Assembly: GCF_000373565.1 (NCBI RefSeq)
Contig: NZ_KB891842.1
Coordinates: 62,001 to 126,000 of the forward strand
Origin: Streptomyces sp. HmicA12
GTDB taxonomy: Bacteria; Actinomycetota; Actinomycetes; Streptomycetales; Streptomycetaceae
Reading direction: 5' to 3'
Length of the DNA: 64,000 bases
Part shown: positions 1-64,000 of the stretch, in pieces
Layout of the letters: the number at the start of each line of letters is the position of its first letter
Position numbering within the stretch: position 1 is the first letter of the stretch
The notes under the pieces: generated by a model
Database searches by the model: none
Told to the model about the DNA's origin: nothing
Seen by the model: only the letters and a program-made list of their open reading frames with translations
Made by a program: the position numbers and the translations under genes

Positions 1-2919
1 CACCGGCTGCGCGTCGTGCTCGCCGTACGCGCCGACTTCTACGGGCGGCTCGCCGAGCACGGCCCGCTCGCCGACGCCCTGCGCGACGCCACGCTGCTCG
101 TCGGGCCGATGCCCGCGCACGCCCTGCGGGAGGCCGTCGTCCGCCCGGCGGCCACCGAACGGCTCGTCGTGGAAAGGGCGTTGACCGCACGCGTCGTCGC
201 CGACACCGAGGGGCGCCCCGGCGGCCTGCCTCTGATGGCGCACGCGCTGCGCGAGGTGTGGCGGCGCCGCAACGGGACTTTCCTCACCCTCGCCGCGTAC
301 GAGGCTGTCGGCGGACTCGAAGGTGCCGTCGCGCACACTGCGGAGGACGTGTACGGGCGGCTGGACGCGGACGAGGCGGCAGCCGCCCGGGCCCTGCTGC
401 TGCGCATGGTCGCACCGGGCGACGGAACTCCGGACACCCGGCGACCCGTCGACCGCGCCGAACTCGCCCCGGGCTCCGGAATCGTTCTCGAACGCCTTGT
501 CACCGCACGCCTGTTGACCGTCGACGGCGACCTGGTGGACCTCGCGCACGAGGCGCTGATCACGTCCTGGCCCCGGCTGCGCAGGTGGGTCGACGCCGAC
601 CGGGGACGGCTTCGCGTTCACCGGGCCCTCACCGAGGCGGCCCGCGCCTGGGCGGACCTGGAGCGCGACGCCGGCGCGCTGTACCGGGGCGCACGGCTGG
701 CCTCCGCGCGAGAGGTGTTCGGGGTGGTGCACCTCGAACTGACGCACCTGGAGAGGGAGTTCCTCGGCGCGAGCGTCGCGGCGCACGAGCGGGAGCTGCG
801 TGCCGCCGTCCGGTCCACCCGCCGCCTGCGCACCCTGTCCGCCGCCCTCGCGGGACTGCTGTGCGTGGCGCTGGTCGCCGCCGGGGTCGCCCGGCAGCAG
901 TCCCGCGCGGCCGACCGGCAGCGCGCGGCCGCCGAGGCCCGTTCCGCCGCCGCGCTCGCGGACCGCCTGCGCACGTCGGACCCGCGCCTCGCCCAGCGGC
1001 TGAGCGTCGCCGCGTGGCGGATCGCCGACACCCCGGAGACCCGCTCCGCGGTACGGGCCGCGGCGGCGCAGCCCGGCCGGGACGCGGTCACCGTGCCGGG
1101 CCAGGTCTCCGTGCTCAGCGCGGACGGGCGGCTTGCCACCGCGGTCGAGCACGACAAGGTCACGCAGTGGGACGTGCCCCGGCACCGGAGGTTGTGGTCG
1201 GCGACCGTGCCCGGCGTGTCCGACGGGTTCCTGAGTCTGAGCGAGGACGGGCGCCGCCTCGCCTACAGGACCGACGGCGCCGTCACGCTCCGGGACCTGC
1301 CGAGTGGACGTACGACCACGCTTCCGATCAGTGAACTCGGCGACGGCCCATCGGATTTGACCCCCGACGGCCGCTTCTTCATCGTGGCGGGGAAGAGTGG
1401 GGCGGAGCTGTGGGAGACGGCGTCCGGTCGCCGCCTGCTGACCGTCCCGGGCTATCGCACCGGAAGCCGCCCCTATCCCTCGCTCAGCCCGGACGGCCGC
1501 CTGCTCGCCGTCTGCACGCGCCAGGGACTCCGCTTCTGGGACGTCGGGGAACGCCGGCAGCGACCGCGTGTCGCCCCGGAGTCGGTGGCCATGGACGTGT
1601 GCGCGAACGGTGACCCCGATTACCGCTTCACCCCGGACGGACACGGCATCGCCTACGCACTCCACGACGGCGTCCACATCTGGGACCTGCGTACCCGGCG
1701 CCCCCGCCAGGCCCTGGCCACCCAGGGCCCGCCCGGCGCGTTCCGGTTCAGCGCGGACGGGCGGTACGCCGTGATCCTCTCCCACCCCGAGATCACGGTC
1801 CGGCGCACCTCCGACGGCCGGAGCGTCGCGCGCATCGCCGGCCTCGTCAGTTCCACCAGCGAGGTGCGGATCGACAGCGCGGGTCACGCCGTGCGCTACC
1901 AGCACGGCGCGGGCGCCACCGTCGTCAGCACAGCAACCTTCGGATCCGATGCCCGCCGATCGGCGTACGACCGGGCCAGGTGGAGCCCCGACGGCCGCAC
2001 CCTCGTCACGGTGGAGAACGGCCGCGTCCGGCTGCGCTCCGCGGCCGACGGCTCCCTACGGCGCACTCTGCCGGGGCGGGCCTGCGCCGACTGCGGAGAC
2101 TCGCCGATGCTCGGGTTCGGGCCGGGCGGGCGCACCCTCGCGTACGGCGACCCGCACGAGGTGCGCCTCGTCGACGTCCGCACGGGACGCGAACTGCTCC
2201 ACGCTCGACTGGACTTCAACGCTTGGCTGTTCGCGGTCGGCGGCGACAACCGTTCGGTCGTCGCCGCCGGACAGCCGGCCGGCATCGGCGACAACGACCA
2301 CCCGCGCGTCGAAGCCTGGCGGCTCAAGGCCGGCGGCACCGGGGAGCGACTCCTGCGCAAGTCCACCGGCGGTGAAGCGATCGCCCTCACCCGCGACACG
2401 GTCCTCACCTCCGACGGCGTGCTGCACGACCTGGAGGGTGGCCGGACCCGGCGGGTCGTCCACGGTGAAGGCAGGCTCCGGGCCGCCGAGTCGAGCCCCG
2501 ACGGCCGTCTGGTCGCCGCGGTGGACGGCGAGGGCCGCGTCACCTTGTGGCGCGCGGGCAACCGCCTCGGCGTACTCCGCAGGCCCGACGGCCGGGAGGG
2601 TGGCACGGTCCTTGCCTTCTCCCCGGACTCCCGGCGGCTCGCGGCGGGCGGCGCCGACGGCGACGTACAGGTGTGGGAGACCGAGGCGCCCCACCTCTCC
2701 GGCACCCCGCTGCCCGCACCCGCGCCGAGTCCCGTGCTCGGCCTCGCCTTCACCCCGGATGGTGACGCCCTCCGCGTCGCCACCGCCCGCGGATCCCGGC
2801 GCACCCATCTCATGAACGAGGCCACCGCCGCGGACACCGTGTGTGCCCGCGCCGGTGGCCCCGGTCGTACGGAGTGGCAGACGTATCTGCCCGGACTCCC
2901 TTATCGGGAGGTGTGCTGA
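1..2919 (+). CDS. nSTAND1/WD40-repeat protein, 5' end outside window
   Basis: The reading frame is open at base 1, so this is the C-terminal part (about 972 codons) of a larger protein. The first ~230 residues have the helical part of an nSTAND1-type NTPase module (VRADFYGRL; LPLMAHALREVW; LVDLAHEALITSWPRLRRW). A hydrophobic stretch near residues 270-295 looks like a membrane helix. The rest is a series of beta-propeller blades with repeated 'SPDGRxLA' or 'TPDG' turns ending in W-D or V-W-E, which is typical of WD40 repeats. In actinobacteria such proteins are large signalling or defence-type STAND proteins. The Walker motifs would be upstream of the window, and no partner is visible here. 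It ends 16 bp before the convergent aldo/keto reductase gene. Family confident, function unknown. Confidence 0.88.
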   Translation, partial: HRLRVVLAVRADFYGRLAEHGPLADALRDATLLVGPMPAHALREAVVRPAATERLVVERALTARVVADTEGRPGGLPLMAHALREVWRRRNGTFLTLAAYEAVGGLEGAVAHTAEDVYGRLDADEAAAARALLLRMVAPGDGTPDTRRPVDRAELAPGSGIVLERLVTARLLTVDGDLVDLAHEALITSWPRLRRWVDADRGRLRVHRALTEAARAWADLERDAGALYRGARLASAREVFGVVHLELTHLEREFLGASVAAHERELRAAVRSTRRLRTLSAALAGLLCVALVAAGVARQQSRAADRQRAAAEARSAAALADRLRTSDPRLAQRLSVAAWRIADTPETRSAVRAAAAQPGRDAVTVPGQVSVLSADGRLATAVEHDKVTQWDVPRHRRLWSATVPGVSDGFLSLSEDGRRLAYRTDGAVTLRDLPSGRTTTLPISELGDGPSDLTPDGRFFIVAGKSGAELWETASGRRLLTVPGYRTGSRPYPSLSPDGRLLAVCTRQGLRFWDVGERRQRPRVAPESVAMDVCANGDPDYRFTPDGHGIAYALHDGVHIWDLRTRRPRQALATQGPPGAFRFSADGRYAVILSHPEITVRRTSDGRSVARIAGLVSSTSEVRIDSAGHAVRYQHGAGATVVSTATFGSDARRSAYDRARWSPDGRTLVTVENGRVRLRSAADGSLRRTLPGRACADCGDSPMLGFGPGGRTLAYGDPHEVRLVDVRTGRELLHARLDFNAWLFAVGGDNRSVVAAGQPAGIGDNDHPRVEAWRLKAGGTGERLLRKSTGGEAIALTRDTVLTSDGVLHDLEGGRTRRVVHGEGRLRAAESSPDGRLVAAVDGEGRVTLWRAGNRLGVLRRPDGREGGTVLAFSPDSRRLAAGGADGDVQVWETEAPHLSGTPLPAPAPSPVLGLAFTPDGDALRVATARGSRRTHLMNEATAADTVCARAGGPGRTEWQTYLPGLPYREVC

Positions 2920-2935
2920 GGAGGTGTGGCCAGGA

Positions 2936-3769
2936 TCAGGCGACGTCGAACTCCGCCGGGTTCGGGCCGAGTCGGCGGTCCTCGTTCAGTGCCGAGATCG
3001 CGCCGAGGTCCTCGGGGTCGAGCTCGAAGCCGAACACGTCGATGTTCTCCGCGATCCGCGACGGGGTCACGGACTTGGGGATCACCACGTTGCCCAGCTG
3101 GACGTGCCAGCGCAGGACGACCTGCGCGGGCGTGCGGCCGTGCTTCTGCGCGATCGCGACGATGGCGGGAACCTCCAGGAGGCCCTTGCCCTGGCCGAGC
3201 GGCGACCAGGCCTCGGTCGCGATGCCCAGCTCCGCGTGCTTCTCGCGGGACGCGTGCTGCTGAAGGTGCGGGTGCAGCTCGATCTGGTTGACCGCGGGGA
3301 TGATCGACGTCTCGCCGGTCAGCCGGTCCAGGTGCTCCGGCAGGAAGTTCGAGACGCCGATGGCCTTGGCGCGGCCGTCCGCGTAGATCTTCTCGAACGC
3401 CTTGTACGTGTCCACGTACGTGTCCTTGGACGGCAGCGGCCAGTGGATCAGGTACAGGTCCACGTAGTCGAGGCCGAGCTTGCCGAGGGACTCGTCGAAG
3501 GCGCTCAGCGTCGCGTCGTAGCCCTGGTTCGCGTTCCACAGCTTGGTGGTGACGAAGAGCTCCTCGCGGGGCAGGCCCGACGCGGCGATCGCCTTGCCGG
3601 TGCCCTTCTCGTTGCCGTAGATCGCGGCGGTGTCGATGCTGCGGTACCCGGCCTGAAGTGCGGTCGCGACGGCCGTCTCGGCCTCGTCGTCCGGCACCTG
3701 CCACACGCCGAAGCCGAGCTGCGGCATCTCGACGCCGTTGTTCAGGATGATCGGGGGAACCTTGCTCAC
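2936..3769 (-). CDS. Aldo/keto reductase (2,5-diketo-D-gluconate reductase type)
   Basis: A 277-aa single-domain NADPH-dependent carbonyl reductase of full family length. The AKR tetrad is visible: Asp and Tyr in SIDTAAIYGNE, Lys in TTKLWNAN and His in YLIHWPLP. The C-terminal NADP-binding stretch VIPKSVTPSRIAENIDVF is also present. The N-terminus (PPIILNNGVEMPQLGFG) is canonical. The start is GTG at 3769, preceded by AAGGA about 10 nt upstream. It is monocistronic and convergent with the WD40 gene. The substrate cannot be told from sequence; members reduce keto-sugars, methylglyoxal and other aldehydes. Confidence 0.93.
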   Translation of the reverse strand: MSKVPPIILNNGVEMPQLGFGVWQVPDDEAETAVATALQAGYRSIDTAAIYGNEKGTGKAIAASGLPREELFVTTKLWNANQGYDATLSAFDESLGKLGLDYVDLYLIHWPLPSKDTYVDTYKAFEKIYADGRAKAIGVSNFLPEHLDRLTGETSIIPAVNQIELHPHLQQHASREKHAELGIATEAWSPLGQGKGLLEVPAIVAIAQKHGRTPAQVVLRWHVQLGNVVIPKSVTPSRIAENIDVFGFELDPEDLGAISALNEDRRLGPNPAEFDVA

Positions 3770-3885
3770 GAGGTGTCGATCCTTTTAAGTCGTCGGTTGG
3801 TACTCCCATGGTCAACGATCACGGGCGCACGCGCATTCCAATGGCGGACTTCTTTCTCTCCCCAGCATGCCAGTCACGTTGCCGG

Positions 3886-4634
3886 TCATGTATGTGAACC
3901 TTGGTCCGGGAGTGGACCGGCAGAGGGTGCCGCTCCCAGGTACGCCTCGCGCACCCGCTCGTCCGCCCGCACGCTCTCCGGAGTCCCCTCCGCGAGCACG
4001 CCGCCCAGATCGAGGACCACGACCCGGGAGCACAGCTCCATCACGAACGCCACGTTGTGCTCGACGAGCAGCACCGCGCAGCCGTCCTCCTCGGCGAGCC
4101 GCCGCACCGCCGCCGCGAGCAGCCCGCGCTCCTCGGCCGTCATGCCGGACGCGGGCTCGTCGAGCAGCAGCACCCGCGGCCGGTCGGCCGCGGCCCGCGC
4201 CAGCTCCACCATGCGGGCCCGCCCGACCGGCAGCGTTCCCGCGTACGCGTCGCAGAGCGTGTCGAGCCCGCAGGCGCGCAGCAGCTCGCCCGCGCGCTCG
4301 GCGTCCGCGCCGCCGCGCCGCCACTCCTGCGCGACGAGCAGGTTGTCCGCGACCGTGAGCTGACCGAACAGCTGCTGGCGCTGGAACGTGCGGCGCATCC
4401 CGTGCCGCGCCCGCCACACCGGCGAGCGCCGCGTGACGTCCACCCCGTCGAGCAGCACCCGGCCCGCGTCCGGGCGCCGGATCCCGGAGACGACGTCGAA
4501 GAAGGTCGTCTTGCCCGCGCCGTTGGGCCCGATCAGCCCGCACACCTCGCCGGCGGCGAGGCGCAGGTCCACCGAGTCGAGGGCCCGCACGCCGCCGAAC
4601 CGCACGCCGACGCCCTCGGCCTCCAGTACGTGGC

Positions 4635-4638
<4 letters not shown>
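3886..4638 (-). CDS. Branched-chain-type ABC transporter ATP-binding protein (LivG-like)
   Basis: A 250-aa ATPase with Walker A GPNGAGKTT, a degenerate signature region (LPVGRARMVELARAAA), Walker B VLLLDEPASGM and a switch His in LLVEHNVAFVM. The long insert after Walker A (RRSPVWRARHGMRRTFQ) is typical of LivG. The reading frame extends upstream, but ATG 4638 overlaps the stop of the preceding gene by 4 bp (ATGA), which indicates translational coupling. It is the last gene of the minus-strand operon with the fused permease/ATPase and the substrate-binding lipoprotein. It supplies the second ATPase; the first is fused to the permeases. Confidence 0.92.
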
Positions 4639-7301
<2,663 letters not shown>

Positions 7302-7323
7302 AGGAAGTCCCCCTCGGACAGGC

Positions 7324-8577
7324 CTACTTGAAGGGAATGGGCGCGTAGCACTTGAACAGTGACGACACCCGGTACGCCCCGCCCTTGAGCTCCACCAGCG
7401 CCCCGCAGCCGAACGACTCCGCGTGTCCGGCCGGGAATCGCCGGTCGCCGACCATCGTCTCCGAGTCCGAGAACCCGTCGGCGGCCTTCTGGAACGACGT
7501 CGCGGTCAGGTCCTTGCCCGTCCTCTTGGCGATGGCCAGGAAGAGATCGGCGCTCATGTACCCGGTCATCATGTGCATGTTGAGCGGGACCTTCTTGCCC
7601 GCGGCCTTCTCGATGTCGGCCTTGAACTGCTTCATCCGCGGGCTCGTCGACTCGAACGGCTCGAAGGACAGCAGTACGTGCACTCCGTCGAGCGCCTGCT
7701 TGGTCGCGCTCTTGGCGAGGAGTCCCGGGTCGTAGTCGGTCGGGTCGGTGAGCACGCCCTGGAAGCCGGTGCGCTTGACGGCCGTGAACAGCCCGATGTT
7801 GTACGGGGTCTGCATCACGGAGACGACGACGTCGGGCGCCTTGCCGCCGTCGCTGCGCAGCAGTTCCTTCGTGTACGCCGACCAGTCGCTCGGCACGGAC
7901 GTCGCGGGCACGGACGCCTTCGCGTAGGTCACCTTGAAGCCGGCCGACGCGAACGACTGCTTGTACGTGCGGATCGCGAAGGTGCCCGCGTCGTTGTCGT
8001 TGGCGAGGATCGCGACCGACTTGCCCCGCGAGCCGCCCGTGACGTTCTTGAGCCCCTCCGGCCAGGTCTGCGAGATGGTGCCGCCCGGCATCGGCACCAT
8101 GCAGCCGCCGAAACCGTAGATGTACGTCGGCCCGCAGAACGACGGCAGCGTGCCCCAGCCGAACGTCGGCACCTTCTGCTTCTGCAGGAAGTCCGCCCCG
8201 GAGAACGTCACCGAGCTCATCGGCGCGATGGCGAACACCTTGTCCTGCTGGACGAGTTTGCGGGCCGCCGCGAGATTCTTCGCGGGGTCCTGGCCGTCGT
8301 CCTCCGCGCCCAGGTAGTCGATCTTCCGGCCGTTGACACCGCCCTCGGCGTTGGCGCGGTCGAAACGGGCCTTCGCGCCCAGGTCGGTGTCCTTCTTGCT
8401 GTACCCGCTCGCCGTCGTCATGGAGACGATGCCGCCGACCTTGATCGAGTCGTCGGTCACTCCGCGTACCGAACTCCCCTTGTCGTCGGGTGAGGTGCTG
8501 GTTGCTGTGGAGTTGCAGGCGGTGGCGAGCAGGAGTGCCGCCACGGTGGCGGTGATGGCGCGGATCGGTCGCGACAC
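7324..8577 (-). CDS. ABC transporter substrate-binding lipoprotein (Leu/Ile/Val-binding family)
   Basis: A 417-aa periplasmic-binding-protein type I receptor. The N-terminus is a lipoprotein signal peptide with a lipobox ending at Cys21 (LLLATAC). The mature part starts with the family pattern SIKVGGIVSMTTASG and has RKIDYLGAEDDGQDPAKN and repeated alpha/beta units. Start is GTG 8577, with a strong AGGGGG ribosome site about 7 nt upstream. It is first of the three transporter genes and follows the acyl-CoA ligase gene by 133 bp. That gap holds a 13-bp direct repeat. The ligand is unknown. Confidence 0.92.
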   Translation of the reverse strand: MSRPIRAITATVAALLLATACNSTATSTSPDDKGSSVRGVTDDSIKVGGIVSMTTASGYSKKDTDLGAKARFDRANAEGGVNGRKIDYLGAEDDGQDPAKNLAAARKLVQQDKVFAIAPMSSVTFSGADFLQKQKVPTFGWGTLPSFCGPTYIYGFGGCMVPMPGGTISQTWPEGLKNVTGGSRGKSVAILANDNDAGTFAIRTYKQSFASAGFKVTYAKASVPATSVPSDWSAYTKELLRSDGGKAPDVVVSVMQTPYNIGLFTAVKRTGFQGVLTDPTDYDPGLLAKSATKQALDGVHVLLSFEPFESTSPRMKQFKADIEKAAGKKVPLNMHMMTGYMSADLFLAIAKRTGKDLTATSFQKAADGFSDSETMVGDRRFPAGHAESFGCGALVELKGGAYRVSSLFKCYAPIPFK

Positions 8578-8622
8578 GGTCGGGCCCCCTCCGTCGAAGT
8601 GAGGGTGATTCTGTGTGCGACC

Positions 8623-8668
8623 TGATGAACCGTCAATAACTGACGCATCGGTAATTGATGAACCGTCA
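8623..8668. promoter_or_regulatory. 13-bp direct repeat upstream of the ABC operon
   Basis: TGATGAACCGTCA occurs exactly at 8623-8635 and again at 8656-8668, 33 bp (about three helical turns) apart. Between them a partly related TGACGCATC is present in inverted sense. The pair lies 46-91 bp upstream of the lipoprotein start codon, a good position for an operator or activator site. The cognate regulator is not in the window. Confidence 0.5.
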
Positions 8669-8710
8669 GAAACGTTCGAGGTGACCGTCAGGGGCCGGGA
8701 CCGGTGCGGC

Positions 8711-10537
8711 TCACGCCCGGTACAGCGCCTCCACCTCCGCCGAGTACGCCGTCTCGATCGCCTTGCGCTTCAGCTTCAGGGACGGAGTGAGCAGGCCGTG
8801 CTCCTCGCTGAACTGGTGGGCCAGTATCCGGAACGTACGGATCGACTCCGCCTGCGAGACCAGGGTGTTGGCGGCCACGACGGCACGCCGCACCTCCATC
8901 TCCAGGTCCCCGTCGCGCACCAGCTCGGCCGGGTGCATCATCTGCTTGCCGCGCATGCCGAGCCAGTGCTCGACGGCCTCCGCGTCGAGCGTGACGAGAG
9001 CGGCGACGTAGGGCCGGTCGTTGCCGACGACGATGCACTGGGCGACCAGCGGGTGGTCGCGCACCCGCTCCTCCAGCTGGTGCGGCGAGACGCTCTTGCC
9101 GCCGGAGGTCACCAGGATCTCCTTCTTGCGCCCGGTGATGGTCAGATAGCCGTCCTCGTCGAGCGCGCCCAGGTCGCCGGTGGCGAGCCAGCCGTCGTGC
9201 AGCGTGGCGTCGGTCGACTTCGGGTCGTTGAGGTAGCCCTGGAAGACGTTGCCGCCGTACAGCCACACCTCGCCGTCGTCGGCGATGTGCACGGTGGTGC
9301 CCGGAATGGCCTTGCCGACCGTGCCGTAGCGGGTCTGCTCGGGCGGGTTGGCGGTGGCCGCCGCGGTCGACTCGGTCAGGCCGTAACCCTCGTAGATCGC
9401 GACGCCCGCGCCGGCGAAGAACAGCCCGAGCCGCCGGTCCATGCCGCTGCCGCCGGACATCGCGTGCCGCACCCGGCCGCCCATCGCCTCGCGCACCTTG
9501 GAGTAGACGAGCTTGTCGAAGAGCGAATGCTGCATCCGCAGAGAGGCGGACGGTCCGGGACCCGTGCCGAACGCCTTCGCCTCCTGGGCGTCCGCGTACT
9601 TCACGGCGCACTCCACGGCCTTGTCGAAAGGACCGGACCTGCCTTCCTTCTCGGCCTTTCTGCGGGCCGCGTTGAACACCTTCTCGAAGATGTACGGGAC
9701 GGCGAGGATGAACGTCGGCCGGAAGGCCTGGAGGTCGGGCAGCAGCGCGGCCGCGTTCAGCTGCGGCTGATGGCCCATCTTCACGCCGCCGCGCACCGCC
9801 GCCACCTGCACCATCCGCCCGAAGACGTGGGCCAGCGGCAGGAACAGCAGGGTGGAGGCGACCCGCTCCCGCTTGGAGGCGAAGACCGGCTCCCAGCGCT
9901 TCACCATCGTGTCCGCCTCGAACATGAAGTTCGCGTGCGAGATGACGCAGCCCTTGGGGCGGCCCGTGGTGCCGGACGTGTAGATGATCGTGGCGATCGA
10001 GTCGGGCGTCACCGCCCGGCGGTGGCGGTGCACCGTGTCGTCGTCGATGTGGGTGCCCGACGCGGTCACCTCCTCGACGGCGCCGCCGTCCAGCTGCCAC
10101 AGCCGGTGCAGGTGCGGCAGCCGGTCGATGATCGTGGCGATGGTCATCGCGTGGTCCTCGTGCTCCACGACCGCCGCCGACACCTGGGCGTCGTAGAGCG
10201 CCCAGAAGACCTGCTCGGCCGAGGACGTAGCGTAGATCGGGACGACCTGCGCGCCGATGGTCCACAGCGCGAAGTCGAACAGCGTCCACTCGTAGCGCGT
10301 ACGGGACATGATGGCGACGCGGTCGCCGAATCTGATGCCCTGCGCGAGCAGTCCCTTGGCCAGGGCGAGGACCTCGGCGCAGAACTGTTCCGACGTGACG
10401 TCGTGCCACTTGCCGTCGGCGTCCTTGCGGCCGAAGGCGATGTGGCCCGGGTCGTCCAGGGCATGGTCGAACACGGCGTCGGCCAGGCCGCCCACCGGCG
10501 GCGCCGTCGCCAGAGCGGGGGTGGTGAACTCACGCAA
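8711..10537 (-). CDS. AMP-dependent (long-chain) acyl-CoA synthetase
   Basis: A 608-aa ANL-superfamily ligase that activates a carboxylate via an acyl-adenylate and then forms the CoA thioester. The adenylation core is clear: P-loop YTSGTTGRPKGCVISHANF, A5-like YEGYGLTEST, WLATGDLG and the C-terminal hinge with ITGRKKEILVTSGGK. The frame opens upstream to 10663, but TTG 10537 is preceded by AAGGAG at 5-nt spacing and begins the conserved protein, so it is preferred. The layout resembles mycobacterial FadD15-type ligases. It stands upstream of the Liv-type transporter on the same strand, so it probably traps the imported acid. Substrate not determinable. Confidence 0.92.
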   Translation of the reverse strand: MREFTTPALATAPPVGGLADAVFDHALDDPGHIAFGRKDADGKWHDVTSEQFCAEVLALAKGLLAQGIRFGDRVAIMSRTRYEWTLFDFALWTIGAQVVPIYATSSAEQVFWALYDAQVSAAVVEHEDHAMTIATIIDRLPHLHRLWQLDGGAVEEVTASGTHIDDDTVHRHRRAVTPDSIATIIYTSGTTGRPKGCVISHANFMFEADTMVKRWEPVFASKRERVASTLLFLPLAHVFGRMVQVAAVRGGVKMGHQPQLNAAALLPDLQAFRPTFILAVPYIFEKVFNAARRKAEKEGRSGPFDKAVECAVKYADAQEAKAFGTGPGPSASLRMQHSLFDKLVYSKVREAMGGRVRHAMSGGSGMDRRLGLFFAGAGVAIYEGYGLTESTAAATANPPEQTRYGTVGKAIPGTTVHIADDGEVWLYGGNVFQGYLNDPKSTDATLHDGWLATGDLGALDEDGYLTITGRKKEILVTSGGKSVSPHQLEERVRDHPLVAQCIVVGNDRPYVAALVTLDAEAVEHWLGMRGKQMMHPAELVRDGDLEMEVRRAVVAANTLVSQAESIRTFRILAHQFSEEHGLLTPSLKLKRKAIETAYSAEVEALYRA

Positions 10538-10685
10538 TGTTGCTCCTTGTGGCGCTCCGCACAGCGTCGGTGACGGTACCCGACCGCGCGCCCCGACGGG
10601 AGGGGTGCCAACTCGCCGGGAGCACGCGGAATATGCACAGGTCAGCCGTTTAAATACGGCCACAAGGGAAGCGGCGGGACAGAAT

Positions 10686-10703
10686 ACTTACGCTTCGGTA
10701 AGT
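10686..10703. promoter_or_regulatory. Inverted repeat upstream of the acyl-CoA synthetase
   Basis: ACTTAC and GTAAGT form 6-bp arms around a 6-bp centre, about 150 bp upstream of the TTG start. Shape and sequence resemble operators of TetR-type acyl-CoA-metabolism repressors, but no TetR gene is in the window. The assignment is an inference from the palindrome alone. Confidence 0.4.
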
Positions 10704-10790
10704 TTCGGTTCCGTAATCTCCCGGCGCTCTTCACCGTTCCTCATCGGTCTGCACCGAATCTGTACGGAGAGGCCACCGGGGTCGCCGGGA

Positions 10791-12275
10791 TCACCGCGGG
10801 GCGCTCACCGGCTTTTTGGGCGGAGTGGTCGGTTCCACTACGGGCGTCTTGGGCGACCGTACCAGGACGAGCACCAGGAATCCTGAGACGATCGCCACAC
10901 AACCGGCCAGCACCGAGGCCGAGTTGAGCCCCTGTGCGAAGGCCGTGCGCAGCGCCCGCTCCGCCACCTGGCCGCGCAGACCGTCCGCCCCGCCGCCCGC
11001 GAGCGCGTGCGCGGCCCCGCGCGGCAGCGTGTCCTGCATGCGCGAGATCAGCACGGTCCCGAAGGCGGCGATGCCGAGCGCGTACCCCAGCTGCCGGAAG
11101 GTGTTCAGCGAACCGCCCGCCATCCCGGCCCGCGCCGGCTCCACGGTGGCGAGCGCGGCGCCCGCGATCCCGGGGGAGACCAGGCCCACCCCGATCCCGG
11201 CGAGCACGAGCCCCGGCACGAGCGCGGTCCACGTCGACCCGGCGCCGAGCACCGCCTGGCAGCAGGCGCCGACCCCGATGAGGACGAGGCCGCCGCCCAC
11301 CGTGATCCGCGCGGGCACCCCGTGCAGCAGCTTCCCGCCCGCGATCGCCACCACCATCGACGCCCCCGAGAGCGACAGGAACACCAGGCCGCCGTGGACC
11401 GGGCTCATGCCCAGCAGGGTCTGCAGCCACAGCGAGGTGTAGGGCAGCACGCCGAACGCGGCCGCGTTGAACGCGAAGGCCCCCACCATCACCCCCACGA
11501 ACGCCGGACGGCGCAGCAGCCCGAGATCGAGCATCGGGTGCGCCGACCGCCGCTCGACGCCCACGAAGCAGCCGAGCGCGACAGCGGCGACGAGGAAGGA
11601 CACGAGGGCACCCCGCTCGCCCCAGCCCCGCTCGCCCGCCCGGATCACGCCGTACGTCGCCGCGCCCGCGAAGGCCGCGAACGCGGCCGTCCCGGCCCAG
11701 TCGATCCGCCGCTCCTTCGGCCCGCGCGACTCGGGCACGTACCGCAGGGTCAGCCACACCGCCGCGACGCTCACCGGCAGATTGACCCAGAAGATCCACC
11801 GCCACCCCGGCCCCTCGGTGAGCAGCCCGCCGAGCACCGGCCCGATCGCGGCGGCGCCGCCGCTCACCGCGCCGAAGACACCGAGCGCCGCCGACCGCTG
11901 CCGCCCCTGATAGACGGCGCCGATGATCGGCAGCGTCGTCGCGAACATCGCCGCCGCGCCGAGGCCCTGCACCACCCGGGCCGTCACGAGCGCCGTCGGC
12001 CCGCCCGCGAGCCCGCACGCGAGGGACGCCGCCGCGAAGACGACGACCCCCACGACGTGCACCCGCCGCCGTCCCAGAATGTCGGCGGCGGCGCCGACGC
12101 CGAGCAGCAGCGCGGCGAGCGCCAGCGCGTATCCGTCCATCACCCACTGCAGATCACTGAGCGAGGCGTGCAGCGCGCCCGCCATGTCGGGCAGCGCGAC
12201 GACGGCGATCGACACGTCCAGCAGCAGCATGAACGTGCCGAGGCAGACCGCCGTCAGGGTCCCCCATGTACGCAT
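10791..12275 (-). CDS. MFS drug exporter, DHA2 family (14 TMS)
   Basis: A 494-aa integral membrane protein with the DHA2 signature pattern: TM1 TFMLLLDVSIAVVALPDM, LQWVMDGYALALAALLL, the loop-2/3 motif GRRRVHVVGVVVFA, motif C GGAAAIGPVLGGLL and WRWIFWVNLPV. Length and about 14 hydrophobic segments fit proton-driven efflux pumps of the EmrB/QacA type. Start is ATG 12275 with AAAGG upstream. It is divergent from an Lrp-family gene across 153 bp, so the Lrp protein may control it (inference). Substrate unknown. Confidence 0.93.
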   Translation of the reverse strand: MRTWGTLTAVCLGTFMLLLDVSIAVVALPDMAGALHASLSDLQWVMDGYALALAALLLGVGAAADILGRRRVHVVGVVVFAAASLACGLAGGPTALVTARVVQGLGAAAMFATTLPIIGAVYQGRQRSAALGVFGAVSGGAAAIGPVLGGLLTEGPGWRWIFWVNLPVSVAAVWLTLRYVPESRGPKERRIDWAGTAAFAAFAGAATYGVIRAGERGWGERGALVSFLVAAVALGCFVGVERRSAHPMLDLGLLRRPAFVGVMVGAFAFNAAAFGVLPYTSLWLQTLLGMSPVHGGLVFLSLSGASMVVAIAGGKLLHGVPARITVGGGLVLIGVGACCQAVLGAGSTWTALVPGLVLAGIGVGLVSPGIAGAALATVEPARAGMAGGSLNTFRQLGYALGIAAFGTVLISRMQDTLPRGAAHALAGGGADGLRGQVAERALRTAFAQGLNSASVLAGCVAIVSGFLVLVLVRSPKTPVVEPTTPPKKPVSAPR

Positions 12276-12428
12276 GTCGGTTCCGACCTTTCGTCATCGA
12301 CTCGTCGTCCCGTCGCGCACGTCTCGTCGCCGTGCGCGTCTCGCTCCGTACGATGCGGGGGAGGCGGCCGATCACGATGCTCACGGCCCTCGACGCGACG
12401 GAATCCGACACGAAGGCGGACCCTGGAG

Positions 12429-13400
12429 ATGGAATCCACCCGGTACGACGAGCTGGACCTCCGGATCCTCCAGGCCCTGGAGGCGGACGGGCGGGCGCCG
12501 TTCAGCCGGATCGCGGACGTCATCGGCGTCTCGGACCAGACCGTGGCCCGCCGCTACCGCCGACTCGTCGCCGAGGGCGGCCTGCGCGTCGTCGGCCTCC
12601 AGGACAGCGAGGTCCTCGGCTACGACAACTGGATGCTGCGGCTGCGCTGCGCGCCGGAGGGCGCCGAGACCATCGCCGCGGCGCTGGCCCGCCGCCCCGA
12701 CACGTCCTGGATCGGTCTGACCTCGGGCGGCACCGAGATCGTCTGCGGCACCGTGCCGCGCACCCCCGGCGACCACGACGACCTCCTGCTCGGCAAGCTG
12801 CCCCGCACCCCGCACATCGTGGAGATCCGGGCGCACCTCCTCCTGCACCGCTTCTTCGGCGGCCCCGAGGGCTGGCTGCGCAAGTACGGCCCGCTCGCCG
12901 AGGACCAGGTCGCGGCGCTCCGGCCCCCGCCCGTGTCGGCGGAACCGGTGACGATCACCCCGGAGGACGCCCCGCTGCTGGCCGTCCTCAAGCGCGACGG
13001 CCGCGCCGGCCATCCCGAACTGCAGCGGGCTTCGGGCCGCTCCGAGTCTGCGGTCAAACGCCGCCTGTCCCAGCTCCTCGGCTCCGGGGCGCTCTACATC
13101 GACGTCGAGTACGACACCCAGCGCCTCGGCTACGACGTCGCCGCGATCCTCTGGATCACCGCGGCCCCGCGCCACCTGGACGCCGTGGGCCGCGCCCTGG
13201 CCGACCACCAGGAGATCGCCCACGCGGCTGCGACGGCGGGCCCGTCCAACCTGGTGGCCACGGCCCTGGCCCGCGACACGGCTGACCTGTACGCGTACGT
13301 GAGCGGGAAGCTGGGCCGCCTTGAGGGGGTCGAGCACGTGGAGACGGCGCCGTACATGCGCCGCGTGAAGCAGCTGACGTATCGGCCGCCGATGCGGTGA
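12429..13400 (+). CDS. Lrp/AsnC-family transcriptional regulator (two HTH units)
   Basis: A 323-aa regulator, about twice the usual Lrp length. The first HTH is at residues 5-55 (LDLRILQALEADGRAPFSRIADVIGVSDQTVARRYRRL), followed by a RAM-like ligand domain. A second, weaker AsnC-type HTH follows (DAPLLAVLKRDGRAGHPELQ ... SESAVKRRLSQLL) with a second ligand domain. This duplicated layout is common in actinobacteria. Start is ATG 12429; a GAAGGCGGA tract lies about 8 nt upstream. It is divergent from the DHA2 exporter gene. Confidence 0.9.
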   Translation: MESTRYDELDLRILQALEADGRAPFSRIADVIGVSDQTVARRYRRLVAEGGLRVVGLQDSEVLGYDNWMLRLRCAPEGAETIAAALARRPDTSWIGLTSGGTEIVCGTVPRTPGDHDDLLLGKLPRTPHIVEIRAHLLLHRFFGGPEGWLRKYGPLAEDQVAALRPPPVSAEPVTITPEDAPLLAVLKRDGRAGHPELQRASGRSESAVKRRLSQLLGSGALYIDVEYDTQRLGYDVAAILWITAAPRHLDAVGRALADHQEIAHAAATAGPSNLVATALARDTADLYAYVSGKLGRLEGVEHVETAPYMRRVKQLTYRPPMR

Positions 13401-13674
13401 CGTGTTCTTGGGGCGCCTGGTGCGGGTTCCGTCGTGGCTGGTCGCGCGGTTCCCCGCGCCCCGTGTCGCCTTCGCGTCTGCCGGGCTGTTGTCGTGCGGG
13501 CGGGTGCGGGCCGATGGGGCTTCTCGCGCAGTTCCCCGCGCCCCTGAGGTATGCGCTCCGCGCAGCCTCCTGGGCGAGCGAAGCTCGCTTCAGGGGCGCG
13601 CGGGGAACCGCGCGACCAGCCACGACGAAACCCGCACTCCACCGCCGGGCCGCCGGATCAACGGCGAGAGGCCG
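13401..13674. repeat. Inverted pair of dispersed intergenic repeats between convergent genes
   Basis: The gap between the convergent Lrp and LysR genes is almost wholly repeat. The unit at 13422-13463 reads toward the minus strand (GGCTGGTCGCGCGGTTCCCC). Its inverted partner lies at 13591-13635 (GGGGAACCGCGCGACCAGCC). A third, shorter copy of the minus-reading form is at 13517-13549. The two outer copies could pair as a stem of roughly 40 bp. Related single copies lie at 26588-26640 and 31159-31200. Such units are common in Streptomyces intergenic DNA; here the pair may act as a bidirectional terminator. No gene is seen. Confidence 0.8.
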
Positions 13675-14532
13675 CTACCCCACAGCCCGATGCAACCGCT
13701 CCCCGCCCCCCAGAATCGCCTGCGCCAGCACCGCCCCCGGCCCCGGCCCCGCGGCACCCCGCAGCACGAAGTCCACCTCCCCGAGCTCCGGCAGCCCCAC
13801 CCGCTCGGGCACCCGAACGAGGCCCGGCGGGATGAGTCCACGGGAGTGCGCCATCACCCCGAGCCCGGCCCTGGCCGCCGCGATCAGCCCGTTCAGGGAC
13901 CCACTCGTACAGGCGATGCGCCACGCCCGCCCCTGCCGCTCCAGCGCCTCCAGAGCGAGCGCCCGGGAGATACCCGGCGGCGGATACACGATCAACGGCA
14001 CCGGCCGCTCCGGATCGATCCGCAGCCGCTCGGAGCCGATCCACACCAGCCGGTCGTGCCACACGGACTGACCGCCGGGATCCTCGGGCCGCCGCTTGGC
14101 GAGCACGAGGTCGAGCTTGCCCGCGTCGAGCTGCTCGTGCAGCGTCCCGGACAGCTCGACCGTCAACTCCAGGTCCACCTCGGGGTGTTCCACCCGGAAC
14201 GCCTCCAGGATCTCCGGCAGCCGGGTCAGCACGAAGTCCTCGGAGGCGCCGAACCGCAGCCGCCCGCGCAGCCGCGTCCCGGTGAAGAACGCGGCGGCCT
14301 GCTCGTGCACCTCCAGGATCCGCCGCGCGAACCCGAGCATCGCCTCCCCGTCCTGCGTGAGCTCCACGGAGTGCGTGTCCCGGGTGAACAGGGTCCGCCC
14401 CGTCGCGTCCTCCAGGCGCCGTACGTGCTGGCTGACCGTCGACTGCCGCAGGCCGAGGCGTCGCGCGGCCTGCGTGAAGCTCAGCGTCTGCGCGACGGCC
14501 AGGAACGTCCTCAACTGCCCGGGGTCGTACAT
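13675..14532 (-). CDS. LysR-family transcriptional regulator
   Basis: A 285-aa LysR protein. The N-terminal winged HTH is canonical (LRTFLAVAQTLSFTQAARRLGLRQSTVSQHVRRLEDATGRTLFTRD), and the effector domain starts at RGRLRFGASEDFV. The open frame begins 27 bp further upstream, but ATG 14532 (MYDPGQLRTF) fits the family start. It is divergent from the SBF-like transporter gene over 125 bp, the usual arrangement for a LysR protein and its target. The inducer is unknown. Confidence 0.93.
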   Translation of the reverse strand: MYDPGQLRTFLAVAQTLSFTQAARRLGLRQSTVSQHVRRLEDATGRTLFTRDTHSVELTQDGEAMLGFARRILEVHEQAAAFFTGTRLRGRLRFGASEDFVLTRLPEILEAFRVEHPEVDLELTVELSGTLHEQLDAGKLDLVLAKRRPEDPGGQSVWHDRLVWIGSERLRIDPERPVPLIVYPPPGISRALALEALERQGRAWRIACTSGSLNGLIAAARAGLGVMAHSRGLIPPGLVRVPERVGLPELGEVDFVLRGAAGPGPGAVLAQAILGGGERLHRAVG

Positions 14533-14657
14533 ACCGCCGACCCTACCCCCGCTCATCACGGAGCACGATCACAGTCAGAGCGGTATGCAGGATTCCCGAT
14601 CAAGCGTGAGAGGTGGACGATGGAGAGGGCACGACCTGAACCGAGAGCAAGGAACCA

Positions 14658-15710
14658 ATGAAACGCCTGAGCTGGCCGAGCTGGATGCCGATCGACCCGT
14701 ACATCCTGGCGTTGATAGGGACCGTGGGCCTCGCCGCGCTCCTCCCGGCGCGCGGCGCCGCGGCCGACGTGGCCTCCGGCGCCTCGACCGCCGCCGTCGC
14801 CTTCCTCTTCTTCCTCTACGGGGCGAGACTCTCCACCCGCGAGGCGATGGACGGCCTGCGCCACTGGCGGCTCCACGTCACGGTCCTGGCCTGCACTTTC
14901 GTTCTCTTCCCGCTGCTCGGCCTGGCGGCCCGCGGCCTCGTCCCGGTCCTGCTGCCGCAGAACCTGTACGAGGGCCTGCTCTTCCTCACCCTCGTCCCGT
15001 CGACCATCCAGTCGTCGATCGCGTTCACCTCGATCGCGCGCGGCAACGTCCCGGCGGCGATCTGCGCGGGCTCCTTCTCCTCGCTCGCCGGCATCGTGAT
15101 CACCCCACTCCTCGCGGCGGCCCTGCTCGGCAACAGCGGCGGCGGCTTCTCCACGGACTCCCTGGTGAAGATCGTGCTGCAACTCCTCGTGCCGTTCGTG
15201 GCCGGGCAGTTGCTGCGCCGCTGGGTGGGCGGCTTCATCGCGCGCCACAAGAAGATCCTCGGCTACGTGGACCGCGGCTCGATCCTGCTCGTCGTCTACA
15301 CGGCGTTCAGCGAGGGCATGGTGCAGGGCATCTGGCACCAGGTGAGCGCCGTCCGGCTCGCCGGGCTCCTGGTGGTCGAGGCGGTGGTGCTCGCCGTGAT
15401 GCTGGCGGCGACCTGGTACGGAGCGAAGGCGCTCGGCTTCGACCGGGGCGACCGGATCGCGATCCAGTTCGCCGGATCCAAGAAGTCCCTGGCGTCCGGA
15501 CTGCCCATGGCGAGCGTCCTGTTCGGCGCGCACGCCTCGCTCGCGGTGCTGCCCCTGATGCTGTTCCACCAGATGCAGCTGATGGTGTGCGCGGTCATCG
15601 CCAAGCGCCGCGCGAAGGACCCCGAGGAGCCCGCGGACAACCGGCTCAGCCGGGAGGTCCGAGGCGCAGAGACACGAACCGCGGTCGGTACAGCGACACG
15701 TTCCGGCTGA
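14658..15710 (+). CDS. SBF-like (bile acid:sodium symporter family, YfeH type) transporter
   Basis: A 350-aa membrane protein with about ten hydrophobic segments. Family hallmarks are FLFFLYGARLSTREAMDGL, LVPSTIQSSIAFTSIARGNVPAAICAGSFSS and the late GSKKSLASGLPMASVLF. This is the SBF-like group of BASS transporters. Start is ATG 14658 with AAGGA 6 nt upstream. It is divergent from and probably controlled by the LysR gene. Its last 65 bp overlap the 3' end of the convergent beta-propeller gene. The transported organic anion is not known. Confidence 0.9.
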   Translation: MKRLSWPSWMPIDPYILALIGTVGLAALLPARGAAADVASGASTAAVAFLFFLYGARLSTREAMDGLRHWRLHVTVLACTFVLFPLLGLAARGLVPVLLPQNLYEGLLFLTLVPSTIQSSIAFTSIARGNVPAAICAGSFSSLAGIVITPLLAAALLGNSGGGFSTDSLVKIVLQLLVPFVAGQLLRRWVGGFIARHKKILGYVDRGSILLVVYTAFSEGMVQGIWHQVSAVRLAGLLVVEAVVLAVMLAATWYGAKALGFDRGDRIAIQFAGSKKSLASGLPMASVLFGAHASLAVLPLMLFHQMQLMVCAVIAKRRAKDPEEPADNRLSREVRGAETRTAVGTATRSG

Positions 15711-16908
15711 GCTGCGCCTGCGCGGCGGCGGGCGAGGGGTCCAGCCAGTTGACGTCGTAGCTCAGCACGAGCCGCCCGCCGCCGCCGAGTTCGGGATGCG
15801 CCTGCGGGTTGTACGCGGCGAGCCCGCGCCCGGCGTCCGTGTCCCGCGGCAGGGGCGGCGCGAACGCCTTCGCGGGCCCGTGCCAGGGCCCGGCCGGCGA
15901 ACACGCCCAGTACGACGTGACCTGCCGCAGTCCGCCCGACCCCGCCGCCGTGGTGAACAGGACGTACGTCCCCGACCGCCGTACGACGCTGAACGCGCTG
16001 CCGACCCCGCGCCGTTCCCCGTCCCCGAGCACCGGCGCGGGGCGCGTGCCCCACCGCTTCCCGTCCCGGTACCGCCAGGCCGCGGCGTCCCCGAGCCGCC
16101 CGTCCGGCACGCGCGCGACGTAGGCCCGGTGCACGGGCCGCTGCCCGTCGTCGCCGCCGAAGACGTACGTCCATCCGTCCCCGCCCGCGACCAGGGTCGT
16201 CCCGAACAGCACCCGCCGCGCCGGGTCGCGCACCTGTCGCTGATCGAGGATCTGGGTGATCCCTTCGAGGCGCAGATCGGGCAGCGACAAGGTGGCGACC
16301 TCGGTCGCGGTGGGCACCCCGTAGAGCCAGGATCCGCTGCCCTCGGCCCGCGTCCACAGCAGCACCCGTACGACCTTCTCAGCGGACCCGGGGGAGCGCG
16401 CCTCCACCCGCGCGGCGACGGGCCACCGCCATTCGCCGACGCCCGTGTCCGGGAACAGCGGCGCGGCGACCGTCCGCTGAAGGCGGCCCGAACGCCCCAT
16501 CACCACAGCCGAGTTGCGTACGAAGGGGGCGCTGCCGTCCCGCCAGGAGTGGTCCTGCCCGGCCGGGTTCGGCGCCGGGTGCACGGCCCCCAGATACGTG
16601 TCGGAGAACAGCCACAGCACCCGCCCGTCGGGCAGCCGCACGGAGTGCGACCCGTCTCCGCCGGTCCAGTCGTCGGTACGGGAGGCGTCGTCCCCGTACC
16701 GTACGAACTCGTCGTTCAGGCGCGAGTCGGAGGACCAGGACGAGACGGCCAGAGCCCCGCAACGGGAACCGCCTTCCCCGCCGGGGAGGGCGATCAGCAG
16801 CACCAGCCCGCAGACGACGGCGAGCAGCAGAACGATCAGGGGCACGGGGGACCGCGCGATCAGCCCCCACGGACCGCGAGCCGCCGACGATCGCTCACGA
16901 CCCCACAC
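15646..16908 (-). CDS. Membrane-anchored beta-propeller-like protein (DUF4185/DUF5005 type)
   Basis: About 420 aa. An N-terminal membrane anchor (SPVPLIVLLLAVVCGLVLLI, residues ~25-44) is followed by an extracellular domain with GDDASRTDDWTGGDGSHSV, LPDGRVLWLFSDTYLG and repeated blade-like motifs such as WTYVFGGDD, TYVLFTT and AYNPQAHPEL. These resemble five-bladed propellers related to glycan-active folds and annotated as DUF4185 or DUF5005. The frame is open far upstream. GTG 16908 is the most plausible start because it precedes the anchor, but its ribosome site is weak. No catalytic residues could be assigned. Confidence 0.72.
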   Translation of the reverse strand: MWGRERSSAARGPWGLIARSPVPLIVLLLAVVCGLVLLIALPGGEGGSRCGALAVSSWSSDSRLNDEFVRYGDDASRTDDWTGGDGSHSVRLPDGRVLWLFSDTYLGAVHPAPNPAGQDHSWRDGSAPFVRNSAVVMGRSGRLQRTVAAPLFPDTGVGEWRWPVAARVEARSPGSAEKVVRVLLWTRAEGSGSWLYGVPTATEVATLSLPDLRLEGITQILDQRQVRDPARRVLFGTTLVAGGDGWTYVFGGDDGQRPVHRAYVARVPDGRLGDAAAWRYRDGKRWGTRPAPVLGDGERRGVGSAFSVVRRSGTYVLFTTAAGSGGLRQVTSYWACSPAGPWHGPAKAFAPPLPRDTDAGRGLAAYNPQAHPELGGGGRLVLSYDVNWLDPSPAAAQAQLSRNVSLYRPRFVSLRLGPPG

Positions 16909-16944
16909 GGAAGGCGACGCTAACGTCCCCCGCACCCCGGGTAA

Positions 16945-17157
16945 ACCGCGCCGCACCACGCGGGCCTGGTCGAGTGCGCCCCGGACCCCAAGGACCGACG
17001 CAAGAACGCGGTCACGATCACGCGGAACGGCACCCGCCTGGTCGCGGACTGCGCCCGCGCGGCCCGCGTGGCGAACGACGATCTCCTCGCCCCGCTCGAA
17101 CCCGCCGAACGCGATCAGTTCCTGGAGATGCTGCGCAGGGTGGTGGCCGCCCCGTAG
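16945..17157 (+). pseudogene. Remnant of a MarR-family regulator (C-terminal piece only)
   Basis: After an in-frame stop at 16942 the plus strand encodes GLVECAPDPKDRRKNAV, then TITRNGTRLVADCARAAR, and ends RDQFLEMLRRVVAAP at a TAG at 17155-17157. This is the wing (GLVxxxPDPxDRR) and dimerisation helix of a MarR protein. No start codon, recognition helix or N-terminal half remains, so it is a decayed gene of about 70 codons. It lies between the beta-propeller protein and FdhD, possibly at an old recombination border. Confidence 0.75.
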
Positions 17158-17174
17158 GGGAAACTGCGCGCCGG

Positions 17175-18023
17175 TCAGCTCCGCGCGGCCGGAACCCGCA
17201 GGTCGACCCGGTGCTCGCCCGCGTACACGTTCATGTGGGGACCCCGCAGGAAGCCGATCAGCGTGAGCCCGGTCTCCGCGGCCAGGTCCACCGCGAGCGA
17301 CGACGGCGCCGAGACCGCCGCGAGCACCGGGATGCCCGCCATGACCGCCTTCTGCGCCAGCTCGAAGGAGGCGCGGCCGGAGACCAGCAGGACGGACCGG
17401 GACAGGGGCAGGTCGCCGCTCTGCAGCGCGCGCCCGACCAGCTTGTCGACCGCGTTGTGCCGGCCGACGTCCTCCCGTATGTCGACGAGCGTCCCCTCCT
17501 CGTCGAAGAGCGCGGCGGCGTGCAGACCCCCGGTCCGGTCGAACACGCGCTGGGCCTCGCGCAGCCGGTCGGGGAGCGAGGACAGCAGCTCCGGGGTGAG
17601 CCGGACCGGGGGAGTGTCGGAGATCGGGAACCGGGCCGTGGTGCGCACCGCGTCGAGACTCGCCTTGCCGCACAGCCCGCACGACGAGGTCGTGTACACG
17701 TTCCGCTCGAGGGTGATGTCGGGGAGCACGACCTCGGGGGCCGTCCGCACGTCCACCACGTTGTACGTGTTCGAGCCGTCCTGCGTCGCGCCCGCGCAGT
17801 ACACGATGTTCTGCAGATCGGCGGCGGCGCCGAGCACCCCCTCGCTGACCAGGAAGCCCGCCGCGAGCGCGAAGTCGTCGCCCGGGGTGCGCATCGTGAT
17901 GGCGAGCGGCTTGCCGTTCAGCCGGATCTCCAGGGGTTCCTCGGCGACGAGGGTGTCCGGCCGGGACGTGACGTGCCCGTCCCGTATGCGGATCACCTTG
18001 CGTCGTTCCGTGACACGTCCCAT
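17175..18023 (-). CDS. fdhD: Formate dehydrogenase accessory sulfurtransferase FdhD
   Basis: A 282-aa FdhD that transfers sulfur to the molybdenum cofactor of formate dehydrogenase. The diagnostic CxxC loop is present (TTSSCGLCGKASLD), as are TPGDDFALAAGFLVSEGV, EDVGRHNAVDKLVGRAL and SGRASFELAQKAVMAGIP. Start ATG 18023 (MGRVTERRKV) fits the family; an upstream in-frame ATG at 18083 is possible. It is divergent from an OFA transporter gene, with a perfect operator-like palindrome between them. The enzyme it serves is probably the FdsGBAD formate dehydrogenase about 40 kb downstream, which has no FdhD of its own in the window. Confidence 0.95.
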   Translation of the reverse strand: MGRVTERRKVIRIRDGHVTSRPDTLVAEEPLEIRLNGKPLAITMRTPGDDFALAAGFLVSEGVLGAAADLQNIVYCAGATQDGSNTYNVVDVRTAPEVVLPDITLERNVYTTSSCGLCGKASLDAVRTTARFPISDTPPVRLTPELLSSLPDRLREAQRVFDRTGGLHAAALFDEEGTLVDIREDVGRHNAVDKLVGRALQSGDLPLSRSVLLVSGRASFELAQKAVMAGIPVLAAVSAPSSLAVDLAAETGLTLIGFLRGPHMNVYAGEHRVDLRVPAARS

Positions 18024-18124
18024 AGCTTGATCAGTCCCGGTTCTGTCCGTGCTGGTTGCCGACGAGTTCATTGTCCTGCACATCGAGTGCGAGGCGGCGG
18101 GCGCGGGCGGAGAGTGCCGATGGA

Positions 18125-18140
18125 ATACTGTCTACAGTAT
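18125..18140. promoter_or_regulatory. Operator-like palindrome (site 1) between fdhD and an OFA transporter
   Basis: ATACTGTCTACAGTAT is a perfect 7-bp inverted repeat with a 2-bp centre. It lies in the 217-bp divergent gap, about 100 bp from each start codon. The same ATACTGT/ACAGTAT words recur upstream of both GntR genes, sucC, the acyl-CoA-dehydrogenase-like gene and fdsG, so it is probably an operator for the FCD-GntR proteins encoded at 20958 and 54841. Confidence 0.7.
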
Positions 18141-18240
18141 GGATGCCGAGCCGACAAGGGTCCGCGGCGCGGGCGGTCCGCCCGGCTCTTTCCGCAGGCG
18201 CTCTTCCCAACTCCCTTGGCTCTGCCTACCTTTCGGGATC

Positions 18241-19593
18241 ATGAAGCTCCCTGTCGCGCCACCTGGCTGGAGCCGCTGGCTCGTACCCCCGGCCGCTCTC
18301 TCCGTCCATCTCTCCATCGGCCAGGCCTATGCCTGGAGCGTCTTCAAACCCGCTCTCGAATCGTCGCTGCACCTCAGCGGCACACAGAGCGCGCTGCCGT
18401 TCCAGCTCGGCATCGTGATGCTCGGCCTGTCCGCCGCGTTCGGCGGCACGCTCGTCGAACGCAACGGGCCGCGCTGGGCGATGTCCGTCTCCCTCGTCTG
18501 CTTCTCGCTCGGCTTCCTGCTCTCCGCGCTCGGCGCCGGCCTGGAGCAGTACTGGCTGATCGTCTTCGGCTACGGCTTCGTCGGCGGCATCGGCCTGGGC
18601 ATCGGCTACATCTCCCCGGTCTCCACCCTGATCAAGTGGTTCCCGGACCGCCCCGGCATGGCCACCGGCATCGCGATCATGGGCTTCGGCGGCGGCGCGC
18701 TGATCGCCTCACCGTGGAGCGCGCAGATGCTGGAGTCGTTCGGCGACGGCAACGGCGGCCTGGAACTGGCGTTCCTGGTGCACGGCCTCGTGTACGCGGT
18801 CTTCATGTCGCTGGGCGTGCTCCTTGTCAGGGTGCCGGGCAAGGACGTGCGGGCGGAGTCGCGGGGAACCGCGCGCTCCACACCCACGGGACCGCAGGTG
18901 ACGGCGAATCAGGCCATCCGCACGCCGCAGTTCTGGTGCCTGTGGGTCGTGCTCTGCATGAACGTCACCGCCGGGATAGGCATCCTGGAGAAGGCGGCGC
19001 CGATGATCACCGACTTCTTCCAGGACACCAGCACCCCGGTCTCCGCGTCGGCCGCCGCCGGCTTCGTGGCCCTGCTGTCCGCCGCGAACATGGCGGGCCG
19101 CATCGGCTGGTCCTCGACCTCCGACCTCATCGGCCGCAAGAACGTCTACCGCCTCTACCTCGGCGCGGGCGCCCTGATGTACCTCCTCATCGCCCTCTGG
19201 GGCGACTCCTCGAAACCCCTCTTCGTGCTCTGCGCCCTCGTGATCCTCTCCTTCTACGGAGGCGGCTTCGCGACGATCCCCGCCTACCTGAAGGACCTCT
19301 TCGGCACCCACCAGGTCGGCGCCATCCACGGCCGCCTGCTCACCGCCTGGTCCACGGCGGGCGTGCTCGGCCCGCTCATCGTGAACCGGATCGCCGACAG
19401 CCAGGAAGACGCGGGCAAGCATGGACAGGACCTCTACGGCCTCTCGTTCATGATCATGATCGGCCTGCTGGTCGTCGGCTTCGTCGCCAACGAACTCGTC
19501 CGCCCGGTCCACCACCGCCACCACCTCGTCCCCGCCCCCAGGGAGTCCTCCGATGACGCAGCCGCCGCCCGAGACCGTCAGCAATCCGCCTGA
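18241..19593 (+). CDS. OFA-family MFS transporter (oxalate/formate antiporter type), copy 1
   Basis: A 450-aa 12-TM MFS protein of the OFA family, to which OxlT belongs. Hallmarks are HLSIGQAYAWSVFKPALE in TM1, GIGLGIGYISPVSTLIKWFPDRPGMATG in TM4-5 and NMAGRIGWSSTSDLIGRKNVY in the mid-loop. The start is taken as ATG 18241, where the conserved sequence begins. ATG 18139 is in frame but overlaps the operator-like palindrome. Its 3' end overlaps a 47-aa one-helix gene. Location next to fdhD fits oxalate/formate exchange, but related OFA proteins carry other monocarboxylates. It is clearly divergent from the other three OFA proteins here, which resemble one another. Confidence 0.9.
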   Translation: MKLPVAPPGWSRWLVPPAALSVHLSIGQAYAWSVFKPALESSLHLSGTQSALPFQLGIVMLGLSAAFGGTLVERNGPRWAMSVSLVCFSLGFLLSALGAGLEQYWLIVFGYGFVGGIGLGIGYISPVSTLIKWFPDRPGMATGIAIMGFGGGALIASPWSAQMLESFGDGNGGLELAFLVHGLVYAVFMSLGVLLVRVPGKDVRAESRGTARSTPTGPQVTANQAIRTPQFWCLWVVLCMNVTAGIGILEKAAPMITDFFQDTSTPVSASAAAGFVALLSAANMAGRIGWSSTSDLIGRKNVYRLYLGAGALMYLLIALWGDSSKPLFVLCALVILSFYGGGFATIPAYLKDLFGTHQVGAIHGRLLTAWSTAGVLGPLIVNRIADSQEDAGKHGQDLYGLSFMIMIGLLVVGFVANELVRPVHHRHHLVPAPRESSDDAAAARDRQQSA

Positions 19594-19696
19594 GCGCAGG
19601 GCCCTGATCGCCTTCGCCTGGCTGTGGGTCGGGGCGCCGCTCGCCTACGGCTTGTACGAACTGGTGCAAAAGGCGACACAGCTGTTCACGGGCTGA
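19553..19696 (+). CDS. 47-aa one-helix protein, probable OFA transporter small subunit
   Basis: ATG 19553 is preceded by GGGAG at 8 nt and the frame runs to TGA 19694-19696. The protein has a Pro-rich head, one hydrophobic helix (ALIAFAWLWVGAPLAYGLYE) and a short basic/aromatic tail (LVQKATQLFTG). It overlaps the last 41 bp of the transporter gene in another frame, so translation is probably coupled. Small proteins of this pattern, annotated as 'MFS transporter small subunit', follow OFA transporter genes in other bacteria. No such gene accompanies the other three OFA copies here. Confidence 0.8.
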   Translation: MTQPPPETVSNPPERRALIAFAWLWVGAPLAYGLYELVQKATQLFTG

Positions 19697-19835
19697 TCGG
19701 GCGGAACTCTCCAAGCCTTGCGGCGCATTCCTGTCGCTTACGTCATCCCGTACTCGCGGGTCGCTGGCCAGACTGGAATGTCCGCAGCTCGCACGGGACG
19801 CAGGGCCCACGGGCAAGGCAACGAGGGGACCCTCC

Positions 19836-20783
19836 ATGAACGGTTCGCGCATCGTCGGTATCGGCCACTACCAGCCCGCCAGGATCCTCACCAACGAAGA
19901 GCTGGCGGGCATGGTCGACACCAACGACGAGTGGATCCGCTCCCGCGTCGGCATCCGCACCCGGCACATCGCCGGACCCGACGAACCGGTCGACGAACTC
20001 GCCGCGCACGCCGCCGCCAAGGCCCTGGCGGCGGCAGGCCTGACCGCCGACAGCGTGGACCTGGTCGTCGTCGCCACCTCCACCGCGGTCGACCGTTCCC
20101 CGAACATGGCGTCGCGCGTCGCCCGTCGCCTCGGTGTCCCGTCCCCGGCGGCCCTCGACCTGAACGTCGTGTGCGCCGGCTTCACGCACGCCCTCGCCAC
20201 CGCCGACCACACGCTGCGCGCCGGGGCCGCACGCCGTGCCCTGGTCGTCGGCGCCGACAAGATGTCCGCCGTCACCGACTGGACCGACCGCACCACCTGC
20301 GTCCTGACCGGCGACGGCGCGGGAGCTGTCGTGATCGAGCCGTGCCCGGACGGGGAGGAGCCCGGCATCGGCCCGGTCCTGTGGGGTTCGGTGCCGGAGA
20401 TGGGCAACGCGGTCCGGATCGAGGGCGAGCCCGCGCGCTTCGCCCAGGAGGGCCAGTCCGTCTACCGATGGGCGACCCGCTTCCTGCCCCCGCTGGCCCG
20501 CGAGGCCTGCGAGAAGGCGGGCCTGGCCCCGGCCGACCTGGCCGCCGTCGTGCTCCACCAGGCGAACCTGCGCATCATCGAGCCCCTCGCGGAGAAGATC
20601 GGCGCCGTGAACGCGGTGGTCGCCCGGGACGTCGTCGACTCCGGCAACACCTCCGCCGCGAGCGTCCCGATGGCCCTGTCCAAGCTCGTCGAGCGCGGCG
20701 AACTGCGCAGCGGGGAGCCCGCACTGCTCTTCGGCTTCGGCGGGAACCTCTCGTACGCCGGACAGGTCGTCCGCTGCCCGTGA
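19836..20783 (+). CDS. Beta-ketoacyl-ACP synthase III (FabH-like)
   Basis: A 315-aa KAS III with a full catalytic triad: Cys113 (NVVCAGF), His241 (HQANLRI) and Asn271 (SGNTSAAS). The N-terminus RIVGIGHYQPARILTNEEL and the loop NDEWIRSRVGIRTRHIA are typical of FabH. Start is ATG 19836 with GAGGGG upstream. These enzymes condense an acyl-CoA with malonyl-ACP. It is a lone gene between the OFA/small-subunit pair and the GntR gene, and is probably not the housekeeping FabH, which normally sits with fabD/acpP. The link to oxalate metabolism is positional only. Confidence 0.93.
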   Translation: MNGSRIVGIGHYQPARILTNEELAGMVDTNDEWIRSRVGIRTRHIAGPDEPVDELAAHAAAKALAAAGLTADSVDLVVVATSTAVDRSPNMASRVARRLGVPSPAALDLNVVCAGFTHALATADHTLRAGAARRALVVGADKMSAVTDWTDRTTCVLTGDGAGAVVIEPCPDGEEPGIGPVLWGSVPEMGNAVRIEGEPARFAQEGQSVYRWATRFLPPLAREACEKAGLAPADLAAVVLHQANLRIIEPLAEKIGAVNAVVARDVVDSGNTSAASVPMALSKLVERGELRSGEPALLFGFGGNLSYAGQVVRCP

Positions 20784-20863
20784 CACACGGGCCCGAAGGG
20801 GTATCCGGGGTGCCGGAGATGTGACGAGGCCAACTCCCCCTAGCTGTAGCGATTGTGCTCGGT

Positions 20864-20873
20864 AAACTGTATT
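20864..20873. promoter_or_regulatory. Operator-like half site (site 2) upstream of the first GntR gene
   Basis: AAACTGTATT contains the ACTGTAT word of the repeated operator, about 85 bp upstream of the regulator start, but no good second arm is visible. It could be a weak autoregulatory site. Confidence 0.4.
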
Positions 20874-20957
20874 CCAAAGACAATCCGTCGGAATCGGCTT
20901 GCCGGACGTACCGAGGCCCAGGGGCCGAGGAGCCCGTAGCCCAGGAGGGGGACCGCG

Positions 20958-21635
20958 ATGTTGTCCACAGGACTGCCGCAGGGGGCGGTGCCCAAGCTCG
21001 AGCGCCCGGGGCCGCTGCGCGAGCGGGTCTACGAGGCGCTGCTCGAACTCATCACCACGCGCGCGCTGCAGCCCGGCCAGCACCTGGTCGAGAGCGAGCT
21101 CGCCGGGCACCTGGGCGTCTCGCGCCAGCCGGTGCGCGAGGCGCTGCAGCGGCTCAACACCGAGGGCTGGGTGGATCTGCGCCCGGCCCAGGGCGCCTTC
21201 GTGCACGAGCCGACGGAGGAGGAGGCGGACCAACTCCTCACCGTCCGTACGCTGCTGGAGGCCGAGGCCGCCCGGCTCGCCGCGGCCAACGCGGGCAAGA
21301 CCGGGATCACCGCCCTGGAGGTACTCTGCGCCAAGGGTGAGCAGGCCGTCGCAGACGGGGACGTGGACGTGGTCGTCGCGACGAACGCCGAGTTCCACGC
21401 GAAGGTCATGGAACTCGCGGGCAACGTGGTCCTGGCCGAACTCGCCGGCCAGGTCGACGCCCGCGTCCGCTGGTACTACCAGCCGGTCGCCCGCCAGCGC
21501 GGCAAGCAGTCGTGGATCGAGCACCGCGAGCTCATCGCGGCGATCTCGGCGCGCGACGAGGCGCGGGCCACGGCGGTGATGCGGGCGCACACCGAGCACA
21601 CCCGCGAGACGTACCACCACCGCGACCGCGACTGA
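20958..21635 (+). CDS. GntR-family regulator, FCD subfamily (copy 1)
   Basis: 225 aa. Residues ~15-80 form the winged HTH (LRERVYEALLELI ... ELAGHLGVSRQPVREALQRLNTEGWVDLRPAQGAFV). The C-terminal FCD ligand domain has the metal-site pattern of that family (NAEFHAKV; EHRELIAAI; MRAHTEH). ATG 20958 follows AGGAGGGGG. It is closely similar to the protein at 54841, with a nearly identical DNA-binding segment, so both probably bind the ATACTGT/ACAGTAT operators seen across the window. FCD regulators commonly sense small carboxylates; oxalate, oxalyl-CoA or formate would fit the context (inference). Confidence 0.93.
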   Translation: MLSTGLPQGAVPKLERPGPLRERVYEALLELITTRALQPGQHLVESELAGHLGVSRQPVREALQRLNTEGWVDLRPAQGAFVHEPTEEEADQLLTVRTLLEAEAARLAAANAGKTGITALEVLCAKGEQAVADGDVDVVVATNAEFHAKVMELAGNVVLAELAGQVDARVRWYYQPVARQRGKQSWIEHRELIAAISARDEARATAVMRAHTEHTRETYHHRDRD

Positions 21636-21659
21636 TCTCGCCCGCCGGTCTCCGGATGC

Positions 21660-22256
21660 CTACGGCGTCCACTCCGGATCGCGCCCGGTGAACGCCAGCA
21701 GGCGGGCCGCCGCGCCCGCCTGCCCGGAGACCGGCACGGCCGGGGCGTACTTCTGGAAGGTGTCCCGTACGAAATCGACGAACCGGTCCGCCGGGACCTG
21801 CAGCCCCGCCGCCAACTCGTCGGTGAGGGGCAGGTCCTGGCCGGTGGCCCGGGCGATGTCCCAGGCGTGCACGCCCGCGTCGAGGGCGGCGGCCGCCATG
21901 CCGAGCCATCCCGGCACGGGACCGAACGGCGTCGGCACGTCCTCGGCGTCGGGCCCCACCGACGCCCACCCGGCCTGCGCCGTCGCGAGCACCCGCTCCA
22001 GCTCGCCCACCGGGTCGGGACCGAGCGCGTCCACGGGCTCGAACGGATCGCCGTCGGGAGCGACCTCGACGATCTGCGCCACGAGCCCCAGCTGATCGAG
22101 CCGCGCGTGGTTCAGCACCTGCCGAACCGTCCATGCGCTGCACGGGGTGGCCCGCCCCCAGCCGTCCGCGGGCACGCCGCGCACGGCGGCCAGCAGGTAG
22201 TCGTGGGCCTGCCGCATCACCTTGTGGCCGTCGACAGAGCCATCGACAGGGTTCAT
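21660..22256 (-). CDS. TIGR03086-type DinB/mycothiol-dependent metal-binding protein
   Basis: A 198-aa four-helix protein of the maleylpyruvate-isomerase N-terminal/DinB superfamily. Visible marks are ATPCSAWTVRQVLNHA (first metal His) and ALDAGVHAWDIARATGQDL (second conserved His). These belong to an actinobacterial group linked to mycothiol chemistry; the reaction is unknown. Its ATG overlaps the stop of ltrA (ATGA), so the two are cotranscribed on the minus strand. It is convergent with the GntR gene. Confidence 0.85.
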   Translation of the reverse strand: MNPVDGSVDGHKVMRQAHDYLLAAVRGVPADGWGRATPCSAWTVRQVLNHARLDQLGLVAQIVEVAPDGDPFEPVDALGPDPVGELERVLATAQAGWASVGPDAEDVPTPFGPVPGWLGMAAAALDAGVHAWDIARATGQDLPLTDELAAGLQVPADRFVDFVRDTFQKYAPAVPVSGQAGAAARLLAFTGRDPEWTP

Positions 22257-23542
22257 GACGTCAACTCCTCAGGGGTCACCGCTCGTCGAGCGCAAGGCGA
22301 CCAGCGTGCCTCGGCGGCCAGCATAGACACCAACACCACGACGAGGGCGAGGAGTTGAGCGAGTGCGGACACGTGCACGCCGAGCAGTGCGGTGGCGAGC
22401 ACGACCGGCACGGCGGCCGCCCGGTACCCCACGGGGAACAGCCGCATCGCCGCGCGGAACGCCACGTCACCGACGAGGAACAGTGCCACACCGCCGGCCA
22501 GGGCCAGGGCGGGCCCGGTGTGCAGATGTTCGCCGATGTGCCCGAGGGACTTCTTGATCCCGGCGGCCAGGAACGCGACGCCGAGCAGCATCGGCAGGAA
22601 CGCGTAGTAGTACGCGGTCATCGCGAGCCACCAGCGGCGGTCCGGCGGCGTCGCCGCGAACGCGTGCTCGGCGCCGCCCTCGTCGCGCACGAAGTACGTC
22701 CACCACAGCGCGCCGGCGAGCGTGAGCGCCAGGAACACCCCCGTGAACACGCTCGCGGTGAACGGCAGGTCGCCGATGCCTACGCCGATCGCGATGACGG
22801 ACTCGCCGAACGACACGATGAGCAGCAGGCCGTGCCGTTCCACGAAGTGACCGGGATGCAACTCGCCCATCTGGATGCGGAGTTCGGAGGTGGAGCGGCC
22901 GCTGCGGCGAGCCGGACCGTACTCCGCCAGGCGCGGCGTCAGGAACTGCAGGACGATCGCCAGGATCCACAGCCCGTCGGCGAGCGGCCCCGTGCACAGA
23001 CCGGCCGCGGTGACGGCCAGCGCCGCGAGGGAGTTGGGCACGGCGTACCAGATGACGTCCCGACCGTGGCTGCGCGTGTAGAGCACGCTGTGCACGACGA
23101 CGACCAGCAGGAAGCCGAGACCGAAGACGACACCGGCGTTCGAGTCGGGGTCGAAGACGTGCGGGATCGACAGGGCACAGATCAGGAACGCGCCCATGCC
23201 GCACAGCATCAGCAGCCGTCGTGACGGGCGGTCCGGCGGCACCTGGTTGGTGAGATACGCGTAGGCCGAGTACATCCAGTACAGCACGACGAAGACCAGC
23301 GCGACGCGGCCCGCGGTGGCCCAGGTGAGGTCGTGCGCGATCACCACGGTGAGCTGGGTCAGCGTGTAGACGAAGACGAGGTCGAAGAAGAGCTCGAGCG
23401 ACGTGACGCGTTGCGGTACCTCCGGGTTCCGCGCGGCCGATGTCCCCGTGCGCCGCGGCGGTGTGTCCGTCTCCCGCGGCGGTCCGTCCTTGTGCTGTGA
23501 CGGTATGTCCGTGCGCTGCGGCCGTGCCGCCTCCGGTGTCAT
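22253..23542 (-). CDS. ltrA: Low temperature requirement protein A (LtrA) family membrane protein
   Basis: A 429-aa polytopic membrane protein. The N-terminal family motif RVTSLELFFDLVFVYTLTQL is followed by about ten to twelve hydrophobic segments and by HFVERHGLLLIVSFGESVIAIG, the most conserved LtrA stretch. Start ATG 23542 has GGAGGGGG upstream; an earlier in-frame start at 23608 is less likely. Upstream of the first helix is a low-complexity stretch rich in Pro, Arg and Thr (~residues 5-45). The biochemical role of LtrA is not established. Translationally coupled to the DinB-like gene. Confidence 0.9.
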   Translation of the reverse strand: MTPEAARPQRTDIPSQHKDGPPRETDTPPRRTGTSAARNPEVPQRVTSLELFFDLVFVYTLTQLTVVIAHDLTWATAGRVALVFVVLYWMYSAYAYLTNQVPPDRPSRRLLMLCGMGAFLICALSIPHVFDPDSNAGVVFGLGFLLVVVVHSVLYTRSHGRDVIWYAVPNSLAALAVTAAGLCTGPLADGLWILAIVLQFLTPRLAEYGPARRSGRSTSELRIQMGELHPGHFVERHGLLLIVSFGESVIAIGVGIGDLPFTASVFTGVFLALTLAGALWWTYFVRDEGGAEHAFAATPPDRRWWLAMTAYYYAFLPMLLGVAFLAAGIKKSLGHIGEHLHTGPALALAGGVALFLVGDVAFRAAMRLFPVGYRAAAVPVVLATALLGVHVSALAQLLALVVVLVSMLAAEARWSPCARRAVTPEELTS

Positions 23543-23758
23543 GTCCGGACCCCCTCCGACGTGGTGCGTTGTGGCGGCGGACAGCCTACGGCGCGGGCCC
23601 GGGGACACGGGGCGCTCCCGGCTTTGTCCTGTGACGGGAGAAAGTCATGGGTAATTCCTGCTCAACTTCTTCCCAGTCCCGGCAGGCGCTGCTACGTTCC
23701 CCATCGAAAGCCGGACCAGGTACATGGTGATGGGGCCCGAAGAGGCGGGGAGGGGCAC

Positions 23759-24949
23759 GTGAGGCGCATGACGGCTCGACCCGCCAACGCGCACCAGGCG
23801 CGGCTGCTGAGGCTGCTGCGTGACGGTGGGCCCAACTCCCGTGCCCAGCTGGGCGATCAGGTCGACCTCTCGCGGTCGAAACTGGCCGTCGAGGTGGACC
23901 GGCTCCTGGAGACCGGACTCGTGGTCGCCGACGGACTCGCCGCCTCGCGCGGCGGCCGCCGCTCCCACAACATCCGGCTCGCACCCCAACTGCGCTTCCT
24001 CGGCGTCGACATCGGCGCGACCTCGGTCGACGTCGCCGTCACCAACGCGGAGCTGGAGGTCCTCGGGCACATCAACCAGCCGATGGACGTGCGCGAAGGA
24101 CCGGTCGCGGTCTTCGAGCAAGTCCTCGCCATGGCCGCGAAGTTGAGGGCCTCCGGGCTCGCCGAAGGGTTCGACGGAGCGGGGATCGGCGTCCCCGGCC
24201 CGGTCCGCTTCCCCGAAGGTGTGCCGGTCGCTCCACCGATCATGCCCGGCTGGGACGGCTTCCCGGTCCGTGAGGCACTCAGCCAGGAGCTGGGCTGCCC
24301 GGTGATGGTCGACAACGACGTGAACCTGATGGCGATGGGCGAGCAGCACGCGGGTGTCGCCCGCACCGCCCGCGACTTCCTCTGCGTCAAGATCGGTACC
24401 GGTATCGGCTGCGGCATCGTCGTCGGCGGCGAGGTCTACCGGGGTACCACCGGCTCGGCCGGCGACATCGGGCACATCCAGGTCGTCGCGGAGGGCCGGC
24501 AGTGCGCCTGCGGCAACAAGGGCTGCCTGGAGGCCTACTTCAGCGGCGCGGCACTGGCGCGCGACGCCGAGGAGGCCGCCCGTGACGGCCGGTCACCGGA
24601 ACTGGCCACCCGCATGGAGGCGTCCGGCAGGCTCAGCGCGGCCGACGTCGCCGTGGCGGCCGCCGCCGGCGACGGCACCTCCCTCGATCTGATCCGCGAG
24701 GGCGGCAACCGCACCGGCCAGGTCATCGCCTCACTCGTCAGCTTCTTCAACCCCGGCCTGGTCGTCATCGGCGGCGGTGTCACCGGCCTCGGCCACACGC
24801 TCCTCGCCGCGCTGCGCACCCAGGTCTACCGTCAGTCCCTCCCGCTGGCGACCGGCAATCTCCCCATCGTCCTCGGCGAGTTGGGCCCCACCGCGGGCGT
24901 CATCGGCGGGGCCCGGCTGATCAGCGACCACCTGTTCTCGCCCGCGTAG
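23759..24949 (+). CDS. ROK-family transcriptional regulator
   Basis: About 396 aa. An N-terminal winged HTH (ANAHQARLLRLLRDGGPNSRAQLGDQVDLSRSKLAVEVDRLLE) precedes a sugar-kinase-like ROK domain with GVDIGATSVDVAV, IGTGIGCGIVVGGEVYRG and the zinc motif CACGNKGCLEAY. GTG 23759 has GGGGAGGGG just upstream; ATG 23768 is an alternative. It stands directly before a sugar ABC operon on the same strand, so it is the likely sugar-responsive repressor of that region. Confidence 0.93.
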   Translation: MRRMTARPANAHQARLLRLLRDGGPNSRAQLGDQVDLSRSKLAVEVDRLLETGLVVADGLAASRGGRRSHNIRLAPQLRFLGVDIGATSVDVAVTNAELEVLGHINQPMDVREGPVAVFEQVLAMAAKLRASGLAEGFDGAGIGVPGPVRFPEGVPVAPPIMPGWDGFPVREALSQELGCPVMVDNDVNLMAMGEQHAGVARTARDFLCVKIGTGIGCGIVVGGEVYRGTTGSAGDIGHIQVVAEGRQCACGNKGCLEAYFSGAALARDAEEAARDGRSPELATRMEASGRLSAADVAVAAAAGDGTSLDLIREGGNRTGQVIASLVSFFNPGLVVIGGGVTGLGHTLLAALRTQVYRQSLPLATGNLPIVLGELGPTAGVIGGARLISDHLFSPA

Positions 24950-25062
24950 TCACCGCCGCGGGATCAGCACCTGCGTATCGCACCCGCGTACAGCACCTTC
25001 GCACAGCGCCCTGCTCTGCCCTGCCCTGAAACCGGCCCGCACCCGTTCATAGGGGAACCGCC

Positions 25063-26586
25063 ATGGCACCTTCGGCACCAGAATCACCGCTGCTCACCAT
25101 GTCCGGCATCACCAAGTCGTTCCCCGGCGTACGCGCCCTCGACGGCGTCGACCTGGAGGTCCAACCAGGAGAAGTGCACTGCCTGTTGGGCCAGAACGGC
25201 GCCGGCAAGTCCACCCTGATCAAAGTTCTCGCGGGCGCCCACCAGCCCGACGAGGGCGCCATCACCTGGCGCGGGGAGCCGGTCACCCTGCGCTCGCCGA
25301 TCGCCGCGATGCGCCTCGGCATCGCCACCATCTACCAGGAACTCGACCTGGTGGAGCACCTGTCGGTGGCGGAGAACGTCCACCTCGGCCATGAGCCGAC
25401 GGCGGCCGGATTCGTCGTACGCCGACGGGACGCGAAGGCATCGACCGCCGCGCTGCTCAAGCGGCTCGGGCACGGAGAGATCGACCCGGACACCCTGGTC
25501 GGCGACCTTTCCGCGGCCGGTCAGCAGATCGTCTCGATGGCCCGCGCCCTCTCCCACGACGTCCGCCTCATCGTCATGGACGAGCCGTCTGCCGCGCTCG
25601 ACCCCGACGAGGTCGACAACCTCTTCCGCATCGTCGCGGGCCTCACCGCCGACGGCGTCGCCGTCGTCTACATCTCGCACCGCCTGGAGGAGATCCGCCG
25701 CATCGGCGACCGGGTCACGGTCCTCAAGGACGGCCGCGCGGTGGCCGGCGGCCTCCCGGCCAAGGACACCCCCACGCGCGACGTCGTCTCCCTCATGACG
25801 GGCCGCAACGTGGAGTACGTCTTCCCCGACCGGCCCGCGACGATCGCCCCCGCGCAACCGGTCCTCACGGTCCGCGGCCTCTCCCGGGAGGGCGAGTTCG
25901 AGCCGCTGGACCTGTCCCTGCGGCCCGGCGAGATCGTCGGCATCGCGGGCCTGGTCGGCTCGGGCCGCTCCGAGATCCTGGAGACGATCTACGGCGCCCG
26001 TAAACCGAAGACCGGACAAGTGACCCTGGGGGGAAGGGAGTTGCGCACCGGCAGCGTCCGGGCCGCGGTCCGGGCCGGCCTCGGCCTTGCTCCCGAGGAG
26101 CGCAAGGCGCAAGCGCTCCTCATGCTGGAATCGGTGACCCGCAACGTCTCCGTCTCCTCCATGTCCCGCTTCGCGTACGGGGGTTGGCTCGATCGGCGCG
26201 GCGAACGCGCCGCGACGCTCGAAGCCACCCGCGAACTCCACATCCGTCCGGACAACCCCTCGGTCCCGGTCCGCACCCTCTCCGGCGGCAACCAGCAGAA
26301 GGCGGTCCTGGCCCGCTGGCTGCTGCGCGGCTGCAAGGTCCTGCTCCTGGACGAGCCCACGCGCGGCGTGGACGTAGGAGCCCGCGCCGAGCTGTACGCG
26401 GTGATCCGCCGACTGGCCGACGCGGGCCTGGCCGTCCTCCTGGTCTCCAGCGAGGTTCCCGAGGTCCTGGGCCTGGCCGACCGCGTCCTGGTCCTGCGCG
26501 AGGGTCGCGTCGTCCACGAGGCCCCGGCCCGCGACCTGGACGAACACCGAGTCCTGGACCTGGTCATGGAAGGCACCCCGACGTGA
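25063..26586 (+). CDS. Sugar ABC transporter ATP-binding protein (RbsA/XylG type, two NBDs)
   Basis: 507 aa with two ATPase halves, as in carbohydrate uptake (CUT2) transporters. The first half has Walker A GQNGAGKST and Walker B LIVMDEPSAAL with a weak signature (LSAAGQQIVSMARAL). The second half lacks a good Walker A (GLVGSGRSE) but has LSGGNQQKAVLARWLL and VLLLDEPTRGVDVGA. This asymmetry is normal for the family. ATG 25063 follows AGGGGAACC. First gene of the importer operon. Confidence 0.95.
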   Translation: MAPSAPESPLLTMSGITKSFPGVRALDGVDLEVQPGEVHCLLGQNGAGKSTLIKVLAGAHQPDEGAITWRGEPVTLRSPIAAMRLGIATIYQELDLVEHLSVAENVHLGHEPTAAGFVVRRRDAKASTAALLKRLGHGEIDPDTLVGDLSAAGQQIVSMARALSHDVRLIVMDEPSAALDPDEVDNLFRIVAGLTADGVAVVYISHRLEEIRRIGDRVTVLKDGRAVAGGLPAKDTPTRDVVSLMTGRNVEYVFPDRPATIAPAQPVLTVRGLSREGEFEPLDLSLRPGEIVGIAGLVGSGRSEILETIYGARKPKTGQVTLGGRELRTGSVRAAVRAGLGLAPEERKAQALLMLESVTRNVSVSSMSRFAYGGWLDRRGERAATLEATRELHIRPDNPSVPVRTLSGGNQQKAVLARWLLRGCKVLLLDEPTRGVDVGARAELYAVIRRLADAGLAVLLVSSEVPEVLGLADRVLVLREGRVVHEAPARDLDEHRVLDLVMEGTPT

Positions 26587-26587
26587 G

Positions 26588-26640
26588 AAGCCCCGCAAGG
26601 GGCGCGGGGAACGGCGCGAGCAATCACCCACAACCCGCAC
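26588..26640 (+). repeat. Dispersed intergenic repeat
   Basis: GGGGCGCGGGGAACGGCGCG and flanking sequence, in the 100-bp gap between the ABC ATPase and permease genes. It is related to the units at 13422-13635 and 31159-31200. It sits inside an operon, so it may tune mRNA processing rather than end transcription. Confidence 0.65.
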
Positions 26641-26686
26641 CCGACGAGAGCCACGACACCCACCCCACAAGAAGGGACCCGGCGCC

Positions 26687-27709
26687 ATGACGCAGCCCGC
26701 CTCACCCACCCGCCCGGCGGAGCCCCATCGCGCCGAGACCTCCAAGCACCGCCCCAAAACCCTGAGCACCCTCCGGGTGGACGTCCGCACCCTCTCCCTG
26801 CTGGGCGTCCTCGCCGCGCTCGTCCTGATCGGCGGCATCACCCAGCCCGACAGCTTCCTGGACACCGACAACGTCCAGCTCATCCTCACCCAGGCCTCGG
26901 TCATCGGCATCGTCACGGTCGGCATGACGTTCGTGATCATCTCCGGCGGCATCGACCTGTCGGTCGGCGCGATCGTGGCACTCGCCAGCGTGTGGGCCTC
27001 CACCGTCGCGACCCAGGAGTACGGCTTCACCGGCATCCTGCTCACGGCGATCCTCGTCGGCGTCGGCTGCGGTCTGGTGAACGGTCTCCTCATCGCGTAC
27101 GGCGGCATAGTCCCCTTCATCGCCACCCTCGCGATGCTGGCGTCGGGCCGCGGCCTCGCCCTTCAGATCACCGACGGCAACACCCAAATGGTCACCGTGG
27201 ACAGCGTGTTGAAGCTCGGTGAACCCGACTCCTTCATCCTCGGCATCCCCCCGCTGGTCCTCGTCTTCGCCGCGGTCACCGTCATCGGCTGGCTCGTCCT
27301 GAACCGCACCACGTTCGGCCGCCGCTCCGTCGCGGTCGGCGGCAACGCGGAGGCGGCGCGGCTCGCCGGCATCGACGTACGCCGGCAGCGCCTGTACCTG
27401 TACCTGCTGTCCGGCCTGTGCTGCGGCATCGCCGCGTTCCTGCTGCTCATCCTCGCGGGATCGGGCCAGAACACCAACGGCAACCTGTACGAACTCGACG
27501 CCATCGCCGCCGCCATCATCGGCGGCACGCTGCTCACCGGCGGCCGCGGCAGCATCGTCGGCTCCGTCCTCGGTGTCCTGATCTTCATCACGATCCAGAA
27601 CATCTTCGCGCTGAACAACCTGGAGACCGCGACGCAGCAGATCGCCAAGGGAGCGATCATCGTCGCGGCGGTCCTGGTCCAGCGACGTACGGCAAAAACC
27701 ACCTCGTAA
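26687..27709 (+). CDS. Sugar ABC transporter permease (RbsC type)
   Basis: A 340-aa permease with about 8-10 TM segments. Family marks are TVGMTFVIISGGIDLSVGAIVALASVWAS near the N-terminus, RRSVAVGGNAEAARLAGIDVRRQRLYLYLLSG and a late AAAIIGGTLLTGGRGSIVGSVLG. ATG 26687 follows AGAAGGGACC. Its last codons lie in a tract of five 9-bp repeats. Forms the CUT2 importer with its neighbours. Confidence 0.95.
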   Translation: MTQPASPTRPAEPHRAETSKHRPKTLSTLRVDVRTLSLLGVLAALVLIGGITQPDSFLDTDNVQLILTQASVIGIVTVGMTFVIISGGIDLSVGAIVALASVWASTVATQEYGFTGILLTAILVGVGCGLVNGLLIAYGGIVPFIATLAMLASGRGLALQITDGNTQMVTVDSVLKLGEPDSFILGIPPLVLVFAAVTVIGWLVLNRTTFGRRSVAVGGNAEAARLAGIDVRRQRLYLYLLSGLCCGIAAFLLLILAGSGQNTNGNLYELDAIAAAIIGGTLLTGGRGSIVGSVLGVLIFITIQNIFALNNLETATQQIAKGAIIVAAVLVQRRTAKTTS

Positions 27710-27746
27710 GCCTCGTAAGCCTCGTAAGCCTCGTAAGCCTCGTAAG
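27702..27746 (+). repeat. Five perfect tandem copies of a 9-bp unit
   Basis: CCTCGTAAG is repeated five times without error, spanning the stop codon (27707-27709) of the permease gene and the gap to the binding-protein gene. Each copy contains an in-frame TAA one unit on. Copy number would change the intergenic distance in 9-bp steps. Confidence 0.9.
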
Positions 27747-27765
27747 TTCGGGAAGGGACGACGCC

Positions 27766-28827
27766 ATGCCAGAGTCGACAAGCGTGTCGAGCCGCAGAAG
27801 CCTTCTGTTCGGCGCGGCCGCAGCCGTCACGACGGGCGGCCTGCTCACGGCCTGCACCAGCAACGAGCCCAGCGACAAGGGCAACGACAGCAGCAAGGCC
27901 GCCGACCAGCCGGTCGCCGACGACAAGCCCGGCAAGCAGGTCACCATCGGCTTCGCGGGCCCGCAGGCCGACCACGGCTGGCTCAACGCGATCAACGACA
28001 ACGCGAAGGAGCGGGCGAAGAAGTACGCGGACGTCACACTTGAGGCCACCGAGGGCTCGAACGACACCGCCGCCCAGATCGGCCAGGTCGAGACCCTCAT
28101 CAACAAGAAGGTCGACGTCCTCGTCATCCTGCCCGCCGACGGCAAGGCGCTGACCCAGGTCGGCCTGAAGGCGATGCGCGCCGGCATCCCCGTCGTGAAC
28201 CTCGACCGGATCTTCAACACCCCCCAGGCGTACCGGTGTTGGATCGGCGGAGACAACTACGGCATGGGTCTGAGCGCCGGCAACTACATCGGCGAGAAGC
28301 TCAAGGGCAAGAAGAACGCCAAGGTCGTCGAGCTCGCCGGACTCGACAACCTCGAACTCACCAAGCAGCGCACCCAGGGCTTCGACGACGCGCTGAAGAA
28401 CTACCCGAACATCGAGAAGGTCGCCCGTCAGGCGGCCGAGTTCACGGTCGAGTCGGGACAGGCCAAGATGTCCCAACTCCTGCAGGCGCAGAAGAACTTC
28501 GACGCCCTCTGGAACCACGACGACGACCAGGGAGTCGGCGCCCTGCGCGCCATCCAGCAGGCGGGCCGCGACGACTTCCTGATGGTCGGCGGCGCGGGCG
28601 CGCTCTCCGCGTTCCAGGAGATCGAGAAGGGCTCCGGCGTCCTGAAGGCCACCGTCCTCTACCCGCCCACCATGGCCGCGTCCGCCATCGACCTGGCCCG
28701 CGCCCTCGGCCAGGGCAAGGGGATCAGCGGCATGGCCGAGTTCGAGATCCCCGCCCACGTGACGCTGTACTCGGCCGTCGTCGACAAGACGAACGTCGAC
28801 AAGTACATGCCCACCGGCTTCAAGTGA
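27766..28827 (+). CDS. Sugar ABC transporter substrate-binding lipoprotein
   Basis: A 353-aa type I periplasmic binding protein. The signal peptide has SRRSLLFGAAAAVTTGGLL and a lipobox ending at Cys30 (LTAC). The mature part has the xylose/ribose-binding pattern TIGFAGPQADHGWLNAINDNAKERAKKY and KKVDVLVILPADGKALTQVG. ATG 27766 follows GGAAGGGACG. Third gene of the importer operon. The ligand may be a pentose, hexose or cyclitol; the downstream oxidoreductase and isomerases are of the types used for inositol-like compounds. Confidence 0.93.
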   Translation: MPESTSVSSRRSLLFGAAAAVTTGGLLTACTSNEPSDKGNDSSKAADQPVADDKPGKQVTIGFAGPQADHGWLNAINDNAKERAKKYADVTLEATEGSNDTAAQIGQVETLINKKVDVLVILPADGKALTQVGLKAMRAGIPVVNLDRIFNTPQAYRCWIGGDNYGMGLSAGNYIGEKLKGKKNAKVVELAGLDNLELTKQRTQGFDDALKNYPNIEKVARQAAEFTVESGQAKMSQLLQAQKNFDALWNHDDDQGVGALRAIQQAGRDDFLMVGGAGALSAFQEIEKGSGVLKATVLYPPTMAASAIDLARALGQGKGISGMAEFEIPAHVTLYSAVVDKTNVDKYMPTGFK

Positions 28828-28885
28828 TCCGCGCCGCGGGCACGGCGCACCTGGCGAACTCGGCGTGGACGAGGAGGACTTCCGC

Positions 28886-30148
28886 ATGGCAGGCAGCAGC
28901 ACCGGCACGACGGCCCGTGAACCGGGTGGTGACAACGAAGGGGAGGCGAAACCGGCATCGCCCCCGGGTCCGCGGCGCGTCCTGGGCGTCGGCATGGTCG
29001 GCTACGCGTTCATGGGCGCCGCCCACTCACAGGGGTGGCGCACCGTCGGCCGTGTCTTCGACCTGCCGCTCACGCCGCGGCTCGCCGCGGTCTGCGGACG
29101 CGACGGACAGGCCGTGCGGGCCGCGGCCGACCGGCTCGGCTGGGCCGCGGCGGAGACCGACTGGCGGTCGCTGATCGCCCGGGACGACGTCGACCTCGTC
29201 GATGTCTGCACGCCCGGCGACAGCCACGCGGAGATCGCCATCGCCGCGCTCGAGGCGGGCAAGCACGTGCTGTGCGAGAAGCCGCTCGCCAACACCGTCG
29301 AGGAGGCGGAGGCGATGACGGAGGCGGCCGAACGGGCCGCCGAGCGGGGACAGTTGGCGATGACCGGGTTCAACTACCGGCGTGTTCCGGCCATCGCCCT
29401 GGCCCGCCGCATGGTGGCCGAGGGGCGCGTCGGCGCCCTGCGGCACGTGCGGGTCAGCTATCTCCAGGACTGGCTCGTCGACCCGGCCTTCCCGCTGACC
29501 TGGCGGCTGCAGAAGGCGTACGCGGGATCCGGCGCACTCGGCGACCTGGGTGCGCACGCCGTCGACCTCGCCCAGTTCCTCGCGGGCGAGCCGGTGGCGG
29601 GGGTCTCGGCGCTCACCGAGACGTTCGTCAGGGAGCGTCCGCTGCTCGACGGCGCCTCGGCGGGCCTGTCCGCGGCCGGCGCGGGGGAGCGGGGCCTCGG
29701 CCAGGTCACGGTCGACGACGCCGCGCTCTTCACCGGCCGCTTCGCCTCCGGCGCGCTCGCCTCCTTCGAGGCGACCCGCTTCGCGACCGGCCGCAAGAAC
29801 GCCCTGAAGATCGAACTCAATGGTGAGCGAGGCTCGTTGGCCTTCGACCTTGAGCGACTCAACGAGCTCTACTTCCACGACCAGACCGAACCGGGCTACA
29901 GCGCCGGCTTCCGCCGCATCCTGGTCACCGAGCCCGACCACCCCTACCTGGAGGGGTGGTGGCCGCCGGGCCACGGTCTCGGCTACGAGCACACCTTCGT
30001 GCACCAGGCCCGCGACCTGGTGCACGCGATCGCCGAACGCACCCCGCCCGCACCGTCGTTCGCCGACGGGCTGCAGGTGCAGCGCGTCCTCGCCGCGGTC
30101 GAGGAGAGCGCCGCGAAGAACTCCGTCTACACCCCCGTACCGGTCTGA
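28886..30148 (+). CDS. Gfo/Idh/MocA-family NAD(P)-dependent oxidoreductase
   Basis: A 420-aa sugar or cyclitol dehydrogenase. The Rossmann motif is GVGMVGYAFMGAAHSQGW, followed by VDVCTPGDSHAEIAIAALEAGKHVLCEKPLANTVEEA, where the EKP motif carries the catalytic Lys. The C-terminal alpha/beta domain has YAGSGALGDLGAHAVDLAQFL. A hydrophilic N-terminal extension of about 30 residues precedes the Rossmann fold. ATG 28886 follows GAGGAGG; GTG 28865 is an alternative. Enzymes of this family oxidise C-1, C-2 or C-3 hydroxyls of sugars and inositols, which fits the 3-keto-sugar-related domains encoded downstream. Confidence 0.93.
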   Translation: MAGSSTGTTAREPGGDNEGEAKPASPPGPRRVLGVGMVGYAFMGAAHSQGWRTVGRVFDLPLTPRLAAVCGRDGQAVRAAADRLGWAAAETDWRSLIARDDVDLVDVCTPGDSHAEIAIAALEAGKHVLCEKPLANTVEEAEAMTEAAERAAERGQLAMTGFNYRRVPAIALARRMVAEGRVGALRHVRVSYLQDWLVDPAFPLTWRLQKAYAGSGALGDLGAHAVDLAQFLAGEPVAGVSALTETFVRERPLLDGASAGLSAAGAGERGLGQVTVDDAALFTGRFASGALASFEATRFATGRKNALKIELNGERGSLAFDLERLNELYFHDQTEPGYSAGFRRILVTEPDHPYLEGWWPPGHGLGYEHTFVHQARDLVHAIAERTPPAPSFADGLQVQRVLAAVEESAAKNSVYTPVPV

Positions 30149-30160
30149 GGAGGCCCTTCC

Positions 30161-31159
30161 GTGCCACGTCAGTTCACTCTCTTCACCGGCCAGTGGGCGG
30201 ACCTGCCTTTGGAGGAGGTCTGCCGACTGGCTCGCGACTTCGGCTACGACGGCCTGGAACTCGCCTGCTGGGGCGACCACTTCGAGGTCGACAAGGCGCT
30301 CGCCGACCCGGACTACGTGAAGGGCCGCCACACCGTCCTCGACAAGTACGGCCTCAAGTGCTGGGCGATCTCCAACCACCTGGTCGGCCAGGCCGTCTGC
30401 GACGCCATCATCGACGAACGCCACGAGGCGATCCTGCCCGCCCGGATCTGGGGCGACGGCGAGGCCGAGGGCGTACGGCAGCGGGCCGCCGCCGAGATCA
30501 AGGACACGGCCCGCGCGGCGGCGGCCTTCGGCGTCGACACGGTCATCGGCTTCACCGGCTCGTCGATCTGGCACCTGGTCGCGATGTTCCCGCCCGCGCC
30601 CGAGTCGATGATCGAGCGCGGCTACGAGGACTTCGCCGAGCGCTGGAACCCGATCCTCGACGTCTTCGACGCGGAGGGCGTCCGCTTCGCGCACGAGGTC
30701 CACCCGAGCGAGATCGCGTACGACTACTGGACGACGCACAAGGCGCTCGCCGCGGTCGACCACCGGCCGGCCTTCGGCCTCAACTTCGACCCGTCGCACT
30801 TCGTGTGGCAGGACCTCGACCCGGTCGGTTTCCTCTGGGACTTCCGCGACCGCATCTACCACGTCGACTGCAAGGAGGCGCGCAAGCGCCTCGACGGCCG
30901 CAACGGCCGCCTCGGCTCCCACCTCCCGTGGGGCGACCCGCGACGCGGCTGGGACTTCGTCTCGGCCGGCCACGGTGACGTGCCGTGGGAGGACGTGTTC
31001 CGCATGCTCCGCTCGATCGAGTACGCGGGCCCGATCTCGGTGGAGTGGGAAGACGCGGGCATGGATCGCCTCCAGGGCGCCCCGGAGGCGCTGCGCAGCC
31101 TGAAGGCGTTCGACTTCGAGCCGCCCACCTCGTCGTTCGATTCGGCGTTCAGCAGCTAG
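30161..31159 (+). CDS. Sugar phosphate isomerase/epimerase (AP-endonuclease-2 TIM barrel)
   Basis: 332 aa. TIM-barrel metal-site segments are visible: [36 protein letters not shown] and [10 protein letters not shown]. The start is GTG 30161 with GAGGAGG overlapping the stop of the preceding dehydrogenase gene. It resembles isomerases/epimerases or dehydratases such as IolE that act on keto-sugars. It probably follows the Gfo/Idh/MocA enzyme in a pathway. Confidence 0.92.
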
Positions 31160-31459
31160 CGCCCCGTAGCGGTGCGGGGAACTGCGCGACCAGCCACAAC
31201 GGACGCGCAGTCGCTGCACCCTGCCCAAAACCCCCTTTGTCCACGTGCAGGAGAAAGCTCAACGAACCTGCGCACAAGGTCTATCCGAGCAAGACAAACG
31301 CGGCTAACTTCCTGCCGTGTACATGGCACACAGTTCATGGCGCACAGTTCATGGCGCTCAGTCATGGCACGCCTCCGGGGTGACGGCGCACCCCGGCGCC
31401 CGCACCGCACGTCTACGCACCCATCCCGTACGGCCCACCCCGTTCCCGGAGGGATTTTC
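31159..31459 (+). repeat. Intergenic region with a dispersed repeat and 14-bp tandem repeats
   Basis: This 300-bp gap has no gene. The first 42 bp are a copy of the dispersed repeat (GCGGGGAACTGCGCGACCAG) right at the stop codon. At 31329-31369 CACAGTTCATGGCG occurs twice in tandem and a third, imperfect copy follows (CTCAGTCATGGCA). These lie 90-130 bp upstream of the next start, so they could be an operator array or promoter element. An independent promoter for the large secreted protein is likely. Confidence 0.65.
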
Positions 31460-34400
31460 GTGCACAGCAGCAGTAGAACCCGCAGCAGAACCGGAGCCGG
31501 GACCACACGGCGCTCCAGATTTCGCACCACCCTCGCTCTGCTCACCGGTTCCGTCCTGATCGGCTCGTCCCTGGCGCTGGCCGCGCCGGGCACGGCCAGC
31601 GCCCACCCGGACCACCCGGACGAGCCCGCCGCCGCATCGGACTTCCAGCAGGTCACCCTCGCCAAGGGCGCGGACGAGACCGGCGAGCCCATGTCGCTGG
31701 CCGTGCTCCCGGACCGCAGCGTCCTGCACACCTCCCGTGACGGCACCCTGCGCCTGACCGACGCGGGCGGCAGCACCTCCGTCGCCGGCAAGCTCGACGT
31801 GTACAGCCACGACGAGGAGGGCCTGCAGGGCGTCGGTATCGACCCGGGCTTCAAGGACAACCGGTTCATCTATCTCTACTACGCGCCGCCCCTGGACACC
31901 CCGTCCGGCGACGCCCCGGAGAACGGCACCGCCGCCGACTTCGCCAAGTTCGACGGCGTGAACCGCCTGGCCCGCTTCGTCCTCAAGGAGGACGGCACCC
32001 TCGACAAGGCCAGCGAGAAGAACATCCTCGAGGTCAAGACCTCCCGCGGCACCTGCTGCCACGTCGGCGGCGACATCGACTTCGACGCCGACGGCAACCT
32101 GTACCTGTCGACCGGCGACGACACCAACCCCTTCGCCTCCGACGGCTACACCCCGATCGACGAGCGGGCCGACCGCAACCCCGCCTTCGACGCGCAGCGC
32201 AGCTCCGGCAACACCAACGACCTGCGCGGCAAGGTGCTCCGCATCAAGGTGAAGGCCGACGGCACGTACGACATCCCCGAGGGCAACCTCTTCGCGCCGG
32301 GCACCGAGAAGACCCGCCCCGAGATCTACGCGATGGGCTTCCGCAACCCGTTCCGCATCAGCGTCGACAAGCCCACCGGCACCGTCTACGTGGGCGACTA
32401 CGGCCCGGACGCGGGCGCCGCCGACCCGAAGCGCGGCCCGGCGGGCCAGGTCGAGTTCGCCAAGATCACCAAGGCGGGCAACTTCGGCTGGCCGTACTGC
32501 ACCGGCAAGAACGACGCCTACGTCGACTACGACTTCGCCACCAAGGCGTCCGGCGCCACCTTCGACTGCGCCGCGCCGAAGAACACCTCGCCGAACAACA
32601 CCGGCATCACCGACCTGCCCGCGGCCCAGCCCGCCTGGATCCCGTACGACGGCCCGTCCGTGCCCGAGTTCGGCACCGGGTCCGAGTCGCCGATGGCCGG
32701 CCCCGTCTACCGCTACGACGCGAACCTCGACTCCCCGGTGAAGTTCCCCGAGGAGTACGACGGAGACTTCTTCGCCGGCGAGTTCGGCCGCCAGTGGATC
32801 AAGCGGATCGAGCAGGACGGCGACGGGAACGTCTCGAAGATCAACGACTTCCCGTGGTCCGGCACCCAGGTCATGGACAGCGCCTTCGGCCCCGACGGCG
32901 CGCTCTACGTCCTCGACTACGGCCTCTCCTGGTTCGGCGGCGACGAGCACTCCGCGCTCTACCGCATCGAGAACGCGACCGGCGGTCACTCGCCGATCGT
33001 CGAGGCCAAGGCCAGCAAGACCTCCGGTCAGTCGCCGCTGCGCACGACCTTCACGGCGACCGGCACCGACGCCGACGACGATCCCATCACCTACAGCTGG
33101 GACTTCGGCGACGGCACCAAGGGGACCGGCGCCAACCCGAGCCACACGTACCGCAAGGACGGCACGTACGTCGTGACCGTCACCGGTGACGACGGCACGG
33201 GACGCACCGGATCCGCCAACGTCCGTGTGGTCGTCGGCAACACCGCCCCGACGGTCGACTTCCAGTCCCCGGCGAACGGTTCGCTGTTCAAGTTCGGTGA
33301 CACCATCCCGTTCAAGGTCGCCGTCAGCGACCCCGAGGACGGCACGATCGACTGCTCCAAGGTCACCGTGCGCTACCTCCTGGGCCACGACAACCACGCC
33401 CACGAGCTCACCTCGGTCAAGGGCTGCGAAGGCACCATCACCGTGCCCGCGGACTCCGAGCACGACCCGAACGCCAACATCTACGGCGTGCTCGACGCCG
33501 AGTACACCGACGGCGGGGGCGGCGGCCAGGCCGCGCTGACCTCGCACGACCAGGTCCAGCTCCAGCCGCGCCACCGCCAGGCCGAGCACTACACCAAGCA
33601 GCAGGGCACCACGCTGCAGAACAAGACCGAGGCCAACGGCGGCAAGACCGTCGGCGACATCAACGACGGCGACTGGATCTCCTTCACCCCGTACAACCTC
33701 ACCGGCGCCAACAAGCTCACCGCCCGGATCTCCTCCGGCGGCGCGGGCGGCTTCCTCGAGGTGCGCACCGGGTCGGCGACCGGCACCCTGCTGGGCTCCA
33801 CCCCGGTCCCGGTGACGGGCGGCTGGGAGACGTTCCAGAACGTCGACGTGGCGCTGCGCAACGTCCCGAAGAAGACCACCGACCTGTACCTCGTGTTCAA
33901 GGGCGGTGACGGCGCGCTCTACGACGTCGACGACTTCGAGATCACCGGCGACGCCCCGGTGAAGGGCGCCAAGCGGGTCCTCGTCTTCTCCAAGACGGCC
34001 GGCTTCCGCCACGACGCGATCCCCGAGGGCATCGCCGCCCTGAAGGAACTCGGCGCGAAGAGCGACATCACCGTCGACGCCACCGAGTCCGCCGACCAGT
34101 TCACCACGAACAACCTCGCCCGTTACGACGCGGTGGTCTTCCTGTCCACCACGGGTGACGTCCTCAACGACACCCAGCAGAAGGCGTTCGAGGACTACAT
34201 CGCCAAGGGCGGCGGCTACATGGGCATCCACGCCGCCGCCGACACCGAGTACGACTGGGCCTACTACGGCGGCCTCGTCGGCGCCTACTTCGACTCGCAC
34301 CCGGCCGTCCAGAAGGCCACCGTGCGCGTCGAGGACCAGGCCAACCCGGCCACCGCGCACCTCGGCGGCGCCTGGGAGAAGACCGACGAGCTGTACAACT

Positions 34401-35191
34401 ACCGCACCAACCCGCGCGACAAGGTCCACGTCCTCGCCAACCTGGACGAGACCACGTACTCGGGCGGCACCATGAAGGGCGACCACCCGATCGCCTGGTG
34501 CCAGAGCTACGGCGGCGGCCGCTCCTTCTACACCGGCCTCGGCCACACCAAGGAGTCCTACGCCGACGAGGCCTTCCGCACCCACCTCCTCGGCGGCCTC
34601 AAGTACGCCGCCGGACAGGTCAAGGCGGACTGCAGGCCCAACAAGGACTACCGGCCGATCTTCAACGGCCAGTCCCTGGACGGCTGGAAGCAGGCAGGCC
34701 CCGGAAAGTTCAACGTCAAGGACGGCACCCTGGAGTCCGAGGGCGGCATGGGCCTGCTCTGGTACCAGGCCAAGGAGCTGAAGTCGTACTCCCTCAAGCT
34801 CGACTGGAAGATGCAGGGCGATGACAACTCCGGGATCTTCGTGGGCTTCCCGGCCTCCGACGACCCCTGGTCCGCGGTGAACAAGGGCTACGAGATCCAG
34901 ATCGACGCCACCGACGCGGCGGACCGCACCACGGGTTCGATCTACACGTTCAAGGCGGCGAACATCAAGGCCCGTGACGCGGCCCTGCGCCCGCCCGGCC
35001 AGTGGAACTCCTACGAGATCAGGGTCCAGGGCGAACGCCTCCAGGTGTTCCTCAACGGAGTCAAGATCAACGACTTCACCAACAAGGACCCCGAGCGGAG
35101 CCTGACCGACGGCTACGTCGGCATCCAGAACCACGGCGCCGACGACCAGGTCTCCTTCCGCGACATCCAGCTCAAGCAACTGCCCGACTAG
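31460..35191 (+). CDS. Secreted multidomain sugar dehydrogenase/PKD/CBM6/ThuA/3-keto-disaccharide hydrolase protein
   Basis: 1243 aa. The signal peptide (residues 1-48) contains an RRSRF pair and ends near TASA. Residues ~60-505 are a glucose/sorbosone-dehydrogenase-type propeller (GLQGVGIDPGFKDN, GNTNDLRGKVLRI, EIYAMGFRNPFRIS). Residues ~515-593 are a PKD domain (YSWDFGDGTKGTG). Residues ~595-695 form an Ig-like segment. Residues ~705-830 are a CBM6-like module (QAEHYTKQQG, NDGDWISF). Residues ~836-1054 are a ThuA domain (KRVLVFSKTAGFRHDAI, GGGYMGIHAA). Residues ~1063-1243 are a 3-keto-disaccharide hydrolase (DUF1080) domain (IFNGQSLDGWKQ, DDNSGIFVGF, NKGYEIQID). GTG 31460 has GGAGGG upstream. 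It probably binds, oxidises and cleaves sugars outside the cell and feeds the importer (inference). Confidence 0.93.
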   Translation: MHSSSRTRSRTGAGTTRRSRFRTTLALLTGSVLIGSSLALAAPGTASAHPDHPDEPAAASDFQQVTLAKGADETGEPMSLAVLPDRSVLHTSRDGTLRLTDAGGSTSVAGKLDVYSHDEEGLQGVGIDPGFKDNRFIYLYYAPPLDTPSGDAPENGTAADFAKFDGVNRLARFVLKEDGTLDKASEKNILEVKTSRGTCCHVGGDIDFDADGNLYLSTGDDTNPFASDGYTPIDERADRNPAFDAQRSSGNTNDLRGKVLRIKVKADGTYDIPEGNLFAPGTEKTRPEIYAMGFRNPFRISVDKPTGTVYVGDYGPDAGAADPKRGPAGQVEFAKITKAGNFGWPYCTGKNDAYVDYDFATKASGATFDCAAPKNTSPNNTGITDLPAAQPAWIPYDGPSVPEFGTGSESPMAGPVYRYDANLDSPVKFPEEYDGDFFAGEFGRQWIKRIEQDGDGNVSKINDFPWSGTQVMDSAFGPDGALYVLDYGLSWFGGDEHSALYRIENATGGHSPIVEAKASKTSGQSPLRTTFTATGTDADDDPITYSWDFGDGTKGTGANPSHTYRKDGTYVVTVTGDDGTGRTGSANVRVVVGNTAPTVDFQSPANGSLFKFGDTIPFKVAVSDPEDGTIDCSKVTVRYLLGHDNHAHELTSVKGCEGTITVPADSEHDPNANIYGVLDAEYTDGGGGGQAALTSHDQVQLQPRHRQAEHYTKQQGTTLQNKTEANGGKTVGDINDGDWISFTPYNLTGANKLTARISSGGAGGFLEVRTGSATGTLLGSTPVPVTGGWETFQNVDVALRNVPKKTTDLYLVFKGGDGALYDVDDFEITGDAPVKGAKRVLVFSKTAGFRHDAIPEGIAALKELGAKSDITVDATESADQFTTNNLARYDAVVFLSTTGDVLNDTQQKAFEDYIAKGGGYMGIHAAADTEYDWAYYGGLVGAYFDSHPAVQKATVRVEDQANPATAHLGGAWEKTDELYNYRTNPRDKVHVLANLDETTYSGGTMKGDHPIAWCQSYGGGRSFYTGLGHTKESYADEAFRTHLLGGLKYAAGQVKADCRPNKDYRPIFNGQSLDGWKQAGPGKFNVKDGTLESEGGMGLLWYQAKELKSYSLKLDWKMQGDDNSGIFVGFPASDDPWSAVNKGYEIQIDATDAADRTTGSIYTFKAANIKARDAALRPPGQWNSYEIRVQGERLQVFLNGVKINDFTNKDPERSLTDGYVGIQNHGADDQVSFRDIQLKQLPD

Positions 35192-35401
35192 GGCCCACCC
35201 GGCTGATCCGGTCGCACGAGGGCGACGGCACGCCCTCGACCCGCACCCGCACCCGCGACCGGATCCGCCGCCATGGCCCCCGGGCCATCGAACGGCGGCG
35301 GGCGGAGGACGCCGGACCTCCGCCCGCCGTCCCACCCCACCCCGTCCGGCACCGCTCATTCCAGGCTCACCCCCGGTTCGTGTTCGACAAGGAGGCTGCC
35401 C
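35192..35401 (+). terminator. Two adjacent stem-loops after the secreted protein gene
   Basis: A two-tier structure spans 35205-35265: outer arms GATCCGGTCGC/GCGACCGGATC (11 bp) enclose inner arms CGAGGGCG/CGCCCTCG (8 bp). A second hairpin at 35296-35308 and 35317-35329 has a 13-bp GC-rich stem. No gene is seen. Termination or attenuation before the ebo-like operon is likely, with that operon's promoter in the remaining ~70 bp. Confidence 0.6.
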
Positions 35402-36541
35402 ATGTCCGCCGAACCGTCCCTCCCCACCACCTCGCCCCGCTTCGGTGTCTGGCTCATCGGCGCCCGCGGCTCCGTCGCCACGACCGCCGTCGCGGGCTGC
35501 GCCGCCGTCGCCGCGGGACTGCACCCGCCGACCGGCATGGTCACCGAGACCACCCCCTTCACCGACTCCGGTCTGCCAACGTTGTCGTCGCTCGTCTTCG
35601 GCGGCCACGACACCACCTCCTGTCCGCTGCCCAAACGCGCCGAACAACTGGCCGCGGGCGGTGTCCTGCCGCACGGCCTCCCCGCCGCGGTCCACGCCGA
35701 ACTGGCCGCCGCCGACCGGGAGATCCGCCCCGGCGGCCCGCTGCCCGGCCGCGACGACACCCGCTCGCAGGACGAGCTGATCGACACCTTCGCCGCCGAT
35801 ATCCGCGCTTTCGTACGGGACCAGGGCCTCGCCGGCGCGGTCGTCGTGAACGTCGCCTCGACCGAACCCGTCCCCACCGACGGCGCCCTGCCGCCCAGCT
35901 CCCTCTACGCCGCGGCCGCTCTGTGCGCCGACTGCCCCTACGTCAACTTCACCCCCTCGTCAGGCCTGCACCATCCGTCCCTCGCGGAGCCGGCCGCGTC
36001 GGCCCGTGTCCCCTTCGCGGGCCGCGACGGCAAGACGGGGCAGACCCTCCTGCGCTCCGTGCTCGGCCCGATGTTCCTGCAGCGCGCCCTCGCCGTACGC
36101 GCCTGGTCCGGCACCAACCTCCTCGGCGGCGGCGACGGCGCCGCCCTCGCCGACCCGGCCGCGGCCGCCGCCAAGAACGCCGGCAAGGAACGCGTCCTCA
36201 CCGACACCCTCGGCACCACCCCGCAGGGCGAGGTCCACATCGACGACGTCCCCGCCCTCGGTGACTGGAAGACCGCCTGGGACCACATCGCGTTCGACGG
36301 CTTCCTCGGCGCCCGCATGGTCCTCCAGACCACCTGGCAGGGCTGCGACTCCGCACTCGCCGCACCCCTGGTCCTGGACCTGGCCCGGCTGCTGCTGCGC
36401 GCCCGGGCCGTCGGACTGACCGGCCCGCGACCGGAGCTGGCCTTCTACTTCAAGGACCCGGACCCCGGGTCGTCCGCGGCCCTGGGCGAGCAGTACGCCA
36501 CACTGGTGGACTTCGCGGCCCGCCTGCGAGGCGCAGTATGA
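35402..36541 (+). CDS. Inositol-3-phosphate-synthase-like protein
   Basis: 379 aa. The N-terminal Rossmann motif GVWLIGARGSVATTAVAGCAAVAAGL and the stretches VVVNVASTEPVP, YVNFTPSSGLHHPSL and GQTLLRSVLGPMFLQRALAVRAWSGTNLLGG are those of myo-inositol-1-phosphate synthase-like proteins. ATG 35402 follows AAGGAGG. It starts a seven-gene plus-strand operon in which neighbouring genes overlap or nearly abut. In ebo clusters of other bacteria a 3-dehydroquinate-synthase-like EboD supplies a cyclised sugar; this protein could fill that role with a cyclitol phosphate. That is a hypothesis. Confidence 0.88.
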   Translation: MSAEPSLPTTSPRFGVWLIGARGSVATTAVAGCAAVAAGLHPPTGMVTETTPFTDSGLPTLSSLVFGGHDTTSCPLPKRAEQLAAGGVLPHGLPAAVHAELAAADREIRPGGPLPGRDDTRSQDELIDTFAADIRAFVRDQGLAGAVVVNVASTEPVPTDGALPPSSLYAAAALCADCPYVNFTPSSGLHHPSLAEPAASARVPFAGRDGKTGQTLLRSVLGPMFLQRALAVRAWSGTNLLGGGDGAALADPAAAAAKNAGKERVLTDTLGTTPQGEVHIDDVPALGDWKTAWDHIAFDGFLGARMVLQTTWQGCDSALAAPLVLDLARLLLRARAVGLTGPRPELAFYFKDPDPGSSAALGEQYATLVDFAARLRGAV

Positions 36542-37596
36542 GCAGCTCAGCCCTGCGCGCCTGGGCCGAACTCCTGCGCCTGCCGGCCCTGTTCACCGTC
36601 CCCGGCGACGCCCTGGCGGGAGCGGCGGCGGTCGGCACACCCCCTGGCCGCGGCACCTTCCTCGCCATCGGCTCCTCGCTCTGCCTGTACGAGGCGGGCA
36701 TGGCCCTCAACGACTGGGCGGACCGTGCCGAGGACGCCGTCGACCGCCCCCATCGCCCCATCCCGTCGGGCCGCATCCGCCCCGCCGCGGCCCTGGCCGC
36801 GGCCGGAGCCTTCACCGCGGCCGGCGTGACCCTGGCCTTCCGCGCGGGCCGCACCCCCGGCCTGCTGGGCACCGCCCTCGCGGCGACGGTGTGGGCATAC
36901 GACCTGGGCCTGAAGCACACCCCGGCGGGTCCGGCCGCCATGGGCGCGGCCCGCGGCCTCGACGTCCTCCTCGGCGCAGGCGCCGCCCACCACGACTCCG
37001 TGAAGTCGCACCGCGCGAGTGGACGTGCGCCCGCACCTGCGGCGTCGGCCTCGGCAGGACGAGCGGCGTCGAGCCCTGTCGGCGCGACCGGACAACCTGC
37101 CACGCCGTCCCGGCCCCGCCGCTCGACTTCCGCGGCCGCGCCGCCCTTGACCGGTGGTCGCGGCGCCGACGCTCCGCGGCCCCTGCGCGCCGCCGCGACC
37201 GCCGCTCTGGTCCTCGCCACCCACACCGTCGCCGTCACCACGGTGTCCCGCCACGAGACGACGGGTGGGAACGTTCTGGCGCCGGCGGCGGCGCTGGCCA
37301 CCACAGCAGCCCTGACCACCGCTCTCCTCAGACCCCCGGTGGGCCGAGGCGCCGCAGCCCCCCTCGGCCTACCGGGTCCCACCGCATACGCCGTCACCAC
37401 GGCCCGCCCCCTTCTCCACGCCACGCTCAACCCCTCCCCACCCCTCACCCAAAGCGCCGTGGGCGCCGGGATCCGCGCGATGATCCCCCTCCAGGCGGCA
37501 CTGGCCGCCCGGGCCGGAGCTCCCCGAACAGCCCTCGTCACCGCGGCGCTCGCCCCGCTCGCCCGTCGCTTCGCGAAGCGGGTGAGTGTCACATGA
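36538..37596 (+). CDS. eboC: UbiA-like prenyltransferase-fold membrane protein (EboC)
   Basis: 352 aa. Its membrane part carries the first UbiA Asp motif in LNDWADRAEDAVDRPHRPIP, which normally binds a prenyl diphosphate through Mg2+. About 65 residues of low-complexity Ala/Pro/Ser/Arg sequence (~residues 155-220) interrupt the middle loop, and the second Asp-rich motif is not recognisable. Starts with ATGA overlap on the previous gene. EboC homologues are thought to help move a metabolite across the membrane; prenyl transfer is not proven. Confidence 0.85.
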   Translation: MSSSALRAWAELLRLPALFTVPGDALAGAAAVGTPPGRGTFLAIGSSLCLYEAGMALNDWADRAEDAVDRPHRPIPSGRIRPAAALAAAGAFTAAGVTLAFRAGRTPGLLGTALAATVWAYDLGLKHTPAGPAAMGAARGLDVLLGAGAAHHDSVKSHRASGRAPAPAASASAGRAASSPVGATGQPATPSRPRRSTSAAAPPLTGGRGADAPRPLRAAATAALVLATHTVAVTTVSRHETTGGNVLAPAAALATTAALTTALLRPPVGRGAAAPLGLPGPTAYAVTTARPLLHATLNPSPPLTQSAVGAGIRAMIPLQAALAARAGAPRTALVTAALAPLARRFAKRVSVT

Positions 37597-38699
37597 CCCC
37601 CCGTCTGACGCGCCCCGCCCCGCGCTGGGGCTACGGCACCAACGGCCTCACCGACCTTCGCCTCGACGACGCCCTCGCTCTCCTCTCCGACCTCGGCTAC
37701 GACGGCGTCGGCCTCACCCTCGACCACATGCACCTCGACCCGCAGGCCCCGGACCTCGCGACCCGTACCCGCCAGGTCGCCCGCACCCTGCACCGGCACC
37801 GCCTCACCGCCACCGTCGAGACCGGCGCCCGCTATGTCCTCGACCCGCGCCGCAAACACGGCCCCTCCCTCCTCGACCCCGATCCGGACGCCCGCGCGGC
37901 CCGTGTCCGACTACTCGTCCGCGCGGTCCAGGTCGCCGCCGATCTCGGAGCGCACGCGGTGCACTGCTTCAGCGGCATCACCCCGGCCGGCACCCACCCG
38001 GACATCGCGTGGCAGCGCCTGGCGCATGAACTGGGCCCCGTGCTGGACGCGGCCACCGGCGCGGGCGTCCCGCTCGCCATAGAGCCGGAACCCGGCCATC
38101 TCCTCGCCACACTCGCCGACTTCCACCACCTGCGCCGCACCCTCGGCAGCCCCGAGGCTCTCGGCCTCACCCTGGACATAGGCCACTGCCAGTGCCTGGA
38201 GCCCGAGTCGCCCGCCGACTGCATCAGGGCGGCGGCCCCCTGGCTGCGCCATGTCCAGATCGAGGACATGCGTCGCGGCGTCCATGAGCACCTGCCGTTC
38301 GGCGACGGCGAGATCGACTTTCCCCCTGTCCTCGACGCCCTGTCCGCCACCGGCTATCAGGGCCTGACCGTCGTCGAACTGCCCCGCCACTCCCACGCCG
38401 GCCCTCAACTCGCCGCCGAATCGCTCCGGTTCCTCCGTGCAGCGGCACGCGCGGGCGCGCCAACCGTGGCCTGGTCGGGGGAGGAGGCGCAGACCCACCC
38501 GGGTGCCGGGACCGGCGCCGGACCTCGTGCGCAGGCCCCCGACAGCGCGGCGTCGAGCAGCCCACCGGGGACGACGGGTTCGAGCCCCGAACCCGCCGAC
38601 CGGAACGAGCCCGGCCTCCACCCGAAGACGGCCGACCCGGCCAGGAGCGGGCTCCGGACAACGACGAGCGGCCGGATCGCGGGAGGAGGCACCTCATGA
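37593..38699 (+). CDS. TIM-barrel sugar phosphate isomerase/epimerase, ebo-operon associated
   Basis: 368 aa. The first ~285 residues are an AP-endonuclease-2-type barrel with metal-site segments LAIEPEPGHLL, GLTLDIGHCQCLE, HVQIEDMRRGVHEHLPFGDGEID and TVVELPRHS. The last ~80 residues are a low-complexity Pro/Ser/Gly/Ala tail. ATGA overlaps at both ends couple it to eboC and eboA. Substrate unknown; presumably the cyclic or keto-sugar intermediate of this operon. Confidence 0.88.
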   Translation: MTPRLTRPAPRWGYGTNGLTDLRLDDALALLSDLGYDGVGLTLDHMHLDPQAPDLATRTRQVARTLHRHRLTATVETGARYVLDPRRKHGPSLLDPDPDARAARVRLLVRAVQVAADLGAHAVHCFSGITPAGTHPDIAWQRLAHELGPVLDAATGAGVPLAIEPEPGHLLATLADFHHLRRTLGSPEALGLTLDIGHCQCLEPESPADCIRAAAPWLRHVQIEDMRRGVHEHLPFGDGEIDFPPVLDALSATGYQGLTVVELPRHSHAGPQLAAESLRFLRAAARAGAPTVAWSGEEAQTHPGAGTGAGPRAQAPDSAASSSPPGTTGSSPEPADRNEPGLHPKTADPARSGLRTTTSGRIAGGGTS

Positions 38700-39463
38700 C
38701 AAGCCCGAAGCACGCGGACAACCCAGAAGCGCCGACGAGTCCCAACACCCCGGACGGCACCGGTGCGTCGGTGACCTCTCCGCCCCCCGAAGCCACACCC
38801 TTGCCGAGCAGCCCGAGCAGCCCGAGCAGCCCGAGCAGCGCCTCGGACGCCCTCCGCGCCGAGCTCGACGCGTCCCTCCCCGGAAGCGCCCGTGCCTGGC
38901 TCGACCAGGCGCTGGCCGAAGCAGCCGCCGACAGCGGTGACGGTCGGGAAACCGAGCCGCCCGTATGGGAGTTGAGATTCGCCGAAGCCGGCCGCCGCAC
39001 CGGGCACGACCACGCCGACGCCACCCGCGTGCTCCTGCTGCACACCGCCCGCGCCGGCACGGACACCCTCACGCGCCTGTACGCCCAGGGTTCGGCCGCC
39101 GAACGCCGCGCTGTCCTGCACGCCCTGCCCGCCCTCGTCCCCGGCCCCGAGGGACTGCCGCTGATCGAGGACGCGCTGCGGACGAACGACACCCGGCTCG
39201 TCGCCGCGGCCGTCGGCCTGTACGCCGCGGCACACCTGCCCGCCCACCAGTGGCGGCACGCCGTCCTGAAGTGCCTGTTCACCGGCGTCCCCGTCGCGGC
39301 CGTCGCCGAACTGCCGGAGCGCGCCCACGGCGACAGCGAACTCGCCCGCATGCTCGGCGACTTCGCGGCGGAGCGGACCTCCGCCGGCCGGCCCGTCCCC
39401 GACGACCTGCACCGCGTCCTGGCCCTGACGTCCCCCGCGTCCCCCACGGCGAAGGAGTCCTGA
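38696..39463 (+). CDS. eboA: EboA-family metabolite traffic protein
   Basis: 255 aa. After a disordered N-terminus that contains a Ser-Ser-Pro repeat, residues ~50-250 form an alpha-helical domain with TRVLLLHTARAG, AERRAVLHALPAL and RHAVLKCLFTGVPVAAVAELPERA, which match EboA. EboA has no known catalytic activity. The stop overlaps the next start (TGATG). The head is encoded by four 9-bp tandem units at 38804-38839. Confidence 0.85.
   Translation: MTSPKHADNPEAPTSPNTPDGTGASVTSPPPEATPLPSSPSSPSSPSSASDALRAELDASLPGSARAWLDQALAEAAADSGDGRETEPPVWELRFAEAGRRTGHDHADATRVLLLHTARAGTDTLTRLYAQGSAAERRAVLHALPALVPGPEGLPLIEDALRTNDTRLVAAAVGLYAAAHLPAHQWRHAVLKCLFTGVPVAAVAELPERAHGDSELARMLGDFAAERTSAGRPVPDDLHRVLALTSPASPTAKES
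38804..38839 (+). repeat. Four tandem copies of CCGAGCAGC inside eboA
   Basis: Four perfect 9-bp units encode Pro-Ser-Ser repeats in the disordered head of EboA. Copy-number changes would keep the frame. Confidence 0.85.
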
Positions 39464-40314
39464 TGCGCATCTTCGACCCCCACATCCACATGACGTCCCG
39501 CACCACCGACGACTACGAGGCCATGCACGCGGCCGGAGTCCGTGCCCTGGTGGAGCCCGCCTTCTGGCTGGGCCAGCCCCGTACCTCGCCCGCCTCCTTC
39601 TTCGACTACTTCGACGCCCTGCTCGGCTGGGAGCCCTTCCGCGCCGCCCAGTACGGCATCACCCATCACTGCACCATCGCCCTCAACCCCAAAGAGGCCA
39701 ACGACCCCCGCTGCACCCCGGTCCTCGACGCCCTGCCGCGCTACCTCGTCAAGGACAACGTCGTCGCCGTCGGCGAGATCGGCTACGACTCGATGACCCC
39801 GGCCGAGGACACCGCCCTCGCCACCCAGCTCCAACTCGCCGCCGACCACGACCTCCCCGCGCTGGTGCACACCCCGCACCGCGACAAGCTCGCGGGCCTG
39901 CGCCGCACCCTCGACGTCGTCCGGGAATCCGCCCTGCCCGTCGACCGGGTCCTGATCGACCACCTGAACGAGACCACGGTCAAGGAGGCCAAGGACGCCG
40001 GCAGCTGGCTCGGCTTCTCCGTCTATCCCGACACCAAGATGGACGAGGACCGGATGGTCGAGATCCTGCGCACCTTCGGAACCGAGAAGGTCCTGGTCAA
40101 CTCCGCGGCCGACTGGGGAAAGAGCGACCCCCTCAAGACCCGCAAGGTCGCCGAGGCGATGCTGAAGGCCGGCTTCGACGACGATGACGTCGACCTGGTC
40201 CTGTGGCGCAACCCCGTGGCCTTCTACTCGCTCAGCGGCCGCCTCCAACTCGACGCGCCACCGACGGATGCCGCGACCCACGAGGGCAACTCCATCCTGC
40301 GCGGCGGGGCGTGA
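39463..40314 (+). CDS. eboB: TatD-family metal-dependent hydrolase (EboB)
   Basis: 283-aa amidohydrolase-fold protein. Metal ligands are visible in the N-terminal HxH (FDPHIHMTSRT), the Glu of AVGEIGYDS, LVHTPHRDK, LIDHLNE and the Asp of VNSAADWG. TatD proteins are nucleases or hydrolases; the ebo member is assigned to metabolite export by genetic context in other bacteria. Translationally coupled to eboA, with a 3-bp gap to eboE. Confidence 0.88.
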   Translation: MRIFDPHIHMTSRTTDDYEAMHAAGVRALVEPAFWLGQPRTSPASFFDYFDALLGWEPFRAAQYGITHHCTIALNPKEANDPRCTPVLDALPRYLVKDNVVAVGEIGYDSMTPAEDTALATQLQLAADHDLPALVHTPHRDKLAGLRRTLDVVRESALPVDRVLIDHLNETTVKEAKDAGSWLGFSVYPDTKMDEDRMVEILRTFGTEKVLVNSAADWGKSDPLKTRKVAEAMLKAGFDDDDVDLVLWRNPVAFYSLSGRLQLDAPPTDAATHEGNSILRGGA

Positions 40315-40317
40315 CCC

Positions 40318-41490
40318 ATGCGCTTCCGCCACCCCGACGGATCCACCGTCCACCTCGCCTACTGCACGAACGTGCACCCCGCCGAGACCCTCGACGGCGT
40401 CCTCGCACAGCTCCGCGACCACTGCGAACCCGTCCGCAAACGACTCGGCCGTGATCGCCTGGGCATCGGCCTGTGGCTCGCCAAGGACGCCGCCCGCTCC
40501 CTGACCACCGACCCGGCCGCCCTGCGCGGACTGCGCACCGAACTCGAACGGCGCGGCCTCGAAGTCGTCACCCTCAACGGCTTCCCCTATGAAGGCTTCG
40601 GCGCCGAAGAGGTCAAGTACCGCGTCTACCAGCCCGACTGGGCCGACCCGGAACGCCTCTCCCACACCGGCGACCTGGCCCGCCTGCTCGCCGCGCTGCT
40701 CCCCGCGGACGTCACCGAGGGCACCATCTCCACGCTCCCGCTCGCCTGGCGCACGGCGTACGACACGGAGCGCGCCGAGACCGCCCGCACGGCGCTCGTC
40801 ACCCTCGCCGAACGCCTCGACGCCCTCGAAGAGCTGACAGGGAAGTCGATCCGGATCGGCCTCGAACCCGAACCCGGCTGCGTCGTCGAGACCACCGCCG
40901 ACGCCATCGCCCCGCTCACCGCCGTCGACCGGCCCGACCGGATCGGCCTCTGCCTCGACACCTGCCACCTCGCCACCTCCTTCGAAGACCCGCGGACCGC
41001 ACTCGACGGCCTGGCCGCCGCGCACATCCCCGTCGTCAAATCGCAGCTCTCCGCCGCCCTGCATGCCGATAACCCCCGAACTCCCGCCGTACGCAGGGCA
41101 CTTGCCGCCTTCGACGAACCCCGCTTCCTTCACCAGACCCGCACCGTCACCGGCGACGGCCTGCGCGGCACCGACGACCTCGGCCCCGCCCTGAACGGTG
41201 CCGCCCTGCCGGACGCCACCGCCTGGCGCGCCCACTTCCACGTCCCCCTGCACGCGGCCCCCGCCGCCCCGCTCACCTCCACCCTCGGCGTCCTCAAGGA
41301 CACGCTGACCCGACTCGTCGGCGGCCCGCACCCGCGCACCCGCCACCTGGAGGTCGAGACCTACACCTGGCAGGCCCTGCCGCCGCAGCTGCGACCCCGC
41401 GCCCGCGCTCAGCTGGCCGACGGCATCGCCGCCGAACTCACGCTCGCCCGCGACCTGTTGACGGACCTCGGCCTGAAGGAACTGCCATGA
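40318..41490 (+). CDS. eboE: Metabolite traffic protein EboE (xylose-isomerase-like TIM barrel)
   Basis: 390 aa. TIM-barrel motifs RIGLEPEPGCVVET and IGLCLDTCHLATSFEDP, plus a long C-terminal extension (HLEVETYTWQALP), match EboE. The opening YCTNVHPAETLDGVL is a family hallmark. Overlaps the next gene by ATGA. Biochemical activity not established. Confidence 0.9.
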   Translation: MRFRHPDGSTVHLAYCTNVHPAETLDGVLAQLRDHCEPVRKRLGRDRLGIGLWLAKDAARSLTTDPAALRGLRTELERRGLEVVTLNGFPYEGFGAEEVKYRVYQPDWADPERLSHTGDLARLLAALLPADVTEGTISTLPLAWRTAYDTERAETARTALVTLAERLDALEELTGKSIRIGLEPEPGCVVETTADAIAPLTAVDRPDRIGLCLDTCHLATSFEDPRTALDGLAAAHIPVVKSQLSAALHADNPRTPAVRRALAAFDEPRFLHQTRTVTGDGLRGTDDLGPALNGAALPDATAWRAHFHVPLHAAPAAPLTSTLGVLKDTLTRLVGGPHPRTRHLEVETYTWQALPPQLRPRARAQLADGIAAELTLARDLLTDLGLKELP

Positions 41491-42884
41491 CGGACACGCC
41501 CCCGAAGCCGACACCCCTCCTCGTCCTGGACGTCGTCGGTCTCACCCCCCGCCTCCTCGACCACATGCCGCACCTCAAGTCACTCGGCCAGTCCGGTACC
41601 CGAGCGTCCCTCGGCACCGTGCTGCCCGCCGTCACCTGTGCCGCCCAGTCCACGTTCCTCACCGGCACCATGCCCTCCGAACACGGCATCGTCGGCAACG
41701 GCTGGTACTTCCGCGAACTCGGCGACGTCCTGCTGTGGCGCCAGCACAACGGCCTGGTCGCCGGCGACAAACTCTGGGACGCCGCCCGCCGCGCCCACCC
41801 CGGCTACACGGTCGCCAACATCTGCTGGTGGTACGCCATGGGCGCCGACACCGACATCACCATCACCCCCCGTCCGGTCTACTACGCCGACGGCCGCAAG
41901 GAACCCGACTGCTACACCCGGCCGCCGGCCCTGCACGACGAACTCACCGAGAAGTTCGGCACGTTCCCCCTCTTCCACTTCTGGGGCCCCGGCGCCGACC
42001 TCGTCTCCAGCCAGTGGATCATCGACGCCACCCGCCACGTCATCTCCACCCGGCACCCCGACCTGACCCTGTGCTACCTCCCGCACCTCGACTACGACCT
42101 GCAACGCTTCGGCCCGGACGACCCGCGCTCCCTGCGGGCCGCCGCCGAACTCGACGCGGCCCTCGCCCCTCTGCTCGACGACGCCAAGGCCGAGGGCCGC
42201 ACCGTCGTCGCCCTGTCCGAGTACGGCATCACCCGCGTCGAGCGGGCCGTCGACATCAACCGGGCACTGCGCCGCGCCGGCCTGCTCGAAGTGCACACCC
42301 AGGACGGCATGGAGTACCTCGACCCGATGGCCTCGCGCGCCTTCGCCGTCGCCGACCACCAGATCGCCCACATCTACGTGCGCCGCCCTGAGGACCTCGA
42401 CGTCACCCGTGCGGCCCTCGCCGACCTGCCCGGCATCGAGCAACTCCTCGACGACGAGGGCAAGAAGGCCCACCACCTCGACCACCCGCGCTCCGGCGAA
42501 CTCGTCGCCGTCGCGGAACCGGACGCCTGGTTCACGTACTACTACTGGCTCGACGACGACCGTGCGCCCGACTTCGCGCAGCTCGTCGAGATCCACCGCA
42601 AACCCGGCTACGACCCGGTCGAACTGTTCATGGACCCTCGCGACCCCTACGTCAAGGTCAAGGCCGCGAGCGCGCTCGCCCGCAAGAAGCTCGGCCTGCG
42701 CTACCGCATGGCCGTCGTACCGCTCGACCCCTCACCTATTCGCGGCAGCCACGGCCGCCTTCCCTCAGACACCGACAGTGACGACGGACCCGTCCTCATC
42801 AGCTCCACCCCCCACGCGTTCCCCGATCGCGTCGCCGCGACCGCCGTGAAATCCCTGCTCCTCAAGCTGGCAGGGCTGGGCTGA
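41487..42884 (+). CDS. Type I phosphodiesterase/nucleotide pyrophosphatase-like protein (EboF-like)
   Basis: 465 aa of the alkaline-phosphatase superfamily. The first metal Asp is in LLVLDVVGLTP, the nucleophile region is TCAAQSTFLTGTMPSEHG, and further metal ligands are in PHLDYDLQRFGP, SEYGITR and VADHQIAHIYV. In ebo clusters this gene type (eboF) may remove a phosphate from the trafficked metabolite. Last of the seven coupled genes. Confidence 0.88.
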   Translation: MTDTPPKPTPLLVLDVVGLTPRLLDHMPHLKSLGQSGTRASLGTVLPAVTCAAQSTFLTGTMPSEHGIVGNGWYFRELGDVLLWRQHNGLVAGDKLWDAARRAHPGYTVANICWWYAMGADTDITITPRPVYYADGRKEPDCYTRPPALHDELTEKFGTFPLFHFWGPGADLVSSQWIIDATRHVISTRHPDLTLCYLPHLDYDLQRFGPDDPRSLRAAAELDAALAPLLDDAKAEGRTVVALSEYGITRVERAVDINRALRRAGLLEVHTQDGMEYLDPMASRAFAVADHQIAHIYVRRPEDLDVTRAALADLPGIEQLLDDEGKKAHHLDHPRSGELVAVAEPDAWFTYYYWLDDDRAPDFAQLVEIHRKPGYDPVELFMDPRDPYVKVKAASALARKKLGLRYRMAVVPLDPSPIRGSHGRLPSDTDSDDGPVLISSTPHAFPDRVAATAVKSLLLKLAGLG

Positions 42885-43038
42885 GGCACACGCCACCCCA
42901 AGTCCCGCCCACAGAGAAGCAGTTACAGAGAGTGAAGCGCACGCCACCGACAACACGCCAGTGGCGTCCGACCCGCACGCCGGAGAACACCGGGCGACAC
43001 CCCGACGAACCCCGCACGAGAACCGGAGAGAGGCACCC

Positions 43039-44196
43039 GTGACCGACTTCCACGACACCCCCGCCACCGACGACGCCCTCAGACAGCGCCTCGGCATCAA
43101 CCGTCGCCGCTTCCTCAGCACCTGCACCGCTGTCGCCGCGGGCGCGGTCGCCGCACCCGTCCTCGGCGCCGCACCCGCCTTCGCCCAGCCGTCGCACGGG
43201 GACGGCGGCCACGGCCGGGGCCACGACCTCGTGCCGGCCGACAAGCGCGGCATCATCCTCTACACCGTCCGCGACGCGACCGGCCGTGACCCGCTCTCCA
43301 CCGACCTGCCCTCCGGCTTCCGCGAGGTGTTCAAGGAGCTGGCCCGGTACGGCTACCGGCAGGTCGAGTTCGCGGGCTACGGCCAGCACGCGAACGCCCC
43401 GGGCGGCGCCAACCTCGAATCGGCGCAGGGCGCCAAACTGCTGCGCTCGTGGCTCGACGCGTACGGTCTGCGCGCCCAGGGCAACCACGGCTTCATCCCG
43501 TCGTCGTGGCCGCTCAGCCAGGCCGACCTCGACACGTTCAAGAAGCACCTGGAGATTGCCAACATCCTCGGCATGGACCACATGGGCACCGGTGGCGACC
43601 CCACCAACAGCTCGTACAAGGCGGACTGGGACGTCGCCGCCGACAAGTGGAACGCCCTGGGCGAGATCGCCCACCGCGCCGGGATCAAGCTCTACACCCA
43701 CAACCACGACGCGGCGTACGGCTTCCTCCTCGACGGCGGCCCGCTGGACGCGCAGGGACGCCCGACGCGCAGCTCCGGCATCCGCAAGCTCGAGTACTTC
43801 CTCAAGGTCACCGACCCGAGGACGGTGTGGCTGGAGATGGACATCTTCTGGGCGCACGTGGCCCAGTACAAGTTCCACACGTACACCGCGCACGACGGCT
43901 CCCAGCGGGAGAAGGTCTTCGACCCGGCCGGCCTGGTCAGCGCCCACAACAAGCGCTACCCGCTGTTCCACGCCAAGGACGGCACCCGCAACGACACCAG
44001 CGGCCAGGGCTACGACATGGTCCCGTTCGGTGAGGGCGTCATCGACTACACCAGGTTCTTCGGCCGGGTCGGCGCGAAGAACTACCACAACCCCATGGTC
44101 GAGCAGGACAACGCGCCCAGTGACACGGACCTCGGCCAGTCCCTGAAGTACGCGAGGATCGGCTACGACAACCTGGCGGCGCTGCGCAAGAAGTGA
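43039..44196 (+). CDS. Tat-exported sugar phosphate isomerase/epimerase-like TIM-barrel protein
   Basis: 385 aa. A twin-arginine signal (INRRRFLSTC followed by a hydrophobic stretch and AFAQP) directs export of a folded, cofactor- or metal-bearing enzyme. The barrel has YTVRDAT, RQVEFAGYG, KLYTHNHDAAYGF and VWLEMDIFWAHVAQ. GTG 43039 is preceded by GGAGAGAGG. It is 154 bp from the ebo-like operon and may share its promoter or have its own. Secreted barrels of this type occur with ThuA/3-keto-sugar enzymes, so it may process the same extracellular sugars. Confidence 0.88.
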   Translation: MTDFHDTPATDDALRQRLGINRRRFLSTCTAVAAGAVAAPVLGAAPAFAQPSHGDGGHGRGHDLVPADKRGIILYTVRDATGRDPLSTDLPSGFREVFKELARYGYRQVEFAGYGQHANAPGGANLESAQGAKLLRSWLDAYGLRAQGNHGFIPSSWPLSQADLDTFKKHLEIANILGMDHMGTGGDPTNSSYKADWDVAADKWNALGEIAHRAGIKLYTHNHDAAYGFLLDGGPLDAQGRPTRSSGIRKLEYFLKVTDPRTVWLEMDIFWAHVAQYKFHTYTAHDGSQREKVFDPAGLVSAHNKRYPLFHAKDGTRNDTSGQGYDMVPFGEGVIDYTRFFGRVGAKNYHNPMVEQDNAPSDTDLGQSLKYARIGYDNLAALRKK

Positions 44197-44220
44197 CCGT
44201 CCCGCCATACGCATGACGCG

Positions 44221-44257
44221 ATCAGAGGGCCCGGCCGAAACGGCCGGGCCCTCTGAT
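44221..44257. terminator. Bidirectional hairpin terminator
   Basis: A perfect 17-bp stem (ATCAGAGGGCCCGGCCG) with a 3-nt AAA loop lies between two convergent genes, 25 bp after one stop and 22 bp from the other. Confidence 0.9.
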
Positions 44258-44279
44258 GTGTGGACGCGCAGCAGGTGGT

Positions 44280-45665
44280 TCAGGCGGTGGCCGTCACCTT
44301 CTCCGCCTCCTTGCGCCCCGGCTGCCGCAGGAGCAGCGCGAACGCGGCAGCGACGATCGATATAGCACCGGCCAGCGCGTACGCCCCGTTGTAGCCCCAG
44401 GCGGCGACCACCATCGAGCCGAGCCCGCCGCCGAACAGACCGCTGATCAGCTTTCCGCTGTACACGAGGCCGTAGTTGGTGGCGTTGTAGTTCTCCCCGA
44501 AGTAGTCCGGGGTCAGGGCCGCGAACATCGGGTAGAACGCGCCACCGCCGAAGCCCGACAGGAACGCGAAGACCAGGAACAGCCATTCGCTCTTGATGTT
44601 CCCGGCCCAGATCACGCCGAACTGCGCGAGACCCAGCACGACGATCACGAACACCAGGCTCGACTTGCGGCCCCAGATGTCCGAGAGCCAGCCGACGACG
44701 GCACGCCCGACGCCGTTGATGACCGTCATGACACCCATCGACGACGCGGCGACCAGGGGACCGAAGCCGACTTCCTTGGCGAAGTCCACCTGGAACGAGA
44801 TCCCGAAGATCGACACACCGGCCGTGAGGACCAGGCTCACCCACATGATCGGCAGCATTCCGGTCCTGACGGCCTCCATCGGCGTGAACTGGCGTACCGC
44901 CGGCGGATTCTTGGCGAGCGACCTCGCACGCTTGCTGGAACCGGTCTTGTCGAGCGGGTCGACGTCGTGCGGCCACCAGTTCTTCGGCGGGTCCTTGAAG
45001 AAGAACGCGCAGACCAGCACGACCACCAGCACGTACGCGCCGATCATGTCGAGCACCCGGTGGTAATTGCCCGTGTCGAAGGCGTAGTTGAAGATGAAGA
45101 TGAAGGGCAGCGACCCGTAGGCGAAACCACCGTTGACGAACCCGGTCTTTCCGCCCTTACGTTCCGGGAACCACTTGCCGACCATGTTGATGCACGTCGA
45201 ATAGACGAGGCCTGAGCCCAATCCGCCGATGACGCCGAATCCCAGGATGGCCAGCCATACATTGTGCATGTGCGAGAGGGCGAGGAAGCCGATCATGCAC
45301 ATGAACGCGCCGAGCATGACCGCTCGCTTGGCGGGGAGAATGTTCTTCTCCCGCAGCCAGCCGGCCGGGAACGCGATACCTGCCTGGAAGAACACCCAGA
45401 CGCTCAGGATCCAGAAGGTGTTCGACTGCGTCCAGCCATGGGCGGCGGACAGGGTGTCCTCCGCCGAGCCGTACGCGTACTCGGAGACGCTGATGGCCAT
45501 CATCGCGACCCATGGCAGGTACACCATGAACTTACGGGAATGGCCGAGGATGTCGCGGTCGGTCTCGCCGATGCGATAGACCCGGCCGTTCTCGTCGGTG
45601 ATTTCTCGGTACGTGGTGCCGGTGGACGGTGTCGAACTTCCTGCGGCGATGGGCTCCGCCGTCAT
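44280..45665 (-). CDS. OFA-family MFS transporter, copy 3
   Basis: 461 aa, 12 TM segments. An N-terminal tail REITDENGRVYRIGETDRDILG precedes TM1. MVGKWFPERKGGKTGFVNGGFAYGSLPFIFIF and DPPKNWWP are shared with the copies at 45667 and 55686. The open frame extends upstream, but ATG 45665 lies 1 bp after the previous stop (45667-45669), so the pair is coupled. Probable oxalate, formate or related monocarboxylate carrier. Closest in sequence to the 55686 copy. Confidence 0.9.
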   Translation of the reverse strand: MTAEPIAAGSSTPSTGTTYREITDENGRVYRIGETDRDILGHSRKFMVYLPWVAMMAISVSEYAYGSAEDTLSAAHGWTQSNTFWILSVWVFFQAGIAFPAGWLREKNILPAKRAVMLGAFMCMIGFLALSHMHNVWLAILGFGVIGGLGSGLVYSTCINMVGKWFPERKGGKTGFVNGGFAYGSLPFIFIFNYAFDTGNYHRVLDMIGAYVLVVVLVCAFFFKDPPKNWWPHDVDPLDKTGSSKRARSLAKNPPAVRQFTPMEAVRTGMLPIMWVSLVLTAGVSIFGISFQVDFAKEVGFGPLVAASSMGVMTVINGVGRAVVGWLSDIWGRKSSLVFVIVVLGLAQFGVIWAGNIKSEWLFLVFAFLSGFGGGAFYPMFAALTPDYFGENYNATNYGLVYSGKLISGLFGGGLGSMVVAAWGYNGAYALAGAISIVAAAFALLLRQPGRKEAEKVTATA

Positions 45666-45666
45666 A

Positions 45667-47052
45667 TCAAGCCATCTCCTCACCGAGCGGTTGCGGGTTG
45701 GGTTGAATGCCACGGGACTTGGGCCTGCCCGGAGGGGACAGGAAGAGAGCGACGATGCCCGCGAAGAACGAGATGCAGCCGGCCAGGATGAAGGCGCCGT
45801 CCAGCCCCCAGGCGCCGACGACGAAGGAACCCATTCCCGCGCCGAGCCCGGAGACCAGCTTCGAGCTGTAGACCATCCCGTAGTTGGTCGCGTTGTTGTT
45901 CTCGCCGAAGTAGTCCGCGGTCATCGCCGCGAACATCGGGAAGATGGCACCGCCGCCGAAACCGGAGATCGCGGAGAAGATCAGGAACAGGGAAAGGATC
46001 TTCTGCTCGGCGGACCAGAGGATGCCGAACTGGGCCAGGCCGAGAATGACACAGACGGCGAGCAGGCACTGTTTGCGGCCGTAGAGATCGGAGAGCCAGC
46101 CGATCACGCCGCGCCCGGTGCCGTTGACGACCGCCTTGAGGGACATGGCGGTGGCCACGATGCCGCCGGCGAATCCCGCGTGCTCACCGATGTCCACCTG
46201 GAACGAGATGCCGAAGATGTTCACGCCCGAGGTGCAGGCGAGACAGAACCACATCAGCGCCACCCGGCCGGTCCGCCAGGCCTCCATGGGGCTGTACTGG
46301 TGCACCGCCGGCGGGTTCTTCTCCATTGCGCGACGCGCGCGCGGGTCGTCCGGCGGGTTGAGCGGGTCGACCTCCGCGGGCCACCAGTTCTTCGGCGGGT
46401 CCTTGAAGAAGTACCCGGCGACAGCCACCATGCCGGCCAGGAAGACGCCGACCGAGACCAGGATGACCGCGTAGTTGGACACGTCCATCACGGTCGTGAA
46501 CAGGAAGACGAAGGGCACGGACCCGTAGGCGAAACCGCCGTTGACGAAGCCGGTCTTGCCGCCCTTGCGCTCCGGATACCACTTGCCGACCATGTTGACG
46601 CAGGTGGCGTACACCATGCCCGCGCCCATACCGCTGAACATGCCGAAGCCGATGAAGGCGAGCACAGGATGCGGGGCGAAGGCCAGCGAGAGGTAACCGC
46701 AGAGCGTTCCGAACGCTCCGATGACCATCGCCTGCCGGGCCGGCAGCTTGCCGCTCTCCCGCAGTCGTCCGGCCGGGAAGGCCACTGCCGCCTGGAAGAA
46801 GACCCAGGTGGTCAGCATCCAGTAGATGCTTCCCGAGGACCAGTGATGTGCGTCGTGCAGTGCGTCCTCGGCGGACGCGAACGCGTACTCCGCCGAGCTG
46901 ATGCCCATCATGCCGACCCACGGAAGGATGACCATCCACTTCCGCTTGCGGCCCATGATGTCGATGTCGGACTCACCGACGCGATAGACGCGTCCGTTCT
47001 TGTCGGTCAGTTCCCGGTAGGGGACTGAACTCGGAAGATCCGTGGTGGTCAT
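45667..47052 (-). CDS. OFA-family MFS transporter, copy 2
   Basis: 461 aa. Same layout as its neighbour (YRELTDKNGRVYRVGESDIDIMG, NMVGKWYPERKGGKTGFVNGG) but more divergent, with different TM residues (YAFASAEDALHDAHHWSSG). ATG 47052 begins MTTTDLPSS. It follows the acyl-CoA ligase gene by 122 bp on the minus strand and is the third gene of the Frc-led unit. Different substrate preference from its neighbour is likely. Confidence 0.9.
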   Translation of the reverse strand: MTTTDLPSSVPYRELTDKNGRVYRVGESDIDIMGRKRKWMVILPWVGMMGISSAEYAFASAEDALHDAHHWSSGSIYWMLTTWVFFQAAVAFPAGRLRESGKLPARQAMVIGAFGTLCGYLSLAFAPHPVLAFIGFGMFSGMGAGMVYATCVNMVGKWYPERKGGKTGFVNGGFAYGSVPFVFLFTTVMDVSNYAVILVSVGVFLAGMVAVAGYFFKDPPKNWWPAEVDPLNPPDDPRARRAMEKNPPAVHQYSPMEAWRTGRVALMWFCLACTSGVNIFGISFQVDIGEHAGFAGGIVATAMSLKAVVNGTGRGVIGWLSDLYGRKQCLLAVCVILGLAQFGILWSAEQKILSLFLIFSAISGFGGGAIFPMFAAMTADYFGENNNATNYGMVYSSKLVSGLGAGMGSFVVGAWGLDGAFILAGCISFFAGIVALFLSPPGRPKSRGIQPNPQPLGEEMA

Positions 47053-47174
47053 GACTGTCGTACCCCTTGCGTCGAAAGATCTGGGCAGCGCCCCCTGTCC
47101 AAATTGCTTTCGCGTGCGCATGGGTCCTGGCCCGGCCGGCGCGCACCGCCGGCCGGAACCGCTACCGGGTCACC

Positions 47175-49328
47175 TCATCGACCGCCCCCCATCAGCCCCG
47201 CGGCCCGCGCCCACCGGTACTTCGCGCCGAGCACGGCCACCGGCTTCTCGGTCGTGTACGGGTACGCGACCACCCCGCGCTCGAACAGGTACTGGCACGC
47301 CTCCTCGACCTCGACGTCCCCGGCGAGCGACGCGACCACCGGCTTCTCGATCCCGCGCTCGCGGAACTCCTGCACGACGCGGGCCGTTACCTCCGCAAAG
47401 ACCATGGGAGGGGTGACGATGGTGTGCCAGTAGCCGAGCACGAGCGAATGAATGCGCGGGTCCTCCAGGCCGAGCCGGATCGTCGCCTCGTACGTCGACG
47501 GGGGCTCGCCGCCCGTGATGTCGACGGGGTTGCCCGCGGCCCCGAAGGGCGGGATGAACTTCCGGAAGGCGGCGTCCAGGTCGGCCGGGATCTCCATCAG
47601 CCGAAGCCCGTTGTCCGTCACCGCGTCCGAGAGCAGCACACCCGAGCCGCCCGCACCGGTGATGATCACGACGTTGTCGCCCTGCGGCGTCGGCAGCACG
47701 GGCAGCGCCCGCGCGTACTCCAGCATGTCGTTCAGGCCCGGGGCCCGGATGACACCGGCCTGCTTGAGGATGTCGTCGTACACGGCGTCGTCGCCCGCGA
47801 GGGCGCCCGTGTGCGAGCCGGCGGCCTTCGCGCCGGCGGCGGTCCGTCCCGCCTTGAGGACGACGACGGGCTTCTTCGGCACCGTCGCGCGCGCGGCCTC
47901 CACGAAGGCCCGCCCGTCCTTGAGGTCCTCCAGGTGCATGGCGATGCACTGGGTGTTGGGGTCCTCGCCGAACCAGGTCAGCAGGTCGTCCTCGTCCAGG
48001 TCGGACTTGTTGCCGAGTCCGACGATGGCCGACACACCTGTCTTGGTGGTCCGGGCGAAGCCGAGGATCGCCATCCCGATGCCGCCGGACTGCGAGGTCA
48101 GCGCCACGCCGCCCTTCACGTCGTACGGCGTGCAGAACGTGGCGCACAGGTCCTGCCACGTCGAGTAGTAGCCGTAGATGTTCGGCCCGAGCAGCCGCAC
48201 ACCGTACCGCTCGCCGATGCCGACGATCTCCTCCTGGAGCTCGTGCTCCCCGGTCTCCGCGAAGCCGGAGGGGATCAGCACCGCGTTGGGTATGCCCTTG
48301 CGGCCGACCTCCTCCAGGGCCGAGGCGACGAACTTGGCGGGAATGGCGAAGACCGCCACGTCCACCTCGCCGGGCACATCGGTGACGCTCTTGTACGCCT
48401 TGCGGCCCAGAATGTCGTCGGCCTTGGGGTTCACCGGGTGGATCTCTCCGGAGAAGCCGCCGTCGATCAGGTTGCGCATGACCGAGTTGCCGATCTTGCC
48501 CTGCTCGTTGGAGGCGCCGATCACCGCCACCGAGCGCGGCTGCATCAGCCGGTTCATGGTGGCGAGGATCTGCTCCCGGGTGTAGGTGCGGCGCTGCTTC
48601 TGCTCGCCCTCGGCGAGGATCACGCGGATGTCGGCGGCGACGGCGCCCTCGGGGGTCGCGATGACCGGGTTGAGGTCGATCTCCGCGATCTCCGGGAAGT
48701 CCGCGACCAGTTGGGACACGCGACGGATCTGCTCGGCGAGCGCCTCCCGGTCGACCCCGCGGGCGCCCCGCACCCCGCGCAGGATCTCGGCCGCCTTGAT
48801 GGAGTCGAGCATGCCCAGGGCCTCGTCGGCGTCCAGCGGCGCGAGCCGGAAGGTGACGTCCTTGAGGACCTCCACCAGCACCCCGCCGAGCCCGAAGGCG
48901 ACCACCTTGCCGAACGTCGGATCGGTGACCGCTCCGACGATGACCTCCTGGGACTCCGCCCCGGTGGGCAGCAGCTCCTGCACCTGTACGCCCTCGATGC
49001 GGGCGTCGGGCGCGTAGGCGCGGGCGTTCTCGATGATCTTGTCGAATCCGGCGCGCACGTCGGCGTCCCCCCGCACACCGACGATGACGCCGCCGGCATC
49101 CGTCTTGTGCAGGATGTCCGGGGAGACGATCTTCAGTACGACGGGCTTTCCGAAGCGTGCCGCGGCCGCCACGGCCGCGTCGGCGTCGGGTGCGAGTTCC
49201 TCGCCGGGCACGGCGATCCCGTACGCGTCGGCGATCACCTTGCCCTCGGGTGCGGTGAGCGCGGTGCGGCCCTCCGCCCGTACGGCATCGAGCAGCGCCC
49301 GTACCGTCGCGGTCCGGTCTTGTGCCAT
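47175..49328 (-). CDS. ADP-forming acyl-CoA ligase (acetate--CoA ligase family), ATP-grasp domain first
   Basis: 717 aa. Residues ~1-235 are an ATP-grasp domain (KPVVLKIVSPDILHKTDAGGV, GKVVAFGLGGVLVEVLKDV, EIDLNPVIA). Residues ~260-700 are the CoA-binding and ligase domains (SVAVIGASNEQGKIGNSVM, LTSQSGGIGMAILG). The phosphorylated His is His506 in GSHTGALAG. The order beta-then-alpha is the reverse of the common alpha-beta order. ATG 49328 or the adjacent TTG 49331 starts it, touching the frc stop. It could make oxalyl-, formyl- or acetyl-CoA with ATP; the frc context favours an oxalate-related acid. Confidence 0.9.
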   Translation of the reverse strand: MAQDRTATVRALLDAVRAEGRTALTAPEGKVIADAYGIAVPGEELAPDADAAVAAAARFGKPVVLKIVSPDILHKTDAGGVIVGVRGDADVRAGFDKIIENARAYAPDARIEGVQVQELLPTGAESQEVIVGAVTDPTFGKVVAFGLGGVLVEVLKDVTFRLAPLDADEALGMLDSIKAAEILRGVRGARGVDREALAEQIRRVSQLVADFPEIAEIDLNPVIATPEGAVAADIRVILAEGEQKQRRTYTREQILATMNRLMQPRSVAVIGASNEQGKIGNSVMRNLIDGGFSGEIHPVNPKADDILGRKAYKSVTDVPGEVDVAVFAIPAKFVASALEEVGRKGIPNAVLIPSGFAETGEHELQEEIVGIGERYGVRLLGPNIYGYYSTWQDLCATFCTPYDVKGGVALTSQSGGIGMAILGFARTTKTGVSAIVGLGNKSDLDEDDLLTWFGEDPNTQCIAMHLEDLKDGRAFVEAARATVPKKPVVVLKAGRTAAGAKAAGSHTGALAGDDAVYDDILKQAGVIRAPGLNDMLEYARALPVLPTPQGDNVVIITGAGGSGVLLSDAVTDNGLRLMEIPADLDAAFRKFIPPFGAAGNPVDITGGEPPSTYEATIRLGLEDPRIHSLVLGYWHTIVTPPMVFAEVTARVVQEFRERGIEKPVVASLAGDVEVEEACQYLFERGVVAYPYTTEKPVAVLGAKYRWARAAGLMGGGR

Positions 49329-49331
49329 CAA

Positions 49332-50561
49332 TCAGATCACTCCGTTCGACTTCAGGAGGCGCAACTCCTCGTCGCCAAGGCCCAGTTCACCGATGAAGAC
49401 CTCTTCGTTGTGTTCGCCGAGGAGGGGTGAGCTGGTGATGTCGACGGGGGAGTCGGAGAGCTTGAGGGGGGAGCCGACGGTCTTGAAGGTGCCGCGCTGG
49501 GGATGCGGCACGTCGACGACCATCTCGTTGGCGATGAGGGAGGGGTCCTCGATGATCTCCTTGGTGGAGAGGATGGGGCCGCACGGGATGTTGTGGGCGT
49601 TGAGCTTCTCCAGGACGTCCCACTTGGGCAGCGTCGAGGACCATTCCTCGATGAGCTGGAACATCTTGTTGAGCTTGGGCAGTCGCGCCTCCGGGGTCGC
49701 CCACTCGGGGTCCTCGGCGAGCTCGGGGCGTCCGATGAGTTCGCTGAGCGGCTGCCAGCCGACGGGCTGGACGATGACGTAGACGTAGTCGTTGGGCCCG
49801 CCGGGCGCGCACTGGACGGCCCAGCCGGGCTGGCCGCCGCCGGAGGCGTTGCCGGAGCGCGGGACCTCCGTGCCGAAGTCTTCGTTGGGGTACTCGTTGA
49901 GGGGGCCGTGGGTGAGGCGCTGCTGGTCGCGGAGCTTCACGCGGCAGAGGTTGAGGACGGCGTGCTGCATGGCGACGTTGACGCGCTGCCCGCGGCCGGT
50001 GTTCTCGCGCTGGAAGAGTGCGGCGAGGATGCCGGCGACGGTGTGGATGCCGGTCCCGGAGTCGCCGATCTGGGCGCCGGTGGCCAGCGGTGGTCCGTCC
50101 TCGAAGCCGGTGGTGGACATGGATCCGCCCATGGCCTGGGCCACGACTTCGTAGGCCTTGAAGTTGGTGTAGGGGCCGTCGCCGAAGCCCTTGATCGAGG
50201 CGTAGACGATGCGCGGGTTGATCTCCTGGATGCGGTCCCAGGTGAAGCCCATGCGGTCGACCGCGCCGGGGCCGAAGTTCTCGACCAGGACGTCGGAGGT
50301 GCGGATGAGCTGGGTGAGGAGCTCCTTGCCGCGGTCGGTCTTGGTGTTGAGGGTGATGCTGCGCTTGTTGCAGTTGAGCATCGTGAAGTAGAGGGAGTCG
50401 GCGTCGGGGAGGTCACGCAGTTGCTTGCGTGTGATGTCCCCTGACGGCGCCTCCAGCTTGATCACGTCCGCGCCCAGCCACGCCAGCAACTGCGTGGCGG
50501 ACGGACCCGACTGCACATGCGTCATGTCGAGGACGCGCACACCTTCAAGAGCTTTGGTCAC
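49332..50561 (-). CDS. frc: Formyl-CoA:oxalate CoA-transferase
   Basis: 409-aa class III CoA-transferase. It matches formyl-CoA transferase closely: the opening [61 protein letters not shown], the catalytic Asp167 in [10 protein letters not shown] and the Gly-rich loop [10 protein letters not shown] that shields the intermediate. Frc moves CoA from formyl-CoA (or another donor) to oxalate. GTG 50561 with GAGGTGAG upstream. First gene of the minus-strand unit with the acyl-CoA ligase and two OFA transporters. It is divergent from sucCD. Its usual partner oxalyl-CoA decarboxylase is absent from the window. Confidence 0.95.
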
Positions 50562-50740
50562 TGCCGACTCACCTCACTACTTGTACGGGTTGCGGTTCGT
50601 GGTTCCGTCGTCGACCAGCGGTGGTGCCGACCCGGCGTGCACGGCGTGGATCGCTTGCGCGTCCTGGGAGTTGCGTGCCGCGCCGGGACAGGGGCGCGGA
50701 GGACCGCGGCCCCGGTGCATGGCCTGTCGCTCGTACATTG

Positions 50741-50764
50741 CATACAGTGCTCGAATACTGTATG
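50741..50764. promoter_or_regulatory. Operator-like inverted repeat (site 3) between frc and sucC
   Basis: CATACAGT and ACTGTATG form an 8-bp inverted repeat with an 8-bp spacer, in the 269-bp divergent gap. The sequence is nearly identical to the site at 57177-57200. At 50787-50803 GGTGATGTCCAGGGGGC follows, which is also found after the other site at the same spacing. Confidence 0.7.
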
Positions 50765-50830
50765 AACTTGGTATCCCGCATCCGATGGTGATGTCCAGGG
50801 GGCGTGCGGCACTTATTTCAGGAGCCGAGA

Positions 50831-51964
50831 ATGGACCTGTACGAACACCAGGCAAGGGAACTCTTCGCGGAACACGGCATTTTGGTGCCGCAGGCCGAGG
50901 TCACAGCCTCGGCGAAGGAAGCCAGGGAGATCGCGCGCAGGCTCGGCGGCAAGGTCGTCGTCAAGGCGCAGGTGAAAACCGGAGGCCGCGGGAAGGCCGG
51001 CGGCGTCAAGCTCGCCGCCGACCCGGCCGCCGCCGAGCTCACGGCCCGCCAGATCCTGGGCATGGACATCAAGGGCCACACCGTCCGCACGGTGATGCTG
51101 GCCCAACCCGTCGACATCGAGAGCGAGTTCTACGTCTCCTACGTCCTCGACCGCGCGGCCGGCACCTTTCTCGCCATCGCCTCCGCCGAGGGCGGGATGG
51201 AGATCGAGGAGATCGCCGCCACCCGGCCCGAGGCCGTGGCCCGTGTCCCCATCGACCCGGCCAAGGGCGTCACCACCGCCAAGGCCGCGCAGATCGCCGA
51301 GGCGGCCGGCCTGCCGTCGCAGACCGTCGACGTCCTCGTACGTCTGTGGGAGGTACTGACCCGGGAGGACGCCGTCCTCGTCGAGGTGAACCCGCTCGTG
51401 CGCACCGGGCAGGGGCAGATCCTCGCGCTCGACGGCAAGGTCACCCTCGACGACAACGCCCGCTTCCGGCAGGCACGTTGGGGGGCGGCCGATGTCGCGC
51501 ACGACGACCCGCTGGAGGCGGAGGCGGCCGCCAAGGGCCTCAACTACGTCAAGCTCGACGGCGAGGTCGGCATCATCGGCAACGGCGCGGGGCTCGTCAT
51601 GTCGACCCTCGACGTCGTCGCGGGATGCGGCGCCCGGCCCGCCAACTTCCTCGACATCGGCGGCGGCGCGTCCGCCGAGACCATGGCCGACGGGCTGAAC
51701 GTCATCCTCTCCGACCCGGCCGTCAAGTCCGTCTTCGTCAATGTGTTCGGCGGGATCACCGCCTGCGACGCGGTGGCCGACGGCATCGTCAGGGCCCTGG
51801 ACAGCGTGGAGTTGACCAGGCCGCTCGTGGTCCGCCTCGACGGCAACAACGCCGAGCGCGGGCGCGCCATCCTCGACACGTGCGCCCACCCGCTGATCCA
51901 GCAGGCCACCACCATGGACGGTGCCGCGCGCCGCGCCGCCGACCTCGCCACCGCGACCGCCTGA
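50831..51964 (+). CDS. sucC: Succinate--CoA ligase (ADP-forming) beta subunit-like
   Basis: 377 aa. The ATP-grasp fold is canonical: [78 protein letters not shown] and [19 protein letters not shown] 50831 has AGGAG. It lies under an oxalate-type operator and is divergent from frc, so this is probably a dedicated second SucCD rather than the TCA-cycle pair. It may supply a CoA donor for oxalate or activate oxalate itself (inference). Confidence 0.93.
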
Positions 51965-51975
51965 GGAGCCCGGAC

Positions 51976-52860
51976 ATGGCCATCTATCTCACCGAGGAGA
52001 GCAAGGTCCTCGTCCAGGGCATGACCGGGGCCGAGGGCACCAAGCACACCCGCCGCATGATCGCCGCGGGAACGAACGTGGTCGGCGGGGTCAATCCCCG
52101 CAAGGCCGGCACCCAGGTCGACTTCGACGACCGCGCGGTCCCCGTCTTCGGCAGCGTCGCCGAGGGCATGCGGGCCACCGGCGCCGATGTCACCGTCGTC
52201 TTCGTGCCGCCCGCCTTCGCGAAGGCGGCCGTCGTCGAGGCCGCCGACGCGGGCATCCCGCTCGCCGTCGTCATCACCGAGGGCATCCCGGTCCACGACT
52301 CCGTCGCCTTCACCGCGTACGCGAAACAGAAGGGCACCCGGATCGTCGGCCCCAACTGCCCCGGGCTGATCTCGCCCGGGCAGTCCAACGCGGGCATCAT
52401 TCCGGCCGACATCACCAAGCAGGGCCGGATCGGACTCGTCTCCAAGTCGGGCACGCTCACCTACCAACTCATGTACGAGCTGCGGGACATCGGCTTCACC
52501 TCGTGCGTCGGTATCGGTGGCGACCCCGTCATCGGCACTACGCACATCGACTGCCTGGCCGCGTTCGAGAGCGACCCCGAGACCGAACTCATCGTCCTGA
52601 TCGGGGAGATCGGCGGCGACGCCGAGGAGCGCGCGGCCGCCTACATCCGCGACAGCGTCACCAAGCCCGTGGTCGCGTACATCGCCGGGTTCACCGCGCC
52701 CGAAGGCAAGACCATGGGGCACGCGGGCGCCATCGTCTCCGGTTCGTCCGGCACGGCGCAGGCGAAGAAGGAGGCCCTGGAGGCCGTCGGCGTACGCGTC
52801 GGCTCGACACCCACGGAGACCGCGCGCCTCGTCCTGGACCGGCTCGCGGCCGAACAGTGA
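51976..52860 (+). CDS. sucD: Succinate--CoA ligase (ADP-forming) alpha subunit-like
   Basis: 294 aa with the CoA-binding Rossmann part ([31 protein letters not shown]), [19 protein letters not shown] and the phosphohistidine loop [13 protein letters not shown] (His249). ATG 51976, 11 bp after sucC, with GAGGAG in the stop region. Forms the heteromeric ligase with SucC. A terminator follows at 52908-52936. Confidence 0.93.
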
Positions 52861-52907
52861 CGCTTTTCATAGCCGTCAACGCCACATATTTATGAGGGAG
52901 TTCGCAT

Positions 52908-52936
52908 ACGGGAGGTGTCCCTGGGGCACCTCCCGT
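52908..52936 (+). terminator. Hairpin terminator after sucCD
   Basis: ACGGGAGGTG pairs with CACCTCCCGT, extended by three more pairs (one G-T) to a 13-bp stem with a 3-nt loop, about 50 bp past the sucD stop. The remaining ~100 bp to the next start probably hold a promoter. Confidence 0.8.
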
Positions 52937-53037
52937 CCACGAGCGAAACCCGCAAGCGAACCCTCAAGGGAAGCTCACCAGCCGACCAAGCCATGCAACT
53001 GACCGCCCCCGAATGTGCACCGAGAGCGGAGAGAACA

Positions 53038-54579
53038 ATGGCCACCACCCTCAAAGCCGGAACGTCCTGGGACGACGCCTGGCGGCGGTGCCTCGCCGTC
53101 GCGCCCGAGGCGTTCCAGGAGGACCGCGTCCTCAACCTCTGGAACGGCGTCTGGCACGCCGACGGCCGCGCGCTGCCGGCCACCAGCCCCGTCGACGGCA
53201 GCCCGATCGCGGGCCCGCCGCGGCTCGACGCGGACACCGCCCACCGGGCCGTACGCGCCGCACTGGACCAGCACCGCGCCTGGCGCCACATCGCCCTGCC
53301 CGAACGCCGCGCCCGCGTCGCCGCCACCCTGGACGCCCTCACCCAGCACCGCGACCTGCTGGCGCTGTTGCTGGTGTGGGAGATCGGCAAGCCGTGGCGG
53401 CTGGCGACGGCGGATGTGGACCGGGCGATCGACGGTGTCCGCTGGTACGTGGATCACGCCGACGAGATGCTCGGCGAGCGGACGCCCTTGGACGGCCCGG
53501 TGTCGAACGTCGCGAGCTGGAACTATCCGATGAGCGTGCTGGTGCACGCGATGCTGGTGCAGGCCCTTGCCGGCAACGCGGTGATCGCCAAGGCGCCGAC
53601 GGACGGAGGTGTCGCGTGTCTGACGCTGGCGTGCGCGCTGGCCGTCCGTGAAGGACTGCCGTTCACGCTGGTCAGCGGCAGCGGGGGAGAGCTCTCGCAG
53701 GCGCTGGTGCGGGCGCCGGAGATCGGGTGCGTGTCGTTCGTGGGCGGTCGGGACACCGGTGCGGCGGTGGCCACGGCGGTCGCCGACCTGGGCAAGCGGC
53801 ACATCCTGGAGCAGGAGGGCCTGAACACCTGGGGGATCTGGAACTTCAGCGACTGGGACAAGCTGACCGCGGTGATCCCCAAGCTGTTCGACTACGGCAA
53901 GCAGCGCTGCACCGCCTACCCGCGGTTCGTCGTGCAGCGGGACGCCTTCGACGCGTTCCTCGACGCCTACCTCCCGGCCGTCCGACAGCTGCGGATCGGC
54001 CACCCGCTCGCCGTGGAACATCCCGAAGACCCTTATCCGCAGCTGGACTTCGGGCCTCTGATCAACGCGGCGAAGGCGAAGGAACTCACCGACCAGGTGA
54101 ACGAGGCCATCGACCGCGGAGCCGTACCGCTGCACCGCTCCGCGCCCGACCCCGATCGCTTCCTTCCGGGGCAGGACACGAGCGCGTACGTCCATCCGGT
54201 CACGCTGCTCGGGCCGCCGGCGTCGTCGCCGCTGCACCACGCGGAGCCGTTCGGCCCGGTGGACACGATCGTGCTGGTGGACACGGAGGCGGAGCTGCTC
54301 GCGGCGATGAACGCCTCCAACGGTGCGCTGGTGGCGACGCTGTCGACGGACGACGAGGCGACCTTCGGGCGGCTGGCCCCGCAGATCAGGGCGTTCAAGG
54401 TCGGCCAGGGCAAGCCGCGTTCACGCGGTGACCGCGAGGAGCTGTTCGGCGGATTCGGCGCCTCCTGGCGGGGCGCCTTCGTCGGCGGCGAGCTGCTCGT
54501 CCGCGCGGTCACCCAGGGCCCGGCCGGAGAACGCCTCCCCGGCAACTTCCCGGCCTACACGACGACACCGGAGGTCTGA
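53038..54579 (+). CDS. Aldehyde dehydrogenase family protein
   Basis: 513 aa with an ALDH fold. The catalytic Cys is Cys291 (GKQRCTAYPR) and the general-base Glu lies in HILEQEGLN, where most ALDHs have LELGGKN, so the active site is atypical. Other marks are NVASWNYPMSVLVHAML and the late AEPFGPV. ATG 53038 with GGAGAGAAC upstream. It lies between sucCD and the second GntR gene. A CoA-acylating role (oxalyl-CoA to glyoxylate) would fit the neighbourhood, but ordinary semialdehyde oxidation is equally possible. Confidence 0.88.
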   Translation: MATTLKAGTSWDDAWRRCLAVAPEAFQEDRVLNLWNGVWHADGRALPATSPVDGSPIAGPPRLDADTAHRAVRAALDQHRAWRHIALPERRARVAATLDALTQHRDLLALLLVWEIGKPWRLATADVDRAIDGVRWYVDHADEMLGERTPLDGPVSNVASWNYPMSVLVHAMLVQALAGNAVIAKAPTDGGVACLTLACALAVREGLPFTLVSGSGGELSQALVRAPEIGCVSFVGGRDTGAAVATAVADLGKRHILEQEGLNTWGIWNFSDWDKLTAVIPKLFDYGKQRCTAYPRFVVQRDAFDAFLDAYLPAVRQLRIGHPLAVEHPEDPYPQLDFGPLINAAKAKELTDQVNEAIDRGAVPLHRSAPDPDRFLPGQDTSAYVHPVTLLGPPASSPLHHAEPFGPVDTIVLVDTEAELLAAMNASNGALVATLSTDDEATFGRLAPQIRAFKVGQGKPRSRGDREELFGGFGASWRGAFVGGELLVRAVTQGPAGERLPGNFPAYTTTPEV

Positions 54580-54587
54580 CAGCGGCT

Positions 54588-54640
54588 GCGACGGGGTCCG
54601 CGCGGCGCAGGGGGCGCTCCCCGCCGCCGGACCCCGTCGC
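54588..54640 (+). terminator. Hairpin terminator after the aldehyde dehydrogenase gene
   Basis: GCGACGGGGTCCG and CGGACCCCGTCGC form a perfect 13-bp stem enclosing a further GCGGC/GCCGC pairing. It starts 9 bp past the stop codon. Confidence 0.85.
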
Positions 54641-54734
54641 CGTGCCGCGGGGCGGCCCACCGGCCGCCTGCGTACACGCTTCTGGGGATTTCATGATCGA
54701 TGTCTTTCGGACAAGGCCGAAACGTGTCGACGGG

Positions 54735-54750
54735 ATACTGTGTACAGGAT
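54735..54750. promoter_or_regulatory. Operator-like palindrome (site 4) upstream of the second GntR gene
   Basis: ATACTGTGTACAGGAT matches the site at 18125 except for the 2-bp centre and one base in the right arm. It is about 90 bp upstream of the regulator start, consistent with autoregulation. Confidence 0.65.
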
Positions 54751-54840
54751 GGGTCAGGTGGCGGCAAGAGATGTCGCAGCAGTTGGGCTCTTGCCGGGTA
54801 CACCGTCGCGTAGGGTGCCCAACTCGGAAAGGGGGCTGGG

Positions 54841-55527
54841 ATGTTGCCGACCGCGGGACTGTCGCGGAGTGCCGTGCCCAAGCTGGATCGGCCCGGGCCG
54901 TTGCGTCAGCGGGTCTACGACACGCTCCTCGAACTCATCGTCACGCGCACGCTGCCACCCGGCGCGCACCTCGTCGAGACCGAACTCGCCGGAGAGCTCG
55001 GCGTCTCACGGCAGCCCGTACGCGAGGCGCTCCAGCGGCTGAACACCGAGGGCTGGGTCGATCTGCGACCCGCGCAGGGCGCCTTCGTGCACGAGCCGAC
55101 CGAGCAGGAGGCCGATCAACTCCTCGGTGTCCGCTCACTGTTGGAGGCCGAGGCGGTCCGGCTCGCCGCGGCCCGCGTGGACGCCCAGGCCGTCGCCGTG
55201 CTCGAGGAACTGTGCGCGGCGGGCGAGCGCGCCGTCGCCGTCGACGACGTCGACGGCCCGGAGGGTGTGGTCGTGCTCAACGCCCGACTGCACGGCATGA
55301 TCAGGGAGTTGGCCGGCAACAGCGTCCTGATCGATCTCTCGGCTCAGGTGGACCGCCGGGTCCGCTGGTACTACACACCCGTGGCACGCCAGCGCGGAAA
55401 GCGATCCTGGCTGGAACACCGGGAGTTGATCGCGGCACTGGCCGCCGGCGACGCGGAGCGGGCCGCGTCGGTGATGCACGCCCACACGGAACACACGCGC
55501 AGGTCGTACCACGAGCGCGAGCGCTGA
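54841..55527 (+). CDS. GntR-family regulator, FCD subfamily (copy 2)
   Basis: 228 aa, closely similar over its whole length to the regulator at 20958. The segment LGVSRQPVREALQRLNTEGW and the following wing DLRPAQGAFVHEPTE are shared by both, so they should read the same operator. The FCD domain differs more (NARLHGMIRELAGNSV) and the metal-site His residues are kept. ATG 54841 lies after GAAAGGGGGCTGGG. Ends just before a 31-bp perfect hairpin. Confidence 0.93.
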   Translation: MLPTAGLSRSAVPKLDRPGPLRQRVYDTLLELIVTRTLPPGAHLVETELAGELGVSRQPVREALQRLNTEGWVDLRPAQGAFVHEPTEQEADQLLGVRSLLEAEAVRLAAARVDAQAVAVLEELCAAGERAVAVDDVDGPEGVVVLNARLHGMIRELAGNSVLIDLSAQVDRRVRWYYTPVARQRGKRSWLEHRELIAALAAGDAERAASVMHAHTEHTRRSYHERER

Positions 55528-55560
55528 GGTCGCCGGGCGGGCGCGGAGGAGGGCACGGAA

Positions 55561-55632
55561 CGCAGGAGGCATGCAGGAGATGGCTCTCCCCGGTGGGCGT
55601 CGGGGAGAGCCATCTCCTGCATGCCTCCTGCG
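55561..55632. terminator. 31-bp perfect hairpin between convergent genes
   Basis: Arms at 55561-55591 and 55602-55632 are exactly complementary over 31 bp with a 10-nt loop. The hairpin lies 33 bp after the GntR stop and 53 bp before the end of the convergent transporter gene. It is a bidirectional terminator by position, but much longer than usual. Confidence 0.9.
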
Positions 55633-55685
55633 CGGCTCGCGCGGCCCGTGTCATCCGCGTGGGCCGCGCGGTCGAACCGTCGTGT

Positions 55686-57101
55686 TCAGGAGGCCGTTCG
55701 GGGCTGTGCCACGGGAGCTCCGCCGCGGCCCGGCGTCGGCCGTCCTGGCTGGCGCAGCAGCAGAGTGATCAGCGCCGCGATCAGGGACGTACCCCCGGCC
55801 AGGGCGTACGCGCCGTCGTAGCCCCACGCGCCGACCACCATGGAGCCGAGCCCGCCGCCGAACAGACCGCTGATCAGCTTGCCGCTGTACACCAGGCCGT
55901 AGTTGGAGGCGTTGTAGTTCTCGCCGAAGTAGTCCGGCGTGAGCGCCGCGAACAGCGGATAGAACGCGCCGCCGCCGAACCCGGAGAGGAACGCGAAGAA
56001 CAGGAACAGCGCCTCGCTCTTCACGTCACCGGCCCAGATCACCCCGAACTGCGCGAGCCCCAGGACGAGGATGACCATCACCAGCGTCGGCTTGCGCCCC
56101 CAGGCGTCGGACGCCCAGCCGACGACGCCGCGCCCGACGCCGTTGATGACCGCCATGACACCCATCGACGAGGCCGCGACGAGCGGCCCGAACCCGATCT
56201 CCTTCGCGTAGTCGACCTGGAAGGAGATGCCGAAGATGGAGACTCCGGCGGTGATGACGAGGGCGATCCACATCAGCGGCAGCATGCCGGTCCTGATGGC
56301 CTCCATCGGCGTGTACTGCCGGACCGCCGGCGGGTTCTTGCTCAGGCTCGCGGCGCTCTTCCCGGTGCCGCCGTGGGTGAGCGGGTCGATGTGGCCGGGC
56401 CACCAGTTCTTCGGCGGGTCCTTGAAGAAGAACGCGCAGGCGAACACGACGACCATGACGTAGACGCCGATCAGGTCCAGGACGCGGTGGTAGTTCCCGG
56501 TGTCGAAGGCGTAGTTGAAGATGAAGATGAAGGGCAGCGACCCGTACGCGAAGCCGCCGTTGACGAAGCCGGTCTTGCCGCCCTTCCGCTCCGGGAACCA
56601 CTTGCCGACCATGTTGACGCAGGTCGAGTAGATGAGCCCGGAGCCGATGCCGCCGACCACGCCGAAGCCGATGATGGCGAGCAGCACCTCGCTGACGTGC
56701 GACAGGGCGAGGAACCCGATCAGACACATCCCCGAGCCGACGAACATGGCCCGACGGGCCGTCAGGATGCCTTTCTCCCGCATCCATCCGGCGGGGAACG
56801 AGACGCCTGCCTGGAAGAAGATCCAGACGCTGAGGATCCAGAAGGTGTTGGACTGCGTCCAGCCGTGCGCGTGGGACAGCGTGTCCTCCGCCGAGCCGTA
56901 CGCGTACTCGAAGACGCTGATGGCCATCATCGCCACCCAGGGCAGGTACACCATCAGGCGGCGGGAGTGACCGAGGATGTCGCGGTCGGTCTCTCCGATG
57001 CGGTAGACGCGGCCGCGCGCGTCGGTCACTTCGCGGTACGTGCGGGGGGTCGCTCCGGATCGCTCCGGTACCCCGTTCTCCGTGCTGCGGTTCAAAGTCA
57101 T
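55686..57101 (-). CDS. OFA-family MFS transporter, copy 4
   Basis: 471 aa. Very similar to the copy at 44280: YREVTDARGRVYRIGETDRDILG, VFEYAYGSAEDTLSHAHGWTQ, NMVGKWFPERKGGKTGFVNGG, DPPKNWWPGHIDPL. ATG 57101. It is transcribed away from the 57177 operator, so it should belong to the same regulon. Probable oxalate/formate or related carrier. The N-terminal tail before TM1 is a feature of this subgroup. Confidence 0.9.
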   Translation of the reverse strand: MTLNRSTENGVPERSGATPRTYREVTDARGRVYRIGETDRDILGHSRRLMVYLPWVAMMAISVFEYAYGSAEDTLSHAHGWTQSNTFWILSVWIFFQAGVSFPAGWMREKGILTARRAMFVGSGMCLIGFLALSHVSEVLLAIIGFGVVGGIGSGLIYSTCVNMVGKWFPERKGGKTGFVNGGFAYGSLPFIFIFNYAFDTGNYHRVLDLIGVYVMVVVFACAFFFKDPPKNWWPGHIDPLTHGGTGKSAASLSKNPPAVRQYTPMEAIRTGMLPLMWIALVITAGVSIFGISFQVDYAKEIGFGPLVAASSMGVMAVINGVGRGVVGWASDAWGRKPTLVMVILVLGLAQFGVIWAGDVKSEALFLFFAFLSGFGGGAFYPLFAALTPDYFGENYNASNYGLVYSGKLISGLFGGGLGSMVVGAWGYDGAYALAGGTSLIAALITLLLRQPGRPTPGRGGAPVAQPRTAS

Positions 57102-57438
57102 CTCGGGCCGTCCCTCACAGAGCTGCGGGTTGCTTCATGTGCGGTGCCAGCGGTGCCATCCCGGCCGGGGAGATTGCATACAGTCGACGAATACTGTATG
57201 AGGATGGTTACTCTCGTGCGGTGGGTGATGTCCAGGGGGCTGCGCGAGTTTTGGGTTGCGCATTACACGTACTTAGCGCGCAGCAGGCATGGGGCGGTTG
57301 TCGTCGCCCGCGTGCGGGGCGAGGAAATCCAAAAGGGTCCGCCGTACCCCTGGCGTTGTCCTGTGCATCCGAAATACTGTATGCAATCAACGCCCGCCGT
57401 ATGGCAGCGACCAGACATCGCTACGAGGGGGTCACCCC
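57102..57438. promoter_or_regulatory. Divergent control region with two operator-like sites (sites 5 and 6)
   Basis: No gene is seen in these 337 bp. Site 5 (57177-57200) is CATACAGT-8 bp-ACTGTATG, nearly identical to the frc/sucC site, and is followed at 57224-57240 by the shared GGTGATGTCCAGGGGGC. Site 6 (57374-57387), ATACTGTATGCAAT, lies 52-65 bp before the acyl-CoA-dehydrogenase-like gene. Its complement repeats the left part of site 5 (ATTGCATACAGT). Confidence 0.7.
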
Positions 57439-58200
57439 GTGTCGTACCGCACCGCACTCACACACGTTCTGTCCGACGTCGTCGCGCCCCGCGCCGAATT
57501 GACGCGGGCGCAAGGCGTGTTCCCGCGCTCCGCCGTGACGGAGCTCGGACGCGCCGGACTCCTGGGCCTCACCGTCGCCGCCGAACTGGGCGGTGGGGGA
57601 AGGGGGTTGACCGAGGCGGCCGACGTCGTCGAAAGCGCCGCCCGCATCTGCCCGGCGACCGGAGCCGTGCTCCAGGCCCACTACGCGGCCGTGGCCGTCG
57701 TCGAGGAGTACGGCGATCCCTGGCTGCGCGGCGAGATCGCCGCGGGCCGCCATCTCTGCAGTCTCGCGCTCGCCGACGGGGAGGCGGGGCAGGATCCCGG
57801 CGCCCCGGGCCTCGGCGGCACCCCGCTTCTCGCGCCGCGTGGCACCGCCGAACAGGGCGGCGGGGTGGTGGCGCTGCGTGCCCGCAAGCGCCAGGTCGTC
57901 GCCGCGGGCGAGGCCGACATGTACCTGTGGTCGTCCCAACCGGCCACGGAGCGGGAGGGGTTGAGCCTGTGGGCGGTTCCCGCGCACGCCCCCGATCTGT
58001 TCGTCCCCGCGCGCCCCGGCCGCTCGGGCCCGCCCGGCAGTGCCACCTCCACGGTGCTCGCCGACCCGACGTTCGTGCCGGCCGAGGCGCTGCTCGGTGA
58101 GGACGGCGGTGGCCTCGACATCCTGCTGCGCACGGTGCTGCCGTGGCTCATGGAGTCGCGGGCCGCCGGTGATCCGCAGGTCACTCTGGCCGCGTCGTGA
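57439..58200 (+). CDS. Short acyl-CoA-dehydrogenase-like protein lacking the C-terminal domain
   Basis: 253 aa against about 380 in the family. The N-terminal helical domain is recognisable (ELGRAGLLGLTVAAELGGGGRGLTEAADVVE, ATGAVLQAHYAAVAVVEEYG) and part of the beta domain follows (SLALADGEAGQDP, TFVPAEALLGEDGGG). The C-terminal helical bundle that carries the usual catalytic Glu and half of the FAD site is missing. GTG 57439 follows GAGGGG. It is under site 6 and upstream of the formate dehydrogenase operon. Function unknown; it may be catalytically inactive. Confidence 0.75.
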   Translation: MSYRTALTHVLSDVVAPRAELTRAQGVFPRSAVTELGRAGLLGLTVAAELGGGGRGLTEAADVVESAARICPATGAVLQAHYAAVAVVEEYGDPWLRGEIAAGRHLCSLALADGEAGQDPGAPGLGGTPLLAPRGTAEQGGGVVALRARKRQVVAAGEADMYLWSSQPATEREGLSLWAVPAHAPDLFVPARPGRSGPPGSATSTVLADPTFVPAEALLGEDGGGLDILLRTVLPWLMESRAAGDPQVTLAAS

Positions 58201-58260
58201 ACAACCAATAGATCCAAGGGTGTTGGGGCGCGGATCCGGTCCGGGCTCTTTACGTTCGGC

Positions 58261-58274
58261 TTCTGTATACAGAA
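58261..58274. promoter_or_regulatory. Operator-like palindrome (site 7) upstream of fdsG
   Basis: TTCTGTATACAGAA is a perfect 14-bp palindrome built of the same CTGTAT/ATACAG words. Further half sites CTGTATG (58277-58283) and TACTGT (58287-58292) follow. It lies 71-84 bp upstream of the formate dehydrogenase start. Confidence 0.7.
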
Positions 58275-58344
58275 GTCTGTATGGGGTACTGTCCAGTCTC
58301 CTGCAACTTTCGCCGGGGACCCGCATGACGGAGGCGAAGCGATC

Positions 58345-58818
58345 ATGACGACCAGCGGGACGGACGTTTCGGTCGAGAGCGTGGTCAGGAGAGTGGCAGC
58401 CGCCCATCGCGAGGAGCGCGGCGCACTGTTGCCCGTACTCCACGCCGTCCAGGCCGAGTTGGGCTGCGTACCGCAGGAGGCCGTCCCCGTCCTCGCCGAC
58501 GAGTTCAACCTCTCCCGCGCCGACGTCCACGGAGTGGTGACCTTCTACCACGACTTCCGCCGCGAGCCCGCGGGCCGCGGCACGGTCCGCATCTGCCGAG
58601 CCGAGGCCTGCCAGGCCCTCGGCTCCGAGCGCCTGGTCACCTACGCACGGGAGGCCGGCACGCCCGTCGGGGAGACCTCCGCGAACGGCGCGGTCACCGT
58701 CGAGCAGGTCTTCTGCCTCGGCAACTGCGCCCTCGGCCCGTCGGTGGAGGTGAACGGCCGACTGCACGGCCGCGTCACCCCCGAGCGGCTCGGCACGCTT
58801 CTCAACGGAACGGTGTGA
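58345..58818 (+). CDS. fdsG: NAD-dependent formate dehydrogenase gamma subunit (NuoE-like, 2Fe-2S)
   Basis: 157 aa. The thioredoxin-like [2Fe-2S] fold of NuoE is shown by LLPVLHAVQAELGCVPQEAV, DVHGVVTFYHDFR and the ligands in CRAEACQALG and CLGNCALGPSV. ATG 58345. It passes electrons between the catalytic subunit and FdsB. First gene of the fdsGBAD operon, under operator site 7. Confidence 0.93.
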   Translation: MTTSGTDVSVESVVRRVAAAHREERGALLPVLHAVQAELGCVPQEAVPVLADEFNLSRADVHGVVTFYHDFRREPAGRGTVRICRAEACQALGSERLVTYAREAGTPVGETSANGAVTVEQVFCLGNCALGPSVEVNGRLHGRVTPERLGTLLNGTV

Positions 58819-58820
58819 CG

Positions 58821-60548
58821 ATGCAGAACCCCACCAACGCGAACCCCACCAACGCGAACCCCACCAGTGCGAACCCCGCTGACGCGAACGCCACCGACGC
58901 GAACCCCACCAGCGCGAACCCTCTCAGCGCGAACCCGACCCTCGTGTACGTTCCGCGCGACTCCGCCGCCCGCTCGGTGGGCGCCGACGAAGTCGCCACC
59001 GCGCTCCAACAGGCAGGGTGGCAGGACGAGTTCGACAACTTCGGCATCGAGGTCGTACGCAACGGATCGCGCGGCGCCCTCTGGCTCGAACCCCTCGTCG
59101 AGGTCGTCACCGAGCAGGGCCGCATCGGCTACGGCCCGGTGACCCCCGACGACGTGCCCGGACTGCTCGCCGCCGGGATGCTCAACGGCGGCGAACACCC
59201 CCTGCGGCTCGGCCTCATGGACCAACTCCCCTGGCTGGCACGGCAGAACAGGGTCACCTTCGCCCGCGTCGGCGTCATCGACCCGCTCTCGCCCGAGGAC
59301 TACGTCGCCCACGGTGGCCTGCGCGGACTGCGCGCCGCCCTCGCGCTCGACCCCGCCGACGTCGTCGCCCAGGTCACCGAGTCCGGACTGCGCGGCCGAG
59401 GCGGCGCCGGATTCCCGGCCGGCATCAAATGGAAGACGGTGCTCGACTGCCCGGCCGAGGGGGACGACCTCAAGTTCGTGTGCTGCAACGCGGACGAGGG
59501 CGACAGCGGCACCTTCGCCGACCGCATGGTCATGGAGGGCGACCCGTTCCTGCTCATCGAGGGCATGGCCATCGCCGCGCACGCGGTCGGCGCGCGCGAG
59601 GGCTACATCTACCTCCGCTCGGAGTACCCCGACGCCGTCGCCACGATGAACGCGGCCATCGAGATCGCGCACGCCCAGGGCTGGCTCGGCAAGGGCATCC
59701 TCGGCTCGTCGCTCGACTTCGACCTGAAGGTCCGGGTCGGCGCGGGCGCGTACATCTGCGGCGAGGAGACCTCCATGCTGGAGAGCCTGGAGGGCAAGCG
59801 CGGCATGGTCCGCGCGAAACCGCCGATCCCCGCGATCGAGGGCCTCTTCGGCAGGCCGACCGTCGTGAACAACGTCCTGACCCTCACGACCGTCCCCGTC
59901 GTCCTCGCCGACGGACCGAAGGCGTACCAGGATCTCGGCGTCGGCCGCTCCCGCGGCACCCAGGTCTTCCAGCTCGGCGGCAACATCAAGCGCGGCGGCA
60001 TCGTCGAGACCGCCTTCGGCATCACCCTGCGCGAGCTGATCGAGGACTACGGAGGCGGCACCCTCAGCGGCCGCCCGGTCCGCACCGTCCAGGTGGGCGG
60101 GCCGCTCGGCGCGTACCTCCCGGTCGAGCAGTTCGACCTGCCGATGGACTACGAGGCGTTCGCCGAGGCCGGCGCGATGCTCGGGCACGGCGGTGTCGTG
60201 GTCTTCGACGACTCCGTGGACATGGCCGCGCAGGCCCGCTTCGCGATGGAGTTCTGCGCCGAGGAGTCCTGCGGCAAGTGCACCCCTTGCCGCGTCGGCG
60301 CCGTCCGCGGCGTCGAGGTCATCGACCGGATCGTGGCGGGCACCCACCGGGACGAGAACCTGGCACTCCTCGAAGACCTCTGCGACCTGATGACCGACGG
60401 CTCGCTGTGCGCGATGGGCGGACTGACCCCCATGCCGGTGCGCAGCGCGCTCGCCCACTTCCCCGACGACTTCCTCGGCGGCCGCAAGCTGCTCGACATC
60501 CACCCCGTCAACACTTCCGTGACCGCACGGACGGAGGGCACGGCATGA
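58821..60548 (+). CDS. fdsB: NAD-dependent formate dehydrogenase beta subunit (NuoF-like) with repeat head
   Basis: 575 aa. The NuoF core has the NADH/FMN motifs LRGRGGAGFPAGIKWK and GAGAYICGEETSMLESLEG and a [4Fe-4S] site ESCGKCTPCRVG from about residue 484. An N-terminal thioredoxin-like part precedes it. The first ~38 residues are unusual: seven pentapeptide units of the type NPTNA encoded by 15-bp tandem repeats. ATG 58821 is 2 bp after the fdsG stop. It reduces NAD+ with electrons from formate. Confidence 0.93.
   Translation: MQNPTNANPTNANPTSANPADANATDANPTSANPLSANPTLVYVPRDSAARSVGADEVATALQQAGWQDEFDNFGIEVVRNGSRGALWLEPLVEVVTEQGRIGYGPVTPDDVPGLLAAGMLNGGEHPLRLGLMDQLPWLARQNRVTFARVGVIDPLSPEDYVAHGGLRGLRAALALDPADVVAQVTESGLRGRGGAGFPAGIKWKTVLDCPAEGDDLKFVCCNADEGDSGTFADRMVMEGDPFLLIEGMAIAAHAVGAREGYIYLRSEYPDAVATMNAAIEIAHAQGWLGKGILGSSLDFDLKVRVGAGAYICGEETSMLESLEGKRGMVRAKPPIPAIEGLFGRPTVVNNVLTLTTVPVVLADGPKAYQDLGVGRSRGTQVFQLGGNIKRGGIVETAFGITLRELIEDYGGGTLSGRPVRTVQVGGPLGAYLPVEQFDLPMDYEAFAEAGAMLGHGGVVVFDDSVDMAAQARFAMEFCAEESCGKCTPCRVGAVRGVEVIDRIVAGTHRDENLALLEDLCDLMTDGSLCAMGGLTPMPVRSALAHFPDDFLGGRKLLDIHPVNTSVTARTEGTA
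58827..58931 (+). repeat. Seven tandem 15-bp units at the 5' end of fdsB
   Basis: Units resemble AACCCCACCAACGCG; the first two are identical and the others differ by a few bases. Each encodes Asn-Pro/Ala-x-x-Ala. Insertion or loss of units keeps the frame. Confidence 0.9.
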
Positions 60549-63322
60549 CGCTCCTCAAGGAACCCGACTTCGGCACACCCGAGCGCCCAGGACCGGCCAC
60601 CGTCTCCGTGGAGATCGACGGCATGCCGGTGACCGTGCCCGAGGGCACCTCGGTGATGCGCGCCGCCGCCCAGGCGGGCGTCGACATACCCAAGCTGTGC
60701 GCCACCGACAGCCTGGAGGCGTTCGGCTCCTGCCGCCTGTGCGTCGTGGAGATCGACGGCCGCCGCGGCACCCCCGCCTCCTGCACCACGCCCTGCTCCG
60801 ACGGCATGTCCGTGCGCACCCAGACCCCCAAGGTCGAGAAGCTGCGCCAGGGCGTCATGGAGCTCTACATCTCCGACCACCCCCTCGACTGCCTGACCTG
60901 CCCCGCCAACGGCGACTGCGAACTGCAGGACATGGCGGGCGTGGTGGGACTGCGCCAGGTCCGCTACGGCTACGAGGGCGAGAACCACCTGGAAGCCGAG
61001 AAGGACACCTCGAACCCCTACTTCGACTTCGACCCGTCCAAGTGCATCGCCTGCTCGCGCTGCGTGCGGGCCTGCGGCGAGGTGCAGGGCACCTTCGCGC
61101 TCACCATCGAGGGCCGGGGCTTCGAGTCGAAGGTGGCGGCGGGCGCGGGGGAGTCCTTCATGGACTCCGAGTGCGTCTCCTGCGGCGCCTGCGTCCAGGC
61201 CTGCCCGACCTCCACGCTCCAGGAACGCTCGGTCGTCGACCTCGGCATGCCGACCCGCTCGGTCGTCACCACATGCGCGTACTGCGGTGTCGGCTGCTCC
61301 TTCAAGGCCGAGCTGCGCGGCGACGAGATCGTCCGCATGGTCCCGTACAAGGACGGCGGAGCCAACGAGGGCCACTCCTGCGTGAAGGGCCGCTTCGCCT
61401 TCGGCTACGCCACCCACCCCGACCGCCGGCTCAAGCCCATGGTCCGGGAGAAGACCACCGACCCGTGGCGCGAGGTCGAGTGGGACGAGGCCATCGGCAC
61501 CGTCGCCCGCCGCATGCGCGAGATCCAGGACCGGCACGGAAAGGGCGCCATCGGCGCCATCTCCTCCTCGCGGTGCACCAACGAAGAGGTGTACGTCGTC
61601 CAGAAGATGGTCCGCGCCGCCTTCGGCAACAACAACATCGACACCTGCGCCCGCGTCTGCCACTCGCCCACCGGCTACGGGCTCAAGCAGACCTTCGGCG
61701 AATCGGCCGGCACCCAGGACTTCCGCTCGGTCGCCGAGGCCGACGTCATCGTCGTCATCGGCGCCAACCCCACCGACGGCCACCCGGTGTTCGCCTCCCG
61801 GATGAAGCGCCGCCTGCGCGAGGGCGCCCGCCTCATCGTGGTCGACCCGCGCCGCATCGACCTGGTGCGCTCCCCGCACATCGAGGCGAGCCACCACCTC
61901 CAGCTGCGGCCCAGCACCAACGTGGCCGTGGTCAACGCGATGGCGCACGTCGTCGTCACCGAGGACCTGGTGGACAAGGCGTTCGTCGCGCAGCGCTGCG
62001 AGGGCTACGACGAATGGGCCGCGTTCGTGGGCCGGCCGGAGAACAGCCCCGAGGCCACCGAGGAGATCACCGGCGTCCCGGCCGCCGAACTCCGCGCCGC
62101 CGCACGCCTCTACGCGTCGGCGCCCAACGGCGCCATCTACTACGGCCTCGGCGTCACCGAGCACAGCCAGGGCTCGACCATGGTCATGGGGATGGCCAAC
62201 CTGGCGATGGCCTGCGGCAACATCGGCCGCGACGGAGTCGGCGTCAACCCGCTGCGCGGGCAGAACAACGTACAGGGCTCCTGCGACATGGGCTCCTTCC
62301 CGCACGAGCTGCCCGGCTACCGTCACGTCTCGGACGACGCGGTGCGCTCCGTCTTCGAGAACCTGTGGGGCGGCACGATCCTCGCCGAGCCCGGCCTGCG
62401 CATCCCCAACATGTTCGACGCGGCCATCGACGGCAGCTTCCGCGGGCTGTTCGTGCACGGCGAGGACATCGCCCAGTCCGACCCGAACCTCAAGCACGTC
62501 ACGGCCGCCCTCGAAGCGATGGAACTGGTCGTCGTCCAGGACCTGTTCCTCAACGAGACCGCGAAATTCGCGCACGTCTTCCTGCCCGGCGCCTCCTTCC
62601 TGGAGAAGGACGGCACGTTCACCAACGCCGAGCGCCGCATCAACCTGGTCCGCCAGGTGATGGCACCCAAGTCGGGCAAGCACGAGTGGGAGATCGTCTG
62701 CGACATCGCGACCGCGATGGGTCATCCCATGTCCTACGACCACCCCTCGCAGATCATGGACGAGATCGCCCAGGTCACGCCGACCTTCGCCGGAGTCTCC
62801 TTCGACCGCATCGACAAGCTCGGCAGCATCCAGTGGCCGTGCAACGAAGAGGCCCCCGAAGGCACCCCGATCATGCACACCGACGCCTTCACACGCGGCA
62901 AGGGCCGGTTCGTCGTCACCTCGTACGTGCCGACCAACGAACGCAGCACCCGACGCTTCCCGCTGGTCCTCACCACGGGCCGCATCCTCAGCCAGTACAA
63001 CGTCGGCGCGCAGACCCGGCGCACCGGCAATGTCGCCTGGCACCCCGAGGACATCCTCGAACTGCATCCGCACGACGCCGAGGAGCGCGGCATCACCGAC
63101 GGCGACGTCGTCACCCTGTCCAGCCGCGTCGGCACCACCACGCTCAAGGCGCGGCTCTCGGACCGGATGCCGACCGGCGTCGTCTACACGACGTTCCACC
63201 ACCCGGTCACCGGGGCGAACGTGGTCACCACCGAGAACTCGGACTGGGCCACCAACTGCCCCGAGTACAAGGTGACCGCCGTACAGGTACGGCGCGCACT
63301 CGCCACCGCGGCGGTGGACTGA
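60545..63322 (+). CDS. fdsA: NAD-dependent formate dehydrogenase alpha (catalytic) subunit
   Basis: 925 aa. An N-terminal [2Fe-2S] domain (GSCRLCVVEID) and a His/Cys [4Fe-4S] site (HPLDCLTCPANGDCELQ) are followed by two ferredoxin clusters (CIACSRCVRAC, CVSCGACVQAC) and the [4Fe-4S] motif CAYCGVGCSF of the Mo/W-bis-MGD domain. The metal ligand is Cys372 in DTCARVCHSP, the position taken by selenocysteine in E. coli FdhF, with the catalytic His next to it. ATG 60545 overlaps the fdsB stop (ATGA). Soluble cytosolic enzyme oxidising formate to CO2. Confidence 0.95.
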   Translation: MTLLKEPDFGTPERPGPATVSVEIDGMPVTVPEGTSVMRAAAQAGVDIPKLCATDSLEAFGSCRLCVVEIDGRRGTPASCTTPCSDGMSVRTQTPKVEKLRQGVMELYISDHPLDCLTCPANGDCELQDMAGVVGLRQVRYGYEGENHLEAEKDTSNPYFDFDPSKCIACSRCVRACGEVQGTFALTIEGRGFESKVAAGAGESFMDSECVSCGACVQACPTSTLQERSVVDLGMPTRSVVTTCAYCGVGCSFKAELRGDEIVRMVPYKDGGANEGHSCVKGRFAFGYATHPDRRLKPMVREKTTDPWREVEWDEAIGTVARRMREIQDRHGKGAIGAISSSRCTNEEVYVVQKMVRAAFGNNNIDTCARVCHSPTGYGLKQTFGESAGTQDFRSVAEADVIVVIGANPTDGHPVFASRMKRRLREGARLIVVDPRRIDLVRSPHIEASHHLQLRPSTNVAVVNAMAHVVVTEDLVDKAFVAQRCEGYDEWAAFVGRPENSPEATEEITGVPAAELRAAARLYASAPNGAIYYGLGVTEHSQGSTMVMGMANLAMACGNIGRDGVGVNPLRGQNNVQGSCDMGSFPHELPGYRHVSDDAVRSVFENLWGGTILAEPGLRIPNMFDAAIDGSFRGLFVHGEDIAQSDPNLKHVTAALEAMELVVVQDLFLNETAKFAHVFLPGASFLEKDGTFTNAERRINLVRQVMAPKSGKHEWEIVCDIATAMGHPMSYDHPSQIMDEIAQVTPTFAGVSFDRIDKLGSIQWPCNEEAPEGTPIMHTDAFTRGKGRFVVTSYVPTNERSTRRFPLVLTTGRILSQYNVGAQTRRTGNVAWHPEDILELHPHDAEERGITDGDVVTLSSRVGTTTLKARLSDRMPTGVVYTTFHHPVTGANVVTTENSDWATNCPEYKVTAVQVRRALATAAVD

Positions 63323-63323
63323 G

Positions 63324-63539
63324 ATGACCCACACCGCCGTCCCGGCCGAACTCCGCATGGCCAACGACATCGCCGCACACCACGCCCACCTGCCGGCCGA
63401 CCGGGCCGCCGAGGTGATCGCGGGCCACCTCACCAAGTTCTGGGACCCGCGGATGCGCGAACGGCTCCACGTGTACGTGGACGAAGGCGCCGACGGGCTC
63501 GACCCGCTCGTCGCGGCGGCAGTGAAGCTCATGCGCTGA
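63324..63539 (+). CDS. fdsD: Formate dehydrogenase delta subunit
   Basis: 71 aa. The pattern RMANDIAAHHAHLPADRAAEVIAGHLTKFWDPRMR is that of FdsD, a small subunit of soluble formate dehydrogenases. It starts 2 bp after fdsA and is the last gene of the operon. Role: assembly or stability of the complex. Confidence 0.93.
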   Translation: MTHTAVPAELRMANDIAAHHAHLPADRAAEVIAGHLTKFWDPRMRERLHVYVDEGADGLDPLVAAAVKLMR

Positions 63540-63543
63540 CACG

Positions 63544-63643
63544 CTCCCGTAAGAGCTTCCCGTACGACCTTCCCGTACGACCTTCCCGTAGGGCTTCCCG
63601 CAGGAGGTGGGGCGACGCGGCTGTGCAACCGCGTCGCCCCACC
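63544..63643 (+). terminator. Tandem repeats and hairpin terminator after fdsD
   Basis: 63544-63602 holds about four copies of a 13-bp unit (TTCCCGTACGACC). At once a hairpin follows with a perfect 15-bp stem (63606-63620 and 63629-63643, loop 8 nt). It closes the formate dehydrogenase operon. Confidence 0.85.
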
Positions 63644-63728
63644 GGCTTCAGCCTGCACGTTCTGCCGAGCAACTCCCCAGTGATCCACCAGTAACTCCCC
63701 ACACCCTCGAATGCCCGGAGGAGTCACG

Positions 63729-64000
63729 ATGAAGATCGCAGTTGTCGGCGCCGGAGCCATCGGCGCCTATGTCGGAGCCGCACTGCATCGCGGCGGCGCC
63801 GAGGTCCACCTCGTCGCCCGCCGCGACCATCTGCGCGCCATCCAGCGGAACGGAGTCCAAGTCCTCAGCGCCCGGGGGGACTTCACCGCCCACCCGCACG
63901 CCACCGACGACCCGAACGAGATCGGCCCGGTCGACTACGTCTTCCTCGGCCTGAAGGCGCACGCGTACCCCACCAGCGGCGCCCTGATCAGCCCGCTCCT
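63729..64000 (+). CDS. PanE/ApbA-family ketopantoate-reductase-like protein, 3' end outside window
   Basis: About 90 residues of the N-terminal NADPH-binding domain are present: MKIAVVGAGAIGAYVGAALHRGG (GxGxxG), VHLVARRDHLRAI and the conserved VDYVFLGLKAHAY. ATG 63729 follows CCGGAGGAG. It may be a true ketopantoate reductase. In Methylobacterium extorquens a PanE-family protein (PanE2) is an oxalyl-CoA reductase, and the frc/formate dehydrogenase context makes that alternative attractive. It cannot be settled from this fragment. Confidence 0.88.
   Translation, partial: MKIAVVGAGAIGAYVGAALHRGGAEVHLVARRDHLRAIQRNGVQVLSARGDFTAHPHATDDPNEIGPVDYVFLGLKAHAYPTSGALISPL

Follow-up and report, generated by a model that had tools for sequence, protein, structure and literature searches.

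In passages of a study on FadR-subfamily regulators, operators follow the pattern GTM-N0-1-KAC (PMC4494728), and the consensus core found here, GTCTAC, fits it. HypR of Streptomyces coelicolor is described, in excerpts of the report on it, as a repressor and an autorepressor (PMC6608401). In the literature searched, we found no description of the regulon presented here, nor of a regulator of oxalate use in Streptomyces. Oxalate is a common soil carbon source that Streptomyces are considered able to use. Our analysis covers a 64-kb stretch of Streptomyces DNA (the window) in which oxalate and formate genes lie scattered. A short element shared by them very probably serves, judging from its conservation, as the switch of a conserved regulon for oxalate use: it recurs at oxalate and formate genes and accompanies one regulator family throughout the genus.

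A palindromic element in front of oxalate and formate genes

The word ATACTGT occurs six times in the window against 0.55 expected, and none of 100 shuffles reaches six. These matches make up five places (18125 with 18134, 50755, 54735, 57191 and 57374), of which the first contains two arms of a single palindrome. The earlier note had proposed seven sites sharing ATACTGT and ACAGTAT; the exact word stands in five of the seven, while 58261 carries a variant (TTCTGTATACAGAA) and 20864 is weak. The sites are real as a set. The element is a palindrome with the core GT-N2-AC, and the strict pattern ATACTGTN3ACAGTAT, whose spacing is wrong, has no match. The first bases of all seven sites are intergenic in a region (17175-63539) that is only 5.2% intergenic by the gene list of this analysis, a figure approximate in the sugar region. 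Within the window, 16-mers scoring at least 11/15 are confined to 18125, 54735, 57374 and 58260/58267, so the sugar/ebo region is free of the motif, as first read.

The palindromic operator predicted at 18125..18140, ATACTGTCTACAGTAT, agrees with the consensus at 15/15 positions and is the best match of the genome. It lies between fdhD (17175..18083, minus strand; NF001943, 399.7 bits, cut-off 269) and OFA1 (18241..19593, plus strand), an MFS transporter of the L-lactate/oxalate-formate type. GntR1 (20958..21635, plus strand) is preceded by a weak operator-like site, AAACTGTATTCCAAAG (20864..20879), which scores 9/15; shifted left by 7 bp, to 20857, the score is 10/15. Shuffled upstream regions of the GntR1 class average about 8/15 and reach 10 in 5%, and site 20864 on its own is weak and near chance level; relatives carry a better site at the same place. 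GntR2 (54841..55527, plus strand) follows a predicted operator, ATACTGTGTACAGGAT (54735..54750), with 14/15, the only place in the genome with one mismatch.

The sites listed at 50741 and 57177 are each one 27-bp double site whose halves score 9 or 10 against the palindrome. The first predicted double operator (50738..50764), an exact TTGCATACAGTN5AATACTGTATG, separates frc on its left from sucC on its right; a core-promoter scan of 50550-50850 in both directions found no sigma-70-type promoter. On the minus strand, frc (49332..50561; TIGR03253, 685 bits, cut-off 504), the only formyl-CoA transferase gene of the genome above that cut-off, adjoins a fused-type ADP-forming acyl-CoA ligase gene (47175..49331; PF19045, PF13549 and PF13607, below curated NCBIfam cut-offs) and the genes for two MFS transporters, OFA3 (45667..47121; MFS_1) and OFA2 (44280..45713; MFS_1). 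The plus strand encodes a sucC-like CoA-ligase beta subunit (50831..51964; NF001913, 496 bits, cut-off 370), a sucD-like alpha subunit (51961..52860; PF02629, PF00549) and an aldehyde-dehydrogenase-family protein (52915..54579; PF00171, 292 bits). The second predicted double operator (57174..57200), also an exact match and with the common spacer CGACG, lies upstream of OFA4 (55686..57101, minus strand; MFS_1). A predicted operator with 11/15, ATACTGTATGCAATCA (57374..57389), precedes the gene for a 253-aa protein with an acyl-CoA-dehydrogenase N-terminal domain (57439..58200, plus strand; PF02771). Upstream of fdsG, in front of the fdsG, fdsB, fdsA and fdsD genes for an NAD-dependent formate dehydrogenase (58345..63539, plus strand), a predicted operator array, TTCTGTATACAGAAGTCTGTATGGGGTACTGT (58261..58292), scores at least 11/15 at 58260/58267; here the variant is followed by CTGTATG and TACTGT, with no exact ATACTGT. 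The four OFA proteins are MFS transporters, and their OFA label rests on sub-threshold matches: the nearest model to OFA1 is an L-lactate carrier (NF049980, 315 bits against a cut-off of 320), its TIGR00890 score is 186 of 375, and all four proteins fall below the cut-offs of both OxlT-type antiporter models, TIGR04259 and TIGR00890.

Both regulators combine an N-terminal GntR winged helix with a C-terminal FCD domain (PF00392 and PF07729, above cut-off in each), the domain make-up of the FCD type (FadR subfamily). Their DNA-binding segments, previously called near-identical, are less alike than that, with 57/66 residues identical (86%), and the whole proteins share 162 of 229 aligned columns. 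The C-terminal domains contain His147, 189, 211 and 214 in GntR1 and His151, 193, 215 and 218 in GntR2 as possible metal-binding residues of the FCD domain. Among the sites, 18125 (GTCTAC) and 58261 (GTATAC) are palindromes with the core GTM-N0-1-KAC, from which the double-site halves, 54735 (GTGTAC) and 57374 (GTATGC) deviate. The GTCTAC core also occurs in the set of 85 rows, which were themselves selected by GTCTAC.

Rarity in the genome and recurrence in the genus

Of the 29 matches to ATACTGT in the 9.16-Mb genome, the window holds six, and the reversed word has 45 matches genome-wide; counted as places, 5 of 28 fall in the window (binomial chance 1.4e-6). A first genome-wide pattern, ACTGTNTACAGT with two mismatches, was discarded as too loose, giving 175 matches against 416 in the reversed control. 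The consensus ATACTGTNNRCARTAT is matched with zero or one mismatch only at 18125 and 54735, and with two mismatches at 57374 and at one place on another contig. Random occurrence throughout the genome, set beforehand as a finding that would refute the proposal, was not found. In a 16-mer scan of 18 of the 23 ATACTGT matches outside the window, together with the two window flanks, none exceeds 11/15, and two of the 18 reach it; the remaining five were covered by the whole-genome 16-mer search only.

Conservation was scored as the best match of each upstream region to the 15-position consensus, with Markov-shuffled controls. Scores of at least 10 are found upstream of OFA1 in 53/57 relatives, gntR1 in 75/79, gntR2 in 2/3, sucC in 14/14, fdsG in 4/4 and the acyl-CoA-dehydrogenase-like gene in 3/4 (only four relatives in each of the last two), as against 0 to 15% of the shuffled sequences for those classes. 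Operon-internal genes reach this score in 0/15 (ACD), 0/8 (OFA2), 0/14 (OFA3), 0/5 (fdsA), 0/2 (fdsB), 0/8 (fdsD) and 1/11 (sucD) cases. Low counts are also seen upstream of frc (6/25), fdhD (6/52) and OFA4 (0/10), and the double site of OFA4 was not found in these ten OFA4 relatives of other contexts. Among 150 genomes of the genus, the exact palindrome is present in 68 and the 27-bp double site in 76, and the reversed control of each is found in none. The words are short, and site 20864 is near chance level, as would be expected if AT-rich words merely recurred by chance in high-GC DNA. The shuffles, the two empty reversed controls and the retention of the element upstream of the same genes refute chance as the explanation of the whole set and leave it scarcely credible.

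The element accompanies the regulator. A GntR match is present in 67 of the 68 genomes with the palindrome and in 75 of the 76 with the double site, compared with 96/150 overall. The sole exception, G027, still holds GntR1 in place, though as a broken copy, and was therefore rejected as a counterexample to the link. Conversely, of the 54 genomes that have no GntR match at the threshold, 53 also lack the palindrome, and the 54th is the one with the broken copy; among the 96 GntR genomes, the exact palindrome is missing in 29 and the double site in 21. The frc genomes behave alike (75/76 with a GntR match, the 76th with the broken copy), and none of the 150, G027 apart, has frc without GntR. Of the 79 double sites, 62 share a contig with a listed GntR gene, and for 38 of these the nearest such gene is over 20 kb away. 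For the most part the regulator and its targets have been passed on side by side, so their co-occurrence alone is no proof of binding; nor do the counts represent independent events, given the kinship of the genomes.

It is quite improbable that a different transcription factor or a core promoter uses the element, with the GntR genes as mere neighbours. GntR binding is a prediction, and conservation at the double site continues for ~40 bp downstream, at 1.14 bits per position as compared with 0.2 on the upstream side, beyond what a simple operator needs. However, the palindrome shares its GT-N2-AC core with the FadR-subfamily operators described in parts of PMC4494728, it stands in front of gntR itself in most relatives, and it is missing from all but one of the genomes that have no GntR match. 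The proposal that the scattered genes form one regulon appears well founded, as across the genus the element keeps to the same promoters and goes with an FCD-type GntR gene.

A predicted oxalate regulon

We consider it likely that a FadR-subfamily (FCD-type) GntR regulator uses the sites as its operators and so co-regulates the oxalate and formate genes. Dimers of GntR1, GntR2 or both, possibly overlapping in action, would bind the ATACTGT-N2-ACAGTAT-type palindrome. They would control uptake (OFA1, OFA4 and the frc-side genes with OFA2 and OFA3), activation (frc, the sucCD-like ligase and the ADP-forming ligase), the aldehyde-dehydrogenase-family gene, formate oxidation (fdsGBAD and fdhD) and gntR itself. 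By inference, binding would most likely mean repression, with promoters blocked until the FCD domain takes up oxalate or a metabolite derived from it. What has been observed directly is that the sites exist, are rare, hold these positions, are conserved at the same genes and occur together with the gene for the regulator.

From sequence comparison, the conserved targets appear to be the pair of OFA carrier and PanE-type reductase, gntR, and sucCD opposite the frc operon; fds belongs to them in a few cases and a true oxc in one genome. PanE-type reductase genes have a site scoring at least 12 in 78 of 81 rows. In G092, the true oxc (991 bits, cut-off 739) and frc share a site with GntR and fds, which supports oxalate as the substrate. 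In the genome studied here, oxalyl-CoA decarboxylase was not found under the same control: an oxc within the window was ruled out, and its own oxc (C46:129621-131273) lies with LysR and FadD7-type genes at a locus where no operator site was found. The PanE-type gene after fdsD is also without a site.

Alternatively, the regulon may be real and serve, in many Streptomyces, another acid that yields formyl-CoA, such as a 2-hydroxy acid cleaved by a thiamine-diphosphate (ThDP) lyase. A ThDP enzyme is encoded on the side opposite sucC at 27 of 30 double-site loci; by the curated model it is not an oxalyl-CoA decarboxylase (250 bits, cut-off 739), and its best solved relatives are 2-hydroxyacyl-CoA lyases. 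Still, among the 25 NCBIfam families listed it reaches no curated cut-off, not even that of 2-hydroxyacyl-CoA lyase (374 of 600), and a close copy was found neither in the window nor at this genome's own four best oxc-family loci (28-29% identity). In other genomes, true oxc, true frc and PanE-type reductase genes carry or adjoin the site, and we regard the alternative as unlikely and oxalate as the better candidate.

With its usual spacer, the 27-bp element contains, by eye, three GT-N2-AC-like cores with centres 7 and 13 bp apart. A tentative and rather doubtful extension is that this near-invariant element can seat two or more GntR dimers and commands the whole oxalate economy of about half of Streptomyces. 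The layout would be unlike the textbook Frc/Oxc one, with a PanE-type reductase beside SucCD-type and ADP-forming CoA ligases, and often an unassigned ThDP enzyme replacing Oxc. The predicted operator links the ThDP enzyme and the aldehyde-dehydrogenase-family and acyl-CoA-dehydrogenase-like genes to one pathway. A defined operator, together with a candidate regulator that has matches in 96 of the 150 genomes, makes the question of oxalate-use regulation in this genus directly testable.

Comparison with described GntR systems

Like the FadR-subfamily regulons described in passages of PMC4494728, the present set combines an FCD regulator with a palindrome having central GT and AC. The typical distance between GT and AC is 3 nt there and 2 nt here, and the word oxalate does not occur in the main text of that paper. 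HypR, as far as the excerpted report goes, is likewise a Streptomyces FCD-type GntR regulator with a small catabolic gene set and several scattered sites, but its motif is CTNTGC(A/C)ATGTCAC and its substrate hydroxyproline (PMC6608401). GntR1 and GntR2 of Corynebacterium glutamicum, in the passages concerned, are also two paralogous GntR-type proteins with targets in common; they differ in acting on gluconate and glucose genes, and the match of names is accidental (PMC2230225).

The probable operator element and its place in the genome

The shared element reads ATACTGT-N2-ACAGTAT, a palindrome of 16 bp with its clearest copy at 18125, variants at 54735 (ATACTGTGTACAGGAT) and 57374 (ATACTGTATGCAATCA), and an array at 58261 that opens with the perfect palindrome TTCTGTATACAGAA. 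A 27-bp double site occurs at 50738 and 57174. Read from the sequence, it has two palindrome centres separated by 20 bp, and its halves match just 9 or 10 of the 15 consensus positions of the palindrome. The earlier note had listed seven sites with common words; of these, 20864 is weak, scoring 9 of 15, or 10 when the register is moved leftward by 7 bp.

In this 9.16-Mb genome (window C46:62001-126000, GC 70.8%), ATACTGT occurs 29 times against 45 for the reversed word. When up to three mismatches and both palindrome halves are allowed, ATACTGTNNRCARTAT has 76 genome matches against 108 in the control, so three-mismatch matches are noise. Two-mismatch places in the whole genome are 57374 and one on contig C3. 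That the sites are not random genome-wide is borne out by the 0- and 1-mismatch places, which are only 18125 and 54735, and by the six copies of ATACTGT in the window, where 0.55 were expected and none of 100 shuffles reached as many. All seven sites start between genes, by our gene list, in which intergenic DNA makes up 5.2% of 17175-63539.

In relatives the palindrome recurs in the context TGTCGACGaAATAYTGTCTACAGTATGG (85 rows, 80 distinct). These rows were chosen by the palindrome word, and the core holds 2.38 bits per position and the flanks 0.56. By eye, and without a statistic, a second GT-N2-AC-like core can be made out in the upstream GTCGAC, at 14 bp from the main core. In the double-site alignment (47 rows, 44 distinct), the core holds 2.15 bits, the upstream flank 0.2 and the next 40 bp downstream 1.14. 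The spacer of the 50738 double site differs from the common CGACG, and this copy therefore lacks the middle core.

Conservation of site and regulator

The regulator search gave 80 loci, all Streptomyces. For each gene there, we took the best site score in the stretch that begins 250 nt before the gene start and ends 10 nt after it. A row was left out when its protein match started past residue 25, had under 50% identity or fewer than 80 bits, or lay across a better match, and also when less than 250 nt was available upstream. A score of at least 10, reached by 0 to 15% of Markov-shuffled sequences depending on class, was found upstream of the transporter gene OFA1 (53/57), GntR1 (75/79), GntR2 (2/3), sucC (14/14), fdsG (4/4) and the acyl-CoA-dehydrogenase-like gene (3/4). 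It was found upstream of frc in 6/25 rows, fdhD in 6/52, fabH in 3/51, the aldehyde dehydrogenase gene in 1/3 and sucD in 1/11, and was absent from LtrA (0/1), OFA4 (0/10), the ADP-forming ligase (0/15), OFA2 (0/8), OFA3 (0/14), fdsA (0/5), fdsB (0/2) and fdsD (0/8). The site belongs to most classes that head transcription units, not to genes inside units. OFA4 is an exception, the 57174 site not being common to its relatives, whose contexts differ. PanE-type reductase genes, mostly divergent from OFA1 or gntR in relatives, score at least 12 in 78 of 81 rows, the others being L038, L040 and the window (there the gene comes after fdsD).

Of 150 genomes from the genus, 68 contain the exact palindrome ATAYTGTNTACAGKAT and 76 the double site with no more than 2 mismatches, while neither reversed control is found in any; 96 have a GntR1 match at E 1e-70. 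Palindrome and GntR are both present in 67, palindrome only in 1, GntR only in 29 and neither in 53 (for the double site 75, 1, 21 and 53); the genomes are related, and these counts are not independent. G027 is the sole exception in both comparisons: its GntR1, at the usual position, is split into two parts that lie in different frames (L169:13481-14145), which reflects either a disrupted gene or a mistake in sequencing. A listed GntR gene is found no more than 10 kb away for 68 of 74 palindromes. Of 79 double sites, 62 are on a contig that also has such a gene, at distances of up to 10 kb (21 sites), 10-20 kb (3), 20-35 kb (36) and more (2). The two farthest, at 0.88 and 1.43 Mb, are both in G090, whose GntR match covers residues 15-158 only. 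G090 carries the OFA3-ligase-frc-ThDP enzyme-sucC region in two copies ~0.56 Mb apart (L172, L173), matching in layout, with just a short sucC match. An frc ortholog is present in 76 of the 150 genomes, 74 of them with the double site. When 394 genomes sampled evenly across the class were searched allowing 3 mismatches, 13 had the double site. All 13 belong to the 40 sampled genomes of this genus; the 354 from outside it had none.

The earlier proposal of one regulon over scattered oxalate/formate genes is supported by the same promoters carrying the site in relatives and by its company with the GntR gene in the 150 genomes. The conserved regulon for oxalate and formate use is real, most probably under FCD-GntR control; it is solid, testable and ordinary in kind. 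No published account of it was found under Streptomyces oxalate/formate genes or oxalate regulons generally, in titles and abstract openings covering few subscription journals.

Gene content and substrate

On the left, fdhD, OFA1, a KAS III gene and GntR1 (20958..21635, plus strand) precede the sugar region, after which the minus strand carries OFA2, OFA3, the ADP-forming CoA ligase gene and frc. The frc operon is divergent from sucC, sucD and an aldehyde-dehydrogenase-family gene; GntR2 (54841..55527, plus strand), OFA4, an acyl-CoA-dehydrogenase N-domain protein gene and fdsGBAD follow. Between the convergent GntR2 and OFA4, a perfect 32-nt inverted repeat with arms 8 nt apart (55561-55632) is probably a two-way terminator. 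A hairpin (63606-63643) separates fdsD from a PanE/ApbA-type reductase gene cut by the window's end (63711-64000 and beyond; L190:711-1700). Its product is a candidate oxalyl-CoA reductase; in excerpts of one study (PMC8411744), Methylobacterium extorquens PanE2, a putative oxalyl-CoA reductase, is characterised and used to convert oxalyl-CoA to glyoxylate.

Frc is the only protein in the genome above the curated TIGR03253 cut-off. The OFA labels of the earlier note rest on matches below threshold, none of the four carriers reaching an oxalate/formate cut-off. The genome's oxc lies beyond the window (C46:129621-131273), divergent from a FadD7-type CoA ligase gene and adjoining a LysR gene (L002:1739-5306; C46:127739-131306), with TTATCG/CGATA words upstream. 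A scan of this locus found no GntR-type site; it is a second, LysR-type oxalate module without that site.

At 30 double-site loci examined, a sucC-like gene adjoins the site in 27 (exceptions L135, L141, L154). The opposite side opens with a ThDP enzyme in 27; at L139, L142 and L144 frc is seen there instead. L055, L075, L176 and L181 are among the loci where the enzyme gene has frc on one side and the double site on the other. Neither the window nor this genome's four best oxc-family loci showed a close copy of it. The enzyme is ~29% identical to oxc, and scores 507 of 587 against "acetolactate synthase", 374 of 600 against 2-hydroxyacyl-CoA lyase and 250 of 739 against oxalyl-CoA decarboxylase. 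Because it falls below every cut-off among the best 25 families and its closest solved relatives are 2-hydroxyacyl-CoA lyases, a hydroxy-acid pathway is possible in species that have it. Gene content favours oxalate as the regulon's substrate, on two grounds. The start of a true oxc (991 bits) in G092 is ~35 bp away from ATACTGTATGCAGTAT, and after it come GntR, the ADP-forming ligase gene, frc, a double site and fds. L023 has both a true oxc (986 bits) and a true frc (703 bits) in the neighbourhood of GntR1 and of a PanE gene that carries the site.

Two regulators and related systems

Of 229 aligned columns, GntR1 and GntR2 share 162; within the DNA-binding domain they agree at 57 of 66 positions. 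An 87-row tree places GntR2 in a group with L021, L038 and L040 (support 100/98), separate from GntR1, to which the rows from G059 and G103 are closest. The two are likely to overlap in binding the same sites. The operator fits the general FadR-subfamily pattern as outlined in part of one source (PMC4494728). HypR of S. coelicolor is a regulator of related type, but its motif and substrate, as given in excerpts of its description (PMC6608401), differ from those here.

Follow-up and report, generated by a model that had tools for sequence, protein, structure and literature searches.

A requirement for ebo genes in moving a metabolite across the inner membrane is known for Nostoc only, where the monomer stays cytoplasmic in ebo mutants and also reaches the periplasm in a scyE mutant (PMC6282210). 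Ideas on ebo chemistry have been conjecture since 2016; one earlier proposal is a cyclitol-isoprenoid product (PMC5133447), and an EboC transfers a farnesyl group to a small ring acceptor in vitro (PMC9235831). Here we describe an ebo operon of Streptomyces sp. HmicA12 in which a protein resembling myo-inositol-3-phosphate synthase (MIPS/I3PS) occupies the slot of EboD, the dehydroquinate-synthase-family (DHQS) cyclase.

Organisation of the ebo variant operon

The window analysed (64,000 nucleotides of contig NZ_KB891842.1) contains, at 35402-42884 on the forward strand, seven overlapping or near-touching genes (Table 1). The junctions, read directly from the sequence, are ATGA for MIPS-like/EboC, EboC/TIM barrel, TIM barrel/EboA and EboE/EboF and TGATG for EboA/EboB, with a 3-bp gap between EboB and EboE; re-reading them bore out the operon and the coordinates given in the original prediction, and profile searches agreed with the families that it had named, EboC being placed in the SCO3242 family of UbiA proteins. 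EboE and an EboA domain protein, with the EboB TatD and EboF PF01663 proteins encoded in the same operon, place it among ebo clusters. We call it an ebo variant, not a classic ebo cluster, because the operon has no PF01761 (EboD) gene and the only such gene in the genome adjoins aroK and an aroC-like gene and is thus aroB. An EboD hidden elsewhere in the genome was ruled out likewise, aroB being the sole gene of the DHQS family.

Table 1. Features of the conserved block in the window
Feature	Position	Strand	Basis
Gfo/Idh/MocA dehydrogenase, conserved neighbour	28865..30148	+	Pfam; in 40/40 Streptomyces blocks
TIM-barrel sugar isomerase, conserved neighbour	30161..31159	+	PF01261; 40/40 blocks, 84-94% identity
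Large secreted protein with GSDH beta-propeller, PKD, CBM6, ThuA and 3-keto-disaccharide hydrolase domains	31460..35191	+	Pfam; signal-peptide-like N-terminus
MIPS/I3PS-like putative cyclase, EboD substitute, 379 aa	35402..36541	+	PF07994 1.7e-31, PF01658 6.1e-29
EboC-type UbiA prenyltransferase, SCO3242 family	36538..37596	+	NF045897 354 bits vs cut-off 260
Xylose-isomerase-like TIM barrel, partner of MIPS-like enzyme; low-complexity C-terminal tail	37593..38699	+	PF01261 2.7e-45
EboA, alpha-solenoid; low-confidence N-terminal extension	38696..39463	+	NF035938 163 bits vs 50
EboB, TatD-family metal-dependent hydrolase	39463..40314	+	PF01026 1.1e-12
EboE, TIM barrel	40318..41490	+	NF035939 428 bits vs cut-off 250
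EboF, NPP/alkaline-phosphatase fold, metal site altered	41487..42884	+	PF01663 1.7e-68
TIM barrel with twin-arginine signal, conserved neighbour	42961..44196	+	PF01261, TIGR01409 above cut-off; homologue in 40/40 blocks, 34-87% identity

The MIPS-like protein has PF07994 and PF01658 above cut-off, a glycine-rich NAD-binding motif at the N-terminus and four catalytic lysines (K258, K262, K290 and K351) that are invariant in an alignment of 19 proteins and line up with K274, K278, K306 and K367 of A. fulgidus. Its closest solved relatives are the I3PS proteins of B. thetaiotaomicron and A. fulgidus. Because all four lysines are kept, a predicted cyclitol-forming role is well supported. The protein scored 24 bits with TIGR03450, the model of canonical actinobacterial INO1, against an equivalog cut-off of 638; a separate canonical-looking I3PS gene lies elsewhere in the genome (contig C4) and another PF01658 gene outside ebo was found in every other actinobacterial genome tested. 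The presence of this other copy led us to reject the MIPS-like gene as the housekeeping I3PS.

The EboC protein reached 132 bits with the EboC model NF035940, below its cut-off of 250, and NF045897 (SCO3242) was its best family; the motifs NDxxDxxxD and YDxxxK are conserved across 86 EboC proteins, 64 of the EboD type among them. An EboC homologue prefers the aromatic acceptor 8-hydroxyquinoline-2-carboxylate, a preference that counts against a cyclitol model. Conserved residues of the TIM barrel are E158/E160, D189, H192, H225 and E256 (numbered from the first aligned residue), and those of EboB are HxH, E, H, H and D (83 proteins). EboA passed the domain model NF035938 and scored 51 with the full-length EboA family (cut-off 320); its AlphaFold model (mean pLDDT 87) gave at most weak alpha-solenoid matches in a fold search (best E 0.085).

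EboF matches the fold of Xac NPP (Foldseek E 1e-18), and its threonine nucleophile T50 is conserved in 87/87 scored EboF proteins. The two-zinc ligands of Xac NPP, which we take to be D54, D210, H214, D257, H258 and H363, are not all present: D210 has its equivalent, whereas D54, H214, D257 and H258 are replaced by V, Q, E and Y, respectively, almost throughout the set of 89 EboF proteins. The dephosphorylation originally assigned to EboF is doubtful because these four ligands, at the least, are replaced.

Distribution of MIPS-type ebo clusters

Among 150 Streptomyces genomes, 101 carry both the MIPS-like gene and EboE and 40 carry neither (Fisher p 2e-26, relatedness ignored). Of 116 MIPS-like matches, 91 are no more than 10 kb from EboE (median about 4.9 kb), and the others are mostly on different contigs of draft assemblies. 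The linkage is far above chance; the survey of the gene set suggested with the original prediction, which named unlinked genes in related genomes as one refuting outcome, found the genes linked. A local oddity or chance adjacency was ruled out by conservation across genomes.

In full ebo loci of other actinobacteria (n=30), MIPS was present in 29, the TIM barrel in 26 and EboD in none. In 98 classified loci EboD occurred in 72 and MIPS in 14, never together; the TIM barrel accompanied MIPS in 14/14 MIPS loci of this first set and was found in no EboD locus, and three actinobacterial loci have MIPS and no associated TIM barrel. The order MIPS-C-TIM-A-B-E-F is unchanged across actinobacterial families and on Streptomyces plasmids, and haloarchaeal plasmids carry reduced MIPS-type clusters (MIPS with UbiA/EboC, TatD, two TIM barrels and EboF). 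Since both MIPS and EboD are missing from some Streptomyces ebo copies, and two proteobacterial clusters have neither cyclase within the stretch read, the cyclase need not sit inside the cluster. MIPS in every actinobacterial ebo copy was ruled out, as it is missing from some second Streptomyces copies and from the only copies of two genomes.

The MIPS form is the standard ebo form of Actinomycetota, Streptomyces generally included. The locus had been put forward as a candidate for an undescribed pathway, and we found no description of MIPS in an ebo cluster in the literature searched (subscription journals lay outside the search); the form is not special to this locus, however, and NCBI annotation already names its genes one by one ('SCO3242 family prenyltransferase', 'inositol-3-phosphate synthase', 'EboE').

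Replacement of EboD by MIPS happened at least twice, because the other Ebo proteins of a MIPS cluster on a Gemmatirosa plasmid group with EboD-type clusters. This cluster has MIPS and the TIM barrel, there is no PF01761 gene on the plasmid, and Gemmatirosa branches from within the EboD-type clusters in trees of EboE, EboB and EboF. In the MIPS tree it stands apart from other ebo MIPS, and a haloarchaeal MIPS from outside ebo falls within; a single clade for all ebo-linked MIPS was rejected (AU test p 0.0001). The proposed replacement of EboD by an I3PS-like cyclase is thus upheld by the retained catalytic residues, the genome-wide absence of EboD and a swap that is conserved and arose at least twice.

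Flanking genes and a second ebo operon

The coordinates of the operon stand, but the conserved unit is larger (about 28865-44196): an 11-gene block of ebo and secreted sugar-oxidation genes is fixed in 40/40 Streptomyces type-I loci examined. In taking the operon alone, the original prediction overlooked this extracytoplasmic sugar-oxidation block, which flanks the operon on either side, and also a second ebo operon elsewhere in the genome. The start of the large secreted protein at 31460 is the probable one, the frame being open from 31172; across the blocks GSDH and ThuA domains were each present in 39/40. A homologue of the sugar isomerase (58% identical) adjoins the Gemmatirosa cluster. 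The Streptomyces neighbours look catabolic (3-keto-glycoside handling), a setting in which metabolite export is not obviously needed and which weighs against the model set out below.

A GSDH gene lay close to ebo in 16 of 35 loci of other actinobacteria, against 0.6 expected, and in 12 of 80 non-actinobacterial loci (13 genes, against 1.2 expected), relatedness being ignored in both, and ScyE-family genes adjoin MIPS-type ebo in three loci. Extracytoplasmic beta-propellers of the GSDH or ScyE family thus recur next to both ebo types, and many ebo loci have no nearby beta-propeller. The fixed Streptomyces block and the recurrent beta-propeller neighbours are new as far as we searched.

The second ebo operon has NRPS-type, 4'-phosphopantetheinyl transferase and ABC exporter genes around it, a setting also seen on a Streptomyces plasmid, and it would confound the single-operon deletion that had been suggested as a check.

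Discussion

That two unrelated cyclase families fill one slot, and that the switch was made independently at least twice, is strong genetic evidence that the ebo product contains a cyclitol. The cyclitol-based metabolite of the original prediction fits this swap, the kept catalytic residues and the conservation.

We give about an even chance to a model in which the MIPS-type operon makes a lipid-linked cyclitol that serves an extracytoplasmic oxidation system. The sequence itself shows that the cyclase is substituted and that this recurs, that the catalytic residues are kept, that the genes form an operon and that secreted beta-propellers are linked to it; from these we infer the substrates, the order of steps and the prenyl-cyclitol with its role. 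The MIPS-like protein would turn glucose 6-phosphate, the likeliest sugar phosphate substrate, into a cyclitol of the inositol-phosphate type, and the neighbouring TIM-barrel enzyme would usually isomerise or dehydrate the ring, the pair substituting for the sedoheptulose-phosphate cyclase EboD assumed in other ebo clusters. At the membrane EboC would attach a prenyl chain to this cyclitol or to a derivative of it, after which EboB and EboE would remodel the prenylated cyclitol, EboA would be a scaffold and EboF would act on the lipid-linked product through its changed NPP-type site. Such a lipid-linked cyclitol may enable a small molecule to enter, or be active in, the compartment beyond the membrane, the last step falling to a secreted beta-propeller oxidoreductase (here the GSDH-ThuA-3-keto-disaccharide hydrolase protein; ScyE in scytonemin clusters). 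The Nostoc deletions did not include EboD, which also speaks against the model.

That the operon makes a cyclitol natural product or a prenyl-inositol lipid in its own right, with no trafficking role and with neighbours that vary by lineage, seems rather unlikely: it would suit the NRPS-type setting of the second operon and the plasmid, the listing of SCO3242/3243 under the CDA cluster and the published cyclitol-isoprenoid proposal (PMC5133447), but secreted sugar-oxidation genes form a fixed block with ebo in Streptomyces type-I loci, and ebo clusters unrelated to one another repeatedly have secreted beta-propellers nearby.

We also think it improbable that the product, a prenylated ring derived from a cyclitol, is a redox mediator or cofactor bound to the membrane and needed by GSDH-like and ScyE beta-propellers, and not an export carrier. 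UbiA enzymes commonly produce isoprenoid quinones, both ebo types are repeatedly linked to GSDH and ScyE proteins across phyla, and the catabolic Streptomyces partners are easier to reconcile with electron transfer than with export. No pqqE-level match was found in this genome or six other Streptomyces tested, though the GSDH protein is encoded here and in related genomes; against this, pqqE is present in 6/10 proteobacterial genomes with a nearby GSDH, and as an arbiter between carrier and cofactor the survey is suggestive only. A mediator gives no simple account of the Nostoc monomer, cytoplasmic in ebo mutants and also periplasmic in the scyE mutant (PMC6282210).

A passenger gene supplying ordinary inositol phosphate for phospholipids or mycothiol, as its family and intact lysines might allow, is highly improbable given the other I3PS-type genes, the great distance from the canonical type and the way in which the gene tracks the ebo operon and excludes EboD.

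More widely, ebo may make an undescribed prenylated cyclitol that is the membrane-side carrier or redox partner of many secreted beta-propeller oxidoreductases (GSDH-like, ScyE-like), its ring coming from EboD or from MIPS and the TIM barrel and its inositol-synthase variant spanning actinobacteria to haloarchaea, a generalisation that we offer tentatively and hold to be unlikely as a whole. The MIPS form extends ebo to tractable Streptomyces and to archaea, and ScyE beside actinobacterial ebo, with the Streptomyces block, raises a general question beyond the cyanobacterial sunscreen, namely what ebo supplies to oxidoreductases outside the membrane.

Comparison with known systems

The operon shares EboA, EboB, EboE and EboF, encoded together with a UbiA protein resembling EboC, with the ebo clusters of Cyanobacteria, Bacteroidota and eustigmatophyte plastids (PMC5133447, PMC6282210), and scytonemin clusters have a ScyE-family neighbour, as do some actinobacterial ebo loci. 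It differs from the clusters of these three groups in having the MIPS-like protein and an extra TIM barrel for EboD, an EboC of the SCO3242 subfamily and the order MIPS-C-TIM-A-B-E-F. The edible (EDB) cluster of Pseudomonas, a full ebo cluster according to PMC6282210, is likewise a complete set in a non-scytonemin bacterium, but is of the EboD type and tied to a nematode-repellent phenotype, whereas the operon here is of the MIPS type. In S. coelicolor the SCO3242-family prenyltransferase adjoins a myo-inositol phosphate synthase (SCO3243), as here; the literature lists the pair with the CDA cluster, and the probable orthology rests on family name and annotation. The myo-inositol-3-phosphate synthases of A. 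fulgidus (1u1i) and B. thetaiotaomicron (7nwr) have the family and the four catalytic lysines in common with ebo MIPS, but supply inositol phosphate for general use, whereas most ebo MIPS form a subgroup of their own. Ari2 (6k96), a five-membered cyclitol phosphate synthase, is likewise a MIPS superfamily enzyme recruited to a specialised pathway, although true I3PS is closer (E 1.8e-153 vs 2.8e-27).

Operon composition and genomic setting

The seven genes and their overlaps were present as originally described, and the family assignments agreed overall, except that the UbiA protein fits the SCO3242 family (profile score 354 vs a cut-off of 260) better than classic EboC (132 vs 250). This EboC-position protein is 352 aa long, against a family model of 287 positions. 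A search of the whole 9.16 Mb genome, a Streptomyces to judge from its protein matches, found exactly one DHQS-family gene and, since this is aroB, EboD is truly missing. Of the three MIPS-family genes found, one looks canonical, one is that of the window and the third belongs to a second ebo operon, on contig C53, which may mask the effect of a single ebo deletion in this strain. Neighbours of the C53 operon include NRPS-type, carbamoyltransferase, 4'-phosphopantetheinyl transferase and ABC/FtsX exporter genes.

Coordinates of ebo-related features and comparison loci
Feature	Location	Remarks
Second MIPS-type ebo operon, own genome	L023 4982-12658	contig C53, about 269-277 kb
Low-complexity insert in EboC	window about 36990-37190	rich in A/P/S/G
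Low-complexity C-terminal tail of TIM barrel	window about 38450-38695	rich in A/P/S/G
Low-complexity N-terminal extension of EboA	window about 38700-38860	rich in A/P/S/G
Reduced MIPS-type ebo clusters	L226 5103-11653; L228 5229-11530; L229 4933-11606	haloarchaeal plasmids
Clusters of MIPS, Gfo/Idh, YcaO, TIM barrel and PIG-L deacetylase	L230 8638-18825; L231 8797-17498; L232	Roseomonas, Hymenobacter; MIPS and TIM barrel also in Methylobacterium
MIPS-less Streptomyces ebo copies	L024, L173-L182	order C-TIM-A-B-E-F
Lone EboE-like genes or N-terminal-two-thirds EboE matches	L294, L305, L307, L314, L315, L316-L320	

Distribution of the two cyclase types

MIPS-like and EboE genes proved to be linked in presence, both or neither being found in 150 Streptomyces genomes with few exceptions. 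Full actinobacterial ebo loci outside Streptomyces carried MIPS in 29 of 30 cases and EboD in none, while an EboE scan of other phyla gave 80 loci, with EboD in 69 and MIPS in 0. No locus among the first 98 held both EboD and MIPS, and in these the extra TIM barrel accompanied MIPS, never EboD. Streptomyces plasmids and other families of actinobacteria showed the gene order of the window operon. On plasmids of haloarchaea (Halobaculum, Halocatena, Natronococcus) the cluster is reduced to MIPS, EboF, TatD, UbiA and two TIM barrels, with EboA and EboE absent.

On a Gemmatirosa plasmid, MIPS and the TIM barrel adjoin EboC, EboF, EboB and EboE, and no PF01761 match was found in the entire plasmid record, to which the search was confined. 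In quick trees carrying long-branch warnings, the Gemmatirosa EboE, EboB and EboF nest within EboD-type groups, a placement for which the cyclase must have changed at least twice. MIPS is also paired with a relative of the window TIM barrel in YcaO clusters without ebo genes, and this co-travelling suggests that the two form a two-enzyme cyclitol module. The pair occurs in Methylobacterium too; in the YcaO clusters it would belong to another uncharacterised pathway.

In several Streptomyces a second ebo copy lacks MIPS; a homologous FAD oxidoreductase gene lies nearby in L024 (immediately upstream of EboC) and in six others of these loci. Two Streptomyces genomes have the MIPS-less copy alone, with a single PF01658 gene elsewhere, and a few proteobacterial clusters (e.g. 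L044 and L058, order E-C-A-B-F) are devoid of EboD and MIPS alike in the stretch read. In three actinobacterial loci MIPS is present but a window-type TIM barrel is not. Given these exceptions, the cyclase apparently can come from outside the cluster. Some actinobacteria have a solitary full-length EboE-like gene, or an EboE match limited to the N-terminal two thirds of the model, with no other ebo gene nearby.

Active-site conservation

The MIPS-like proteins can be aligned end to end with functional I3PS enzymes and keep all four catalytic lysines. Both prenyl-diphosphate motifs are retained in EboC, the metal set of TatD proteins in EboB and the likely metal ligands in the TIM barrel. For EboA an alpha-solenoid fold is predicted, consistent with its suggested scaffold role (PMC6282210). 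EboF (window 41487-42884) has the NPP phosphodiesterase fold and threonine nucleophile, with at least four zinc ligands replaced (in Xac NPP numbering, D54 to V, H214 to Q, D257 to E, H258 to Y). Replacement recurred in nearly every one of 88 other EboF proteins, from bacteria to haloarchaea; by this sequence comparison the active site is altered family-wide, with the threonine kept. Owing to these replacements, neither a phosphodiesterase step nor the dephosphorylation originally proposed should be assumed.

Genomic surroundings and proposed function

Upstream of the operon, all 40 Streptomyces loci of the window type encode a Gfo/Idh/MocA dehydrogenase and a TIM-barrel isomerase, and 39 of the 40 a large secreted protein with GSDH beta-propeller, PKD, CBM6, ThuA and 3-keto-disaccharide hydrolase domains; downstream, all 40 have a homologue of the TIM-barrel protein that bears a Tat signal in the window. 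Proteins of the ScyE family, which is known from scytonemin clusters, are encoded directly upstream of MIPS-type ebo operons at three loci: on one plasmid of Streptomyces and, in tandem pairs, in the genomes of two other actinobacteria. DUF1080/PF06439 enzymes hydrolyse 3-keto-glycosides, the products of periplasmic oxidation (PMC9007349). GSDH genes lay near ebo in 16 of 35 non-Streptomyces actinobacterial loci (0.6 expected); in other phyla, 13 such genes were spread over 12 of 80 loci (1.2 expected). These beta-propeller counts, uncorrected for relatedness, span several phyla and include loci of either cyclase type.

The common theme would be a cyclitol made in the cytoplasm, a prenyltransferase at the membrane and a partner oxidoreductase outside it. 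In Nostoc, the source of the only ebo genetics, every ebo gene tested was needed for the metabolite to reach the periplasm, where ScyE oxidises it (PMC6282210). On these two grounds we favour, at roughly even confidence, a lipid-linked cyclitol serving an extracytoplasmic oxidation system. That the cyclitol product is unrelated to such oxidation is a less likely but serious rival. A version in which the lipid-linked cyclitol is itself a redox mediator is a rival of similar, lower likelihood; it is compatible with the lack of any pqqE-level match in the window's genome or the other Streptomyces tested, which is no proof, since PQQ can be scavenged and cofactor binding is putative.

Comparison with known ebo systems

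In the literature searched, which excluded subscription sources, no paper was found to describe MIPS standing in for EboD, the form of the cluster seen in archaea, the changed active site of EboF or the association of ebo with secreted GSDH proteins. The ebo cluster, EboD, the presumed cyclitol and NCBI names for several actinobacterial proteins are already known, and SCO3242/3243 are listed among the CDA genes; beside these, the MIPS-type ebo variant is real and broad.
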